From positions 23,247,152 to 23,311,151 of the forward strand of contig OX453280.1 in the NCBI GenBank assembly GCA_949710005.1: a stretch of 64,000 nucleotides of DNA, given 5' to 3'. Made by a program: the position numbers and the translations under genes. Source of the DNA: Ricordea florida (lineage: Eukaryota > Cnidaria > Anthozoa > Corallimorpharia > Ricordeidae). Below are positions 1 through 64,000 of the stretch, one piece after another (position 1 is the stretch's first letter; each line of letters opens with the position of its first letter). Under the pieces are notes generated by a model that did not search any database, had not been told where the DNA came from, and worked only from the letters and a program-made list of their open reading frames with translations.

Positions 1-448
1 TAAAGACGCCACTGCCAGAGCGACTGCATTAACCGCTCTCTCGTTCAGTCTTCACCGGTTTCCAACCCCCAAGTTTAGAATTTGACGCGTTAGACATTGC
101 TTCGTATAAAAGTGGACAGTGCGTCTCCAGCTCTTTGCAAAGAGTTTTATTTGAAAATAGGCCAAGTTGATCCTGACTCCTGTTATCACTTGATGAATAG
201 TTTTTGCACTGGCGTGCGATCTCTTCCGAGAAAACTCTGTTTAATTCAGGAGCAAGGTGTTGGTGTAGAAACAGCCCATTTACAACAGTTTTCCAGTTTT
301 TCAAACTAATGTTCTTCATGATCCTCTGGATTTTATTGTCTATGGCACTTTTAAAAGAAACCTCACCTCTTGGGTAACAAATAACTACTTTAACGCCGGC
401 AAAACCATGCGAGGTGTCGAGATCATCTACATTACAACTAGACGACAC
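1..448 (-). pseudogene. Broken ORF of a multicopy, probably mobile-element-associated cnidarian family
   Basis: A 139-codon open frame starts with ATG at 448 on the minus strand and stops at 29. Just past the stop, another frame continues sensibly to the window edge (VNAVALAVASL), so a one-base frameshift near position 30 best explains the stop. The protein has no signal peptide or membrane segment. It carries short motifs such as KSAIDNKIQRIMKNISLKNW and a Cys-containing stretch near the end. From memory it resembles uncharacterised proteins present in many copies in coral genomes; I cannot name the family or function. It is partial because the window cuts it. Confidence 0.35.
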
Positions 449-1329
449 GTTGGAATTTACAGCTCCGCAAAATTATCCGTCATTGAAGTTCAGAAATTTT
501 CCTCTTATCGTAGCGGTGTTTTTTCTCTTTTAGCGGCGATTGAGTCCTAATCGATTTAACGTTTTGTGGACTGCTTCTCGCTGGCGACAAAACCGCAGAG
601 AATTTCTTTTATCGCGTTCATTTGACAGCCAAACATTTCACAGTCAGCTTATCTTTGCCTATCCGAATAGAAAACAATGCTCTCTTTGCAGGCCTTCCTT
701 TCCTTTCTCCCTCGCGCGCCCAAATTGCCCCTTCCCCTTCCCCTTTTAACGCCTGCCACGCAGGCTACCCAAAGGCGTGAAATGTTTGCGCAACTTTGGA
801 AGCGATCAGAATAACTTCCTTTTTACGATAGTGTGCCCTCTTTGAACGAATTAATAGGATATGAAAACATGACCCCTTGCCGCGAAATTTGGCTCAAAGA
901 CTCGTAAGATACTAGTTAACCAAAAATACCGTGTTAGGTATTTCCGTTTTTCAAAATTGATCTCTCGAAGCAACGCGTATTGCTAAATAAGCAAAGTTGA
1001 CAGAGAAAGTACATAGCAACAAATGGGAACATGAATAAAACCTCACTCGGTTGCTATTTGGTCAATACCTTGTTATTGATATTATTCAGTAATACCGATT
1101 ATGCGGTAGAATTCGATACCTGATAAATTCAACTATATCAATCGTTTTTGGCTTTCGGGACGCGCTCTTCTTACGGCAAGACAAAATGAAAGCGAAATAT
1201 TTTTATCAAACGGTACATTTCATAAGTTTTGCGTGTGTGGTGGTTGCGTTTTCCCGAAAGACACCCCCGAAGGCACCTGAACTTTGGTCATATTTGTCTG
1301 GAAATATCATACGTATATACATATTAGGG
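449..1329. other. Intergenic, no gene seen
   Basis: AT-rich sequence with one pyrimidine-rich patch (about 690-750, CCCTTCC repeats). No open frame here has protein-like composition, and no tRNA or inverted repeat was recognised. Confidence 0.5.
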
Positions 1330-1500
1330 AAAACGGATCACTGTGAATGGTTTGATCCACAGATGTAAAAGTAAGAAGCGTACTATATCAGGTGAAGAAA
1401 ACAGTACCACAGTACAGTACTGTTCAGTAGCTTTACAAAGAATGGTCACACTGCATGGTTTGATCCACAGATGAAAAATGTCATATCCACACTGTACTGA
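1330..1500. repeat. Dispersed ~105-bp repeat family, about two units
   Basis: Contains two copies of GGTTTGATCCACAGATG, at about 1350 and 1460. The second is preceded by the family's signature: an ACAGTACCACAGTACAGTAC block, then CAGTAGCTTT, then GAATGGTCACACTGCATGG. The same unit recurs at 2625-2700, 6105-6400, 34275-34720 (reverse), 36355-36480, 38455-38690 and 56520-56930. Confidence 0.75.
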
Positions 1501-2085
1501 AAAAACAACAAAAACAATTGAAACACAGCGAAAACCTCAAATCATTGATGCCATTTCCCTGCTCAGGCACACATGAACCCAGTGAACCTGCTCCTGACGT
1601 AGACTACTAGTTTTGCACAACTGGTTTATATAAGACGACAAAAAACACAAATGTAGACGTTGTCTTTTAGCTTTTCCATAACATTTTCGGTTTCCTATGT
1701 GATTCGAAATTTGATTTTGTGTTGGGATAGGAAAACGATACTTTTCATTTCGTGTATGTCTGATGCAAATGCTAATGAACCGTGTGCTAGGTGCGTTACC
1801 AATAACTACACAAATTGCAGGGTAAAATGATCTAGCTGTTGAAATGAGGCCCGCGGAAGCACGAAACCATTGAAACACGGCAAAACAAAGGTTTTTATTG
1901 CTACTGCTAGAGAACATCACTGGTGAAATACCTGCATCACGAAACTAAACGGAATTGAATAAATATCGCCTTAGAATTTATTCGATATATCTTCTCCAAT
2001 GGCGGCTTTCGACCATTGTCGCGGTTGCTTAGCATTGCAAGGAGACGTGATTGGCTAAAAATTCTCCCACCACTGTCTCAACCAA
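1501..2085. other. Intergenic, no gene seen
   Basis: No convincing feature on either strand. The minus-strand open frame at 1537-1920 has no recognisable domain or start context. Confidence 0.45.
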
Positions 2086-2129
2086 TATACGCATATACCG
2101 TCAAAAGGAATAACTTGTTGCTTGTGGTC

Positions 2130-2515
2130 ATAATCGCTGCAGCACCCACCAGTTCAACTTGAAAACAAGGTAGGCCGTAGTTTTAATCAAAATTCATTTA
2201 TCTAAACCTCAGTAAAGAAGACAACTTCATTTCAATTTTGAAGAAGTAGAAACTCAAAGCATCCCGACAGCTGAACAAAATAAGTCTCTTGAGAACAGAA
2301 CTTTTCATGCATCATACATTTGTAAATCCTTCAAAAATGTAAACCCCAATATTCGTTTGTTCTGAGCAGGTTTTATTCAGCACTGTTAATTTAAGAAAAC
2401 TTGTGATCATTTTTCCCTTTTCAGTGAAAGTTTGAAGTTCCCAAGATGAAGTCATCTCGTGTTGTCCTTGCCGCGTTTATCGGCTCCTTGCTTTGCTCCA
2501 TTCACCCAATTTCTG
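2130..2515 (+). CDS. Candidate signal-peptide exon of a small secreted protein gene (partial model)
   Basis: A plausible non-coding exon ends at 2169 (AACAAG then GTAGGC). A 3' splice site with a pyrimidine tract ends at 2424, and ATG follows at 2446. The frame reads MKSSRVVLAAFIGSLLCSIH and then PISG, a classic signal peptide with a basic start and hydrophobic core. A weak GT donor follows at 2516. Without splicing the frame ends after 43 codons (stop near 2577). The layout matches the peptide genes at 23554, 28840 and 56130. No RFGR segment follows, and I could not identify the next exon, because repeats and a LINE tail lie downstream. The coding part seen is 2446-2515. Membership of the peptide family is an inference. 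Confidence 0.45.
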
Positions 2516-2624
2516 GTTTGTATCAAATCACTGTGATGACCACATTACATAAAGAAATGTCGTCAGGGATAACTTAGGCCAAAGCACAGACTTTCGTTAT
2601 TGTGTTAAGTTAGAACTGAACAGA

Positions 2625-2700
2625 CCGTAACAGTACAATACCAGAAGCTTTCCAAAGAATGGTCACACTGCGTGGTTTGATCCGCAGATGAATGAAGGAC
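2625..2700. repeat. Dispersed ~105-bp repeat family, partial unit
   Basis: Carries AGCTTTCCAAAGAATGGTCA followed by CACTGCGTGGTTTGATCCGC, the core of the family described at 1330-1500. It lies within about 110 bp of the signal-peptide exon. Confidence 0.7.
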
Positions 2701-2876
2701 TTTATTAAAATGTCAATAGTATTTAGCTTGAAAAAACTAATTTGGGACACTATTTACACATTGAAATATACTTTAGCTACATAAAGTTAAAATTATTTAA
2801 ACTTTAAAAAACTTTCAAAATATCAAATATACATAGAATATAAGAAATTAATTAAGAATTAAGAAATTAAGGCGGC

Positions 2877-3150
2877 CTAGCAGCATATGTCACAGTTTCT
2901 ACAATTATCTATCAAGAGTGATAGGTCCTTGCTCTTAATACTGTTTTTAAAACTTTTAAAATTAGGATTCTCGCTGTCACTTTGTTCTAATTTGTTCCAA
3001 AGATGGGGCCCAAAATATCGTAAAGAATGTTTTCCATAGTGTACTGTGCGAAAACGTGGAATATTAAAATCAGCGTTCCTCAGATTATATCGTTTCGGGG
3101 CAGTATTAAATATCTCTGTTATATAAGTAGGCACAAGTCCGTTTTTAACT
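2877..3150 (-). pseudogene. LINE reverse-transcriptase C-terminal fragment
   Basis: The minus-strand frame contains the tail typical of CR1/L2-like cnidarian non-LTR retrotransposons: RYNLRNADFNIPRFRTVHYG, then KHSLRYFGPHLWNKL, and a Cys-rich end (NCRNCDICC). No RT catalytic core is present, so this is a 5'-truncated insertion. The AT-rich stretch at 2820-2870 on its 3' side may be its tail. Confidence 0.75.
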
Positions 3151-3199
3151 CGTGGATACGCGAAGCGTATTTGCGAGTTTTTGTGGGGACCCCGATATG

Positions 3200-3238
3200 C
3201 AAATTGTCACTCACTCACTCACTCACTCACTCACTCCA
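3200..3238. repeat. Simple repeat (TCAC)n
   Basis: About nine perfect copies of a four-base unit. Confidence 0.9.
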
Positions 3239-4185
3239 GTGTAGACATCTTCGTAATTAGTCGGATAGAACTCGGGGGCACCGATATGAAGACGACAATT
3301 GTCGTGACCGAAGTCACGGAAGTCTGTTGATGAAAGTTCACGCTGAAAGTGTATCGTACCGTTGCCAGAGTTTGTAATGATTTTGTAGCTTAAGAGGACG
3401 ATTAGCGAGGCCCTGTTAGGGGTAAATTTCGAAAAGCGACATGGCCTTGAAACGGCGACATAAAGGACCTGAAATGGCGACGAACGACGAGCCGCTCACG
3501 GGAAATTACGACAGCGACCTTCGACCTTCCGAAATTGCGACGTGAAAAGGTTTGAAACTCAGACGCGCGACATAAAGAACCTCACTAACAGGGCCTCATT
3601 AGCGGTCTTACTAAAATCAAAAGGAGTTTAAATGTTTCCAGCTAGGACAGTAACCAACTTGGAGACTGAATTTCCTGAGCCTTTTACTCGGCCAGGCGCT
3701 AAACGTGAACAGATGATAACTATTCGCTTTTCCGACATCGACCGCCATCGACCGCCATCGACCGCCCCCAAGATTACAAGCAGTATATGAATTTCAGTTG
3801 GCTCGAAAGTGATTTGAAGATGAGCAAATCTCTTGCTAATGTAGTAAGCTTTGATGAGAACTCATAGAGCGAAATTAGCACTTGAATGAGAACTTATATG
3901 AGCGAAATGAGTACTCGTTATTGAACGAAACTAGTACTGAAAACAGAATAAATTGACGAATCCATGATGTGAAACCGAAGAACTTCTGTGGCCAACCTGG
4001 ATAAGAAACATCACATGGAGGACTTTTCTACTGATTTAAGTGTTAGTACGAACAGGAATGGAGTTGGAGAAGTATTGGGACGGTCAAGAAGTATGTAAAC
4101 GCTTACCATTAAATATGGAGGCGCATGCCATGGCGGAGAACCATGAAGATTACAATGTAAGAAAGTCATTAAAGGGTTCGAAAAG
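3239..4185. other. Intergenic, no gene seen; short 10-bp tandem repeat
   Basis: No supported gene. About 3420-3590 is rich in GCGACAT/GGCGACG words, perhaps a decayed satellite. At 3736-3766 the unit ACCGCCATCG repeats three times. Confidence 0.45.
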
Positions 4186-5125
4186 AGTAAGTCATGTAGA
4201 AAATGTATTAAGCGTTATATTATATACAATACACCACAAGCCGTTACAATGAAAAGTTTTCTGTCTATTGATTTCCGAATTTACCTTGAAGTGAACTAGA
4301 TTGTGTTGAAGTAGACATGTTGGAAAAATAGGCTTACCTGTTTTGCTTACTGTTGTGTGACTCATCATATTTACATTGTAAAAACAAGAAGTTATAAGGA
4401 TAAAAACAAAGATGTATTGCTGTATTAATGATGGCAAGTGTGATTTTTTTTAAGTGCAACCCTGAATATATATACCACTGATAACCTAAAATGAGATGGT
4501 AATGTAAATAAACTAATTCAACTTGATAAAGGATTGAGAGTCTTAAGGATTTTTAGATCATCAATAACATACTTTGCAAAAATGCAAGAAAGACTTGTTT
4601 GGTATGATTCGTCAGCTGGGCTATCCTACATGGTTTTGTTCACTATCAGCTGCAGAATCAAGGTGGATATTTCTGCTGAATACATTGAATAGACTTGTAG
4701 ACAACAAAAACTATAATGATGATAAAATTGACAATGTCATGGCAACAAAATTCAGACCTTATTCAGAAGGACCCTGTTACATGTGTTAGAAACTTTGAAC
4801 TCACAGACGGTGAGCAGCAGGATACCAGAACTACATTTGGTTTCGGTGCCATTTAATCCTGTACCCTTATGTTAAGTTATCAAATTTTTTAACAACTGTA
4901 TGCTTGCCACCTGCCTTATAACTGATGCCTAGTGTAGTCAAATGATTGGCGTCATGTACTCACTGTATCAGCTCCCTGGTCACTTATATGTTGTGATTAT
5001 AGATTATTAAAATTATCTTCAAGTTCATTCAATCACAACTCTGAAAAAACACCTCGTTAATTTTTAAATTATTTCTTTTTTCTCTGTTTTGTAAACATAT
5101 CCACGAGTTCACCATAATCCTACTT
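4186..5125 (+). mobile_element. Helitron-derived remnant, internally deleted copy
   Basis: 4186-4440 matches 6820-7060, and 4480-5125 matches 8100-8690. This copy therefore lacks the ~1 kb between those segments in its relative. The frame at about 4574-4760 reads [20 protein letters not shown] followed by [20 protein letters not shown]. From memory this is the Helitron-like N-terminal domain that precedes the Rep/helicase. Frames are interrupted. No helicase motif or CTRR-type terminus was identified. Confidence 0.6.
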
Positions 5126-6085
5126 TGATTTACTTTATACATGAAAATGGCGATGCTCTGTAACCGTTGTTGGTACAGACTTGGTAGACCTGCTCTTATT
5201 AGTAGCTCGCTGTAGGTCTCCGATTTGGATTTAAAGACTGCCCTGAGTGCCCGCTCTTGAATTCTTTCCATTTTCTTCTTGTCGGATGATTTGCAAACAT
5301 GCTATACAATATCACAATATGTAAGGTGGGGCAAAATATTAAACTTGTACAGCTGTAACTTTGCAGACCATGGAATTAAATTGCGTAGTCTCAGTAAGAC
5401 CCCAACCTTACAGCTCGTTTTCTTGCAAATATCACTGATATGTTCACTGAATGTCAGTTTGTTGTCGATGGTTGCGCCAAGAATTTTGAGATAATCAGAT
5501 GAATGGACTTCATGTCCATCGAATTTCAATGTCAATTCATACCCAGGGCTTTTCTTGGAAGGTTGTGGATCAATAGTAAAGATCTGATATTTCTGAGGGT
5601 TGGCTTGCAGTAGGTCCTTCTTGTACCACTTTGACACTGCCTCTGTTTGTCTCCTGAGAGTTTGGGTGCTCTTCAGTATATCATTATCACTGGTGTATAT
5701 TTGATGGTCATCAGCATACATAAATAGATTAGCAGACTGCCTGTGTAGTGAGAGATCATTTTGGAACAAGTTCCAGAGTAGAGGCCCGAAGGAGGAGCCT
5801 TGTGGACACCCCCATTTTTGTTCTTTCCATGCGCGGTGCGCTTCCTGTAGTTTGACTCTGTTTCTTCTACGCTCAAGAAAGGACCGAAAGATTCTGTGAT
5901 GCTTCAGAGAAGCCATATGCTTTAAGTTTTTGAATCATTAGTGCAGGGTGCAGAGAATCAAAAGCTTTGCTCATATCCGTGGAAAGAGCAGTCACGTACT
6001 CTTTATTGTCGGCAGCCATTTTCCAGTTCTCTGTTAGCCTTATTAATGTAGTTTCACAGCTATGTGTTTTTCTGTAGGCGGACAT
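5110..6085 (-). pseudogene. Decayed LINE reverse transcriptase (CR1/jockey-like)
   Basis: Read right to left on the minus strand, pieces in several frames cover the RT domain in order. They are: a DMSKAFDSL motif (about 5960), GCPQGSSFGPLLWN (about 5810), the catalytic FMYADDHQIY box (about 5715), KILGATIDNKLTFSEHI (about 5450), and the RIQERALRAVF tail (about 5260). At least two frameshifts separate the pieces, so it is not functional. It abuts the end of the Helitron remnant on its 3' side. Confidence 0.85.
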
Positions 6086-6104
6086 TTTCTGGTATATATA
6101 GATG

Positions 6105-6400
6105 TGGATCCATGGTTGAAAAATGTTAGACCCCCACTGTATAGTAAAACAAACAGTACCACAGTACAGTACTGTTCAGTAGCTTTCCAAAGAATGGTCA
6201 CACTGCACGATTTGATCCGCAGTTGAAAAACGTTATACCCCCACTGTATAGTAAAAGATAAAAGAAAAAACAAACAAACAATAGATTCACAGCACAGTAC
6301 TGTTCAGTAGCTTTCCATAGAATGGTCACACTGCCTGGTTTGATCCAAGGATATAAAGGTTTGAGCTACACTGTATAGTAAAACAACAGTGCCACAGTAA
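6105..6400. repeat. Dispersed ~105-bp repeat family, three tandem units
   Basis: Three successive units each carry CAGTACTGTTCAGTAGCTTT, GAATGGTCACACTGC and a GATTTGATCC variant, linked by CACTGTATAGTAAAA. Units are about 105-125 bp apart, so the family can exist as a short tandem array. Confidence 0.8.
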
Positions 6401-6439
6401 AGAATTTAACATAAAATAATGGTTCGGAAAATTCTTTGT

Positions 6440-6814
6440 ATTGTAAAACAAACATGGGCACAGTAACGAGGGGGGCGTTTTCAGTTTTTCGGTTTTGGAT
6501 CTTTTTAAGGCCGGTTTTTCGGTTTTTGTGCCTGCTACGGGTTCCGGTTCTGGAACCCATGACTCTCAAGACTTTCGGGCGACAATATTGGTTTCCAGCA
6601 ACAGACAGCAACAGACAAGTAATATTAAGTTCCCAAGAAATTGTTTTCCTTTAACGTTATCTTTGTTAAATCCTTAAGTTCTTAAATCAAGTTCGGGGGC
6701 GTTATATCTAAATGATAGGGAGCGTTATGTCGTATAGGGAGGTGTTTTGTCTTTTACTTGGGGGGCGTCATGTCGGAGGCGTTATGTCTTCAGGGCGTCA
6801 TGACCGTAATCCAA
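6440..6814. repeat. Low-complexity GGTTTTTCGG and GGGGGCGTTATGTC-rich segments
   Basis: 6465-6530 is rich in CGGTTTTTCGG words, which also occur at 8880-8960. 6690-6800 holds several diverged copies of GGGGGCGTTATGTC. No gene is supported; open frames here follow the low complexity. Confidence 0.5.
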
Positions 6815-8690
6815 AGAATAAGTCATGCAGAAAATGTATTAAGCGTTATATTATATACAATAAACCACAAGCCTCTACAATGAAAGCTTTCTATCTATTG
6901 ATTTCTGAAAATACCTTGAAATGAACTAGATTGTGTAGAAGTAGACATGTTGAAAAGATAGGCTTACCTGTTTTGCTTACTGTTGTGCGACTCATTATAT
7001 TTACATTGTAAAAAAAGAAGTTATAAGCATAAAAACACAGATGGCAAGTGTGATTCAGTCTTGTAAGTGCGTTGTGGTATAGATCATCAGTTACCAAGTG
7101 GTTACAAGAAATACACTACGTTAGTGCACCAAAAATTTACTAACTGTATGCGTAACTGATAAAACTAATGTAGAAAATATGGAATGGTTTGCTCAACCTG
7201 CCACTCAAACCTACGTAATGGGAAGTTACCAATCTGTTCTGAGGGTTGTCCAGTACATGTGTGTCTGTTCTAAGGCTAACAAAATAAGATTCCCTGTGAA
7301 ACCAGAATGCCTAAATAGAGGTGGACAATTATCTCTAATGATAGCAATGTTGTTAATGTACCAGCTGATGTGAATTCAGTAGTTAACACTCTACCAAGGC
7401 CTATAAATGAATGAAAAGCAATTCCTATCAAATTGAAAAGAAAGTTAGGTCACAAGCACCATTATAAAGCACTATTACAAAGTGTTAGACCAAAAAAGTG
7501 TTGAAACCAGTGAACTGTCTCAAAATGAGCATATACTGATAAGTAAAGAAAAAGCGGCTAAATAATATGTAAATAGCAAAGCTATAAATGAACACAATGA
7601 TTGGGAAGAGTTTGTAAACTCCAGTACTAATAAAACAAATAGATGCACCTTATTCCAAGGAATCTATCGTGCCAACAAAACTGAGCAATTAAAGATATTA
7701 TTACTGATTCTAAAAAAGATGATATTGATGATGGATAGTGCGAAGTTGAGGACTGCCATTCAGGTGCCTCAGATACTTTTATTATAAGAACCTGATGCCA
7801 CTGAAAATATTGAAAAGATCATAAGTTTTGCTCCAGGTGAATGAAACAGACCTTTAGGGGTATTTATGGACAAAGAATCTGAATTCGTATCATTTCCTAC
7901 AATTTACTGTTGAAAAACCAGAGCTGATAACCAAGAAAGAGCAACACCTGTGCATTACAGTACAGTATGCAAATGACCTAAGACAGAAGAGTTGAAGAAT
8001 CAATACCTAACATCATGTACATATTGAAAAGATTGCAAATTCAGCAAATTTATAATACTGTAAGTATTTCTTTAACAAAGTGTAAAACCAAAGTGAAGAA
8101 ATATACCACTGATGACCTAAAATCAGATGATAATGTAAATAAACTAATTCAGCTTGATGAAGGATTGAGAGTCTTAAGCATTTTAAGACCATCACTACCA
8201 TACTTTGCAAAAATGCAAGAAAGACGTGTTTGCTATGATTCGTCAGCTGGACAATCCTACATGGTTTTGTTCATTATGAGCTGCAGAATCAAGGTGGATA
8301 TTTCTGTTAAAAACATTGAATACACTTGTAGACAACAAAAACTATAATGATGATAAAATACCAGATACAGGATACCCGAACTACATTTGCTTTCAGCTCC
8401 ATTTAACCCTGTATTCTTATGTTAACTTCCACAACTGTATGTTTGCCACCTGCCTTATAACTGATGTCTTACGCAGTCAAATGATAGGCGTCATGTACTC
8501 ACTGTGTGTTTATTTCGAAAAGCTGCTCTGCTCCCTGGTCATTTTTATGTTGTGATTACAGATTATTAAAATTATCTTCAAAGTTCATTCAAGCACAACT
8601 GTGAAAAAAAAACTTCGTTAATTTTAAAATTATTTGGGTTTTTTATCATCTGACTATCCACGAGTTCACCGTAGTCCTACTTTGATTCGC
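6815..8690 (+). mobile_element. Helitron-like remnant, longer copy
   Basis: It shares both ends with 4186-5125 but retains the middle. In broken frames it encodes Helitron N-terminal-like segments: VVNTLPRPIN (about 7380), a FAPGE-like block (about 7830), FMDKESEF (about 7865), and TKCKTKVKKYTTDDLKSDD with NKLIQLDEGLRVLSILRPSL (about 8080-8200). Multiple stops and frameshifts make it a pseudogene. Rep HUH and helicase motifs are absent from what remains. The family call rests on remembered similarity to cnidarian Helitron proteins. Confidence 0.6.
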
Positions 8691-9599
8691 ATCTGGTATC
8701 CAACACGGTTTACCTTTTTGCCCGATTTGGTTCCTGAGGGCGTGCCGCGGGAGTCCGCAAATAGCATCCACATACAGCGATTAAATTAACATAGTGTATC
8801 CTCAAGGTGCTACCAATGTATCAGATTGATTAACATTTTGAAAATTCGGGTGTGTAAATTTTCGCTTTTGGTGGTTTTGAATTCGGTTTTCGGTTTTAAT
8901 CGAAATTCACTTCGGTTTTTCGGTTTGGGTTGAAGTTTTGTGCGGTTTTTCGGTTTCCAATAGACCCCAGTGCTCCTCCAAGTAAAGTATGCATCTATAG
9001 GTCTCTCAACTGAATGGTCGAATTGCGTCTTATATTTTCAAGTGGATCTTCAGCACCAACAGACGGTCAGGACGTTTTTATTATTTTTAAACTTTAGCAG
9101 CTTTATCAGTAAGGTCAACGGCTTAGTTGATGTTCTCCCTCATAGGGATAGTTGATGATTAATGTACCCGAACGTTTTCGTTTGAATTGCTTAGTGAGCT
9201 TTCGATATACTTTGTCTTAGGTTGAGACAATAAAAAAAAACCAGTTTTTTTAAAAGATACTGATCACGTTTCACACACTTAATTACCATCAATAAAAACA
9301 AAGATGTGAGAGGGATTGAAAAGATATTTGAAATGTATTCACTGGTAGAGCTCAGTAGGGCGATGGCTCATATAAGTTGATAGCCAATCTGAAATTAACA
9401 ATTCTCTTGGCGCTGGGACCATCCCTCCCTGGACCAGATGTTACGAATTTTCTTTTTACCAAAAATTCTTCCGTTCGCTGTTCTCGTGTTTTTGTATCTA
9501 TAGTAAGGGCTTCCCGTGGAGCCCGTAAATACAATGCTTGGAAGTCTTTCCGTGAGTAAGAATAGAACTATTGGAATCGTACTCTCGAATTGACGTTGT
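8691..9599. other. Intergenic, no gene seen
   Basis: Contains the CGGTTTTTCGG-rich stretch at 8880-8960. The short open frames at 8970-9155 and 9377-9559 have no recognisable features. Confidence 0.45.
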
Positions 9600-10140
9600 T
9601 TTCTTAGATCAATTCGCTAGGTCCGATGCACGGTATAGGTTACTAGGCGTTTAAGTAAGTAATGATCTGAAATGGAAACATCATGTAGAATATATAGTGA
9701 CAAAGGAAAACAAGAGACGTTTCTCTTTGAGGGTCTTTAAGCAATGTGAAGCACCTCCAGCTTCGCTAGCGAAGGTTTATACAACCGTTGTCCGTCCTGT
9801 TCTAGAATACGCTGCCCTCGTGTGGCAAAGTGATATACAAGATTTTCTATCCTATAAGATGGAGAGTATTCAGAAAATGACTATGCGCATCATTTTTCCT
9901 TTAATGAATTATAATGAGGCATTAAATGCACTCAATCTAACAACACTAAGCGGGAGGCGCTCTCATCTATGCCAGGTTTTTATTGATAGACTCCGGAATG
10001 AGAACCACCCTTTGCACCTTATGCCCCCCACACGGGAGGAGTTTGTACACAATTACAATCTCAGATCTGGTGTTAGTCGTACCACGCGTCCTTCTTGTAG
10101 GAGTAGACGCAGGCAAGAGTTTGTCACTTACAAATAAACC
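9600..10140 (+). pseudogene. LINE reverse-transcriptase C-terminal fragment
   Basis: The frame contains the post-palm region of CR1/jockey-like RTs: LKWKHHVEYIVTKENKRRFS (from about 9666), LRVFKQCEAP, then VYTTVVRPVLEYAALVWQ (about 9775) and the IQKMTMRIIFP tail, ending at 10137. Upstream RT motifs are missing, so it is 5' truncated. The AT-rich TATTTAT run just downstream may be its 3' tail. Confidence 0.85.
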
Positions 10141-10219
10141 TAGTGGCTTGTACTGATGTATTCATAATATAGTTTTGGTAATTTACCCTAGTATTTATTG
10201 TATTTATATTTTAGTATTT

Positions 10220-10385
10220 AACAACTATTCGCCGAGGGCGAAGTGATATTATACACTTAATGTATGGTCCCTAGTGAAACTAGTTAGTTTTGGTTTCTCT
10301 CGAGTCCTGATGTTTCATCAGGACTCTCGGGAGACAAAACTAACTGCTTCCCTCGGGACCATACATTAAGTGCTTTGTTATATAT
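10220..10385. mobile_element. Foldback (inverted-repeat) element
   Basis: The left arm (CACTTAATGTATGGTCCC, then TAGTTTTG, then CTCGAGTCCTGATG) is mirrored by the right arm (CATCAGGACTCTCGGGAG, then AAAACTAA, then GGGACCATACATTAAGTG). Arms of roughly 70 bp meet almost without a loop near 10313. This is a MITE-like hairpin with no coding capacity. Confidence 0.8.
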
Positions 10386-10611
10386 TTAGACTTTCCCTTA
10401 AACAAAATAGGGCAAAAATAAAAAAACAAAGACGGCACAACTGGCGCTCGGGCAACAATTACTGTGCAATTGTATCCCGGTCGGTATACATTTGAATTTG
10501 AACTGGGGCACGTGACCAAGAATCAACCAATCACATGCTCGTTATTTTGAGTGAAAGTCTAGGTATATAACAATCGCCGATAATCACTGAGCTTCAGGCG
10601 AATAACTGTTT

Positions 10612-10806
10612 TAGTATAAATACATAGGTGATTATTTTAAAAAAGAAAAGGAAAAGCATTGTACAACACGAAAAAGTTTTATTTCCTCAAAAGCGCGCGA
10701 ACGACTGTCGGCCATTTTGTTCTTCTAGGTGATTATCGGCTGATAATCCGAGATAGCGAACCAATCAGAGCGCCCCATTTTGTATAATCACCTGAGTATT
10801 TATACT
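10612..10806. mobile_element. MITE with ~24-bp terminal inverted repeats
   Basis: The left end TAGTATAAATACATAGGTGA and the right end TCACCTGAGTATTTATACTA are inverted copies with two mismatches. The interior (about 150 bp) has no ORF. Confidence 0.75.
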
Positions 10807-10889
10807 AATGTCATAATAATACGAGAAAAAAAGACACGTTAAGAATCGCGAGAACCAAATATACATATCCATCCTTCGCTTTATTATAT

Positions 10890-11395
10890 ATTTATAATAT
10901 AGGTACGTTCTTACGCGAGCTCTGATTGGTCAAAAACCCATGTTTTATCAGAGTATAAAACATAGAAAAGACTGGTTTTATTGTTTTTGGCCACATTACC
11001 CCCACTCGACAATTCTGTAAGAGACGGGGAAAAAACATTTTCTTTGACGAAATTCATGATGGAGTTCTCTGCGAAGCAGCAGAAAGTTTTGAAGCTGAGA
11101 ATAATAAAACAAATAATAAAGAAGAAGCGAAAACAGTCGAGAAGTTGATATTAAATGGCGTCAGTTATTCGATCTGTGTGCTCTGTTGTCTCTACTCGCG
11201 GCATGTAAAATCTATATCATAAAGCGAATAAGGAAGCCTTAGTCGTGTATTACACTGTGATTAAAACAATCCTGGCATTTGAGAACACTCGAGAAATGTA
11301 GAAAACACTCGCCTGTGGCTCGTGTTTTCTACATTTCACTCATGTTCCCAAATGTCCGTCGTGTTTTATACACGGCTTAGGCTTCTTTATTTGTT
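10890..11395. mobile_element. MITE-like region with internal hairpin
   Basis: 11272-11355 folds on itself: GAAATGTAGAAAACAC pairs with GTGTTTTCTACATTTC, and GGCATTTGAGAACA pairs with the right-hand GTTCCCAAATG side. The motif GAGCTCTGATTGGTCAA near 10920 is typical of cnidarian MITE ends. Outer boundaries are unclear. Confidence 0.55.
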
Positions 11396-11399
11396 AAAT

Positions 11400-11430
11400 A
11401 CACACATACATACATACATACATACATACA

Positions 11431-11462
<32 letters not shown>

Positions 11463-11488
11463 CACATACATACATACATACTCACATG
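11400..11488. repeat. Microsatellite (CATA)n
   Basis: About twenty copies of CATA/CACA with short interruptions. Confidence 0.9.
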
Positions 11489-12481
11489 TATATAGCCGTC
11501 TCTGAGAAAACAAACCTATAGAAATTTCAGCTGGCGTGAAAAATCAAAGCGCTTTAAGCTTGGCATTGCAGACCAATTACTTTAACCAGACATAAACCAA
11601 AGCCTATTAGGACCCCCTACTGCCCCCCCCCCACATCCCTGTCCTCCCCCCCTACTGCTTCTCTGCCCTATCCCCTGCCGATCCCACGCCCCCTGCAGCG
11701 TCAGTAACTCTCTCTAGGGTTAACATGCAAAATAAAGTACCATACACAAGCTCTTATTACACACTGAAACAACTAAGATGAGCCTTAAAACCAAAATTCC
11801 TTAACTCTACCCCCGACAAAACAAGAGCACCAGTCTGATAAAGACAACATGGCAAGCTAGAACGGGGTATGAACAATTCCTTGGCACCGTTACAGCCGTT
11901 CTTCCCCATCAAATGAAAAACGCCTGCTAGGCCCAATTCCGGGCATCGCCCGATTTTAGGCAAAAAAGTTGCCTTGAATTTTGCATGTACGTTCTCTAAG
12001 AAACACCTAGATACAAAAACACATACAACCTCTTGTTTTCCCACTTATGTTAGACAAAATTGAGATAGGAATTAAGTGAGCCTAGCACTATGGTAGGGCG
12101 TTAATATAACTACAGTTGGGTGCACTCGACGTTTTCTGGCAATTGCAAGACTCTAGCTAGCCTACGTATCCACCGTCTAAAGAGGGAAATGAGGGAGGAG
12201 ATACGTTCGAGTGCAAGGATGCCATTTTTAACATTGATTACAGCATTTAATTTACTTTCTGAATTAAGGGTTAGAATTCTGTGACTACACATGTGCAGTT
12301 TGAGGTAAACTAACCTGGCTGTCAATCAATCAATCAAGCAATCAATCAATCAGTACTTTATTTATACACGTAATGTCTAGGAGCTGAAGAAGCTAGTTCG
12401 GAATATGTACGTTGTGTGAAATTACATACACAAAGGCCATACCACAACACCGGGATCTAAGTCCCGCTATCCATTGCGAAC
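11489..12481. other. Intergenic; poly-C/CCCCTGCC patch and (CAAT)n
   Basis: 11610-11700 is C-rich. 12323-12352 is a CAAT tetranucleotide repeat. No gene is supported; the minus-strand open frame at 11757-12044 has no recognisable domain. Confidence 0.5.
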
Positions 12482-12484
12482 ACT

Positions 12485-12523
12485 AGGGACCTTAAGCACC
12501 AGGGCGGGAGAGGAGGACGACGC
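12485..12523 (+). repeat. Left terminal inverted repeat of the Harbinger element
   Basis: Begins AGGGACCTTAAGCACC and is the reverse complement of the segment ending at 17421. Confidence 0.9.
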
Positions 12524-12599
12524 CCTACCGGAAGTGAAAAGTCGCATTTCGATAGCAGTGTGCATGCGAATAGGTTGCATCATCCCGTCCTGACCTCGT

Positions 12600-14340
12600 C
12601 TTCGACGTGAAGTGAGGAGTTTTGACGTCGTGCACAGAGCGTAAGTAAATTTTGGCTTTTTTTGTCGTGAAATGTAACTGTTGGATCCAAGTACTTGATG
12701 GAATGTTAAAAGTTGGTATCGATGGTTGTCCGAATCAAGTTAACGGTAACTGGGATAAAAATAAATCAATTTTTTTACTTTCTTTTGTCAGTACATCCCG
12801 CTCACAAGCTCAAGATGTCGACAAACCTTCCCGCGAAAAAGCAAGAAGGCGATAAAACAGCGTAAGTACAAACTTAAAATTCGTACTAAATGAAGTTAGC
12901 TGATATTCTGTGGAAATATGTTTGCCCTGAGCTGCCCTGATAAAACTATAGCCAGCTAAAACCCCAATAATCTGCTCATGTGTTAATAAATCAATTCGAT
13001 GCTTGGTGTTACCTTACATTTGTTAAATAAATAAGCTTAAGTACAAACTTGCGACTTTTAGCGTGTAGGTCTTGCAGAATGTTCGTATTTCATATTTTTC
13101 TCTATTTTGAAAATTTTAATTTCCTTTGATAGCAGCGATTTCCCTCAGCGATGAAAGCTTTGTGTGTGTATGCTTTAAAGCAACACTTTCTTGCACCTTC
13201 ATATAAGCTTATGTTTAAAATTAGACTAGCCGACAAATAGCAAGAAGGTAATCTTGGCAAACCAATATGTACATAAATTAATTTGTTATAAAAATGCACA
13301 CACACACACACACTTGTATATATTATATAAATAGTTACACATATATACGTATTATAGTAGTTATTTCCTAAATATTTATAAAAGAAAAAGAAGAAGAGTT
13401 GAAGCAACTGAAACAAAAGAACAATTATGTCAATAGAGAAGCTAGAGAAAAACAAACTTAGCTTATCTTAATTCTTCATTTCATTAATTAGTGTATCTAC
13501 CTCTAGACAGCTAGGAGTTTTCAGGTTCTAAAATATTTTTTTTCCATGATTGTGGTAATACAACCCTTTTTAATAATTTTTTGTTGTATTGCTTGTTTCA
13601 ATATTTATCTGCAGTGAAAAGATGATGTTTTGGACTGACAGACACGATGTAATTCTCTGTCGAGAAATTTTGATGCACAATCCCTTTCAGTACAAGAAGA
13701 GCTCAATTCAAAGAGGACAGGTTTGGAATAACATCGCTGAACGACTTGTTGCAGTTGATGAAGTAAGATTTGAAGTCAGATTAAGACAGAAGCGGTGTTC
13801 GTGATCGATACAACCTGTTAGCAAATAAGCTGAGAAGAAAGCTAAAAGATGAAAGGAAAGCTTCCGGAATTGAAACTGATATGTCACAGGTGGAAGTTGC
13901 TCTGGAAGATTTGATCGAGAGGGAAGATGAATCGGATAAACAGCACAAGGAAAATCAAGATCAAAACCTAAAGAGGAAAGAAGATCGACAACAGGCTGAA
14001 GATATTCGCACAAAGTCATTGGAGAGACTGGGGGAAACTCAGAAACGAAAAGGGCAAGACAGCATTCTTCAGACCAATGCTAAGAAGAAGAGGGCAACTG
14101 GAGGAGATGCAGTAGTGTTCTTAAGAGGCAATGGTTGCTGCTCGTAAGGAGGAGGTCAATATGAAAGTAAAACAACAAGAGGCTGAGAGCAAACGACACC
14201 AGGATTTTCTGGAATTGATGAGGCAACAACAACAGCAACAGCAGCAGCAAATGCATAACATGCAAGCTATGCTTCTCCAACAACAGCAGCAGCAAACTCA
14301 GTTGATTATGGCTCTCGTGTCTAAGTTAGACCATAAATAA
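12600..14340 (+). pseudogene. Harbinger Myb/SANT-like accessory protein gene, two frameshifts
   Basis: Exon 1 is non-coding and ends at 12640 before GTAAGT. Exon 2 (12792-12861) starts ATG at 12815 and encodes MSTNLPAKKQEGDKTA, ending at a GTAAGT donor. Exon 3 starts at 13615 after a TTTATCTGCAG acceptor and stays in frame. The Myb/SANT-like region reads MMFWTDRHDVILCREIL and RGQVWNNIAERL. The frame then breaks near 13790, resuming as GVRDRYNLLANKLRRKLKDE. It breaks again near 14120, resuming in a coiled-coil, Gln-rich tail (MRQQQQQQQQQMHNMQAMLL) and stopping at 14340. In Harbinger elements this protein binds the termini and aids nuclear import of the transposase. Splice sites are intact but two one-base indels destroy the product. 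Confidence 0.85.
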
Positions 14341-15160
14341 GCCTTCACACAATGTATTGTGTCGATTTGTTGTTAGTGCTGTTTATCTGTCATTTCGGAG
14401 ATGATTGTTTAATGTCAAGTGTGTCACACTGGCAGATCTAGACCTTGAGATGGGAGGGGGGGGGGTTCTCAAGAAAAGTTTTTTTTGCCCCTTTGGGCCT
14501 CAGTTTGGTCTAAAATAAGGGGGAGGCTGGTTCCCCCCAAGGCCCCTCCCCTGGATCCACCACTGTGTCAGAATAATTCACCTGAAATTATGAAAATTAT
14601 TCACCTGAAATTGTGTTTAATATATTTGAGGCTAAGTGTCTCTTGTTCACGTTATGTTGATTTCTCTTCTTGTATTGTTCTTGAAAACTTCACAGTGTTG
14701 ACTGTACAGCTCATATACATCGTGACATGCCAGACAACAAGTCTTTGTGAAATGTCCCTGCAATCAACCACTCTGTGATACGACAGGGGGAAAGGACACA
14801 GCAACATTTTGCTTCATATGACTTATTGCCTAGTGTGTCCTGACCTTATAGTTAGCCACTGGGTGCAATTTGGAGCTTTGAACTAATTTAACATTAAATA
14901 TGTACATGCCAGACCATTTGCTAGGGTAATTTTACAGTTGACAGTATTAGTTTGTTGTATTGATGAAAAATAAAAGCCAACTTTATAATCTATTTTTGAT
15001 TGCATATGCCCTAATACGAGCAAAAACCCTTGGGACCTGTAGAAAGGGTCCACTTAATAGAGGTGTCCATGAAAGGGAGGTTAAAAATGCACCCCTTTCA
15101 TGGCACGCACAAAGGGTAAGTGTCCCCTTAAGGGAGGTGTAAATTGACAGAAGTTTGACT
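14341..15160. other. Non-coding interior of the Harbinger element
   Basis: A G-run lies near 14455, and 15030-15140 has several AGGG-flanked short inverted words (TTAAGGGAGGTGT). No gene was recognised between the two convergent transposon genes. Confidence 0.5.
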
Positions 15161-15378
15161 TTTTGTTATGGTACTAATGATGAGAATTTGATTGACTATT
15201 TGATATCTTTCTTGATTGGCTCTATAATTCTCATGGCCTATTTTTTATTAAACAATGATGTTACGAGAATCTCATAACATCACTGTTTAATAAAAGTATA
15301 GGCCATGGGAATAATAGAGCCAATCAAGAAAGATATCATATAGTCAATCAAATTCTCATCATTAGTACCATAACAAAA
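15161..15378. mobile_element. Near-perfect 218-bp palindrome nested in the Harbinger element
   Basis: The left arm starts TTTTGTTATGGTACTAATGA and the right arm ends TCATTAGTACCATAACAAAA. The arms match through GATTGACTAT, TCTTTCTTGATTGGCTCTAT and TTTATTAAACA, with the centre near 15270. This is a foldback MITE. Confidence 0.9.
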
Positions 15379-15699
15379 CAGGGATGAAACCATGTCACTA
15401 GGCTTAAAGCGTTGAGGGGAGGGGGGAGGGGTGTGGCAACTGTGAATCTACATGTAAGGCAACGATGTTAGCAGTGGTTTTCAGAGGCTTTTTTCCCAAT
15501 GGCCAAGGTAATAACCCAAGCAAACATAGTAAACACCTGGATATTGTCGAGGTTTATTTAAGATAGAAATGTAATATACAAACAATGCATGTTACATGAT
15601 AATTACCAGACATTTCAAAGGTCTTCATATTTATTTTATGCACAATCCAGTCACTGAAAATTTCTTGGACATATTAACACTTGTGCATTACTGATGTTA

Positions 15700-17310
15700 A
15701 TATAATGCAAGCTACACAAAATAGTCCTGAAGTGTTGGTGGATCCACAGAAAAGAAATCAGAAGTCTGATTGTGATAAAGGCAGGTGTGAGCATTTCTTA
15801 TGATAGCACCAACAAGGTACATTTTTCCTACTGAGGATAGGCCAACTTTTAAATTATTTTTGAAATCAAGAAACTTAAAATAATTAATAATATCTCCGAA
15901 GAGCCATTCAACAGATATACGTAGAGCGCTCATGGCGGCATTAAACTCCTGCATTTGAGGTGTTAGTACTGCATTTCTAAAAGGTCACTGCAGATGTACC
16001 CTTGGATAAGCCATACAGACAAAGAGGCTGGCCAGTTAAGGAGAATGCATTCCTTTGTAGGTCTGCAAGTAGACCAGAGTCTGCTAACATCCCCGCGTCA
16101 TGCTTTCTACCTTCTGCAGTAGAAACAACAGAAAGGAACAAAATAAAGAGACGGGTGCTTTTTTTCAAATTAGTCAATCATATTGCAGTGCAAGTACTGA
16201 ATCAATTTCAAACTTGACTTTCTCTGATCTCCAGCCTTAAGAATTGCTCTCCTCGTAACACCGTACATCCGATGCACTATTTTGTTGTTTATTAACTGTT
16301 TTTATTATATCTCTCAGTTAGTACGCGCGCTGTGATTGGTCAATTTAGCGGGCCGTACTTCACTGTACGGCCCGCTAAAGTTTGTTTTAGTCGCCAAAAT
16401 GACTCCAGAGATATAATAAATATCTTGTTAACCTCGTTTTCTCGGTCCGTACTGTAAAATACGGATCCTCGTTTTTTCCCGATTTATGGCCCGCGCGCTT
16501 CGCGCTTGGGCCATAAATCGACGGGAAAAAACTCGGTCCGTATTTTACAGTACGGACCTCGAACTCGATTAATAAGAGGTATGTAATTTATCATTTAACT
16601 TATCTACTGGGCCATACATATGGGCTATTATTCCCGATGGTAAGACAACCGACTGAAATTTTAGGGCGTGCACCCTCTTGTGGCCATTGTAGAGCACTAT
16701 CTACTGCTCACCAGGGCGGCATACTGGTCTGACCGTGCCGTCTATGAACCCGAAGCAGTTGTCGAGAGGAGAACCATTCCTAGAAATTGCATCACAATAC
16801 ATCTGAAGAGAGGCAGGGTCCAACAGCTGGGGATTCCATGAAGTGAGGCGATGTACGTGCGAATCGTAAATATAATCAATTACGCGCGCGGTTACAGATC
16901 ATACTTAAGACGGGAACTGGCCTACCAAACCGGGGAATAAAGTCGCTGTAGCGGCAAGGGTAAGCCATTCTTCGCAACATCATGCACAATCCTTCCATCC
17001 ATCACTAACAATACGCTGCGAACAAGTAAACTGGTTGGGGATACCCAAAACGTTGACAAGGACTGGTAGGTCTCTCTTCTCCAATCGAAATTCGGCTTTG
17101 CATTCTGCTTCGTCAAGTTCGTCGAAGGAAAATCGGCCATGTTCTTCATAAGGGAACTCGGGGTTCTTTGACTTGGGTGCTTGCCAAAGTACTAGAAATT
17201 CGACGTCATCTAATAGACCGTCCATGTAGGCGTCCAAAAGGGCAATTCGTGCTTCGCGAAAAGAAGCAATATGTTTATTTGAGCTTCCCACGCGTTTCCC
17301 GTCCAAGGGT
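15700..17310 (-). pseudogene. Harbinger DDE transposase, inactive
   Basis: The minus-strand pieces, N to C, are: an acidic N-terminal region (DGKRVGSSNKHIASFREARI, about 17300), LAYPCRY (about 16960), FGFIDGTVRPVCRP with the first catalytic Asp at 16740-16742, HKRVHALKFQ (about 16660), the intron/MITE region, EGRKHDAGMLADSGLLADLQ (about 16090), LCLYG (about 16015), and SALRISVEWLFGDIINYFKF with the last acidic residue near 15915. It ends PPTLQDYFV at about 15715. The second catalytic Asp, normally in an LYGD-x-AYP box, is missing: a small deletion joins LYG to AYP out of frame. There is also an in-frame stop soon after the first Asp block. An ancient intron seems to lie between MYGP and EGRKHD; its acceptor (CTACTGCAG) survives. 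Confidence 0.85.
16307..16582. mobile_element. MITE nested in the transposase (copy 1 of a family)
   Basis: Starts ATATCTCTCAGTTAGTACGC and ends AATAAGAGGTAT. The interior carries GCGCGCTGTGATTGGTCAAT and a long hairpin around TTTATGGCCCGCGCGCTTCG / GCGCTTGGGCCATAAAT, flanked by inverted GGTCCGTA/TACGGACC words. A second copy lies at 25935-26202. Its position between two transposase coding blocks suggests it landed in the old intron. Confidence 0.85.
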
Positions 17311-17383
17311 CCAGTTGCTTAACAACAAACAACTCATGCTGACGACGGGGACGTAGACCCAGTCTTCCCCATCCGCCAGACGT

Positions 17384-17421
17384 CGCCGTCCTCCTCTCCC
17401 GTCCTGGTGCTTAAGGTCCCT
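17384..17421 (-). repeat. Right terminal inverted repeat of the Harbinger element
   Basis: Ends GGTGCTTAAGGTCCCT at 17421, the inverse of the left end. Confidence 0.9.
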
Positions 17422-17639
17422 ACTGTGTTGGTTACACCACGAGGCTTCCAAAATTACAAATAGAGAGCTAGGATTAAAATTACACAGGCTGAGATTAAAA
17501 TAGAACAAACTCAGGAAATTAAAAGTGAGATACTTAGATTTGAAATTCTGAATTGATGTTATCGACAGCAAGGGAAAATTATCCTATGAATAGAAAGCAT
17601 AAAACTCCATTGAGTGAAAGGTAGTTCAGCTGACTAACT

Positions 17640-17935
17640 TCCGAGGAAAGTACTAAATCTTAATTAATAATATTAATAAAAGAAACTCAACGTCCCATGA
17701 GGTTATACGAGCAAGGGATGTGAGAAAGGATCTACCGTTTATCGTTCTCATCCGAGAAGACTAGAAAGTCTAACCATTTACAGATTTCATTTCAAAGACA
17801 GCACTTTCTCCTCAGTAATTTAAAAACCCTTAGTGATGGCCCTGCCGAGGTTCGAACCCACGCGTGTCCACCGGGACGATACTCCAATGCTCAACCAACT
17901 GAGCTAACCGGTCGGCGGTTGGTCAAATAAACAGT
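17640..17935 (-). mobile_element. tRNA-headed SINE (copy 1)
   Basis: On the minus strand the head reads GGTTAGCTCAGTTGGTTGAG (an A-box region) and GGGTTCGAACCTCGG (a B box) at about 17920-17850. The body contains CTTTCTAGTCTTCTCGGATG-type sequence shared with 29680-30045. It cannot form a proper acceptor stem, so it is not a tRNA gene. Confidence 0.8.
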
Positions 17936-18909
17936 TTCGTATAAATACCTCATCTTCTCCAAACGTCGAAATTCTCAAACTTTGATTGTTTAAGTTTGTT
18001 TGTCCCCCCTTCCGAAAATGGCAGTTTGTTTTCCCTTAGCCTTACAATTTAATTCAGAAACTCTGGTTGATATTACCGTTTCAGTTTTTTAATCTATGCA
18101 GAACAATAATGATTTACGCGTTAAAAAAATTCTTTTCAATTGGGGAAACATAAATGAAGATGCCAGTTAATTGAAATCGATAAATACTTTAAAACTTAGG
18201 AATTTTCATTTATCTTGCATATTACACAATCCCCAGTTCCAGAAGTCATTTCAGGAATTACTTGGGTTCTGAGTAAGCGTGGAAAAAATGGGGATCATTG
18301 CCGTGGGGCCGGTATTATTTGGGGCCCAGCATCATTTCGGGGCTAAGGATCATTTCAGGGCTGGGGATCATTTCGAGGCCTGTACGTGCACTTACCTTCA
18401 CAGGCATGAGGCACAGGCCAGGGGTGACATTTTGACTTATCCACAAATCACATTGCACATAGAAATGTAGCGTTTGTATTGCCATCTATTATTCAAGCAT
18501 TTGCCTTTAATACATATTACAATGAAAACAGATCAGAAAATATAATCAAAGGCGAGGAAGTCTCAAGAAGCCGTGGAGGCTTATAGAGAGGACAACTCCC
18601 TCTTATTAGTTAACTATAACTACAAACGGGAAAGGAGAGAAAGAAAATACAAAATGATTTCTTTTTTTTTTTTTTAAAAAAAAAAAGAAAAAAACGTAGA
18701 GAGCGATATTATGAAACTAACAGGATGTACGGATAGTGTTTTTCATATAGTTTCATATATTCATTACCATAAGAGCTTGATCCAGCCCAGGAATGGTTGC
18801 ATTTCCATAACAGGTCAGGCCTCTCGTGTGCTCTATCTTTATTAGTTCTTTTGTGAAAGAATATGGTAACTTAAGCTTTAAGCGAGTGTTTGGAAATTCA
18901 TAAATTGCT
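17936..18909. other. Intergenic; GGGGATCATTT repeats and A/T tract
   Basis: 18285-18385 repeats GGGGATCATTTCGGGGC-like words four to five times. 18660-18697 is a T-run followed by an A-run. No gene was seen. Confidence 0.5.
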
Positions 18910-19640
18910 AAACTGAGTCACCGAATAGGGCACCGAGCTTCATAATTTTGGACCTTGGTACAAAATAATAAATTGTTTGATGTTTGTTCTGCAACCGTGA
19001 GGACGATATGACTCGGCATTTCCCTTGAAATAATTATGGAATTGGCTGCCAGTTTGAAATCAGGTTTGAAAAGAGCAAGGTAACATTCAGTTATGGTACA
19101 TGTACATAAACGATCCAACATACTGAAAATAAACTGTAAATTAAAAATATCCGGAATAACGAGTTTTTGGAAAAGAGATTTGCTAGGAGCCCTATAATCT
19201 GCGGCTAACATTGTTCGTGCAGCTCTTTTCTCTAACACGTAGATTCTATCATGAGTAAGATTCGTAGGGTATGTGGAACTCCCTACTGTATTACAATATA
19301 CAGATAAAGATAAACTAAATCTAGTACAGATAAACTTCACTATGTCAAACAATGAGTCCACACTTGCATCAGTCAGCGGTATACCAAGACAGCAAACACG
19401 TTCCTGTCCAGTCCACTCAAAGTCACGCCAGCTGCCCGGCAAACTACTCCCACCTTTGCGTATCTTGCAATATTGCCGATATGAGCTGGGAAAAGAATAT
19501 CTCGTATATAGGAAAAAACGGATTGCTTGGGAATGATGTTCTTGGGTTGGACAGTGGATTTTAATATTTTCAGGCAACAACTATGCAATGCCACAAACTT
19601 TCTAAATTGCGGGCTTTGTTTTCTGTACAATAAGTTAGCT
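18910..19640 (-). pseudogene. LINE RT C-terminal fragment, degenerate
   Basis: The minus-strand frame includes VLEKRAARTMLAADYRAPSK followed by SLFQKLVIP (about 19240-19140), the thumb/tail region of jockey/CR1-like RTs. It is preceded by a YCNTVGSSTYPT block. The catalytic domain is absent. An overlapping frame at 19373-19630 suggests a frameshift at the 5' side. Confidence 0.6.
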
Positions 19641-22539
19641 GTTAGAGCATTGAATCATCGCTAACATGAAATTCAGACGATCAAGTCCCATTGAAGCATT
19701 TTTCAGGCTAAAGTAGCATTTGTTTAAAAATTACTTTACACCGCGATAGTAAATCAAAATCCCAAATTTAACTCTTTCCTCCTGCTCACGTGTCCTATGT
19801 TCTCACCTTTAAATGAAAATACAGGTATATGCTTGCATAAAAATCTTCAAAAATATCCTGCATACACATGTTACCGCCTCAAGGTAGCAAGGTGGGACTA
19901 TCAGTCTTACCTGATCGGAAGTTCAGGTACGATCCCGCAAGACCGACATTCGAATTCGTTTCGTCAAATTCATCATGACGGCGGTGGACTTTTTTCGCTG
20001 GAAAATAACTCGCCCAACACCTGCCCAATATTCAGAAAAATTCACCACGGGCATTATAATAATCCCACTATCATCCCATCTCTTTTAGCTCAAAACCTAC
20101 CTTGATTTCATTGGAGTACTTACCCCGTATTCTACAGCATTTAGTAACAATCTATAAATATCAGTTCCTTTGACGGACTTGGGTAATTTTCAGCTATTGC
20201 GGAGCGGAACCTTTAAAGTTCGGGTGGGTGTAATCAGTCCGTTGGTCTGAGTTTGAAACTCTCTCAACTAACAAATGCTTTTAATTAGCACCGGTCCCTT
20301 TAGAATCGACTTCACAGGTAGAAAGTTTCTAAAATTCTTCTAAAATTAGTTATAATACCTTATCTTACTCGGATAGCTGACATATGAAAGCTTACTTTTA
20401 GCTTACGTTTGAAAACATGGTACGTAATGGTACGTTTCTTCGTAGTTGTTCATGACTTCTGTTTATTAAGGTGTTTTCTGTTTTATTCAGTAAGGATTGC
20501 TCAGGCTAACAAAGCTTGATATTTAAAACAAAGAAAAGAAATTAAGCCTTCAAACATGAGCAGCTTGCATATCAGTTTTATTCCAACTAGATTTACCTTG
20601 AATTTGTGCATCATTTTCGGGTGGATAACGTAATTAGTTTACCCCCATACAGTTCCAGGTAGCGCATTTGATAATTTCTAGAGATAAATAAAGTTCCTTT
20701 TATCCCAACATGAGCAATTTCCGTTATCACTTTAAAACTCCATTTTACAAAGCCATTCCCATCTGCAATCATATTGGCCTTTACAGATTTTGCAGGTCGA
20801 AGAAAAGGAAGTTGAGTTCTGCTTCAACTATTTACTGTTTCCCATCGATTTAATTTTTATCGCGAAGATCTTGCAACGTAACATAATTCGCAGGGCAAGC
20901 ATGCAAAAATATAGACTTTATATTTTTCTTTTTTTCTATATTTTAAATGATCTTGGTAACCTAATATTGTAATTTCCTTAGCGGTGGTTTGAAATAAAAC
21001 TATTTTGTTTCTGTTGACGCACCGTGGCCCAGTGTGTGATAAAAGGGTAATGAAAGACACGCTGTGAAGTTAAGCGAAGCGGTGGCATTGTTTATTATAT
21101 TTACCTGCGCTCGAGTTGTTCAATTTAGCTGAAGATGTTTGCAATGCTTCATAATCAATTTTAGTAGTTATAGAAAAAATCGCATTCTTCAACGGCTGTT
21201 ACCTTGGAAAATCTTGTGAGCAGGACAGCTGTTGAAAATAAAACGACAATCAGAACAAACTACTGATATACAGACTCATCACCAAGCTATTAACTGCAAA
21301 AAGAAAGAACATAAAATACCAGACCAAAGCAAAAAGGAACTTATACCAGAAATCCCGATGAGAGGATAGTTGACGAAAAATGCGTAATGAGGAGAAATAT
21401 TTTGAAGTTTTTTGTGTCAGTAAATGGCCAAACTTTCGATAATGACGTGAAAGTAGACTTAATTCAATGGCTGCAAAAAACTACTGAAAAACTTTAATTC
21501 TGGTTTATCGATAGACAAAATGCCGGGTAGAAATCATAACAACCAACAAGACGTTTCGCTGACGGGCTTGAAACGAAATTATTAGCAAATTCTTCCCCTT
21601 AACTACCTCTAGGGAATTAAAAAAGGAAAAAAATGAAATGAAAAATTAAATAATGGCTGGACAAAACAGCCTAGCAACAAAGTTGGATTTTTGTCTGGTA
21701 AAGACGCACGAGAAACATTGGAATGCGCTTTTTTTAAGTGAACAAGGGTTTATTAAAAAATGTTTTTAAAGGACAATAATTGCAATCTTTTAAGATTTAA
21801 AAATGTCTGTCTGTTGTTAGTTTGGCTTTCTATTTCGTTCGAAGCGTGCAATTAAGTAAAACATGCAAATGCTTGAAATCATCGCCTCAAGGTTCTACAA
21901 ATCTATCTTACTATCAAATAAAAACTCTATCAAGATTCCACTGTCAGGGGTCTTCGTTATTGACTAATGACGGGATTTTTAGTGTAGACATTTTTCGATT
22001 TTAAGGCACGCTTTATTACCTAAATGGGCGAAAAATAAATGCACATGTCGATTTACAGTGCAGTCATAAACGGCGAAGAAAGTTCTTTGTCGAAACAGCA
22101 CTTTCCCACTTTGAAATGAAAATCTTATCAATCAATTCTACAGTCAAAATTTTGTAGCAGCAAAAAATTTTAATTTCCTTAAATCTATTGACTGAGCGTT
22201 TGCACCTATTTCACCCTACGTTAAATCAAGAAAGATAACAATGTTTACACAGGAGTAAAACTGTAAGTTAGGAGACCCTAAGTAAGCGTGTGTCGTTTAA
22301 GTACTTCCTCGTGCAGGAAAACAGTTAGAGTGTTTTTAGACTGCGTGTTTTTTAGTGTTGGTGCGTGGCAGTTGTCCAACTGGGTTTGTTTCCGCTTTTT
22401 TCACAACAAAACACCGGGTTTTTGGTTAAAAGAACTGTCTTGACTTCTATCTTCACTAATCCGGCAATTTTTCTTTCCCAGACGTTGGTAGTGTAAAAGA
22501 AACCCGAAAACACAATTGATCTACCTTTCAGGCCTCAGT
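19641..22539. other. Intergenic, nothing recognised
   Basis: About 2.9 kb of AT-rich DNA with no coding-like frame, tRNA or clear inverted repeat that I could identify on either strand. The open frame at 19797-20105 has ordinary composition and no domain. Confidence 0.45.
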
Positions 22540-22640
22540 TCAACCAGAAATTCAGCTTCAAAACAATTTTCGCAAAAACCTCGGAGTCTCGCACAAGAAA
22601 CTAGGCAAGAAACGAGTATCGCATTAGACTACGAATAAAG
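22540..22640 (+). other. Candidate 5' non-coding exon of the RFGR peptide gene
   Basis: A good donor (AATAAAG then GTATGTA) ends at 22640, about 0.9 kb before the acceptor of the coding exon. The exon start is not visible, and the assignment needs transcript evidence. Confidence 0.4.
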
Positions 22641-23103
22641 GTATGTACAGTAAGAAATTTTTGAGAAATCACTTTGATGTTTGTTCTGTAAATCTCAAAT
22701 GGTTGTTGTCAAGGGTGAATTTGTTTCTTACCTAAATATAAACGGGTTAGTTTCTAATAAAAGAAATTGGTGCTGCGTCAGTGAGAAATTGAAACACAAA
22801 ATGTGGATTATCAAAAAAGATGACATGGCAAGTTTTTCCACCGTATGCACTCCTTAAATCTTACGTTAGTTATTCCAACTGTTTATTTACCGTTACATCA
22901 GTCACTCTTAGCTTATGAGAATGTTTATCGCCAAATCTTTTAATCTTTTACCGGGTACAAGCAGATGAGGAAGGATAAATATCAAATATGATCCGACTCC
23001 CGCTTAAAACGTTGTATCAAAAAAGCCCACGATCCATAAAAGGAAGGCAAAGTATGTATATAAATTGTAATGCAGTGCTTCCTGATAGCCTTACTTTTTA
23101 TTT

Positions 23104-23172
23104 GTTAGTTTATATGGTTAAAACAACAACTGACAACAACAACAACAAAAAAACAACAACAACAACAGCATC
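23104..23172. repeat. (CAA)n-rich low-complexity tract
   Basis: Interrupted ACAACAACA run inside the first intron of the peptide gene. Confidence 0.8.
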
Positions 23173-23553
23173 AAGATATATCAGCTCATTTACCGAGTCT
23201 TACTTTTGGCTGTGAGTATAGGCGAACGAATCGTCTTGTCAGCTATTCTTCTATGTTTAAGATATTTCATTATCCTTTTAAGTCTTTCTACTTAATTGAA
23301 CAAAAAGTGCGGTATATTAAACTCGTTGGAAGAGAACAAGAGATTGCTTTTATGTGATACACTGGACGTTGCGTTTTCAGTGAACTTAATTTTTGCAAGT
23401 TTGTCACTTTCATAGGAATTGAACCGCGCTCGCTATCTCATTCAATGCAGTGCATTTCGTGATTGAAATTATAGCTGTTTTCAATGCTTGCATTTTCATT
23501 CAGAGCTGCATTTTTGTCTTCAAATTGACTTGTTCTTTGTTTTTTTCTTGCAG

Positions 23554-25506
23554 TGCAATGAAGACCTCTTCTTCAGCTTTGGCTTTGGTGTTACTTGTTA
23601 TCTTCGCATCATTTTTGAGCGAGGTAGAAATGCTCTCACAGAACGGCCGGTACCTTCGGTTTGGTAGAACCGTTTCGAAGAAAACACGCGGCAGAGGACA
23701 AGAGGCAAAATGGAGCAAAATAGACGACGGGGATTTTGAACGAGAGCCTCAACTTGAAAGAAGCCTCCCAAACTGGTAAATATATTGATTACACGTATAC
23801 TGAATGTGTTCTTTTCGAATGGTTAATGCTAATGCCCACCACATACATGACATCTAACATTGATAGTAACAATTCAAATTGTCATCGCAGACTATGCTTC
23901 TAACTGAAGGGAAAATGGGCGGTGTAGGGTTCACTGCAATAGTTCATAAAACCTTGCTGCAAATAGATCATCCTCATTCTTGAATAAAGAAAACCAAATA
24001 AAAACATCATATTATGGACACGAAGAGCAACAGCCTTGAGTCTTGAAAAAAATAACACTCGCAAAAATTCATAATTTCCTCATTAATTCCTTGATGCAAA
24101 TTCGTCATGTGGCAGTTGAAACACATGATTCTGTTTGTTTACCCCTTTTCTTTAAAAAAAAAGCTGTTTTTCTTTTCTTTTTTTTTTAAATTTCTGCAGT
24201 TTTGAACTAAGGAGTCCCATAAATTTGGTCTTCTTTTTCCTTGCGTATTAAAAGCGAACAGTCTGTAGATTGCGACAATCGCTTGCTTTTCTCAAGGTGT
24301 ACCCGGCCTTTCCACCCAAAGTGAAAATATTGACATTTTCGTCAGCTCAGCTGCACTGGCTGACAGGAATGTTCTTCCGCTCAGTCAAAACACAGCGGGA
24401 AACCGCCTCTGAAACATGCATTAGGATTTTAAAAGGCAAAAATGATCAGACCGCGTTTTACACACTTTTTCGCCAGGACATAAAGCTGCTGAAAATTAAA
24501 CACAGTGCTGTCTTAAAGTTATAAACAGACTAACGGCTTTTCAATGGGTTTGCTTCGTTTTTATTTCACATGTTGACTGCGCCATACTAATTTTGTCAAA
24601 ATGCAGTCTATACTTGCCTATCAACTTGTTTTGACTGCAAAGTGCCGGTCACGAAAAATAATAAGAGAAAATAATAAGAGAAAAAGACAAGAAAACTGAA
24701 AAAAAACTTCATTTATGCTACAACGTTACGGAACTGAAACAATACGAAAACAGTTTGAGTCTCTAGAAAGAAGGGAAACTAAGCACAATGTATTTCGTCT
24801 TGTAAAGAGAATCAGCCACCGGCTGAAACGGTTTTTTTAACCCTTTAACCCCTGAGATCAAAATCTTAATTCTTCTAACTGACCTCAAAACATCTTTCAT
24901 TACATCAATGTGGAGATTTTGATGTTATATCAAAAAAAACCTATGTGAGTTTTCAGATTGCATATTCTCATGAGCTCTACAGTTGCCTTTGTAGTAATAT
25001 GTTTAAGAGAAGATGCATGTTGGTCAGTCTCAGGGAGTAAAGGGTTCAAAAGAGATTGTAATGTGGCGCGAAGATACGAGTTTTGTCTTGAAGTGCTATA
25101 ACGATATTTTACTAAAGAGCGCGAGGAGTGAGTAAAATACAATTATGTTCTCAACACCATGAAATATAAATTTAAAATTTATATCTTAAAGGCCGGAATA
25201 AAACAGACAAACTGACCGTTTTAATAGCAACCATGAAACCGAGGGAAATGGCATTTATTAATATCGATACGTCATTCTTAACTCTTCGACGCATGCTCAG
25301 CTTGGTTGCAGAATTGCCCATCGCACTGGGGTAAAAATTGATGGACATAGCGCGCTTCTGGATCCTCGCAAGATCGTTATAGGAAACTAGATAGGAAGGC
25401 GCTTGTCGGCTTTGTTCGAGAAATATAATTTGGTCAAAAGTATAACTTATTTCCTCTGTTTGTGTTTCTTTGCAGGGCTGAAGAAGATGCACCAGCCCTC
25501 GTATAA
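23554..25506 (+). CDS. Small secreted RFGR-motif peptide precursor (82 aa, two coding exons)
   Basis: The coding exon starts after a strong acceptor (TTTTTTTCTTGCAG, ending 23553), with ATG at 23558. It ends at 23775 before GTAAAT; exon 2 begins at 25476 after TTTCTTTGCAG and finishes at TAA 25504-25506. The junction rebuilds a Trp codon and adds AEEDAPALV. Retaining the intron would instead stop right after that Trp. Residues 1-21 form a signal peptide (MKTSSSALALVLLVIFASFL). Next comes SQNGRYLRFGRTVSKKTRGR (27-46), with a Lys-Lys site at 41-42, then an acidic tail with DFERE (59-63). A polyadenylation signal AATAAA lies at 25557-25562, another at about 25709. The gene shares its organisation with 28625-28840 and 56130-58807. 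The likely role is a secreted signalling peptide; an antimicrobial role cannot be excluded because the middle is cationic. Confidence 0.75.
24839..25046. mobile_element. MITE in the second intron of the peptide gene
   Basis: Left end AACCCTTTAACCCCTGAGA and right end TCTCAGGGAGTAAAGGGTT are inverted copies with two mismatches, about 208 bp apart. A related CCCTTTAAGCC element is at 62160-62290. Confidence 0.75.
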
Positions 25507-25556
25507 TGGCAGCTTGTTAGGAAGCCTTCTTTAGCAGCTCCACACAGAAAAAAAGA

Positions 25557-25562
25557 AATAAA
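25557..25562 (+). terminator. Polyadenylation signal of the RFGR gene
   Basis: Canonical AATAAA about 50 bases after the TAA stop. A second copy at about 25709 is a possible alternative. Confidence 0.55.
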
Positions 25563-25934
25563 TGTAATATTAGAATTCCAACCGATCACCTTCAAAGCAA
25601 TCTTGGTGCTTAAAATTTTCCTTCTTTTCCTGACCTTATTTTCTGGCGATAGTTTTGCGCTGATTTTAGCTAATCTCTTTTTTATTTGTTCGTAATCGTT
25701 TTTGTTTGAATAAAAGTTTTCAGTTTGAAAATTTCCTTGAGCTTTTATGTGGAGCATCTTCCATAGTTGCTATTCGAAAAGTCACATAAAACAGCCCCCT
25801 CTTTGGTTCACTTTTGAATGTTTGTTAAATTTGTCTTTCACTAAGTGTCTCAAATGTTTACTGGTTCAATGGCTTGTATTTTCTCAGAGACCTAATAAAT
25901 GTTTCGATGAACAAGAGGTAATGAGTATTATTGT

Positions 25935-26202
25935 ATCCCTCAGTTAACACGCGCGCTGTGATTGTTCAATTTAGCGAGCCGTACTTCACTGTACGGCCCA
26001 CTAAATTCAAAAGTTTGTTTTGAGATATAATAGACATCTTACAAATCTCGTTTTCTCGGTCTATACTGTAAGTTACGGATCCTCGTTTTTCTTCCGCTTG
26101 GATTTATGGCCCGCGCGCTTCGCGCTTGGGCCATAAATCCGAGCGGAAAAAACTCGGTCCGTAACTTACAGTACGGACCTCGAACTCGGTTAGCGAGAGG
26201 TA
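25935..26202. mobile_element. MITE (copy 2 of the 16307-16582 family)
   Basis: Shares CAGTTAACACGCGCGCTGTG, GCCGTACTTCACTGTACGGC, TTTATGGCCCGCGCGCTTCG and the terminal AGCGAGAGGTAT with copy 1. It has the same long internal hairpin. Confidence 0.85.
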
Positions 26203-27720
26203 TCTATGGTGCAATGACGGAGAAAAATGGTAGCGCATCCGTTTCGTCTTCGGAGCAGCGTTAGTTCAGTGGACCTCGTTTACCTTGATCGGGTGCCATA
26301 ACCTACTATCCGTATTTGGGAACAAAGACGTTTTTTGCCACTAAAGTTTGCCAGAAGGCAAGACTATCTCCTCTTAATGGCATGTTAAGTAGTAAGTTTA
26401 AGGAGCGAATCATTTATGCTTTTGTAATTTGCTTTTGGACCCGATTCACCAGCGCCTGTTTTCGGAGAACCGAAGGGCGAGCACAGAAACTGGGCTAGTA
26501 ACAAAATCTTGCGGTTAACTGTTACTCTGCGCGCATTTCCAAGTTCTGACAAAGGACTAGCCAGCTAGAAAGATCCAGGAAAGGAATTTTCCGATTTGTT
26601 TATTGATAAAAGTTTTGGGGTGACAGAACAAAGAGCATGGCTTCATCGTCAAACAAGTCATTTAAGAGTTTGATAAATGTTAAAACAGGACATTTGCCAG
26701 TTGTAAAGCAAATCTGCCATCAACTGGTTTACATTCTGATGGCCGACTAAACGCGTGTGAGATTGCTACAGACACATCGTTATAGCTAACAGGTCTAGCA
26801 AAAGAGCAATCATTTCAGGATGTATGAAATTTTAGTTCCGCTTTGATTTTGGTTAATCATAGGTCCGTGGGCGTGCAAAAATATATTCAAGCTATTAAAT
26901 GCCCACTTCAAATCCGATTCGACTAAGGTTGTTAACGCTGGCTAGTCTTTCTTTTTGCCTCAGATCCTCCGCGCGGACCTTAGCAAAATAATATTAAGTA
27001 AATTAGTTGAAAAACGAGGTGGGAATGGGGAGAGGGAGGAAAAAGAAACGCTTCGCAGCTTCGCCACTCGCCGCTCGCACCGTGATCAGTTTGTGCATCG
27101 TACTCCGCGCACAGAGAATCAGCAGAAAAAGAGCCTGAGATTACTTAAGGTCCGTAAAATAGATAGTAATTACTGAAAGTTTATGTCACATTCATTTTCT
27201 TACCAAATATAGTAATTAGTACTCTGCTACATATCCTGAGCATAGCTGGAACGTTCCTGGGAATGATTTCCTTACAGGTCTCTGCATGCTGTAGTTGAAT
27301 TGTCTTGGGAAGTGGGCGTGCAAACATATCTTGTTTTCTGAGAACGAAACCGTACGGCTACAGAATGCATAATGAAGAAGGGACCTGTGCAGAGATCATT
27401 TCCGTTCCTGCAACATGCTCTGTTTCGAGAAAGCAAGGAGCTCTGAAGTAAACCACAACCGAAACGATTTTATTTCTCTTTACTTGGCAAAAATTACACA
27501 TTCATATATTCCAGGTTTAGTTCTAGTTTCACATGTTCAATTCTCGAGCCGTAATTGGCTTGTAACGCCTGCAAGAAAAATAAAACAAGACTAGATTACT
27601 GAGAAAGTGAGGCTAGAACTTTACCTTGGTTTATTTATTAATAGTCAAAATGCTGGGAGACAAGAAGAAGCATTCTCATTGTCTCTCTGAGTGGTGCTTC
27701 TTTTTCCTATATAAAACAGC
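26203..27720. other. Intergenic, nothing recognised
   Basis: No supported gene. Short open frames (26316-26498, 26955-27176) lack domains and start context. Confidence 0.45.
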
Positions 27721-28217
27721 CGAGACGGACCGCTTAGGAATGGACCATTTTATTCTTTTTAAGAATTTTTTCCCCTTTGGGCTGTGCAAGAATTTTTTTT
27801 AGCACCATGGCCTTTTTAGCAACTTTTCCTCCGTTGGCCTACTGTGCCCGATTTTTTTTCTACGCTTTTGCTGTGCAGGAATTTTGTTTTTGGCAATTGC
27901 CCGACCTACAACCCCCCCCCCCCTTTCCCCTCAAAAATAAAACGAGGTCGAAACATTGTCGCAGCTGTTCTTATCTTCGCAATTGCTTTAAAAATTGCAT
28001 ATTTGACTGCAACGATCTTTCACTTATTAATCTTTCTTCAGTAGTTCACATACTAAGAAATTTTCGTACATCCTCATTTAAAATCGCAACTTTACTGAAT
28101 GAGTACGTTAGGTGGATCCATGTATTTGCGAACAGGAAATTGAGTAATATCAATACATGTATTTCGGATCTCAACCAAGGGGTTTTACTTTGCATTACTG
28201 TGTTATAGGTCTTTCGT
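27721..28217. repeat. Diverged relative of the neighbouring MITE plus flanking DNA
   Basis: 27735-27930 contains GGACCATTTTATTC and several TGTGCAAGAATTTTTTTT-like words and ends in a poly-C run, resembling the element at 28221-28530. The long open frames here arise from T and C runs and are not credible genes. Confidence 0.5.
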
Positions 28218-28533
28218 TTAGGGACGGACCATTAGAAAAGTGATGGGGGGGGGGGGGGGAATTTTCAGCTTGCACGAATTTTTTTTTCGCTCACTGCTTG
28301 TGCAGGAATTTTTTTTCAGGTGAGCCCCTCTGCACGAATTTTTTTTACTACGTGTGAAAAAGTCACAATTGGACCTTCCTTCTGCATGAATTTTTTTTTA
28401 CCTTCTTCTTTGCATGAATTTTTTTTCTTGGCATTTTCCCTTGCATGAATTTTTTTGTTTCTTCTTTTACCCACCCGCCCCCCCCCACCCCTCCCCCACC
28501 CCTCCCATCACTTTTCTAATGGTCCGTCCCTTA
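28218..28533. mobile_element. MITE with 30-bp TIRs and TTA target duplication
   Basis: Left end GGGACGGACCATTAGAAAAG (28221) and right end CTTTTCTAATGGTCCGTCCC (28530) are perfect inverted repeats extending into GTGATGGG/CCCATCAC. TTA flanks both sides (28218-28220 and 28531-28533), suggesting Harbinger-type mobilisation. The interior repeats a TGCA[CT]GAATTTTTTTT word about six times. Confidence 0.9.
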
Positions 28534-28624
28534 AGAGTCTTACTGTACATTGCTACAGTCTAGTTTTCCTGCTACAATAAACGCATAACAGTCATTTACA
28601 AAACCTGGTTTAAAACAGCTGTCG

Positions 28625-28840
28625 TTAGTCAAAATGGTTTGACAGGTACGCATCGTTGATAGCATCGTTTTCATCACGTCTGAAATCCTCCATTTGCAGC
28701 CAAGGCCTAAAACGGGCCCGGCCTTTACTCTTCTTTACACTGCGACCGAACCTGAGATAATCCTGCGCGCGTGCGTACGAGGAAAGCATAAGAACGACAA
28801 CCAAGCATGCGAACAGAGCGCGATGATTCATTTTCATCTG
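28625..28840 (-). CDS. Small secreted RFGR-motif peptide precursor (70 aa)
   Basis: On the minus strand a 3' splice site (ACGTTTTCAG) ends at 28838 and ATG begins immediately at 28837; the stop is at 28625-28627. Residues 1-24 form a signal peptide (MKMNHRALFACLVVVLMLSS, then YARA). The predicted cleavage exposes Gln25, which could become pyroglutamate. The next segment is QDYLRFGRSVKKSKGR (25-40), with a Lys-Lys site at 35-36, then an acidic tail with DFRRDEN (51-57). A candidate non-coding first exon ends at 30950 (ACTGAACAG then GTAAAG), about 2 kb upstream, unproven. Unlike the 23554 gene the stop lies in the same exon. It shares YLRFGR-[ST]-V-x-K-K and the tail motif with that gene, so the two are paralogs. 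Proposed role: secreted peptide signal, by inference. Confidence 0.75.
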   Translation of the reverse strand, partial: QMKMNHRALFACLVVVLMLSSYARAQDYLRFGRSVKKSKGRARFRPWLQMEDFRRDENDAINDAYLSNHFD

Positions 28841-29677
28841 AAAACGTAAATGACATGCTGTTATGGTAAGCGTGAAACGTGCAACCTTCGAGTTATAGAC
28901 GCACGCGGGAGGTTACTAAGCACAAAAGAAGCGTAAGCATCTCTAGCTTCTTGAGTGCGTAGCAAGCCTTCCACGTGCGTCCGTAACTCGATGCATGCAA
29001 CCCATGGGCAAATGAATCGCGCGTATTAGCCAATTATAGCGCGCGCGTTCCTAAAGCTGTGTTATAAAAATGATTTGATGCCAGTTTGTGTGTCATTAGT
29101 ACATATCATACATCTCGAACTTCGCTAAAAATACTCCGCTGCGCGTCCTATTTTCAGCTTTCTTCTCGGTGTTCGATATGTGATGAAAACTGTGTCTCGT
29201 GTTTGATGTCCTACGTCAACATTAACAAAAGATTTTACAGAACTACTTAAACCCAGAAGATGGAAGGAATTTCAAGGGAAAACGTTCACCCTAGGGTAAC
29301 GTTGCAAATTAAAAAGCAAATGGAAAGATCGATTTTTTTTTTCAATTAAAATAATTCGGACAGCAATTAGCATCGTACAAAAGCTCGTTTTTCTTTTTTC
29401 CTTAGGCCTTATTGTAGGCTGTCCCATCATACCGTTTAAAATAATAGATGACTAAGCTTTTTTGGCTTCAAGGTTACAACTCAAGCGTAGAGCAAATTCT
29501 ATGAATCAAAGTTCCATTGTTGACACGTGTCACAGCTGTAAACAGCAAAATTAAAGAAGATTCCACTTCTGTTGTTATTGCAGAAAAAAAGGGCGCAAGT
29601 TTAGATAAACAAATTCAAATTTCACTGTTGTTCCCGAGTTTAAAGGCATCAATAAAATAAAGGTCCGCAATGCGTAC
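28841..29677. other. Upstream/intronic DNA of the minus-strand peptide gene
   Basis: No gene was seen. Contains GCGCGCG-rich words near 29040 and is otherwise AT-rich. Confidence 0.4.
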
Positions 29678-30045
29678 ATGCCTGGCTTTTTCTATACAGC
29701 AACCCCTCATGTTAGGATTATTTGCCGGGCGGTCAAGACCAGACCACGACACTGCATGGGATCAACTTCACCTACTCTTCGCGAACAGTGTGTGGGTTCT
29801 TTAACGTCTCACGAAGTATTACGAACAAGGGTTGTGAGACGGGACCTACGGCGTATCGTCCTTATCCGAGAAGACTGGAAAGTCTAACCATTTACAGATG
29901 TCATGGCAAAGGCAGCACTTTCTCCTCAGTTTTTTAAAGACCCTGAGTGATGTTCCGGCCGAGGTTCGAACCAACGACCTCCCACACGATAGTCCAGTGC
30001 TCAACCAACTGAACTAACTGGTCGGCCGTTGTAACAGGCGCTCGA
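29678..30045 (-). mobile_element. tRNA-headed SINE (copy 2)
   Basis: On the minus strand the head has AGTTAGTTCAGTTGGTTGAG and GGTTCGAACCTCGGCCGG (A and B boxes). The body shares CGAGAAGACTGGAAAGTCTA and CCATTTACAGAT with copy 1 on the plus strand. The A box carries substitutions. Confidence 0.8.
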
Positions 30046-33000
30046 CTCACGTGGACAAATAAATAAATGAATGAATAAATCTGATCGTGCCATAATGTGG
30101 CTACGGACTTCGTGTAAGCCACTAGAAAACGTATAACATTGAAGATCTGACTAAGCAGACATGGTTACCAGAGTGAGCATTAAATATTACAGGAGTCTAG
30201 TGTTCACTTAGACGATGATGCTTACAAATTTAACTTGATGGTATCGCACTGGAATTCGGAATGTCATGAGTTTGATTCCGGTTATAACTGTATTTTTTCT
30301 TTTTTTTTTCCCCAGGCTAAACCCAGAGCCTCGTTTGCTTAACTCTGTAGTGCTGAATATTGCCAGCGTCAAATTTTACACTACAGACTGAAAAGTCCCC
30401 TCTTATGATCTCTTTTGGCTGCGAGCTTACTAGACAATCCTGACATACTGCGGCCAAAACTTTGAATAAAAGTAATACAATTTACCGACGCTTCAAAGGT
30501 GAAATGCTTTTTAGGAGTCAGCTGCGACGAACACATTCTTGACAGTGCAACTTTGACAAACGTTCTCTAGGATGCCCAACAAAACATGATAAAATTAATT
30601 AACTCGGAAAAAAGAATTACTGATTGGCTGTCGTTATCTTTAGCCTATCAGTCACACTTTATGTCCGAACTATAAACCAATACTTATCAAAAAGCCCCAA
30701 GAATTAACTTCATCTGCTACAGTAGAAGCCCAAGGCCGAAACTAAATAGTCTTTTTTTTCTCGCAGGATTCGACTGCAACGAAATTAAAACCTACTTCTA
30801 CTCTTAGAGTTGTTGATAGTATTGCAGAGTACCTAACCGGCTGGTCTGCCTTGCAATAAAAACTGCAAGTCGTGAAATCAATGTACATGCAGCGTATTTA
30901 CAGTATCTCTGTTCAAGAAGGCAATACAGAGCAACCAAGCTTTCTTTACCTGTTCAGTTTCAAGTATCCCTTACACCTTGAACCACGTCGCGTTTCTTTT
31001 AGTACAATTTTGGCTCGATTTTCACTTGAGTTGCACAGGGTTAAATAGAAATATATTGGCTCAATTTATCGCAATGCACAAATGATGTTTTCAACCAAAA
31101 ATGCGTGCTTTTTTGTTTTCTACCGGAACCAATATTGGATATCAAACGCTTTCAAAGTGACCGTGCGACTACAACATACGTGGCCCATTTATATCATATA
31201 GTAGATGAGCTCAGTTGAGGAAATGAACAGTGTAGTCATTATGTGACACGTTATTACCGGTTCAAACAATTTCTCTTAACTTTCAATTTATGCTAGCAAG
31301 CATGCGGTCTTTAAGACCAATCTAATTCTAACCGCTCAGGTGAATTAAAATATTTCTAGCTATAAACAGAAGAGAAGTGGGTGGAAATAATAAAACTGTA
31401 CATCCAGCCAGGGAATAATTCACTTGTTTTTACTTCGGGAATTAAACAACGAAGGCACACGTAAATTTGGAGCCCTCCTCCAGTTTTTAATTTTACTAAG
31501 TATAGTTACATTTTCATCAGAATTTATAATTTACATGCCATGCAATTAAAAAAGATTGGCCTCTATCTCGAATGGCTTTCCGTTTTAGTGGCACCGCGAA
31601 GATAATGTTTTAATTGAGAGATAGGAATTGCCAAATGTTTTTTTTTTTTTTTTTAAGGTGGGAGTGTGTTTTTGATGACAACGGCTATATAGACATTATT
31701 TCGTCTTTGTTGTGATTATTCTACTCCGCAGTTCAGTTCGTTCGGTACGTTCAAATAGTTGATGTGTATGTTTACCAAATCTACCAAACAGATTTAAACG
31801 TAAAATGAAGTTTGTTTTCGAATCAAAAATTAATTGGCACGGGCTGTAAAGTTTAGTTATTTTTCATTCGCATTTTGTGTTCGGCATTTTGATTTTTTGT
31901 TATTAAAAAGTAGGATGTAAAAACAGAAAACTGGAACACATTCTCCTCTATCGCCTATGCTTTCCATTCTACTGTTCTAACGCAAGTAGTCAGGACGTGG
32001 CAAAAGCAATGTGAGATGGAAAATATTTTAATGCCGTTTCACGCCCAGTACTGAGACAAGCGTTTTTCAAGTTGATCAAACTGTATAGAATCTTTTGGTT
32101 GACAAAGTTAATATTTTCTTTAACTAAACGAAAACCAGGTTGAAACGTCTGAAAACGCAAAATGTGAAAGCTGTCAATTCGTTTTTACTATTGTCGTCGT
32201 TGTTGTGTATTCCATGTTTTCGTTCTATTTCTCACAATACAGAGAAGTAAATGTATTAGAGTTATTTCCTTTCAACGTTTAAATGTTCTCTCTTGCAACG
32301 TGAACCGTTTAAACTTTAAATTCCTTGCGGTTGACTCTTTTATTCCCAAGATCAGAGTAGTACAGTAATTCTCCTAAATGACTAGTCGGCAATGAATATA
32401 CTATGTTCACTTCAACATTTCATTGGCAAAATAGCAGTGCTAATGTTTGGCATTTACGAAATACGGAAACAGACTGCTCCAATTTGAATAAGCGAGAGGA
32501 CTCTCCATTAATTTTAGGGATCTATAGCAGAACATTTATCGCTCTCAAAGAATTATAATCAAGATTCTTTATCAATTGGACAACCTACAAGTCAGTCCCT
32601 TTTGCGTCCTCTCTTGCTTGGTTGCGGTGTTACAAAGTCTGACACACGATAACTGAGTGATGGGCTACTGTAAAATAATGATCTCGTATAAATCTAAGAT
32701 ATATATTTTTTATACTTAAGACTACGTAAGCTAGGTTTGGTTTTAATGTGTTCAAGACAAATTTTGAAGCAAAATTAAGAGATGCTTCGTCAAGGAAATA
32801 GCTCCCAAAAGTTATCTTTTTTTCTTGCCGTTAATTAAGTTTTTAACGTGGGTTTGTTTCCCGAATGGCGCTCACGATTTGCTTCTATCCGGTGTCCTTG
32901 TCCTTTTTTCAGTTGTCTTATTAAGCTGTGGATCTATACATGCAAAGCGTCGCTTATGAATCTTTTGCCGTCTTTCCTTCCTCTAAAGCTAATAAAGCAA

Positions 33001-33539
33001 AGTCGACAAAAAATAACTTGTTTTTCACTAACGGTTAAGTATTAAGTACAAGTCAAAAGAAGAAAAATCTAGAATTTAGAAAAACAAGTAAGAAAAAAGC
33101 CTTAGTCTGTACACAGTGTCTTTTAATCCGGTAACCCAAGCACATTGAAGAAAGAAAAGTTTAAAAGAAGGAAACGCAACCTTACAGGGTAATTTTTACA
33201 TTAATATCATGAGTGAAACACATCAACATGATCAAGAACAAGTTGCAGTTCTACACTAAGAAACGGTTTAGAGGGAACTTGCTTAATGCAGTAGATTTCA
33301 AGGCCAAACCGAACGAAATATGAAGCGTTTTTTAATAGGAAATACTGTTTGTTGATTTTTGTTTGTGAATCTTCCGGAGTTTAAGATCAAGCGATCCTCC
33401 CAAATCGGTAGCAATATTTTCATCTAGTCAACTATTATAGTAAGTCAAACATACAAGAAAAAACAGGTTTTTTTATTTATATTTAACATACAAAAAAGGT
33501 TTATCAAACGAATTGATAATTTAATTTGTGCCAGCGTGA
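30046..33539. other. Long AT-rich stretch without recognisable genes
   Basis: Both strands were read for coding-like frames, splice-flanked signal peptides, tRNA boxes and inverted repeats. Only T-runs (30297-30312, 31637-31655) and one possible donor for the peptide gene (30950, minus) stand out. Confidence 0.45.
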
Positions 33540-33725
33540 GATAACTGGTGGAAAGCTGAAGTTTCCAGCGTGCAATCTTTGTTCTTCTCGGATAAGAACG
33601 ATAAACAACCGCAGGCCCCGTTTCACAGCACTGGTCTTGTGGGAGGTTAAAAAGATCCCACAACACTGTTCGAATAGAGTAGGGGACGTAGAGTCCGGTG
33701 TGAGGTCTTTAAATACTTACATGAG
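33540..33725. mobile_element. SINE body fragment
   Basis: Contains GTTCTTCTCGGATAAGAACG and TGTGGGAGGTTAAAAAGATC, then CCCACAACACTGTTCG. This is body sequence related to the SINEs at 17640 and 29678, without the tRNA head. Confidence 0.55.
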
Positions 33726-33777
33726 GGCGAATGGTTTTTCAGTACTTACTGTTGTGTGCTACCCTCAATAAATTAAA

Positions 33778-33950
33778 TTTATTATTATTGTTATTATTAT
33801 TATTATTATTATTTTTATTTTTTTTTTTTTTTAATGAGAAAAACAATAATTTTATTGGAACAATGAATAATATTACCAATTACAATAAAATTAACATTAA
33901 TTATTATTATTATTATTATTATTATTTATTATTATTATTATTATTATCTT
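33778..33950. repeat. (TTA)n microsatellite, two blocks
   Basis: ATT/TTA runs at 33780-33835 and 33898-33948, separated by T-rich and A-rich DNA. Confidence 0.9.
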
Positions 33951-34274
33951 ACGGTGGTACAACTTATATTGTCAACTCCGGTTCGATAAACCATAAACTC
34001 ATAGTTTGTATGTTTCAATTTCGAACTGAAGCAGCACCTGTTTCGTCATAAACTAATCCTTTTTTAACCTAGTTAAAAATCTAAAATCCAAGTTAAGGAT
34101 GGGATGCAAAATTATCAGGCATAAAGCAATCTTCACCTAACTGGTTTCGAACCAACATTCAAATTCACTTTACTTCTATACGTTAATTTAGCGCTATGCT
34201 TGGAGAATGAAGAAATAATTGCTTTATACGAAGAATCACCTTCCCTCAATAAGAACTAAAGGTGGCATTTTTAA

Positions 34275-34720
34275 GAAAGCTTCTGAACAGTGCTTACTGT
34301 GGCGCTGTTTGTTTTGTACGCAGTGTTTCTAACTTTTCCATCTATGTGTCAAACCATGCAGTGTGACCATGCTTTGGAAAGCTTCTGAACACTACTATAC
34401 TGTGGCGCGGTTTGTTTTGTACACAGTCTTTCCAAATTTTGCATCAGTCGATCAAACCATGCAGCGCGATCTTTCTTTGGAACGCTACTGCATGGGACCA
34501 GTTCAGTACTGAAAAGCCACGGGACAGTATAATACTGTTTGTTTTACTATACAGTGTGGTTATAGTCCTTTTCATCTGTGTATCAAGCCATTCAGTGTGA
34601 CCACTCTTTGGAAAGCTACAGAACAGTACTGTACGGTGGTACTGTTTGTTTTACTATACAGTGTGATTCTAATTTTTTGTGCAGTGTGACCATTCTTTGG
34701 TAAGCTACTTTTAAAAGCAC
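34275..34720 (-). repeat. Dispersed ~105-bp repeat family, four tandem units (reverse)
   Basis: Four successive units in reverse orientation. Each has a CAAACCATGCAGTGTGACCA-like core, a CTTTGGAAAGCT box, an ACAGTACTGTAC-like box and TGTTTTACTATACAGTGTG. Units are roughly 100-130 bp apart. This is the longest array of the family in the window. Confidence 0.85.
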
Positions 34721-35209
34721 ATTAAAACATGCTGTGTTTTCAATAATGATGAATGAAGATGATTTTGTCCAAGCGTCCACCCTAATACAAAAATTTGAAA
34801 ATTATGTAAATTAACTTTGTTCTTCGTCACCATTTGCTATTTGTTACTTTATCTTTATTACTCTTAAATTATCTATCTCAGTAATTCATGTAACTCTGGT
34901 AAATCATGTAGTATTTCTGCTGACTACAGTAACCTTGTAATTCCATCCGCATTGAATAACCTTAGCAGTTGTGGGCAGAACCGCTCTAACTGTAACTGAA
35001 TATCTATGGAATAAAAATCTTGTCTTGTATTAGTTAGGGCAAAAAAGGTACAAAGTTCATACAACGATTTCATTTTTTGCAATGCACAGATTCGCCTCGT
35101 AACCTTTATCGAGAATAGAATTTTCAGAACAAATACAACCGCGTTTTATCGATAAACAGCATGGAAGATAAACCATCAGAGACTTGTCTTATAAATAAAG
35201 TTTCGGCTA
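34721..35209. other. Intergenic; possible retroelement tail
   Basis: 34925-35035 ends in GGAATAAAAATCTTGTCTTG and looks like a LINE or SINE 3' end, but no coding part was found. Confidence 0.35.
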
Positions 35210-35342
35210 AACTACAGAATACAGGGCCACTTATTTGCATAACTTTGAATAACAATAGTGTCCATTGTTATCTGCTTCGTTCTACAAAAGCTTCCGACAC
35301 CTGTAAACGAGGCGGACCAAGGTGGCCCTGTGTTCTGTAGTT
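35210..35342. mobile_element. Small MITE with ~20-bp TIRs
   Basis: Left AACTACAGAATACAGGGCCA and right TGGCCCTGTGTTCTGTAGTT are inverted copies with a single mismatch; total 133 bp, no ORF. Confidence 0.85.
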
Positions 35343-35791
35343 GCTCCAAAGTTTCCACTGACAATCAACTGAGTGGTATACGCCAGTTTAGCTGACTAAA
35401 TTACTGCAGTGAACTTGCTAACCGAGACTCAAAGTAAGTATAGATATTGTTATTCAGGATTCACTTCCTTACTAGCCACTAAGTGGAGGTTTATATAATG
35501 GCACGCACTGTCAAGTCAATGAAGCTCTACATTGTAGGTTTTTTGCTAAACATGTTATGCGCATTTTGTTATCAGTGTCACCGCTAAGAAGTAGTTACTC
35601 CGCCTAGACGTCAAGCCTATAAATTGTGGTTTTAACTTAACGAAAGTAGTCATACAAAGTTGCTAATCAAGCTAAGACTCTCTAGCTCTTTCAATAACGT
35701 TTCTTACAGAAATTTCCATGTCAATTTCAGAAGTAAACATAAAGCCTTCCATGTTAAATTAAAATAGGACAGCTTGTGGTAAGTGCATAGA

Positions 35792-36119
35792 ATGGCTAAG
35801 CGCGTGTTTCGTTGGTATTCTAAAAAATATAAGGGTGTGACCAAGAACTGTGCGTATGGCACCAGAGAATATAACAATTGCGTCTTGTCTTGCTATCACA
35901 CGAATGACATTGCTAAGAAACTGGTGAAGAGTTTTGGCAAGAAATTCTTTTCTAACGGTTTTCCCGTCATCAAAAAAAGCAAATGCAAATTATAAATTTG
36001 CGAGCCAGGATGTTTTGGAGAAAAACGAACACAAGTGTAATGTTCAAAGCTGCTTTGTAGGAACTCTCAAACCAATAACCAAACTGCCTGTTCTTGTCGA
36101 TTGTATTTGTAAAAGCTAG
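35792..36119 (+). CDS. Unidentified basic, Cys-containing ORF, frameshifted
   Basis: From ATG at 35792 the frame encodes MAKRVFRWYSKKYKGVTKNC, then AYGTREYNNCVLSCYH, ending SKCKL at 35995. A seven-A run near 35970 is where an overlapping frame takes over (ANANYKFASQDVLEKNEHKC and on to CICKS), stopping at 36119. Together the frames hold seven Cys. There is no signal peptide and no clear acceptor. I recognise no family. The sequence lies immediately before the breakpoint of the 36116-41225 duplication. It may be a decayed gene or chance. Confidence 0.25.
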
Positions 36120-36123
36120 TATA

Positions 36124-36196
36124 GTGAGCAAACATTTCGACGTAAAAACAGTGAAAATGAGCCCTGTCTTCCCTCATCTGCATTTGTAAAGGTCAG
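36124..36196 (+). pseudogene. 3' fragment of an RFGR peptide exon in copy A
   Basis: Reads SEQTFRRKNSENEPCLPSSA then FVK, ending at an AAG/GTCAGT donor near 36196. The copy B homologue reads SEQTFPRENSENKPYLPSTA then FIK before its own donor. The in-frame upstream sequence has a stop codon and no RFGR motif, so the fragment has no start of its own. Confidence 0.65.
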
Positions 36197-36530
36197 TACT
36201 GATGTGTAATTAAAAATCCTCTTTATACTGTCCGTAAAGAACATTCAGTTAATGTCGGTAGAACACTGGTTTGCAGCTGTCACTAAGGCGCGGTTATGAC
36301 GCCTGGCTCTATAAAAAGTTGAAATGAATCTTAAGCTTGATATTATAAACGCAAATAGTACCACAGTTCAACACTGTCCGATAGATTCCCAAAGACCTGC
36401 ATGACCTAATTCACAGCTGAAACAACACTGTCATCTTACAGAGCTATTCAGTTACTTTCTATCAAGAATGGTTACACCACATATTTCAGTTATCCCTAAC
36501 TAAAGTGGGCACCACATCTTAAAGTAAAGA

Positions 36531-38450
36531 TGATTTGCAGATGATATGACGTGTTTCTTAAAAGACAAGCCTTCTTATTTACACGATTCGTAACTCTTAA
36601 GTTCTTTTCGAGGTTCTCTGGGCTTCGTGTAAATGATGAGAAAACAGAATTATTTGCAATCGGACCTCAAAAACTTGTGCGAGAAGAGTTTTATCATAAG
36701 GTTTGTACATCAATTAAAATATTAGGCATTTATTTTGATTATCATAAGCCAACAAGAAAAAGTTCCAATTTTAACTCCATTCTGAAATCTATTCAAAAAA
36801 CCCTTAACATGTGGAAATGGAGGGGTCTTACATTACTCGGAAGGATTCAGATTGTCAAGACGTTTGCAATTCCCAAATTTATGTATAAAGCCTCTCTAAT
36901 TTCGATCTCAGATGATCTTATGAAAGATGTAAATAAACTGCTCTATGGTTTTATTTGGAGAGGAAATGACAAGATAAAGCGAACTGCACTTATCAATGAT
37001 ATAGAAAATGGTGGCCTAAAGATGCTCGCTATTCAATCTATGATTTTATCACAATGAATTATTACCTTGAAGAGATATATTGAAGAATATAGTAATCCAT
37101 GGAAAACAATTTTTGACACCTTCTTAGGCGAAGTTGGCGGAAAATTTATTTTGCACTGCAATTTTGACACTCGTAAACTTCCTATCTATCTACCGGATTT
37201 CTACAAAGAATGCCTTGAGGCATGGTCCGATTTGAACACAATAAACGTTGTTTCCTATGACGATGTTATGAATCAAACAATATGGAACAATAAGCATATT
37301 CTTATTGAAAAAAGGTCTTGTTTCATAAAATGTCTGGTCGATAACGGAATCTTAAAAATAGGAGACTTGATATCTAATACTGGCAGATTTCTCGAGAGTG
37401 AAAAGATTTTGCGTTTACAATTATCTCCCATTCTTTATTTCAAATTAATGGGTGTCATCAATGCCATTCCTAACGAATGGAGACTAATTATCAGACAAAG
37501 TCAACAGCATATTTATTCTCCTTCGAGTGATACTATTCAAATCAACATAGATGACATTAATGTCAATCTATTGAAAGTTAATTCTAAAATGATCTACAAT
37601 GAATTTAAACGTAAAAAGCAAACTGCACCTTCCGCCCAAATAAAATTAGATAATAAATACCTAGAGCTTTCTGTGGAGTGGAAAAAGATTTATTCTCTAC
37701 CCTTTACTGTTACTCTCGAAACAAAAGTCAGAGAATTTCAATACAAATTGTTAAATAACATCGTATTTACGAATGACAAATTATTTAAATTTAAAATGAT
37801 TGATTCGCCACTTTGCGCCTTTTGTCAAACAGAAGTTGAATCCCTCGAGCACTTATTTTTCCATTGCGATGTGACCAAAATATTCTGGAAGTCGCTCTCT
37901 TCTTGGCTAATCAAACAAAAAATAACTACAACTTTCTTAACATTAGAAAACGTCCTCTTCGGAGTGTTTAACGCCATGGATGACCGTTCCTTATTTTAAA
38001 TCATCTTATTTTATTAGCTAAATTCTACATCTATAAATGTAAATTAGATATCAAACATCCATCGCTAAATGTCTTCATAGCGAAAATAAGGGCAACTTTC
38101 CAGATAGAGCAAAAAATCGCTTCTAGTAATGATAAGCTTGACAAACATTACAAAAAATGGAACAAAGTCCTACCCTGTCTGATATAGTTGATAGGCTTAA
38201 GCAAGAGAAAATGTAAATTCTCTTGGCTCTAGTTTTTTTGTTGTGTGTGATTGTGTATGTTGATATTTACTGTATCCGTCTTCTCCCTGTCCTTTTTTTT
38301 TCTTCATTATTGTTTTTTCCTCTATTTCTTTTTTTTTACCAATCACTTACGTTTTTATGTAAAAGTTTCAATACTCATATTGTTGTAAGTCTTAGTCTTT
38401 GTTTGTATTCTCTATAAAGCATGTAATAAAAACTAATAAAATACAAAAAA
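36531..38450 (+). mobile_element. 5'-truncated LINE (L1/Tx1-like) with exact 10-bp target duplication
   Basis: AAAGTAAAGA occurs at 36521-36530 and again at 38451-38460, and only once at the matching site in copy B (near 56703). The insertion begins inside the RT catalytic box (FADDMTCFLKDK in frame from 36533). It runs through FSGLRVNDEKTELFAIG, KILGIYFDY, a one-codon nonsense (TGA at about 37055), and a zinc-knuckle end, LCAFCQTEVESLEHLFFHC (about 37810-37865). The tail contains TAATAAAAACTAATAAAATA then an A-run. Confidence 0.92.
36551..38190 (+). pseudogene. ORF2 remnant (RT palm/thumb and zf-RVT) of the LINE
   Basis: The RT frame carries a frameshift soon after FADD (about 36550), a TGA nonsense codon at 37055, and another frameshift near 37995. 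After that, LLAKFYIYKCKLDIKHPSLN and the C-terminus follow to about 38187. The presence of a zf-RVT zinc finger places it with L1/Tx1-type elements rather than CR1. The endonuclease and most of the RT are missing because of 5' truncation. Confidence 0.85.
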
Positions 38451-38460
38451 AAAGTAAAGA

Positions 38461-38690
38461 AAACATCACCGCAGCATTGTACTATTAAGTAACTTTCTAA
38501 AGAATGGTCACACTGCATGGTTTGATTCACACTGATGAAAACGCTACATATTACAACAAACAGTGCGACAGTACCATACTGTCCCATAGCTTCCAGTAAA
38601 ATGGTCACACTGCATGCTTTGAGCCACTTATAACAAGTCAGAACCACACTGTATATATAGTAAAACAAACACTATAGCTAAGTTAGATAT
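38461..38690. repeat. Dispersed ~105-bp repeat family, two units (copy A)
   Basis: GAATGGTCACACTGCATGGT and a second AAATGGTCACACTGCATGCT, with the AACAGTGCGACAGTACCATA box between. It is shared with copy B at 56730-56930. Confidence 0.75.
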
Positions 38691-40313
38691 CCAAAAGAAT
38701 AGTCGTTCTGCCAGCATGATTTCATGCTCAGAAACAGTAAAGTGACTTGTCTGTAACACCAGGTTATTACACTACGTGTCTTAGCACACATAAAAATGGT
38801 AGAGGCATGCTATGGTAGTACACATCACTAGATCAAAACCTACGAAAGAAAGAGAGTAACGTGCTGGAGATATAAGTTCAATCGCTAATGTCGGTGAATT
38901 TGCAGACAAATATCTGTGTACCTAGTATCGGAACAAACTCATGGTTAACTTTATTTTATACGGTTAACTCAAACCGTATTACGATGATCGTTGTATTGAA
39001 TCAAACTTTGGATTTTGAAAGTCATACTTATTTTATGCGGCTAAAAATACTTCTAAGTTATCAGACTTATGCGATTTGATCCGTGTTCTGCTTTTTAGGT
39101 GGAATATAAACAGAAGTATATGCATCATTGGTGTGCGATTTTAATTAAGTTACATTGTAACTTGTGGCAAATTTATTATCGCATCCGTTCCCATCACTCG
39201 CAGTTACTGAGGAAGGGGCGATAAAATTTACCCAGCAATTTACTTCTCAAGTTTCTACGTGTGACGATTGGTTGTCGGTGTTGAGTAAAGATATACTGTA
39301 TTTATAACAAATTAACTTCTTTTTAATTCACCCGACTTTGTTTGAAAAGAAGTCGTTTCATTTTTCTTGTGTTCACCGGTTTCATTTCCATTTCTCGCTC
39401 TAATTAAATATTCGTAGTAGCATTACTTCACATCACGAACGAGGGACTGCCGTCTTCTGTATTTTTCGATGTATTTTACGATAAGCAGCAATATTCGGTA
39501 ATCAAGTAAATGACTGGAGAGATAAGCTATAATAAATATAAATTTCACAACGCCCGCTGGAATTAATTAATTTTCGCTTAATTTCATCTCAAAAGGATGT
39601 TCGATCGAATATCAGTAATTTCCGCCGAAGAATCAATTTCAAATGATAACAAGGTTATGAAAACTATGTGAGAAGTTTCCAGTTCGAGCCATCTGCTCTC
39701 AGTCAATATTTAGATTTCATTTTAATGGAAATTTACAAATAGGAAACAAAGAAAAAAACTGCGTCAGTAAACTTTAATAGCTGCATGGCGTGTGCCTGAT
39801 CGCTTCAAACAGTAACATATAGTTTATGGAATAAAAAACAAATTAATGGGAGATGCTATGTGAAACTTTACCAACCTTAACGATGTTTCGTTCTGCTCTT
39901 CATAAATTTCTATAAGCTGTTATTACAAGAAGACACTCTGTTACTAAAGATCTTTTAAATTACAGCAGGCGCCTTATATTTTATTGATACTGAAAACAAG
40001 GGTAAATTTTGAAACTCTTTACCCAAAAGACTACAATTTTTGTCAGATTACGTTTTTCAAGCCCTTTTCTCTCTCATGTGTTGTGATCACTCTAACCTTT
40101 TTTTTATCTACGAACAGATGGTTTAGCGCTCCATTGTTCTTCTTAACCTGATCAGGTTCGTCCCATTCCCCATACAATCTCAGCGGAAAATTTCCCTTGT
40201 GCTCATTTTGCACTCTCCTTTTTCGAATTCCTGCCTGCCTTTCTATAAAATCCTCCTGAGCTGGAATCAAGAAGTATATGAGGTTTACCTGTTTAAGCTG
40301 TTTTCCTCTTTTT
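38691..40313. other. Intronic-like part of duplication copy A
   Basis: Non-coding. It is collinear with 56935-58795, except that copy B has an extra 117-bp tandem repeat and an inserted hAT-like MITE. Confidence 0.7.
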
Positions 40314-40848
40314 TACCTCATGGTATGTATATCATACCATGAGGTATAGTGATGGTTGGATTTGTCACTCCATTCCCGTTAGACAATCAATTTATGCATT
40401 AAATCCGCATTAAATGTGAATTAAACAGGTTCTCCCCTATCTCCCCTACTAGGTTTGGTTTCGTCCACAAAGTCGTGCAATTGTTTTATGTTCACATATG
40501 TGGGGGGAGGGGGTGAGGCAAAGCGGCAGCACATGTTTACAGAATGGCGTCTGTTGTGTTGAAGCCGACGCAAAGATAGTCAAGGCGGGTTTTCGTTCCT
40601 TTCGCTCCATCTTTGATCAAAATATACTTTTGAAGATCTCGCGAACGAACAGGAAATGTGTTCAAGAATGCTCGAGGGCAAAGAAATGGGTTTTAATGTC
40701 TTAAAAGTGACGATTTCTCCAATTTGGACTACGCCGGTAATTGATCAGTCGTAGCAAGAGTGCACAAAACGAACTATTCGGGATGAACGCTTTATGGTCT
40801 GGGGAAAGGACAGCACTTCATGGAATAATTACCACATACCATGAGGTA
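40314..40848. mobile_element. Insertion with TIRs TACCTCATGGTATGT in copy A
   Basis: Starts TACCTCATGGTATGT and ends ACATACCATGAGGTA (perfect 15-bp inverted repeats); absent from copy B. It sits just 5' of the conserved exon acceptor and separates TTTTCCTCTTTT from ATTTCAG, shortening the polypyrimidine tract. Superfamily unknown. Confidence 0.8.
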
Positions 40849-40877
40849 GCTTGAAGGAGCCTTTGATCTATTTCAGG

Positions 40878-40890
40878 ATCCGTGAGAAAC
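40878..40890 (+). pseudogene. Terminal mini-exon of the RFGR gene in copy A
   Basis: CTATTTCAG then GATCCGTGA: the same acceptor and GAT CCG TGA as copy B at 58799, giving a two-residue end (DP). The preceding tract is interrupted by the TIR insertion. Confidence 0.4.
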
Positions 40891-41229
40891 ACTCTTGCCC
40901 TTACTTGACAAAGAACAGTTGGACCTAACGCTTCAAAACCCACTCAAATTTTAAACTTTGTAAATTCGATGGTGGATGTGGAACGCGTTATCATATTAAA
41001 CTTAATAGCACAATACTTAGCCATGACGTACTTTTTGCGTGGAAACTATGAGTGTATGCAGACAATATGAGGATGACAGAAACTCGTCGTAAGGTTCTTT
41101 TCAGGATCTAAGAAACACTTTATTTGAGCGTTCAAAGCTATTTTGTGTCGTGGACTAAACAGATCCTGGGCAATAGAGTGTGTTCATTTGATAATAAATT
41201 CATGTCCTATTTCGCCATCGCGAAATAGG

Positions 41230-41405
41230 TAAAAAAGGATCTGGCGCGGTCCATGAATTCAATCGATGGGCATGGTTGTCAAATATCCAGTCTAATACAA
41301 TGTTGCACAGCATACACAGCTCTGTGACAGGACGTCTTAAGCGAGAAATCAGTTCATAATACCTGCACGGATATGCTAAGCGTTGTATCACCCATAAATG
41401 TAATA
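41230..41405 (-). pseudogene. Harbinger transposase fragment
   Basis: The minus-strand frame reads QRLAYPCRYYELISRLRRPV then HAHRLNSWTAPDP, matching the LAYPCRY/DHIY region N-terminal to the first catalytic Asp. No catalytic residues are retained. Confidence 0.7.
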
Positions 41406-41560
41406 AAAACCATAAATGTAATACCAACCATAAATGTAATACTAACCATAAATGCAATAACTTTTAACCACAAATGTAATAAAACCACTAACCATAAATG
41501 TAATAAACTTTGCCCATAAATGTAATAAACTTTGCCCGTAAATGAAATAAACTGAACAAC
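41390..41560. repeat. Short tandem array of ACCATAAATGTAATA-like units
   Basis: About eight copies of a 15-21 bp unit (CATAAATGTAATA plus spacer). They give a repetitive LHLW-type frame on the minus strand that is not a protein gene. Confidence 0.8.
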
Positions 41561-41997
41561 AAAACTCTGCCAAGCATTCATCCGAGCTCAGAGACTCGAG
41601 GCTAAAATCTTTGTAGTCCCAGTAAGGATAGCACGCATTTTCCGACTCGTAAGCTTCATATATGACAAAAGAAGAAACTGAAACTCGTCTTCGTCAATTA
41701 TTCATCCACCATACAATAAACGAGTGTTTCCCGGTCTTTTTGGAAAGACATTTATGTTGTAAAAAATACGCAAAGGCGAACACTTCTGCTTTAACGTAGT
41801 GTGTAGTCCGTAGTCCGTTAACTTCGTATTTTCGCGCCTTCAGTACTGTACTCGACCCAGTGCAATGCGCGCGTCCAACCGTAGTCCGTAATAAGTAGTC
41901 ACCGTATCTTAAAGTCCTTAGTGTTAGAAGCATGGTCACAGAACAAGCATGGTATCCCTTCAAGTGCATTACCTTATTTCGATTTCCGTGAATCACT

Positions 41998-43128
41998 AAG
42001 TTTCATGGACGGAAACCTTGTAAAGGGAGAAGCAGTAGTAAATCCCTCTAACCTGAGAGCATCGATCTAGAAAAGACTCCACAGCGCACATTTAGGACGC
42101 GACAGTATGCTAAGACGAGCTAGAGGTACTGTGGTTTGGCTTAATATGGTCAGTGACATAAACCAAGTGGCTGATTCTTGTGAAGCCTGCCAAGAAACGA
42201 AGCCCTGAAACACTCGTGCACCACTAAAGCAGCATAATGATGGTGATGAACCATGGCAAATTAAAAAGTTGGCCATGACTTTTATGAAATTGCACAAGCA
42301 ATTGAACTCCTCAAGAAACATTTTGCGAGATATGGCACTGATTCCAAGAATGATTGTGACGGAGGCCCACAATTTACCAGTCAGGAATTCAGTGCGGCCT
42401 TTGCAGCTGAGTGGGGCATACCTCATGTGACCTCCTCACCAATGCATCAACGTGCAAACGGCAAAACGGAATCAGCTGTCAAAATCATGAAGTCTCTTCT
42501 GAACACCTGCAAGGAAGGTTGTGATCCTTACGAAGCAATTCTAGAGCAGAGAAACACTCCTCGTCAAGATACTGGACTAAGCCCAACAGAAAAAAGCTAC
42601 GTAGCTTCATACCCAGCATTAGCAGAAGACCTAAAGAAACGGCTCTGAGACGAAAACGTGATGCACACAAACGCAGTGTCAAGCGATCTCATGACCGGAG
42701 ATCACGAAAGCTCTCAGAACTGGACATAGGGCAAGCAGTATACTATTCTTTCAGCATCTCAAAGGACAGAAATGGAAGTTGGGAAAGGTCACTGAAATCT
42801 TGGTAAGTATCAGGTGGTAGGCTCAGATGGAGGTACTTACCACAGAAATCGTGTGCACGTGAGAGCCACTAAAATCACACCAAAGATCCGTGACAAATCT
42901 CCCATCATTGCGGTTCGTGACCCTGTTGTGACCCCAACAACCACCTTTTCAAAAGCAACAGCACAAGCATAAAGTTCACCCATTGACCATATAACTGATG
43001 AAAGTCAACCAATTGATACTTCTGATAAGACTGTTGTGTGTGACAGTTATGGACACTCCTTAATCGTGAATAGGCCGAGACGTGATATCAAACAACCTAT
43101 CCGTTATAACGACTATGTTACCAAGTAG
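41998..43128 (+). pseudogene. Ty3/gypsy integrase remnant
   Basis: Broken frames give an HLGRDSMLRRARGTVVW zinc-binding region with DSCEACQE (about 42090-42200), a degenerate core, DGGPQFTSQEFSAAF (about 42360), and an ANGKTESAVKIMKSLL block with the catalytic Glu (about 42455). The C-terminal tail RPRRDIKQPIRYNDYVTK ends at 43128. The first catalytic Asp region is deleted (near 42240), and LTRs were not found. Confidence 0.8.
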
Positions 43129-43609
43129 TGACAATATGTAACTGTGACCTTTATGAATTGTCATAGCCTGTTTTATTGTTGGGTCAGAAGGTCAGTTTAA
43201 GTGACGCTTCGGCTAAGACGGAAAGAGAAATCAGCACAGGAATGCAAAGAATGGATTAAGCAAACAGCCCGTAATTGGAGTAATCAATAAAAATGGGCAA
43301 TTTGATTGGTTAAAACCCTTTTCTTGTCGCCTTTTCTACGAATTTTGCCGATTTCAACCACCAAACCTTTGTATATGGAAAAGCGTAAACATTTCTACAA
43401 CAAACAGTTGAGCGTTCTTTCTGTTGCCTGTCTGTGCTCCTATTGCTCATTACAAGAAATCTACGCAAGAAGACTTAAGCTGGACGAAAATTAACTTTTG
43501 TCGACCAAGTAAGCAAGTACTAATTTATGCAGAGTATTGTACCCATGATGCATTAGTGCTAAAAGAAAAACCATGTGCTCGTATATATGTAATGGCCGTC
43601 GATCAATAA
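43129..43609. other. Intergenic, no gene seen
   Basis: AT-rich; contains GAATAATAAA-like words but no element boundary. Confidence 0.4.
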
Positions 43610-43825
43610 ATGTTGTTGTTACTCATCTTTCTCGCATCGGTACAATCAACACTGTCGAAGGCACTTGTTGTGCCATCAGTTCAGATCCATCCACAAGTTC
43701 CACAGGCCCAGATATTATCGCAAAGTGCCCAGTCGTTTTACAGAAATGCCACCTTCACCAACATGTTCTCGGGGTGCTCGATTGGCAGTGCAAGTGGTGG
43801 TCAAACCACGCGGCGAAGTAGATGA
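43610..43825 (+). CDS. Possible small secreted ORF (71 aa), unidentified
   Basis: ATG at 43610 opens a 71-codon frame with a signal-like start (MLLLLIFLASVQSTLSKA) and a C-terminal NATFTNMFSGCSIGSASGG block. No splice site flanks the ATG, and I recognise no family. The upstream DNA (TCAATAA) does not show a promoter. It may be a chance frame or a fragment of a transposon-associated protein. Confidence 0.25.
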   Translation: MLLLLIFLASVQSTLSKALVVPSVQIHPQVPQAQILSQSAQSFYRNATFTNMFSGCSIGSASGGQTTRRSR

Positions 43826-45187
43826 GACGAGATCAATCTACAATCCCTGATTTCCCGTGTTTTGGCTCGAGTCTACGCTTCGACCAAGTCATTTCTTGTT
43901 ATTTTGAATTTTTTTCTTGGTATTTTTGTATTTTTGCCACCAAACTGTGACCTTTGGCCAAGAAGGAACTGCGTGTCGAGTTCTGTTAACCTGAAAACCC
44001 AGCGTCCAGTGATAATAACAAACCGAAGGCAGTAGAATTTCTTATTTCAAAGTCAAATTTGTACAACGTTTTTGCAGACACTCTTTGGAAAGCAGTGACG
44101 GAACAGCTGGATATTGGGATTTTCGCAAATATAGAAAAATTGACTAGAATTAAGTTTTAACTAAGTCACGGTTTTCCGAGCTTTTTTGTTGAGGTAAAGC
44201 TAATTAGGATCAGGCGCAATGACATGGCCAGATCACAAGCAGATTAGTTTTGGTTAAGGTGCAAAAAGCAGTAGGACCCGGCTTTCTGGACTGCTTTCAT
44301 AAGCTTATGTTTGTGTCTCCATGTCTTATCCTGTGAAAATAGATACTGAGGTTTGGGCAACGAGGAGCTGCGTGTTGGGGGTAGTCATTCGTCATTTTCT
44401 CTTACATGTAGAGTGACTTAGTTAAAATTGGGCAACGTTTCAGATTCATCATTTTGTTTTGAATATCATTCTTTCTCACCACCATGTCTTGAATTTTTTT
44501 AATGCATTTTGTCTTTAAGAATCTTCCTGTAAATGGCCTTTCATCAATAGAATTGATGTAGAGCACCATATTAAGATTTAATGAGGAAATCTCTTTTGCT
44601 TATTAAAATGATATTCCTCTGTGTTTTGAAAGATTCAACGAATTTTTTCACCAAACACGGAGCACTGAGCAGAAAATGGCCTTGTAGTGGATGAATCTTA
44701 ATTTTCACTTGACTTGTTGCGTCATAAGCATACTCGTCAACATTAGAAAACAATTCAGCTTTTGCCATGTAAAGAGTGACTTTAGTCTGTAAAATGTGAT
44801 ACTGACGGTTACAAATACGATGTCCACATCCAGGGGTACAAAGAGGGAGAAAATTAACAAGAATATGCAACTAAAACACATATCAGTATTAGTCCTTTTG
44901 AAATCCGTGACACAATTACAGACAATGCTTCAGATTTGCTTTGGCATCACTGCATGCCAGCCTTCATCATTAGAAGTTGATTATAAACGTTTTCTCATTA
45001 CGATGCGCGCTCCAGTTTCTGATGGAGCTACAGAAATACCACCACTAAGTAGTAAAAGTACATACTGTTATCAACTATCTCTAGGAAGTTAAAGCCGCCA
45101 GGATAAACACAATTATGGAGAAGCAGGACTAAAAACTGGGAAATTTACAATGTAAGACTGTAGGAACTAATTAGCATTTTTGCCACC
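43826..45187. other. Intergenic; segment shared with 53850-53970
   Basis: 44075-44310 resembles 53858-53985 (AGACACTCTTTG, GAACAGCTGGATATT, AAGTTTTAACTAAG, CTTATGTTTGTGT). No gene was seen. Confidence 0.45.
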
Positions 45188-45192
45188 CAAAT

Positions 45193-45891
45193 TGTAACGA
45201 CCGCTAAACGGTCCTTTGTAGTCTAAAATTAATAACGCGTTTCTGTTTGCAATGCAAAGAACAATTAAGTCTCTTGTCTTGATTTCGTACTCAAAACCAC
45301 GTACGCACTTTTAGTTTAGTTCAGTCGCTTCCCGCCTTCGTAGTTGATACTAAGAACACAAGAATAAGCAAGCCACAAGAGGCAATCGCAGGACCGATAT
45401 GTAAGTCAGGAAACTTCTTCTTTTGCTTAGTTTTCCATAGAATTTAAGTGTTTTAGTTTGTCGCCCTTTTCTTTCTTGTAGTCACAGTCATTTGGAAATA
45501 AGTTGATGTTCTTATCTTTTGCGTTAGCGTAGTATTTCCCGTAAGTGACTTGCTAAGATTAGTTTTCACTCCAAAGGCCTCTTGAAGTATTTTAAGTAGT
45601 ATAAGTGAATTTCAGTGTTGCGTTACCGGCAGGAAATTGCCGTACGCTAAATTATTCTGCAAGAACAAAGCTTACCCTTAGATAGTCTTTAGCTTATTCT
45701 TATGTTTATCGAATTTTCAGTTTACGGCTTTCAACGACTTACTGCTCGATGTCAAGGGATTAAAGTGAAGAAATGTAATCTACATCTGGGTGGTTAATCG
45801 CGAGCCCGTAACGTAGTCCTTTAAATTAAGTTATCGAAACCAAGCCGGCCACGACACCTCTTGAAACCCTTGAGAGTCGCCCGCCGCTACA
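45193..45891 (+). repeat. 5' LTR of the BEL/Pao element
   Basis: TG...CA ends, about 699 bp, nearly identical to 50767-51466. The upstream flank ends CAAAT. Confidence 0.93.
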
Positions 45892-45961
45892 GTAAAATAT
45901 CGCCTCGTCGTCTCTTTCCAAAGAAGCTATAAGAATGTTTAAAATTTAAGGACAAGAAATC

Positions 45962-47122
45962 ATGAGTTTAAGTTCGAATAAGGGAAACACAAAAATTAGC
46001 GAATTGGCCTAACCGCACGCCGAAGGACACGAAATCCCGGAAAAATTCCAAGAATTCGAAGGTGCGACATCCGCAAAGGTGGACGGCGAGGTTAAGGAAA
46101 AACGCCAAAGAACATTAACTGAAAGGGGGAAACAGTATAAAAAGGAGATTCTCGAATCCGACCTGAAAGCAGCTAGCACTAGGATACGACAATATATCGA
46201 GAAAATAAGAGAATTGATCAGCTCATACGAAGTTTCATCTGAGATTTTACAACTCGAAAGAGACGGTCTAGATCAAAGAAAGGAAGAATTCAGTGATGCT
46301 CATCATGCACTTCATAATTTTCTTGACAATGAAGACGAAAAAGAGGCCTTATACCGATGGTTTGATATTCAAGACAGAGAGTGCATGGACTGCAGGATCA
46401 AATTAGCCGAACGAATTCACGCCACAGGAAGGGCAAAGGCAAAGTCAGTTTCTTCAGGCACCTCTAAAACCTCTAAAACCTCACGTAAAACCGGTTCATT
46501 TAGATCTTCAGCGGACTCAGTTCTTTCCAGAAGAGTCGAAGCAGCGACAATAAAGGCGAAGCTAGAAGTCGAAATGAAATTCTTAGAACAGGAACTAGAG
46601 CTTAGGAGGCTCCAATTAATGAAGGACATTTCATTAGCGAACGCCGAAGAAGAAGCCATAAAAGGAATTTTAGAAGAAGGCAAGGGCAAATCAATTAGTG
46701 ACCGGGAATTAAATAGTGAAATTGAAGGGAAGGAAAATAAAAAAGATGTTGTAAAGGGATGCCAACTTAATCCCTCGACGCCGCCATTCATTCCCCAAGG
46801 CGCGCCAAATCCGAGTACATTCGTCACGCAAGAATCTCAGCAAGTCATGCACAGTTTCTTCGATCAAAAAGACGAACGCAGTTCGACCGAGACGAGCGCC
46901 ATTAAAGATTTGATTAAACTACAAGAAAAACAAACAGAGCTAAGCGCCCTAATAGCGAAACAACAAAGAATTAGTTCCTTACCCGCGCAAGAACCGCAAA
47001 TTTTCAGCGGAAACATTTTGGATTATCCTGCCTTAAAACAAGCATTTGAAGCAATCATCGAGAGTAGAGTAGACTCGAATAAGGACAGACTACACTGCTG
47101 GAAGGGCAAACGAAGCCGTTAA
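45962..47122 (+). pseudogene. BEL/Pao gag region, first part
   Basis: ATG at 45962 is followed in frame by a stop at about 46010; an open frame resumes and runs to 47122. It is Lys/Glu-rich with coiled-coil character (RRVEAATIKAKLEVEMKFLE). It ends in the Gag core start QIFSGNILDYPALKQAFEAI (about 47000), after which a frameshift occurs near 47100. The product would package element RNA. Confidence 0.8.
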
Positions 47123-48233
47123 GGGTTTCGTGACGCTGAACACCGATGACGGATACATCGAAGCAAAGAAGTTACTAACAGAAAGGTTTGGCAATCCTTA
47201 TAAAGACGCCGAGAGGTACAAATCTCAGCTACGAGAATGGCCTAGGGTTCGAGACGGGGATAGTACAGGAATACAAGACCTCTCCGACTTTCTAATTCGC
47301 TGCAAAGAGGTCATGAAGTCTATGAGATACATGGACGAGCTCAATTCGACAGAAACACTCATACAAATCAGTGCAAAACTACCATCATACTCTGGCGTGA
47401 AATGGTGCCGACATGCGCGCGAGATAAGAGCCAAAACCAAGAGCGCGGTTACTTTCAGTGACCTTGTCGAGTTTGTGAAAGAAGAGGCTGAATTAGCAAC
47501 AGATCCCGTTTTCTCCCCAAACAGTCTAAAGCGAGAGCGAAACAAAGACTCAAATAGAGACAGTACCTCAACGTCCTTTAAGAACCGCACAAGGCGTCCA
47601 CCCTCGGCCAATAGCCTCTTAACTTCAGTTGGAGACACCAGTCAAAAATCAGCTCGATCATCAATGCGTTGTCTGTTGTGCCAAGGAAACCACAGTTTAG
47701 AAGAATGTGTTGAGTACTCAAAGAGGACTGTCCAAGAACGAGTGGCCTTCTTAAGATCGAAGGGCGTGTGCTTTGGTTGCCTTGAGAAGGGCCATTTATC
47801 AAGGTCCTGTGGGGCGAGGCTCAAATGTAAGAAATGCGTGAAACTTCATCCCACGTCTCTCCATGAAGATCCAAAGAACAAGAAAGAGCCATCGAAGGAA
47901 AGCGATGCCGTCAATGAGCCCGGAATTCATGCAGTCAGCAATTGCGCAAGTTCCTCGGACATCACTGTCGTCAACTCCATGATATTACCTGTGTGGCTTC
48001 ACCATAAGGATCGCCCACAATCCGAAGTATTGGTGTACGCTCTCTTAGATAATGCCAGCGACGCAACTTTCATTAAGACATCGACACTCAAGGATCTTGG
48101 TGTTGAGGGACCCGAGCTTAAGTTACAGTTATACACCATGCATGGAAGGGCAGAGATACCTGTACAGAAGGTAGATGGCTTGGTACCGGTAGTTGAGCGT
48201 TTCGACAAGAAGTTGAAGATAGAGCAACGGTGA
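47100..48233 (+). pseudogene. BEL/Pao gag core, zinc knuckles and protease start
   Basis: Continues the DUF1759-type Gag core (YIEAKKLLTERFGNPYKDAE). CCHC-like zinc knuckles follow (CLLCQGNHSLEEC; CFGCLEKGHLSRSC; CKKCVKLHPTSLH). An aspartic-protease-like LLDNASDATFI motif lies at about 48040. The frame ends at 48233 shortly after, where protease C-terminus and reverse-transcriptase core sequence should follow but do not. Confidence 0.85.
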
Positions 48234-50701
48234 GCTCCATTTTCGACCCACTCGGCTTTGTGGCACCTCTTCTATTGGAAGGCAAGAAGATATTGCAAGA
48301 GTTGTGTAAGGAAGATACTGGATGGGACGACCCTATCCCAGATTTAGCAAAGGCAAAATGGGAGAAATGGAGGTCAGAACTACATCTTCTGCAAGAATTT
48401 TCCGTTCCAAGGTGCTACAAACCTAAGAACTTTGGTCACGTGACTCAAACAGAATTACATCATTTCTCGGACGCAAGCAACAAAGGGTATGGTCAGTGCT
48501 CCTACCTGCGGCTCATCAATAGTCAAGGCCAGATGCACTGCTCGTTCGTTCTTGGAAAATCAAGAGTCACGCCACTGAAAGCAGTGACTATTCCAAGACT
48601 CGAATTAACAGCCGCTGTCACCTCCGCAAGAGTCAGTGACCAACTAAGAAGGGAACTACCACTAGAAAATGTAGAAGAAACCTTCTGCGCAGACAGCAAA
48701 GTGATACTAGGCTACATAGCCAACGAGTCCAAAAGGTTCCACGTGTACGTAGCTAATCGTGTCCAGGAAATCCAAGAGAAATCCTCTCCAAAGCAGTGGA
48801 GGTACGTCGAAACAGAATTGAACCCTGCAGACGATGCATCACGTGGTCTCCATGCCAGAGATATCCAGAAATCTAAGTGGATACTTGGACCTGAGTTCTT
48901 ATGGAAAAGTGAAGACCAGTGGCCTAATTCCATGAAGACAGAACAGATGATTGCCGAAGAATCATCCGAACAAGATCCTGAAGTAAGAAGGGTGGTCGCC
49001 ATGGCAACAACGGCCTTTGTTCCACGAGAAGATCTTGTGGACCGCATCAAATACTTCTCTGACTGGTTTCGTGCGAAGAAATCTGTTGCACTCTGCATTC
49101 TCTACATCCAGAAATTGAAACGTCGATTGGAAAAAAGGAAAGAGCGTATATGTGACAAACGCTCACTGCATCTCATAAAGGGAGATAAAGATGCAGATCA
49201 CCCTCGTGTAACAGTGAAAGAACTACAGCACGCTGCAACAGTTATAATCAAGGCCACTCAAGCCACCACATTTAAAAGGGACTTAGAATCACTGCTGAAG
49301 AACCAAGATTTACAAGATACCAAAGGATCATCAAATAAAGGAAATGCGACCTTGCTGCAGAGACTTGACCCGTTTTTGGACCAAGACGGCGTACTACGCG
49401 TGGGTGGCCGTACACGACGAGCAAACATGGAAGAGGACATCAAGTTTCCTATCTTACTACCAAGGGACACCCACATCACAAGGTTACTGGTACAGCACTT
49501 TCATGAGAAATGCAAGCATCAAGGAAGAACGACGTTTAATGAAATAAGATCAAATGGTTACTGGATCATTGGCGGAACCTCTTCAGTATCGCGTTACATC
49601 TTAAGGTGCGTGACATGTCGGAGGCTTCGAGGCCCTACTCAATCACAGAAGATGTCTGACCTGCCGGAGGACAGACTCCACCAAGCGCCACCATTCACTT
49701 ATTGCGCCGTGGACTATTTCGGACCTTGGATTATTAAAGACAAGCGAAAGGAGTTGAAAAGATATGGTGTCCTATTCACATGTATGGCATCAAGGGCCAT
49801 ACATCTAGAGATCGCTCACAGTCTCGAGACAGATTCGTTTATTAATGCTCTTCGCCGCTTCATCTGTCGTCGAGGTCCCATTCGACAGATGAGAAATGAC
49901 CAAGGCACTAACTTCGTGGGTGCGAAGAAGGAACTTGAAAAAGCCCTCGGTGAACTGGACCATGACAAGATTGGAAGAGAGCTTCTCCGAACCAATTGTG
50001 ATTGGTTCAGTTTTAAGATGAAGGTTCCCTCCGCCAGCCACATGGGAGGTGTTTGGGAACGCCAGATTCGAAGTGTCCGTAATGTGCTGTCAGTATTACT
50101 GGACAACAATGGAACGCAACTAGATGATGAATCGCTCAGTACCTTTATGCGTGAGGCAGAAGCCGTCATCAACAGTACACCCCTCACAGTGGATGGCCTA
50201 CGGGACCCAGACTCGTTAAGCCCCCTCACGCAAAACCATATGCTGACGATGAAGTCGAAGATCGTGCTTCCGCCCCCAGGGAAGTTTCAGGATACCGAAA
50301 AGTAATCCAAAAGACGTTGGAGACGTGTTCAGCATCTTGCGAATCAGTTCTGGTGTCGTTGGAGGAAGGAATTCTTGCAGTCCCTTCAACTACGTCAAAA
50401 ATGGCTGAAGCCGCAGCGAGATCTTAGAAGTGACGACATCGTCTTGAGTAAAGATGATTGCATCGCTCGCAATCACTGGGAGTTGGCCCGCGTTGTGGAG
50501 ACCAATCAAAGTAAGGATGGCCGCGTGCGCACTGTGCAGCTCATCCTTGCAGATCCGCACATCGATTCAAGGGGAGTACGTACCAAAGCAGTTAGGCGGC
50601 TTGAGAGGCCAATACACAAGCTGGTTTTCCTGATGTCAGGAAGCGAAGCTGAGGAGCAACAAACGGGCTGTATCCCCGCCAAGGAGCCATTAATTTTGTA
50701 G
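48230..50701 (+). pseudogene. BEL/Pao pol 3' part: RT end, RNase H, integrase
   Basis: Begins at SSIFDPLGFVAPLLLEGKKI, the conserved motif just after the RT core in this superfamily, so the junction at 48233 is a deletion breakpoint. RNase H follows (FSDASNKGYGQCSYLR; VTIPRLELTAAVTSARVSD; ELNPADDASRGL). The integrase has a zinc-binding N-terminus (FHEKCKHQGR, CVTCRRLRG) and DDE residues in CAVDYFGPW, NDQGTNFVG and GGVWERQI. The DUF5641-like end starts near 50225. A single TAA interrupts the frame at about 50304; the tail then continues in the same frame to 50701. Confidence 0.88.
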
Positions 50702-50766
50702 CTAAGTTTATCACTAATTACTGACTTAGTTAAGAATATTGAAATTGGACAATTTCAGGGGAGCCT

Positions 50767-51466
50767 TGTAACGACCGCTAAACGGTCCTTTGTAGTCTAA
50801 AATTAATAACGCGTTTCTGTTTGCAATACAAAGAACAATTAAGTCTTTTGTCTTGATTTCGTACTCAAAACCACGTACGCACTTTTAGTTTAGTTCAGTC
50901 GCTTCCCGCCTTCGTAGTTGATACTAAGAACACAAGAATAAGCAAGCCACAAGAGGCAATCGCAGGACCGATATGTAAGTCAGGAAACTTCTTCTTTTGC
51001 TTAGTTTTCCATAGAATTTAAGTGTTTTAGTTTGTCGCCCTTTTCTTTCTTGTAGTCACAATCAGTTGGAAATAAGTCGATGTTCTTATCTTTTGCGTTA
51101 GCGTAGTATTTCCCGTAAGTGACTTGCTAAGATTAGTTTTCACTCCAAAGGCCTCTTGAAGTATTTTAAGTAGTATAAGTGAATTTCAGTGTTGCGTTTC
51201 CGGCAGGAAATTGCCGTACGCTAAATTATTCTGCAAGAACAAAGCTTACCCTTAGATAGTCTTTAGCTTATTCTTTATGTTTATCGAATTTTCAGTTTAC
51301 GGCATTCAACGATTTACTGCTCGATGTCAAGGGATTAAAGTGAAGAAATGTAATCTACATGTGGGTGGTTAATCGCGAGCCCGTAACGTAGTCCTTTAAA
51401 TTAAGTTATCGAAACCAAGCCGGCCACGACACCTCTTGAAACTCTTGAGAGTCGCCCGCCGCTACA
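50767..51466 (+). repeat. 3' LTR of the BEL/Pao element
   Basis: About 700 bp, TGTAAC...CTACA, followed by CAAAT. A purine-rich CAGGGGAG stretch just upstream is the likely polypurine tract. Confidence 0.93.
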
Positions 51467-51471
51467 CAAAT

Positions 51472-53474
51472 GGTTGGGCAACTTTGGAAAACCAAAATCT
51501 CTTTGACTGTGAGGAGCCTTGTAGTGAAAATTCCCACCGGTTTCTAGATTTTGTAAGCTCTTTTGACTAAAGCAATACATTTTCGCAAATTATAACGGTT
51601 TTTCAGAGAAACGTGCATGAAATCAAACAAGGCAAAATGCAAATATATTAGGTTAGATTCGTCTGTTGAGTTGTTTAATGGCTGTGCCTTAAGAAAACCC
51701 TCGTGATATGACCAAAACCCGGCCTACATCTAGCTAGGAGAGAACGATTATATGTTGCGTTTCACATTTGTTGGACAAGATACATATACTTTTCGCAGAT
51801 CATTTTGTATGGCTTTCATTCAAGCGGCCTGTCTCTGTTAAGTTGTAATAAATACGAATTGTACGAAATAGAGAGAAGAAAGAACACAAAACCCCTTAAA
51901 AATAAGATATCTTGTCAACAATGCAAACTGAAGAAAAGTCTCCAAAGTTTGCTAAAGTAATCACTGCAATGGCCATAAGTGGGTTGTGTTCAGCACGTCG
52001 GGACTCCCGCTTCAACTGACTGGTTTATGACGCAAATCAGAGTAAAAGTATTATTAAAGGGCGTTAGTGAATAACGTAACGACAAGGGAAGAACAATATC
52101 ATCTATGATGCGCAGTCACGTTTCTCAGGGGCCCAAAATGGGAGCAGGAAATTACATCTCAATGGCCACAACTTACAAGTCTTATTTAGCAGATTTAAAG
52201 AAGGACACATCGTTATGTCCCGCTAAATTATTTTGCCTAGTTGCCTTTTGCTTTGACAGAACAGGAAAAAAGAGATTCAATTTGGTGTTAATAGCGGAAA
52301 TACAATCCAGACAGTCTGATTTAAGAAATTAAGTTTCTTTTAATTACTAAATGGGTGAGTGAACAGAGGTGTAAACTTATGATCTTTCCACAGCAAGCGG
52401 CAAACAGCTTTTCAATAAATTCTTTGATAAATTAAAATTGACTATATAACTGTTTTGCGGAGAAATCTTACAAGGCGTGAATTTTCAATGTAAAGGATGT
52501 AAATTGGACGCGACGATGAAAAAGTCAATTATGAACTAAAACTAATTTGAGGCGCTTCTATCAAGCTTCTGATAAAAACAGCCTGTTAATCAGTGCAGTG
52601 ATGTAGGACCTATTGTACAAACTCGAAACATGATTGGCTACGCAGGAAATAAGCGGCTCTGACGTCAATGCACAAAATTAACTAAGTATGTAAAACTTGT
52701 AACACACAAAGGGAAAATATGTTTTTGTTCGATAATTCAGTAAGCGGGTTATCTGTAAACAGGAGGCCAGTACTGGCTGAGACATGCAATTCCACAGCTT
52801 GATCCTGAATTCTATCGACGATATTAGGCGATAGGATTCTCAAGTTTCCTGCTTTAAAAATTATTTAATATACATTGAGCACAAGAGATAGCCGCGATAT
52901 CAGAATGTAAACTGCACAATCCCTTGTACTTTTTTTTGTTACTGCAAAACGTAAAAGAACGGACCTTCACATACATCACAATTCTTCTTCGACTGTCGTT
53001 CTCACTCGGGCTTCCTATGCTGTAAACAAATAAATTGATTAATGTCGTGCAAACTTGTAAGATACAACCCATCAAATAATTGTTTCTGTGTTTGACGGAG
53101 CAAACCAAGCAGTGTTACCATCACAACGAAAAATAAACAGGTTGTAAATATCACGGTTGGTCTGGTTATAATAATGGATGTTCGCTTAAATCACGAAACT
53201 TTTATTAACCTTAAAAGCTTAAAAGGATTTACGTGAATTTCAACAGGAGGCTACAACTTAAATACAAGGTCGGTATGTTAAAACGTCTATCAGTTAATTG
53301 GCCCATCAGAGTGCTTTTTGAGTGCTCTGTTCCTTCAGCTTTATTTTTGAAAAGCTACAGATATCTCACATACAGATCACATACAGATACAGATATCTAC
53401 AGAGAACTCGGCAGATAGTAAACTTCAGAAAAATTCTGCAAGGTAAGATTTTTAAACAATCATTGGATGAGGTT
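51472..53474. other. Intergenic, nothing recognised
   Basis: No supported gene. The open frame at 52105-52332 starts ATGATG but has no domain or splice context. Confidence 0.4.
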
Positions 53475-53550
53475 TTTGTGATATCCAGAATAATCAAGGT
53501 CGAGGTAGGGGTTAGCTTACCGAGACCTAAGTTACTCTGGATATCACAAA
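53475..53550. mobile_element. Small inverted repeat (hairpin)
   Basis: TTTGTGATATCCAGAATAA pairs with TTACTCTGGATATCACAAA across about 35 bp. Confidence 0.7.
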
Positions 53551-54879
53551 GGCCGAATCTAATAATTATTTTATTGTACATTGAACGAAAAAACCTAGAA
53601 GTCATGTTTTTGCTTCTTCACTGACGGCAAGCAGCACAAAGCGCGCGAACTTGACATGAAATCATGCACCGCGGTCATACACGACATGATTACCCGTGAC
53701 CTTGAATGTCCTTGACATGATCATGGTCTAATCTGCAGTTATGACGTCACAGGCGCTGATTTCGAAAATTCACGGTACGCTTTCGGCCAATCAGAAAAGA
53801 GATAGTGAGTTCATTGTATAATAATAATTATTATATACTGCAAATTCATACGTTTTTGCAGACACTCTTTGCAAAGAAGTGAACAGCTTGATATTAGCTG
53901 AGATTTTTCGAAAAAGAGGCATAATAGACTTTAATTAAGTTTTAACTAAGCTTATGTTTGTGTTTCCAAGTTTCGTGAGTTTTTTAAAAAAAGTTGTGCG
54001 CACGGAGGACCATATAGAAAGTCGCACGTATGAGCGCGCTGTTCTCTTTTCTTAGGACAACACAGCCGCGAACGGCTTAGCAGGACCATATTTCGTTTGT
54101 AACGTAACTAAAGTGTTACACCCATTGATCTTTTAGAAATGCGAAAATATTTCCTTGAACTATATGAAAGACGAAGATCTTCGTAATCGCCCTTGTAAGG
54201 TTTAAAGAAAGAAGAAGAGACAGAAGTCAATAGGCGTTTTTCTAGTCACAATAACAAACACCCGCGGGAGAGAAATTGCCGGCGATAGAAAGCCATGTAT
54301 TTAATTGAACTGTGTATACGATTTTTCTTATTTTTTTTTTGTACCGTGCATCCCAGCGAAGGGCTTGTGCTTGAAATTTCAGCTTTTTCTTCATTCTTTG
54401 GTGACACAACTGTCCTTATCAACTAGTTTGACAACCTATCTTTTTTTCCGAAAGACGGAAATTCAGAGACTTCGATACACTACTCTACAAATAGAGTTTT
54501 CTCTGGCTGCTGATAATTTAAAACACAGAATTTCGTGCTTTTGTGAACATCTGGTCGTAGATGTATACACCTTCTTTACTTCCCTTTTAGTTGGCATTAC
54601 ATTTTAGTTTTAGAGCACGATGAATCATTATGGATATGATAACCTTGGGTGAAGGGGCCAGGAGGGTCTAGCACCTTTTCAGCCAATCAAAATGAGTCAG
54701 AATAAGCAACCTTTTGAGAGGTTTGAAATGGTAATCACTTCCAGAGAGTGGAGAAACATTATGGTCTGGTCAATTATATTAGAAAGTTTCATTTTGGTAA
54801 ACTGAAAGTAGTTATCGATGTCAGCATGTTTTAAATTTCAAAGTCTAAAATCTGAAAAAAAAGGTCTTTGAAACATATA
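53551..54879. other. Intergenic, no gene seen
   Basis: Includes the segment shared with 44075-44310. A T-rich frame at 54305-54607 is not convincing. Confidence 0.4.
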
Positions 54880-54885
54880 AATGCT

Positions 54886-55215
54886 TCCATTGCTCACTGT
54901 TTTCGGACTGCATTCATTGCTCACTGTTTTGTGAATGCATTCATTGCTAGCTGTTTTGTGAATACATTCATTGCTTATTGTTTTTTGAATGCATTCATTG
55001 CTCAGTGTCTTGTGAATGCATTCATTGCTCATTATTTTGTGAATGCATTCATTGCTCATTGTTTTGTGAATGCATTCATTGCTCGCTGTTTTGTGAATAC
55101 ATTCATTGCTCACTGTTTTCTGAATACAATCATAGCTCACTGTTTTGTGAATACATTCATTGCTCACTGTTTTGTGAATGCTTCCATTGCTTAGCATTCT
55201 TGAAATGCAATCATT
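54886..55215. repeat. 27-bp tandem array (about 12 units)
   Basis: The unit TTTTGTGAATGCATTCATTG plus CTCACTG recurs about every 27 bp with few changes. Each unit holds the palindrome GAATGCATTC. Because 27 is a multiple of three and the unit lacks stops, frames are open on both strands (for example NECIHKTVS on the minus strand); these are artefacts of the repeat. Scattered copies continue at 55930-56095, up to about 35 bp before the peptide exon at 56130. Confidence 0.9.
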
Positions 55216-55429
55216 TTCCATTGTTGCTGGCGAGCCTTAGCGAGACAGCACACTATTTGAGAGGGTCAGCGGTGTTCCATATCATATAAGCGGTGAAAAA
55301 TCTCGATTTTTCGGATGTCAGATTCGGGGCATGCGCAGTTTGGTGTTTTCGTTGTGTGACGTCTCAATGATTTCTTCTGCGCGTTTCATCACACAAACTG
55401 ATCTGTTGTTGAATTGAGTCCAGAAGGGG

Positions 55430-55771
55430 AAGCACGAGGTTACTAGCTCGCCCGTTGAGTCGAAAAGTCCGTTGCCAGCTAAATCTTTGACCGTTGAGTC
55501 AAAACGTCTGTCGCCCGTTGAGGCAAAATATTTGACTGTTGAGTCACAAATTCTGTCGCCCGAGGAGGCACAACATTCGATCTTAGAGTGGAAATATTAT
55601 TCGCCTATTCTTGCAAAATATTCGATCGTTGAGTCAAATTGCTCGTCGCCCGCTGCTTCAAACACGCAGGCAGAAGTTTCCGACCGTTGTGTCGAGATGT
55701 TCGTCGGTGGTCTCGACATGCGATATTTATTTCGGAAAACGCCATCAGGGATCGATAAATCTAAATCATGA
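55430..55771 (+). repeat. 45-bp periodic, in-frame repeat with open reading frame
   Basis: Four to five diverged units of 15 codons read LTVESKRLSPVEAKY, LTVESQILSPEEAQH, SILEWKYYSPILAKY, SIVESNCSSPAASNT. The frame is open from about 55415 to a stop at 55769-55771 but has no ATG. It lies between the 27-bp array and the peptide gene. It could be an exon of a repetitive protein, or a minisatellite. Confidence 0.5.
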
Positions 55772-56519
55772 TACGCGACATCCGAATTGTTCTTCGCCCT
55801 CAGCCTTGATGAGTACAATACTACTTCCCCTCGCCAGCACTCACTTTCACATTGAAATTTCTAGTTTAGGAACGCGTATTCTTTGTTCACCGTGTTAGAT
55901 CATTTCTGACTGTTTGGGAACGCATTTAAGCCTCACTGTTTTTAGAATGCATCCATTGCTCACTACTTTTTGGAACACATTCATTGCTCACTGTTAACGA
56001 AAGAAATTTAATGTCCACTATCAAATGGAATGCAACTCATTGCTCAGTTTCTGCGATGTATTCATTGCTGACTGTATGCATTCATTGCTCATGGTTTTAC
56101 CTCTACTGTTTCTGTCCTTTCTCTTCCAGATGAAAATGAAGTTCTCCTCATTCGTTGCCGTTGCCGCTGCCGTTCTCCTGTTATGACCACTGTTCAAGAG
56201 GCTCAACCACTGTCTTTGTTTGGGCAAAGCCGGTTCGGTCGCTCAATTGGTAGAAAATCAATCACAGGAAGAACTCGTAAAGTTTATTCTAGTGAGCAAA
56301 CATTTCCACGTGAAAACAGTGAAAATAAGCCCTATCTTCCCTCAACTGCATTTATAAAGGTACTGATGTATAATTAAAAATCCTCTTTATACTGTCTGAA
56401 AAGAACATTCAGTTAATGTCGGTAGAACACTGGTTTGCAGCTGTTACTATGGCGCGGTTATGACGCCTGGCTCTATAAAAAGTTGAAATGAATCTTAAGC
56501 TTGATATTATAAACGCAAA

Positions 56520-56930
56520 TAGTACCACAGTTCAACACTGTCCGATAGATTCACAAAGAACTGCATGACATAATTCACACCTATCTAATACATGTTAAAA
56601 ACAACACTGTCATCTTACAGAACAATTCAGTTACTTTCTATAATTAAAGAATGGTTACATCGCATATTTCAGTTATCCCCAACTAAAGCGGGCACCACAT
56701 CTTAAAGTAAAGAAAACATCACTCAAGCATTGTACTATTAAGTAACTTTCTAAAGAATGGTCACACTGCATGGTTTGATTCACACTGATGAAAACGCTAT
56801 ATATTATAACAAACAGTACGACAGTACCATATTGTCCCGTAGATTTCCAGTAAATGATCACACTGCCACTTATAACAAGTCAGAACCACACTGTATGTAG
56901 TTTAACAAACACTATTGCTAAGTTAGCTAT
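56520..56930. repeat. Dispersed ~105-bp repeat family inside the intron
   Basis: Contains GAATGGTCACACTGCATGGT at about 56757 and related AGTACCACAGTTCAACACTG and AACAGTACGACAGTACCATA boxes. Confidence 0.75.
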
Positions 56931-56970
56931 CCAAAAAGAATAGTCGTTCTGCCAGCATGATTTCATGCTC

Positions 56971-57205
56971 AGAAACAGTAAAGTGACTTGTCTGTAACAC
57001 CAGGTTATTACACTACGTGTCTTAGCACACATAAAAATGGTAGATGCATGCTATGGTAGTACAGATCACTAGATCAAAACCTACGACAGAAACAGTAAAG
57101 TGACTTGTCTGTAACACCAGGTTATTACAATACGTGTCTTAGCACACATAAAAATGGTAGAGGCATGCTGTGGTAGTACAGATCACTAGATCAAAACCTA
57201 CCACA
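56971..57205. repeat. 117-bp tandem duplication, two units
   Basis: AGAAACAGTAAAGTGACTTG begins each unit at 56971 and 57088; the units differ at a few sites. Copy A has one unit only, so this duplication is younger than the segmental duplication. Confidence 0.9.
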
Positions 57206-58334
57206 GAAAGAGAGTAACGTGCTAGAGACACTGCATAAGTTCAATCGCTAATGTCAGAGGAATTGCAGACAAATATCTGTGTACCTAGTATAGCAAGAAA
57301 CTCATGGTTAACTTTATTTTATACGGTTAACTCAAACCGTATTACGATGATCGTTGTATTGAATCAAACTTTGGATTTTGAAAGTCATACTTATTTTATG
57401 CGGCTAAAATGATACTTGTAAGTTATCAGACTTATGCGATTTGATCCGTGTTCTGCTTTTTAGGTGGAATATAAACAGAAGTATATGCATCACTGGTGTG
57501 CCATTTTAATTAAGTTACATTGTAACTTGTGGCAAATTTATTATCGCATCCGTTCCCATCACTCGCAGTTACTGAGGAAGGGGCGATAAAATTTACCCAG
57601 CAATTTACTTCTCAAGTTTCTACGTGTGACGATTGGTTGTCGGTGTTGAGTAAAGAGATACTGTATTTATAACAAATTAACTTCTTTTTAATTCACCCGA
57701 CTTTGTTTGAAAAGAAGTCGTTTCATTTTTCTAGTGTTCTTCACCGGTTTCATTTCCATTTCTCGCTCTAATTTAATATCCGTAGTAGCATTACTTCACA
57801 TCACGAACGAGGGACTGCCGTCTTCTGTATTTTTGGATGTATTTTACGATAAGCAGCAATATTCGGTAATCAAGTAAATGACTGGAGAGATAAGCTATAT
57901 TAAATAAAAATTTCACAACGCCCGCTGGAGTTAATTAATTTTCACTTAATTTCATCTCAAAAAGATGTACGATCGAATATCAGTAATTTCCGCCGAAGAA
58001 TTAATTTCAAATGATAACAAGGTTATGAAAACTACGTCAGAAGTTTCCAGTTCGAGCCATCTGCTCCCAGTCAATATTTAGATTTCATTTTAATGGAAAT
58101 TTACAAATAGGAAATAAAGAAAAAAAAATGCGTCAGTAAACGTTTATAGCTGCATGGCGTGTGCCTGATCGCTTCAAACAGTAACATAATTTATAGTTTA
58201 TGGAATCAAAAACAAATTAATGGAAGATGCTATGTGAAACTTTACCAACCTTAACAATGTTTCATTCTGGTCTTCACTGATAAATTTTTACGAGCTGTTA
58301 TTGCAAAAAGACACGCTGTTACTAAACATCTTTT

Positions 58335-58492
58335 CAGGCGCGTAGCCATATTTTTTTCTTCAGGTACGCCAAAGTTGGACATTAATTGTCCGAGCAATTC
58401 GTCGGGTGATGTGTAATTGTATGAGCAATATATTCTTACAAAATTTCAGGTACTCCATGGTGTATTGGCGTACCGAGGTAGCTACGCGCCTG
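58335..58492. mobile_element. hAT-like MITE inserted in copy B
   Basis: CAGGCGCGTAGC at 58335 and GCTACGCGCCTG ending 58492 are perfect 12-bp TIRs of a hAT-typical form. Flanks CATCTTTT and CATTTAAA suggest an 8-bp target duplication that has decayed. Absent from copy A. Confidence 0.8.
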
Positions 58493-59105
58493 CATTTAAA
58501 TTACAGCAGGCACCCTAGATTTTATTGATACTGAGTGTAAATTTTGAAAATCTTTACCCAAAAGACCAAAATTTTTGTCAGACTACGTTTATCTAGCCCT
58601 TTTCTCTCTCATGTGTTGTGGTCACTCTAACTTTCTATTTTTTCTCTATAAACAGATGGTTTATAATCACAGCGGAATTTTACACTCTCCTCAGTTCTTC
58701 GAATTCCTGCCTGCCTTTCTATAAAATCCCCCTGAGCTGGAATCAAGACGTATATCCAGTTTACCTATTTAAGCTGTTTTCCTTTTTTTCTATTTCAGGA
58801 TCCGTGAGAAACACACTTTGCTGTTAAAGAACAGTTGGACCTAACGCTTCAAAACTTAAATTTTGTAAATTCGATGGCGGATGTGAAACGCGTTATCATA
58901 TTAAAATTAACAGCACAATGTTTTGTCATGACTTATTTTTTGCGTGGAAACTATGAGTGTATGCAGACAATATGAGGATGACAGAAACACATTTCTTTTC
59001 GGGATCTAAGAAACACTTTGTTTGAGCTTTCCAAACTATTTTGTGTCGTGGACTTAACAGATCCTGGGCAAAAGTCGAGGCTTAAAAGGATCTGGCGCGA
59101 TGCAT

Positions 59106-59729
59106 TTCTCAATTTCACTCCGAGCTTTAAAGATGACGCCGACATAATAGCAAAATATATGGGGAAAAATGCAAAAGTTAGAATTCCCACACTTAAATAG
59201 CTCGAACACCACTTGTATTTACGACAGTTATTTTGACATGTATCAAAGCAACGCACGCTCTGTCATCTCTGTGTTTGTACAGACCATAATACAGCTCCTT
59301 CACGTTTATAATTTTCTCACAAAAGGGCCGAATAGCTTACCTTCTTTCCCCTCCTGCAAACTTTGTATACATCGGTTCCTTGGTGCCGACCTCCCAAAAC
59401 AATGCTGGATGTTTACACCTTTGAAGGTTACAAAAATCCACCTATTAAAGCTTTCAACCGTTCTGCAAAATTTACTTGAAAAAAGCAGAAATTAAAGATT
59501 ACTGCCTCTTTCCAAAAGGCCTAAATAACGAACATTTCGACTGCAACTTGTCGCTGAAAGAAACGTTTTCTGCTCCATTTTCGCCGACTTGATTCGCCAT
59601 GTTTTTGCTGATAACCTGGCCTTTTGGGGGATATCACTGGACAGCTGTATCGTAGGCTCCTCATTTAAAACCACGTTCTGTTTGTGCTGTAAAAATTAGA
59701 TATTTTCACAGTTGTCCTTCAAAAAAATG
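59106..59729. other. Flank; small open frame of unknown meaning
   Basis: An open frame at 59018-59200 (LTDPGQKSRLKRIWRDAFLN, then FTPSFKDDADIIAKYMGK) looks protein-like and is disrupted in copy A. No family was recognised. Otherwise no gene was seen. Confidence 0.35.
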
Positions 59730-62000
59730 TCTTCTTGCCTGAGTGAGCTTGAAAACCGGAAAATCGATCACAAATTGAATGTTGTAAACCCTCCGCTGTC
59801 TTACATAAGGCAGCGAAATGTTGATCGGTTTGTAATAGCGTTAGCTTTGGAGGTCCCCTACCCTTTGTTGCAGCTATGACACAGGATTGTTGACAAAAAC
59901 GATGATCAGGACAATTCTTGTGATTACCTTGACCTGTTGAATAGTTGGATTCCGAACAAATGGTTCCAAATAAGTTGGGAGACAGGATTTCGTATCCAGG
60001 GAAGGCTAAGGCGAGAAGCAAGCTCGGTTGTTTCCAAATACAGGAAAGCAACTGGTAATAGAAAAAAACAAGAACTCAATAACAATTATGTTTGCAATGA
60101 GCATTTTAGTTAGCGAGTTAATATGTGTTGGAAAGATTGAAGATGATTTACACCAAGCTAATCTAGCTATTGTAGAGTGGTGTAAAAAGTGTGGAGATCT
60201 ACAGAAAGAGAAAGAGAATTTATTAAAGGAAATAGTCGAGGTTACAGAAAGGAAAGATGCAGAGATAGATAGCCTCAACAGAGAACTCTCCGAGTACATT
60301 CAGAAAATATCTGACTTAAGTGATGCCACTTTGCCTAATTATGGCAAGACAATTGACAAGCTCGGTGAAAGGCAAAGGGCCAGAAAAATAAAAGAATTGA
60401 AAGGGAGAACTGATGTAGCATTGTGGTTTCTTGACTGAAAGTCATGGACTAACATTAACTGGACTTAAAGTCAAAAAGACTGATTCTGGGAGGACATGAA
60501 CATTTGAATATGCAGAAGAAAATATCACTCAACAAGATGATGAAAATTTGGAGCAGCTTTTGTTTTCATTAGATAAATTCTGTGTGAGTGATGAACTGTA
60601 CCATGAACTCAACCTCCTGTACAATGATGTGCCCAGGTCTTATTTAATCAAACAGAAGAGATCTGATCTTAACAAACTCTGCCACATTGAAAAAGTCCCT
60701 GGCATATATCCACGAGCACAGATATCATTTTTGGATACACTCAAAGAACACATAGGAGACTTTCTCAAATCAAACCCTAACTACCTAATGGAAGAGCCCA
60801 TGAAGGTCAAAATTAGTGGGGATGGAGCCAAGATGTCCAGAAGTACTAATTTCATGCTTTTGTCCTTTTCATTACTGCAAACTGAGGAGAAGGTGATGTC
60901 CTCCAAAGGGAACAGAACATTGTGTATAGTCAGTGGACCAGAGAAGTATGACACTTTGAAATCCTCAATGGGAAATGTCATCAATGAGATAAACAGTGTC
61001 ATCAAAAATGTTAAAATAGATGTTAATGGAAAAGAAGTCAGTATAGATTAGCGCTAATCGTATGGCCCCCAAAATATAAAACACGCAATTCCGCAATTTA
61101 GGCGTTTTTCGTAACATACGCCTACAGCATGTATATGTTATTGGTCATTCCCACGGGACGTTTCACGCTTACACGTGTGTATTACGTAACGTTATTTTAT
61201 GTATATATATGCTATCCTAAGTTGTAACATTCATTCCCTGAAGAAGTCTCCGTTTGAGACGAAACGCGTCGGAATTAAAACTGATAGTTGCAACTACAAA
61301 GTTCTCTTTTGTGCTGCTCACTAGTCCTCGTTAAAAAATTCCCCCCCCCCCCTGTTTGACATTTAACTTGACCATGTTGTTCTCGACGAGCTTCACCTAA
61401 TGTGAGGATTTGTGACAGACTACCTGAGAATATCATTACTGAGTTATGGAGAGGGACAGCAAAAGGGATTTCTTAAAAAAGAGGGGAGAAGAAAAGGGAG
61501 TTTACCTTAAAAGGTTGATAGCTGTGATAAATAGTTTGGGAATCACTTTTTCAGTCTGGAAAAAAAATAACGCAGATGGAGAAGGAAGTGGCACCTATGA
61601 CTGGGCCAGTTCTTTAGTTCAGACAAGAAGAAACTTCTTCATCTGCTTCCAACCCAGCTGGAATCAAGGGATATTCTTTTAGCTGAGACAAACGAAACAG
61701 TGATAAAGATTTGGAGGGACTTTGAATCTCTTTATCACCTGATAAACTGAGACCGAAAGGAAAATGAAAACCTTCCCCTTGATGTCTTGCAAAAATCAAA
61801 GGAATTTATCAAACTCTTTTGCTGGACCCTTGGAGGAAGCAGAGTTGGGTACACCAAAGCACGTGTAACCCCCTACATGCATGCACTCTCATACCATGTG
61901 GCCATTTTCATTAGAGATCACCAACTCATTCAAGCAATTCACTGAACAGGGTGAGGAAAAAACAACGATGATGCAAAACATATTTTTTCCACAAATATAT
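59730..62000 (+). pseudogene. Decayed multicopy cnidarian gene, probably transposon-associated
   Basis: ATG at about 59730 begins MSSCLSELENRKIDHKLNVV. Later blocks in broken frames are: a Lys/Glu-rich coiled coil (60150-60330), FCVSDELYHELNLLYNDVPR then SYLIKQKRSDLNKLCHIEKV (60580-60720), VKISGDGAKMSRSTNFMLLS (about 60807), LDHVVLDELHLM (about 61370), RICDRLPENIITE (about 61410), and VTPYMHALSYHVAIFIRDH (about 61870). The set ends with an EKNNDDAKHIFF-like block (about 61955). From memory these blocks occur together in uncharacterised proteins present in many copies in coral genomes. Stops, frameshifts and an insertion at 61053-61345 show it is dead. Confidence 0.6.
61053..61345 (+). other. 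Inserted segment with hammerhead-ribozyme-like core
   Basis: It interrupts the gene between VNGKEVSID and LDHVVLDELH. At 61238-61265 it has CTGAAGA, a GTCTC/GAGAC stem with a five-base loop, then GAAAC, the order CUGANGA-stem II-GAAA of a hammerhead. A stem III partner was not found. Such motifs are known from Penelope-like and other retroelements. Boundaries are approximate. Confidence 0.4.
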
Positions 62001-62159
62001 ACTCATGGGATCTGAGTTATAACTATGTCAGTGAGTGTTTGTTTCACTTTCTTGTAATTAAGTTAGTATGGAGAATTCGGTGTTAGGTCGATTCAGTATC
62101 TTAGAGCTGGGGATTTTCTCAGTTCTCAGTGTATCAGAATACTTATTATAAAAATTATC

Positions 62160-62290
62160 TCCTTAACCCTTTAAGCCTTACTCTGGCTAACGCCTATCTC
62201 CTTAATCTTTTAAGCCCCAAGAGTGACTTTTACTCTGGCGAACGCCAGACGATTTTACTCGTCACAGGGAGACCCCTCGGGGTTTAAAGG
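62160..62290. mobile_element. Small repeat with CCCTTTAAGCC / GGGTTTAAAGG ends
   Basis: Starts TTAACCCTTTAAGCC and ends CGGGGTTTAAAGGATA, imperfect inverted repeats. The interior has CTCTGGCTAACGCC and CTCTGGCGAACGCC, an internal near-repeat. Confidence 0.5.
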
Positions 62291-62295
62291 ATAAA

Positions 62296-62881
62296 ATGTG
62301 TGGATATTGTGAGGACAGTTTGAACATTGATCACTGCTTGGAGAGTAAGGGTTAGCAAGAAATTATAACCTTTTGGTCAAACAATTTTAGTAAAAGGTTC
62401 AGGCAAAGACAAGTAGGCGGTTAACATTTTAATGTAACAATCAGGCAGATAATTTGCTGCCCGGGTTGTCGCTCGTAAAGTCTCTCCAGATCAGTTTTTA
62501 AACAGCACTTTCTTTCAAGTCACTCATTTTTCAGTATTGCTCTAATAAGGGAAATGAACAATGTTAAGAATAAGAGCCGTAGCTGGTTATAATCAAAGCA
62601 AAACCGTGTTTCTATGACTCCAAAGAGAAGCTTTCTTTTTTGTTCTATGTGACTGTCGAGTTGTTTTATATAAGAAATTATGATCAAGATTGCTGTGCGT
62701 TTCTGGTGTGATTCGGGAAGCACCATTTAAAAATTGCATGATTCCCCTTGAAGTGGTATGTTTTGGATCAACCCCCATTTCTAATACCAGAGAGAGCTGT
62801 AAAACAGAGAGCACAAATCAAAAGAAAGAGAAGTCGATTCTGGATTAAAACATTTTAACATAAAAGTCACCTCATCTTCAC
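62296..62881. other. Intergenic, no gene seen
   Basis: AT-rich with no coding-like frame recognised. Confidence 0.4.
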
Positions 62882-63960
62882 CTATCCACTTCGTGCCATG
62901 TGGCACATAAGGCCTCAACACAACTCCGCCAACCAGCTCTGTCAGCCGCTGCGATTTGTACCTCACTCCAATTCTTCCATCCAGCCTTTTCCCTTTCCCT
63001 CTCCGCCGTCCTCCTCCATGTTGTCCTTGGTCTGCCCCGTTTTCGTCGCCCTTCCGGTGTCCAGGTTAATGCAGTCCTGCAGTCATTATTCGGTTCTCCG
63101 CCTCGCTGAGGTTTTCCATCTCAGCCATCTTCAGGACTTCTTTGTTTGTAATTCTTTCCTGCCAGTATATCTTAAATATCCGTGCTAAGACATCTGCTTT
63201 GGAAGACGTCGATTTTGTTTTCATCACTTTTATTCATCTTCCATGTCTCGCAGCGCTGCCATACATCAAGACTGGCTTTACCAGTGTGTTATATAGCCGC
63301 CTGACTTTGACTCGTCGACTGATGCTACTGCTACTCCAAATCTTTTTCAATCTCAAGAATACCCCTCTCGCTTTGACCACTCTGTTGTGGATGTCTTCAG
63401 TGCCTCCGCCCTCTTTGGAAACTGTAGTTCCCAAGTACACAAATCTATCAACATCCTTTATTTCTCGTCCATTTACCTCCACCACATCGTTGTTCAGCGA
63501 ATTCATTCGTAGCAGTTTACATTTGTTTATATTGACTTTTAGTCCTACCCTTTCTGCTTCATGGGCCAATTTATCGGTCTTAGTCTGAATGTGCTGCCTT
63601 GTTGATGACAAAAGAGCTATATCATCCGCAAAGTCGAGATCCTCGAGCTTTGTGGTGAACTTCCATCTTATGTCGGTGTTCCACTCTTGCACTGTATTTC
63701 TCATTACCCAGTCAACGACTAGTAGGAATAGTAAACCTGACATGTTACAGCCCTGTTTCACTCCAGTTTTGATCTTAAACCATTCCACTGTATCCTGGCC
63801 ATCCACTACTGCGCATTGAAAGTCATCATAAGGCGCTTTCACCATAAAAGTATTGCTAAAATATATCACGTGATCTTTTCTTTTCCCTAACTTTTTTTGG
63901 GATGGTCCCCCATCAGAGGCCGTTTTTTGTTCGCATGCCCCCCTTCCAAATCCCACCACC
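62882..63960 (-). pseudogene. RTE-like LINE reverse transcriptase, partial
   Basis: On the minus strand, a frame from 63959 to 63234 carries TGVKQGCNMSGLLFLLVVDW, the catalytic DFADDIALLSS (about 63630), VGLKVNINKCKLLRMNS, FVYLGTTVSKEGGG and LVKPVLMYGSAA. After a frameshift near 63240 the C-terminal tail continues (RTTWRRTAEREREKAGWKNW, then EALCATWHE) to about 62885. The 5' part of the RT and any endonuclease lie beyond a break near 63900 or are lost. Confidence 0.85.
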
Positions 63961-64000
63961 CACGGTCCCTTATATATTTATGTTGAATTTTATGTTGCCA

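Follow-up and report, generated by a model that had tools for sequence, protein, structure and literature searches.

The g1 and g2 genes

The 64,000-nucleotide window of Ricordea florida contig OX453280.1 contains two intact genes, g1 and g2, which are oriented towards each other at a distance of about 3 kb, and a third locus, g3, which lies 27 kb further on and is not intact as assembled. The coding exon of g1, with its acceptor, spans 23554..23775 (+) and was recovered by frame reading, architecture scan and profile search; its ATG is at 23558, with the acceptor AG four bases upstream. The exon reads from a putative signal peptide (23558..23635, +; mean Kyte-Doolittle score of 3.45 over the best 10 residues) into QNGRYLRFGR, which about 7 residues separate from the hydrophobic core, then a basic stretch, FERE and the onset of an acidic tail. 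The YLRFGR itself (23651..23668, +; motif scan) comprises a predicted peptide end, a glycine amide donor and an R-x-x-R cleavage site. After an intron, the last coding exon (25476..25506, +) completes a W and adds AEEDAPALV and a stop, giving the spliced product MKTSSSALALVLLVIFASFLSEVEMLSQNGRYLRFGRTVSKKTRGRGQEAKWSKIDDGDFEREPQLERSLPNWAEEDAPALV, with an AATAAA 50 nt past the stop.

The g2 protein of 70 residues, MKMNHRALFACLVVVLMLSSYARAQDYLRFGRSVKKSKGRARFRPWLQMEDFRRDENDAINDAYLSNHFD, is encoded without a coding intron in one exon (28625..28837, -; frame reading and architecture scan), with the acceptor CAG immediately 5' of the ATG. Its order is that of g1: a signal peptide ending in ARA, QDYLRFGR (YLRFGR at 28742..28759, -; motif scan), a basic stretch, FRRD and an acidic tail, and, judged by eye, the peptide follows the signal sequence directly (ARA, then QDYLRF). 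The 625 nt downstream of the g2 stop contain no canonical AATAAA, and the end of a terminal-inverted-repeat element lies 91 nt past that stop.

By BLASTP g1 and g2 match each other at 6e-9 and are clear paralogues; in their core block, 8 of the 11 identical residues are written with different codons. The earlier note's proposal of related, secreted, single-copy RFGR precursors is supported in this part, and we take them for probable neuropeptides of an anthozoan; each protein has a single L-R-F-G-R. Of 63 homologues of a neighbouring ORF, the two for which an organism is given come from the corals Desmophyllum pertusum and Paramuricea clavata, and LRWamide-type precursors are present in the genome (see below). 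The alignment that the note reported beyond RFGR holds for the g1/g2 block but is weak at the extreme C-terminal tails.

Over the 18 residues that follow RFGR both proteins have a net charge of +5, and over the rest one of -7 (g1) and -4 (g2). Some defence propeptides show such a split between basic and acidic parts, and g1 and g2 might on this ground be secreted cationic host-defence or gland peptides with the basic stretch as their active part. We consider this improbable, because conservation is highest at the amidation/cleavage site and not in the basic stretch, and because the cluster contains RWamide-type genes and peptide-type GPCRs.

A third locus and its decayed duplicate

In g3, a signal-peptide-like start (MKMKFSSFVAVAAAVLLL, then a stop; 56130..56183, +; frame reading) precedes the RFGR frame (GQSRFGRSIGRK...FPREN...FIK; 56183..56359, +; frame reading), which has its first own ATG at 56183 and is open to a splice donor. 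The last exon (58799..58807, +; frame reading and comparison with the duplicate) encodes DP and a stop. Because that start runs into a stop and RFGR is read in another frame, no secreted RFGR protein is encoded by g3 as assembled, and the locus is either a broken gene or the product of an upstream assembly error. The architecture that had been ascribed to all three loci is therefore intact in g1 and g2 but not in g3. What ties g3 to the set is RFGR[ST][VI], the sequence CAG|ATGAAAATGAA in common with g2, a tail intron, and FPRE, by which F-x-R-[ED] is present in all three as had been claimed (FERE in g1, FRRD in g2). The residue before its RF is S (SRF), in contrast to LRF in g1 and g2, and against a profile made without it g3 scored E=0.3, barely better than noise at 0.62.

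The 3' half of g3 recurs in a truncated and decayed copy at 36109..41176 (+), detected by sequence comparison as five blocks of 72-95% identity that comprise the 3' part of the main exon, the intron and the last exon. A LINE-like element inserted at about 36531-38450 splits this copy, which is without signal peptide and RFGR and has an in-frame stop; over the 27 exon codons compared, all nine differences alter a residue or create a stop. We propose that g3 and its duplicate are decaying or broken members, and claim no function for g3. Their state, the abundance of mobile elements in the region (one of them the inverted-repeat element beside g2) and the missing AATAAA after g2 would fit a set consisting entirely of unexpressed, decaying remnants; however, g1 and g2 have intact frames and splice sites and have kept their amino acids despite the codon changes in the core, and g1 is followed by its AATAAA, and we regard this explanation as very improbable.

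Motif frequency and searches for further members

Against a baseline of 200 Markov-1 random windows, the motif is well above chance. RFGR[ST][VI].{0,2}[KR][KR] was seen three times and in none of the random windows, [YF]LRFGR twice (random mean 0.005) and RFGR[ST][VI] three times (random mean 0.055). Looser patterns were less striking: RFGR occurred 5 times (mean 1.1; reached in 2/200 windows), RFG[RK] 6 times (mean 2.25; 7/200) and [LI]R[FW]G[RK] twice (mean 0.47; 17/200). On this comparison we reject a chance origin of the motif.

A profile search over 264 kb (5,000 N included) returned g1, g2 and g3 only. An architecture scan of the same 264 kb, designed after g1 and g2 were known, asked for an acceptor 0-8 nt 5' of an ATG, a hydrophobic beginning and an R-x-G-[RK] within 50 residues; it returned g1 and g2 only, and 20 Markov-1 random sequences of the same length gave no hits. 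Genome-wide, the pattern Y-[LF]-[RS]-F-G-[RS] gave 56 matches (reversed control, 68), of which 27 are YF or SF variants and 29 have YLRFG. Reading covered 22 of the 29, the other 7 sharing a 17-base word with a read one; among these 22 a signal peptide preceded the motif in g1 and g2 only, the other 20 being without. The genes thus form a local cluster, not the dispersed family that had been described.

With g1 and g2 as protein queries of the whole genome, each retrieved only itself; as the g1 query missed g2, this search is insensitive. No homologue was found in a set of 5.8 billion proteins with g2 as query, and an alignment of the three sequences gave seven candidates there, none at E<=10, so cross-species conservation was not seen. 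Pfam and NCBIfam contained no family at E<=10 for any of the three proteins, scans of viral and prokaryote-genome contigs found no relative, and an Rfam scan of the window found nothing. The one match of g2 among solved structures, to ribosomal protein L2 (E 0.77), is meaningless.

RWamide-type genes and a GPCR pair in the same stretch

The pattern G-[LIMF]-[RS]-W-G-[RS], which cannot detect RWamides that lack G ahead of the hydrophobic residue, had 25 matches in the genome; with 125 in the reversed control, the motif as such shows no enrichment. In only two of the 25 is it preceded by both an in-frame Met and a hydrophobic stretch: R1 (QGHLPGIRWGR; -, ATG at contig position 23418480) and R2 (QGLRWGR; +, ATG at contig position 23453932), which lie 115 kb and 151 kb from g3. 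A further match, with a run of hydrophobic residues ahead of GMRWGS, was rejected, as there is no in-frame Met within 60 residues and the glycine is not followed by a basic residue. The probability of this closeness by chance is 3e-7 if the two genes are independent and 4e-4 if they are counted as one event. Both have an acceptor 5-8 nt before the ATG and a tail donor (at nt 205 and 208), and both also satisfy the architecture scan. These two Antho-RWamide-type genes, in the same 183-kb stretch, were out of sight of the earlier note; the g3 duplicate it missed. Of the 43 kb that separate the right flank from R2, a minor part was read.

Between g3 and R1, in this 183-kb stretch, are two class A (7tm_1) receptor genes, GPCR-A and GPCR-B. 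NPFF receptor 2 is the best solved-structure match of both (2e-31 and 2e-29, respectively); the lead is small, at 112 bits against 82 for the next, orexin receptors, with GPCR-A and 106 bits against 99 (CCK-B) and 98 (galanin receptors) with GPCR-B. By best match they are putative receptors of RFamide type, and we do not claim that they bind the g1 or g2 peptides. Among 109 scored of 823 genome candidates, GPCR-B is the closest relative of GPCR-A (149.7 against 105.6 bits), and, GPCRs being common, the same counts give an expectation of 0.04-0.28 per 183-kb span.

Sequence comparison between RF and RW precursors stayed in or near noise. A profile of R1 and R2 placed g2 at E=0.33, within noise, and g1 outside the best 8; neither R1 nor R2 was among the best 8 of a g1 and g2 profile; and R1 was found at 0.031 with g1 plus R2 and at 1.1 with g2 plus R2. 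Pairwise BLASTP gave 0.028 for g1-R1 (in the signal-peptide part), 0.77 for g1-R2, 0.099 for g2-R1 and no match for g2-R2. The tail introns are in phase 2 in g1, phase 0 in g3 and phase 1 in R1 and R2, and g2 has none. The lack of significant similarity and the differing phases would suit an independent family of single-copy RFamides whose nearness to the RWamide-type genes reflects coincidence or shared open chromatin and not descent. However, R1 and R2 themselves share only a 9-residue match, so absent RF/RW similarity says little; both RWamide-type precursors found by the pattern lie within 151 kb, and the RF and RW genes have in common the single-copy layout and an acceptor just 5' of the ATG. 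We therefore think an independent family rather unlikely, and infer common descent of the RF and RW precursors from position and start-exon layout, a criterion set by this analysis and outside the published definition.

Proposed processing and interpretation

Our preferred reading, to which we give a probability of about 0.6, is that g1 and g2 are single-copy hexacoral neuropeptide precursor genes that form an LRF-ending branch of an Antho-RWamide gene cluster. As g1 and g2 have LRF, and g3 SRF, in place of [LIM]RW, we file them as a sister branch and not as RWamides.

Expression, processing and receptor we infer as follows. The precursor would enter the secretory path and be cut by signal peptidase, in g2 after ARA, exposing an N-terminal Q that could cyclise to pyroglutamate. 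A prohormone convertase would cut at R-F-G-R, a carboxypeptidase would take off the R and the glycine would become the amide, so that the predicted products are pQDYLRFamide (g2) and pQNGRYLRFamide (g1); extra N-terminal trimming at D (g2) or R (g1) before the Y would yield an identical YLRFamide from both, with the basic and acidic remainder as spacer. Passages of PMC11087051 document, by mass spectrometry in Nematostella, C-terminal cleavage at R-x-x-R, N-terminal Q and acidic N-terminal sites. Release would be from neurons or neurosecretory cells, the target a class A GPCR, possibly one of the NPFF-receptor-like pair of the cluster.

More speculatively, and in our view unlikely, the whole 183-kb stretch might be a ligand-receptor gene complex, in which one ancestral single-copy precursor was tandemly duplicated to give RW and RF peptides and the GPCR pair are their receptors. 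If so, a novel peptide specificity and the matching receptor would have originated next to each other, and LRFamides would become candidates for the better ligand thought possible for the weakly RFamide-sensitive Nematostella receptor R70 (Thiel et al.). Anthozoan RFamides and RWamides count as distinct families; a single cluster with both would show how a signalling peptide's final residue changes once its gene has duplicated, and the linkage of two peptide-type GPCRs would open ligand-receptor co-evolution to direct tests in a non-bilaterian.

Comparison with known systems

The closest likeness is to the Antho-RWamide (LRWamide) preprohormones, neuropeptide family 10 of Koch and Grimmelikhuijzen 2020 (in passages of PMC7523074, hexacoral precursors with a single peptide that follows the signal sequence directly). 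In passages of PMC9545775 they number one to four genes per species, 38 of 39 peptides directly follow the signal sequence, and annotation so far is from Hexacorallia and Ceriantharia. Like these, g1 and g2 encode a single peptide each, placed at the signal sequence or shortly behind it, with an N-terminal Q and a hydrophobic-R-aromatic-G-R end, and they share a contig stretch and pre-ATG acceptor with R1 and R2, the former of which, QGHLPGIRW, resembles the pQGLPGIRWamide given for Pocillopora damicornis in part of PMC7523074. They differ in ending in LRF, not [LIM]RW, and in the strongly basic stretch after the peptide, where R1 and R2 start acidic.

Antho-RFamide (pQGRFamide) shares the RF-G-R end, but passages of PMC7523074 describe many copies with acidic spacers, where g1 and g2 have one copy with YL before RF. 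For Hydra oligactis, parts of PMC8638164 describe pQLMRGRFamide and pQWMSGRFamide at one RFamide per precursor, as in g1 and g2; these are hydrozoan and of GRFamide type, and RWamide linkage is not mentioned in those parts. With RFGR in common and such single-copy precursors known, g1 and g2 might be a reduced offshoot of an Antho-RFamide precursor. That is already highly unlikely, given that QGRFG[KR] repeats and a second copy are absent from g1, g2 and g3, that YL and not G precedes RF, and that none of the three proteins had a Pfam match.

Antho-RNamide, -RIamide and -KAamide of sea anemones are likewise single-copy after the signal sequence, but start with a Phe (phenyllactyl) where g1 and g2 have Q or Y, and were not found in Scleractinia (passages of PMC7523074). 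FLRN of Antho-RNamide resembles YLRF in pattern; right after the signal sequence, neither g1 nor g2 has the Phe with which FLRN, FYRI and FFKA start. Bilaterian FMRFamide/FLRFamide-type peptides could share their last four residues with YLRFamide, and wherever a title in the YLRFamide literature names an animal group, that group is bilaterian. The review PMC9545775, in the passages available, cannot conclude a link between such peptides and cnidarian RFamides, and we claim no such homology for YLRFamide.

Literature searches gave no match for LRFamide with Anthozoa or LRFa with coral; by title, LRFamide with cnidarian returned crab, deuterostomes and barnacle only, and LRFGR nothing on cnidarians. 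In main texts, supplements excluded, 'LRF' is absent from PMC7523074, PMC6909153, PMC9545775 and PMC11269664, LRFG from PMC11087051, and LRFamide, LRFG and YLRF from PMC8638164; in part of PMC6756747, LRF is internal to Nematostella QWamides (IPPQGLRFNQWamide), not C-terminal. Nothing relevant to gene linkage was found in PMC11087051, in PMC7523074 or by literature search. According to part of PMC9545775, the script of one published screen requires at least 3 repeats, so single-copy precursors escape it unless a known sequence or a regular expression is used to look for them.

The layout of signal peptide, one peptide and tail, for which the earlier note knew of no described family, is already described, being that of the Antho-RWamides and of the sea-anemone FLRNamide and related precursors (passages of PMC9545775 and PMC7523074).

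A pair of single-copy RFGR precursor genes

The earlier note had described three secreted-peptide precursor genes in the window, g1 (23554-25506, plus strand), g2 (28625-28840, minus strand) and g3 (56130-58807, plus strand), with an acceptor at the ATG, a signal peptide, a single RFGR, a basic stretch, F-x-R-[ED] and an acidic tail. This architecture was borne out for g1 and g2: on reading their sequence, we saw that both have a hydrophobic start, a single YLRFGR, a basic stretch, F-x-R-[ED] and an acidic tail, with a splice acceptor directly at the ATG or four bases upstream. The g1 tail carries a 1.7-kb intron, and g2 has no coding intron. BlastP matched g1 to g2 with an E-value of 6e-9, and different codons are used at 8 of the 11 identical residues in their core block. 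Differences in this block at codon positions 1, 2 and 3 number 4, 3 and 10, a pattern as expected under selection on the protein, which it may reflect, in a block that was picked for its similarity.

We compared the motifs, which were defined after the genes had been seen, with 200 Markov-1 random windows. RFGR occurs 5 times versus a random mean of 1.1 (5 was reached in 2 of the 200), LRFGR twice versus 0.08, and [YF]LRFGR twice versus 0.005, while RFGR[ST][VI].{0,2}[KR][KR] occurs 3 times versus none in the 200 random windows. The motif [LI]R[FW]G[RK] was not unusual, its 2 occurrences in the window being equalled in 17 of 200. The longer motifs exceed chance by a large margin, their post hoc choice notwithstanding.

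Passages of one study of Nematostella peptides (PMC11087051) place the C-terminal cuts at dibasic sites and sometimes at R-x-x-R; the peptides often begin with Q, and where an N-terminal cut is not dibasic, an acidic residue is often found one or two positions ahead of it. R-F-G-R fits R-x-x-R exactly and provides the amide glycine. Predicted products would be pQDYLRFamide from g2, straight after signal-peptide removal, and pQNGRYLRFamide from g1; a cut after D (or R) would release an identical YLRFamide from both.

g3 and its decayed copy

The membership of g3 in this family stood only in part. It shares RFGR[ST][VI] and F-x-R-E with g1 and g2, and CAG|ATGAAAATGAA is identical in g2 and g3; however, the signal peptide of g3 as assembled runs into a stop codon and RFGR sits in another frame, and when only g1 and g2 made up the profile, g3 scored no better than E=0.3 among 2159 ORFs, with noise next at 0.62. 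g3 may be a pseudogene, or the frame break may be an assembly error. Upstream of it lies a 27-base minisatellite (about 11.6 copies of AATGCATTCATTGCTCACTGTTTTGTG; 54880-55191 and 55901-56098), degenerate copies of which (71% identical) reach almost to the g3 acceptor, and which may have displaced the g3 promoter and 5' exon.

A fourth, truncated copy, at 36109-41176, duplicates the 3' half of g3 and has decayed, with an in-frame stop, no signal peptide, no RFGR, and a LINE-like insertion within its intron. Over 27 exon codons compared with g3, all nine differences change a residue or create a stop. A small basic four-cysteine ORF (MAKRVFRWYSKKYKGVTKNC...; 35792-35995, plus strand) lies directly upstream of this duplicate; no signal peptide was seen in it by eye.

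Search for further copies

Whole-genome searches covered the 537.8-Mb, 48-contig assembly, in which the window lies at C9:23247152-23311151 (C9 being contig OX453280.1); with 100 kb of flank on each side, the region examined locally was 264 kb. The family had been called dispersed, which these searches did not uphold. A profile of g1, g2 and g3 found no further member in the 264 kb, and a scan for an acceptor, a hydrophobic start and R-x-G-[RK] returned g1 and g2 only, with zero matches in 20 random sequences of the same size. Genome-wide, the bare motif Y-[LF]-[RS]-F-G-[RS] is not enriched, as its 56 DNA pattern matches do not exceed the 68 of a reversed control. The matched letters spell YLRFG in 29 of the 56, the other 27 being YF or SF variants; of the 29 we read g1, g2 and 20 others, the remaining 7 repeating the 17-base word of a read locus. 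None of the 20 had a signal peptide (one on a separate exon would escape), and 19 lacked an in-frame Met within 60 residues. Five of the 20 end in GS rather than GR, and one of the 20 is a zinc-knuckle protein.

At C3:3896263-3951539 (minus strand), one 17-base word reading YLRFGS recurs at six places with spacings of 9 to 16 kb, which points to tandem duplication of a block; no signal peptide is present in the two of these loci that were read.

Mobile elements and other neighbors

At 28217-28534, 42-base terminal inverted repeats (93% identical) bound an element that ends 91 bases past the g2 stop codon, within what is likely the g2 3' UTR. BEL/Pao-type retroelement ORFs occupy 46013-50701, with a Pao peptidase match in 48197-50305. 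Left of the window, a mobile element with several ORFs occurs twice (C9 about 23193000-23200000 and 23238700-23246000), the copies lying 45.65 kb apart and their ORFs starting almost alike; it may be Polinton-like. Further copies of four ORFs from the left end of the window (29-472, 1537-1944, 5302-5934 and 9655-10137) lie in the left flank, and the region on this side of the peptide cluster thus looks like a product of recent duplications. The ORF at 60500-61051 has 63 homologs at E≤1e-5, including those of the stony coral Desmophyllum pertusum (67% identity over 87%) and the octocoral Paramuricea clavata (63% over 39%).

RWamide genes and receptors on the same contig

As a yardstick we searched the genome for G-[LIMF]-[RS]-W-G-[RS], a pattern that RWamide genes without that G escape, and obtained 25 matches versus 125 for a reversed control. 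With all 25 frames checked, only two loci had an in-frame Met and hydrophobic stretch followed by QG...[IL]RWGR. These precursors, R1 (MSSSRRLLLLLVISCCLFSMFNEYVEGQGHLPGIRWGRNFEYDD...; ATG at C9:23418480, minus strand) and R2 (METKQFAVFCLVCCVLLCSCLQPASSQGLRWGREFEEN...; ATG at C9:23453932, plus strand), have hydrophobic stretches with mean hydropathies of 3.19 and 3.43, the next best locus scoring 0.59. They lie 115 kb and 151 kb from g3, a closeness with a chance of 3e-7 if the placements are independent and 4e-4 if they count as one event.

In R1 and R2 the acceptor precedes the ATG by 5-8 bases, and the tail donor, in phase 1, is at nt 205 and 208, respectively; the tail intron has phase 2 in g1 and phase 0 in g3. 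Counting against common descent of the RF and RW precursors are profile and pairwise comparisons of the two, which scored in or near noise. R1 and R2, both RWamides by ending, themselves share only nine alignable residues (E-value 1e-4); precursors of this type thus lose similarity quickly, and therefore the RF-RW sequence comparison has little power.

Two class A GPCR genes, each an uninterrupted frame matching Pfam 7tm_1, lie 19 kb apart between g3 and R1: GPCR-A (76765-77889 from the window start, C9:23323916-23325040, plus strand) and GPCR-B (96803-97912, C9:23343954-23345063, minus strand). Among solved structures, NPFF receptor 2 was the best match to both (2e-31 and 2e-29), followed for GPCR-A by the QRFP receptor and NPFFR1, then orexin receptors, and for GPCR-B by NPFFR1, the PrRP receptor and the QRFP receptor, CCK-B and galanin receptors scoring only slightly lower. 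NPFF, QRFP and PrRP are RFamides. GPCR-A gave 109 scored genome matches of 823 candidates, GPCR-B being the best after self (149.7 bits; next 105.6) in a match that overruns the end of the GPCR-B frame and hence contains one stop. Since 109 to 823 such genes would place 0.04 to 0.28 in a 183-kb span, the nearness of the pair to the peptide genes is suggestive, not compelling. Thiel et al. (PMC11087051) remark on an apparent relationship between the family of QGRFamide receptors and the group to which the LRWamide receptor GPR19 belongs, and for receptor R70 they consider a still undiscovered RFamide-like ligand possible. The cluster of RF precursors, RW precursors and receptors is the part worth following up.

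Comparison with known anthozoan precursors

Identity of g1 and g2 as Antho-RFamide genes was ruled out by their one copy, no QGRF, and no Pfam match. In the main texts covered by our literature search, we found no anthozoan LRFamide precursor. To date, LRWamide-type precursors have been annotated in Hexacorallia and Ceriantharia, according to a passage of PMC9545775. The suggestion that no described family has such a layout gave way to a passage of Koch and Grimmelikhuijzen (PMC7523074), in which Antho-RWamide precursors of corals and anemones likewise carry a single copy directly after the signal sequence. Because g1 and g2 do not have the RW ending of Antho-RWamide, we did not file them as Antho-RWamide genes; a gene of the g1/g2 type probably works like an Antho-RWamide gene.
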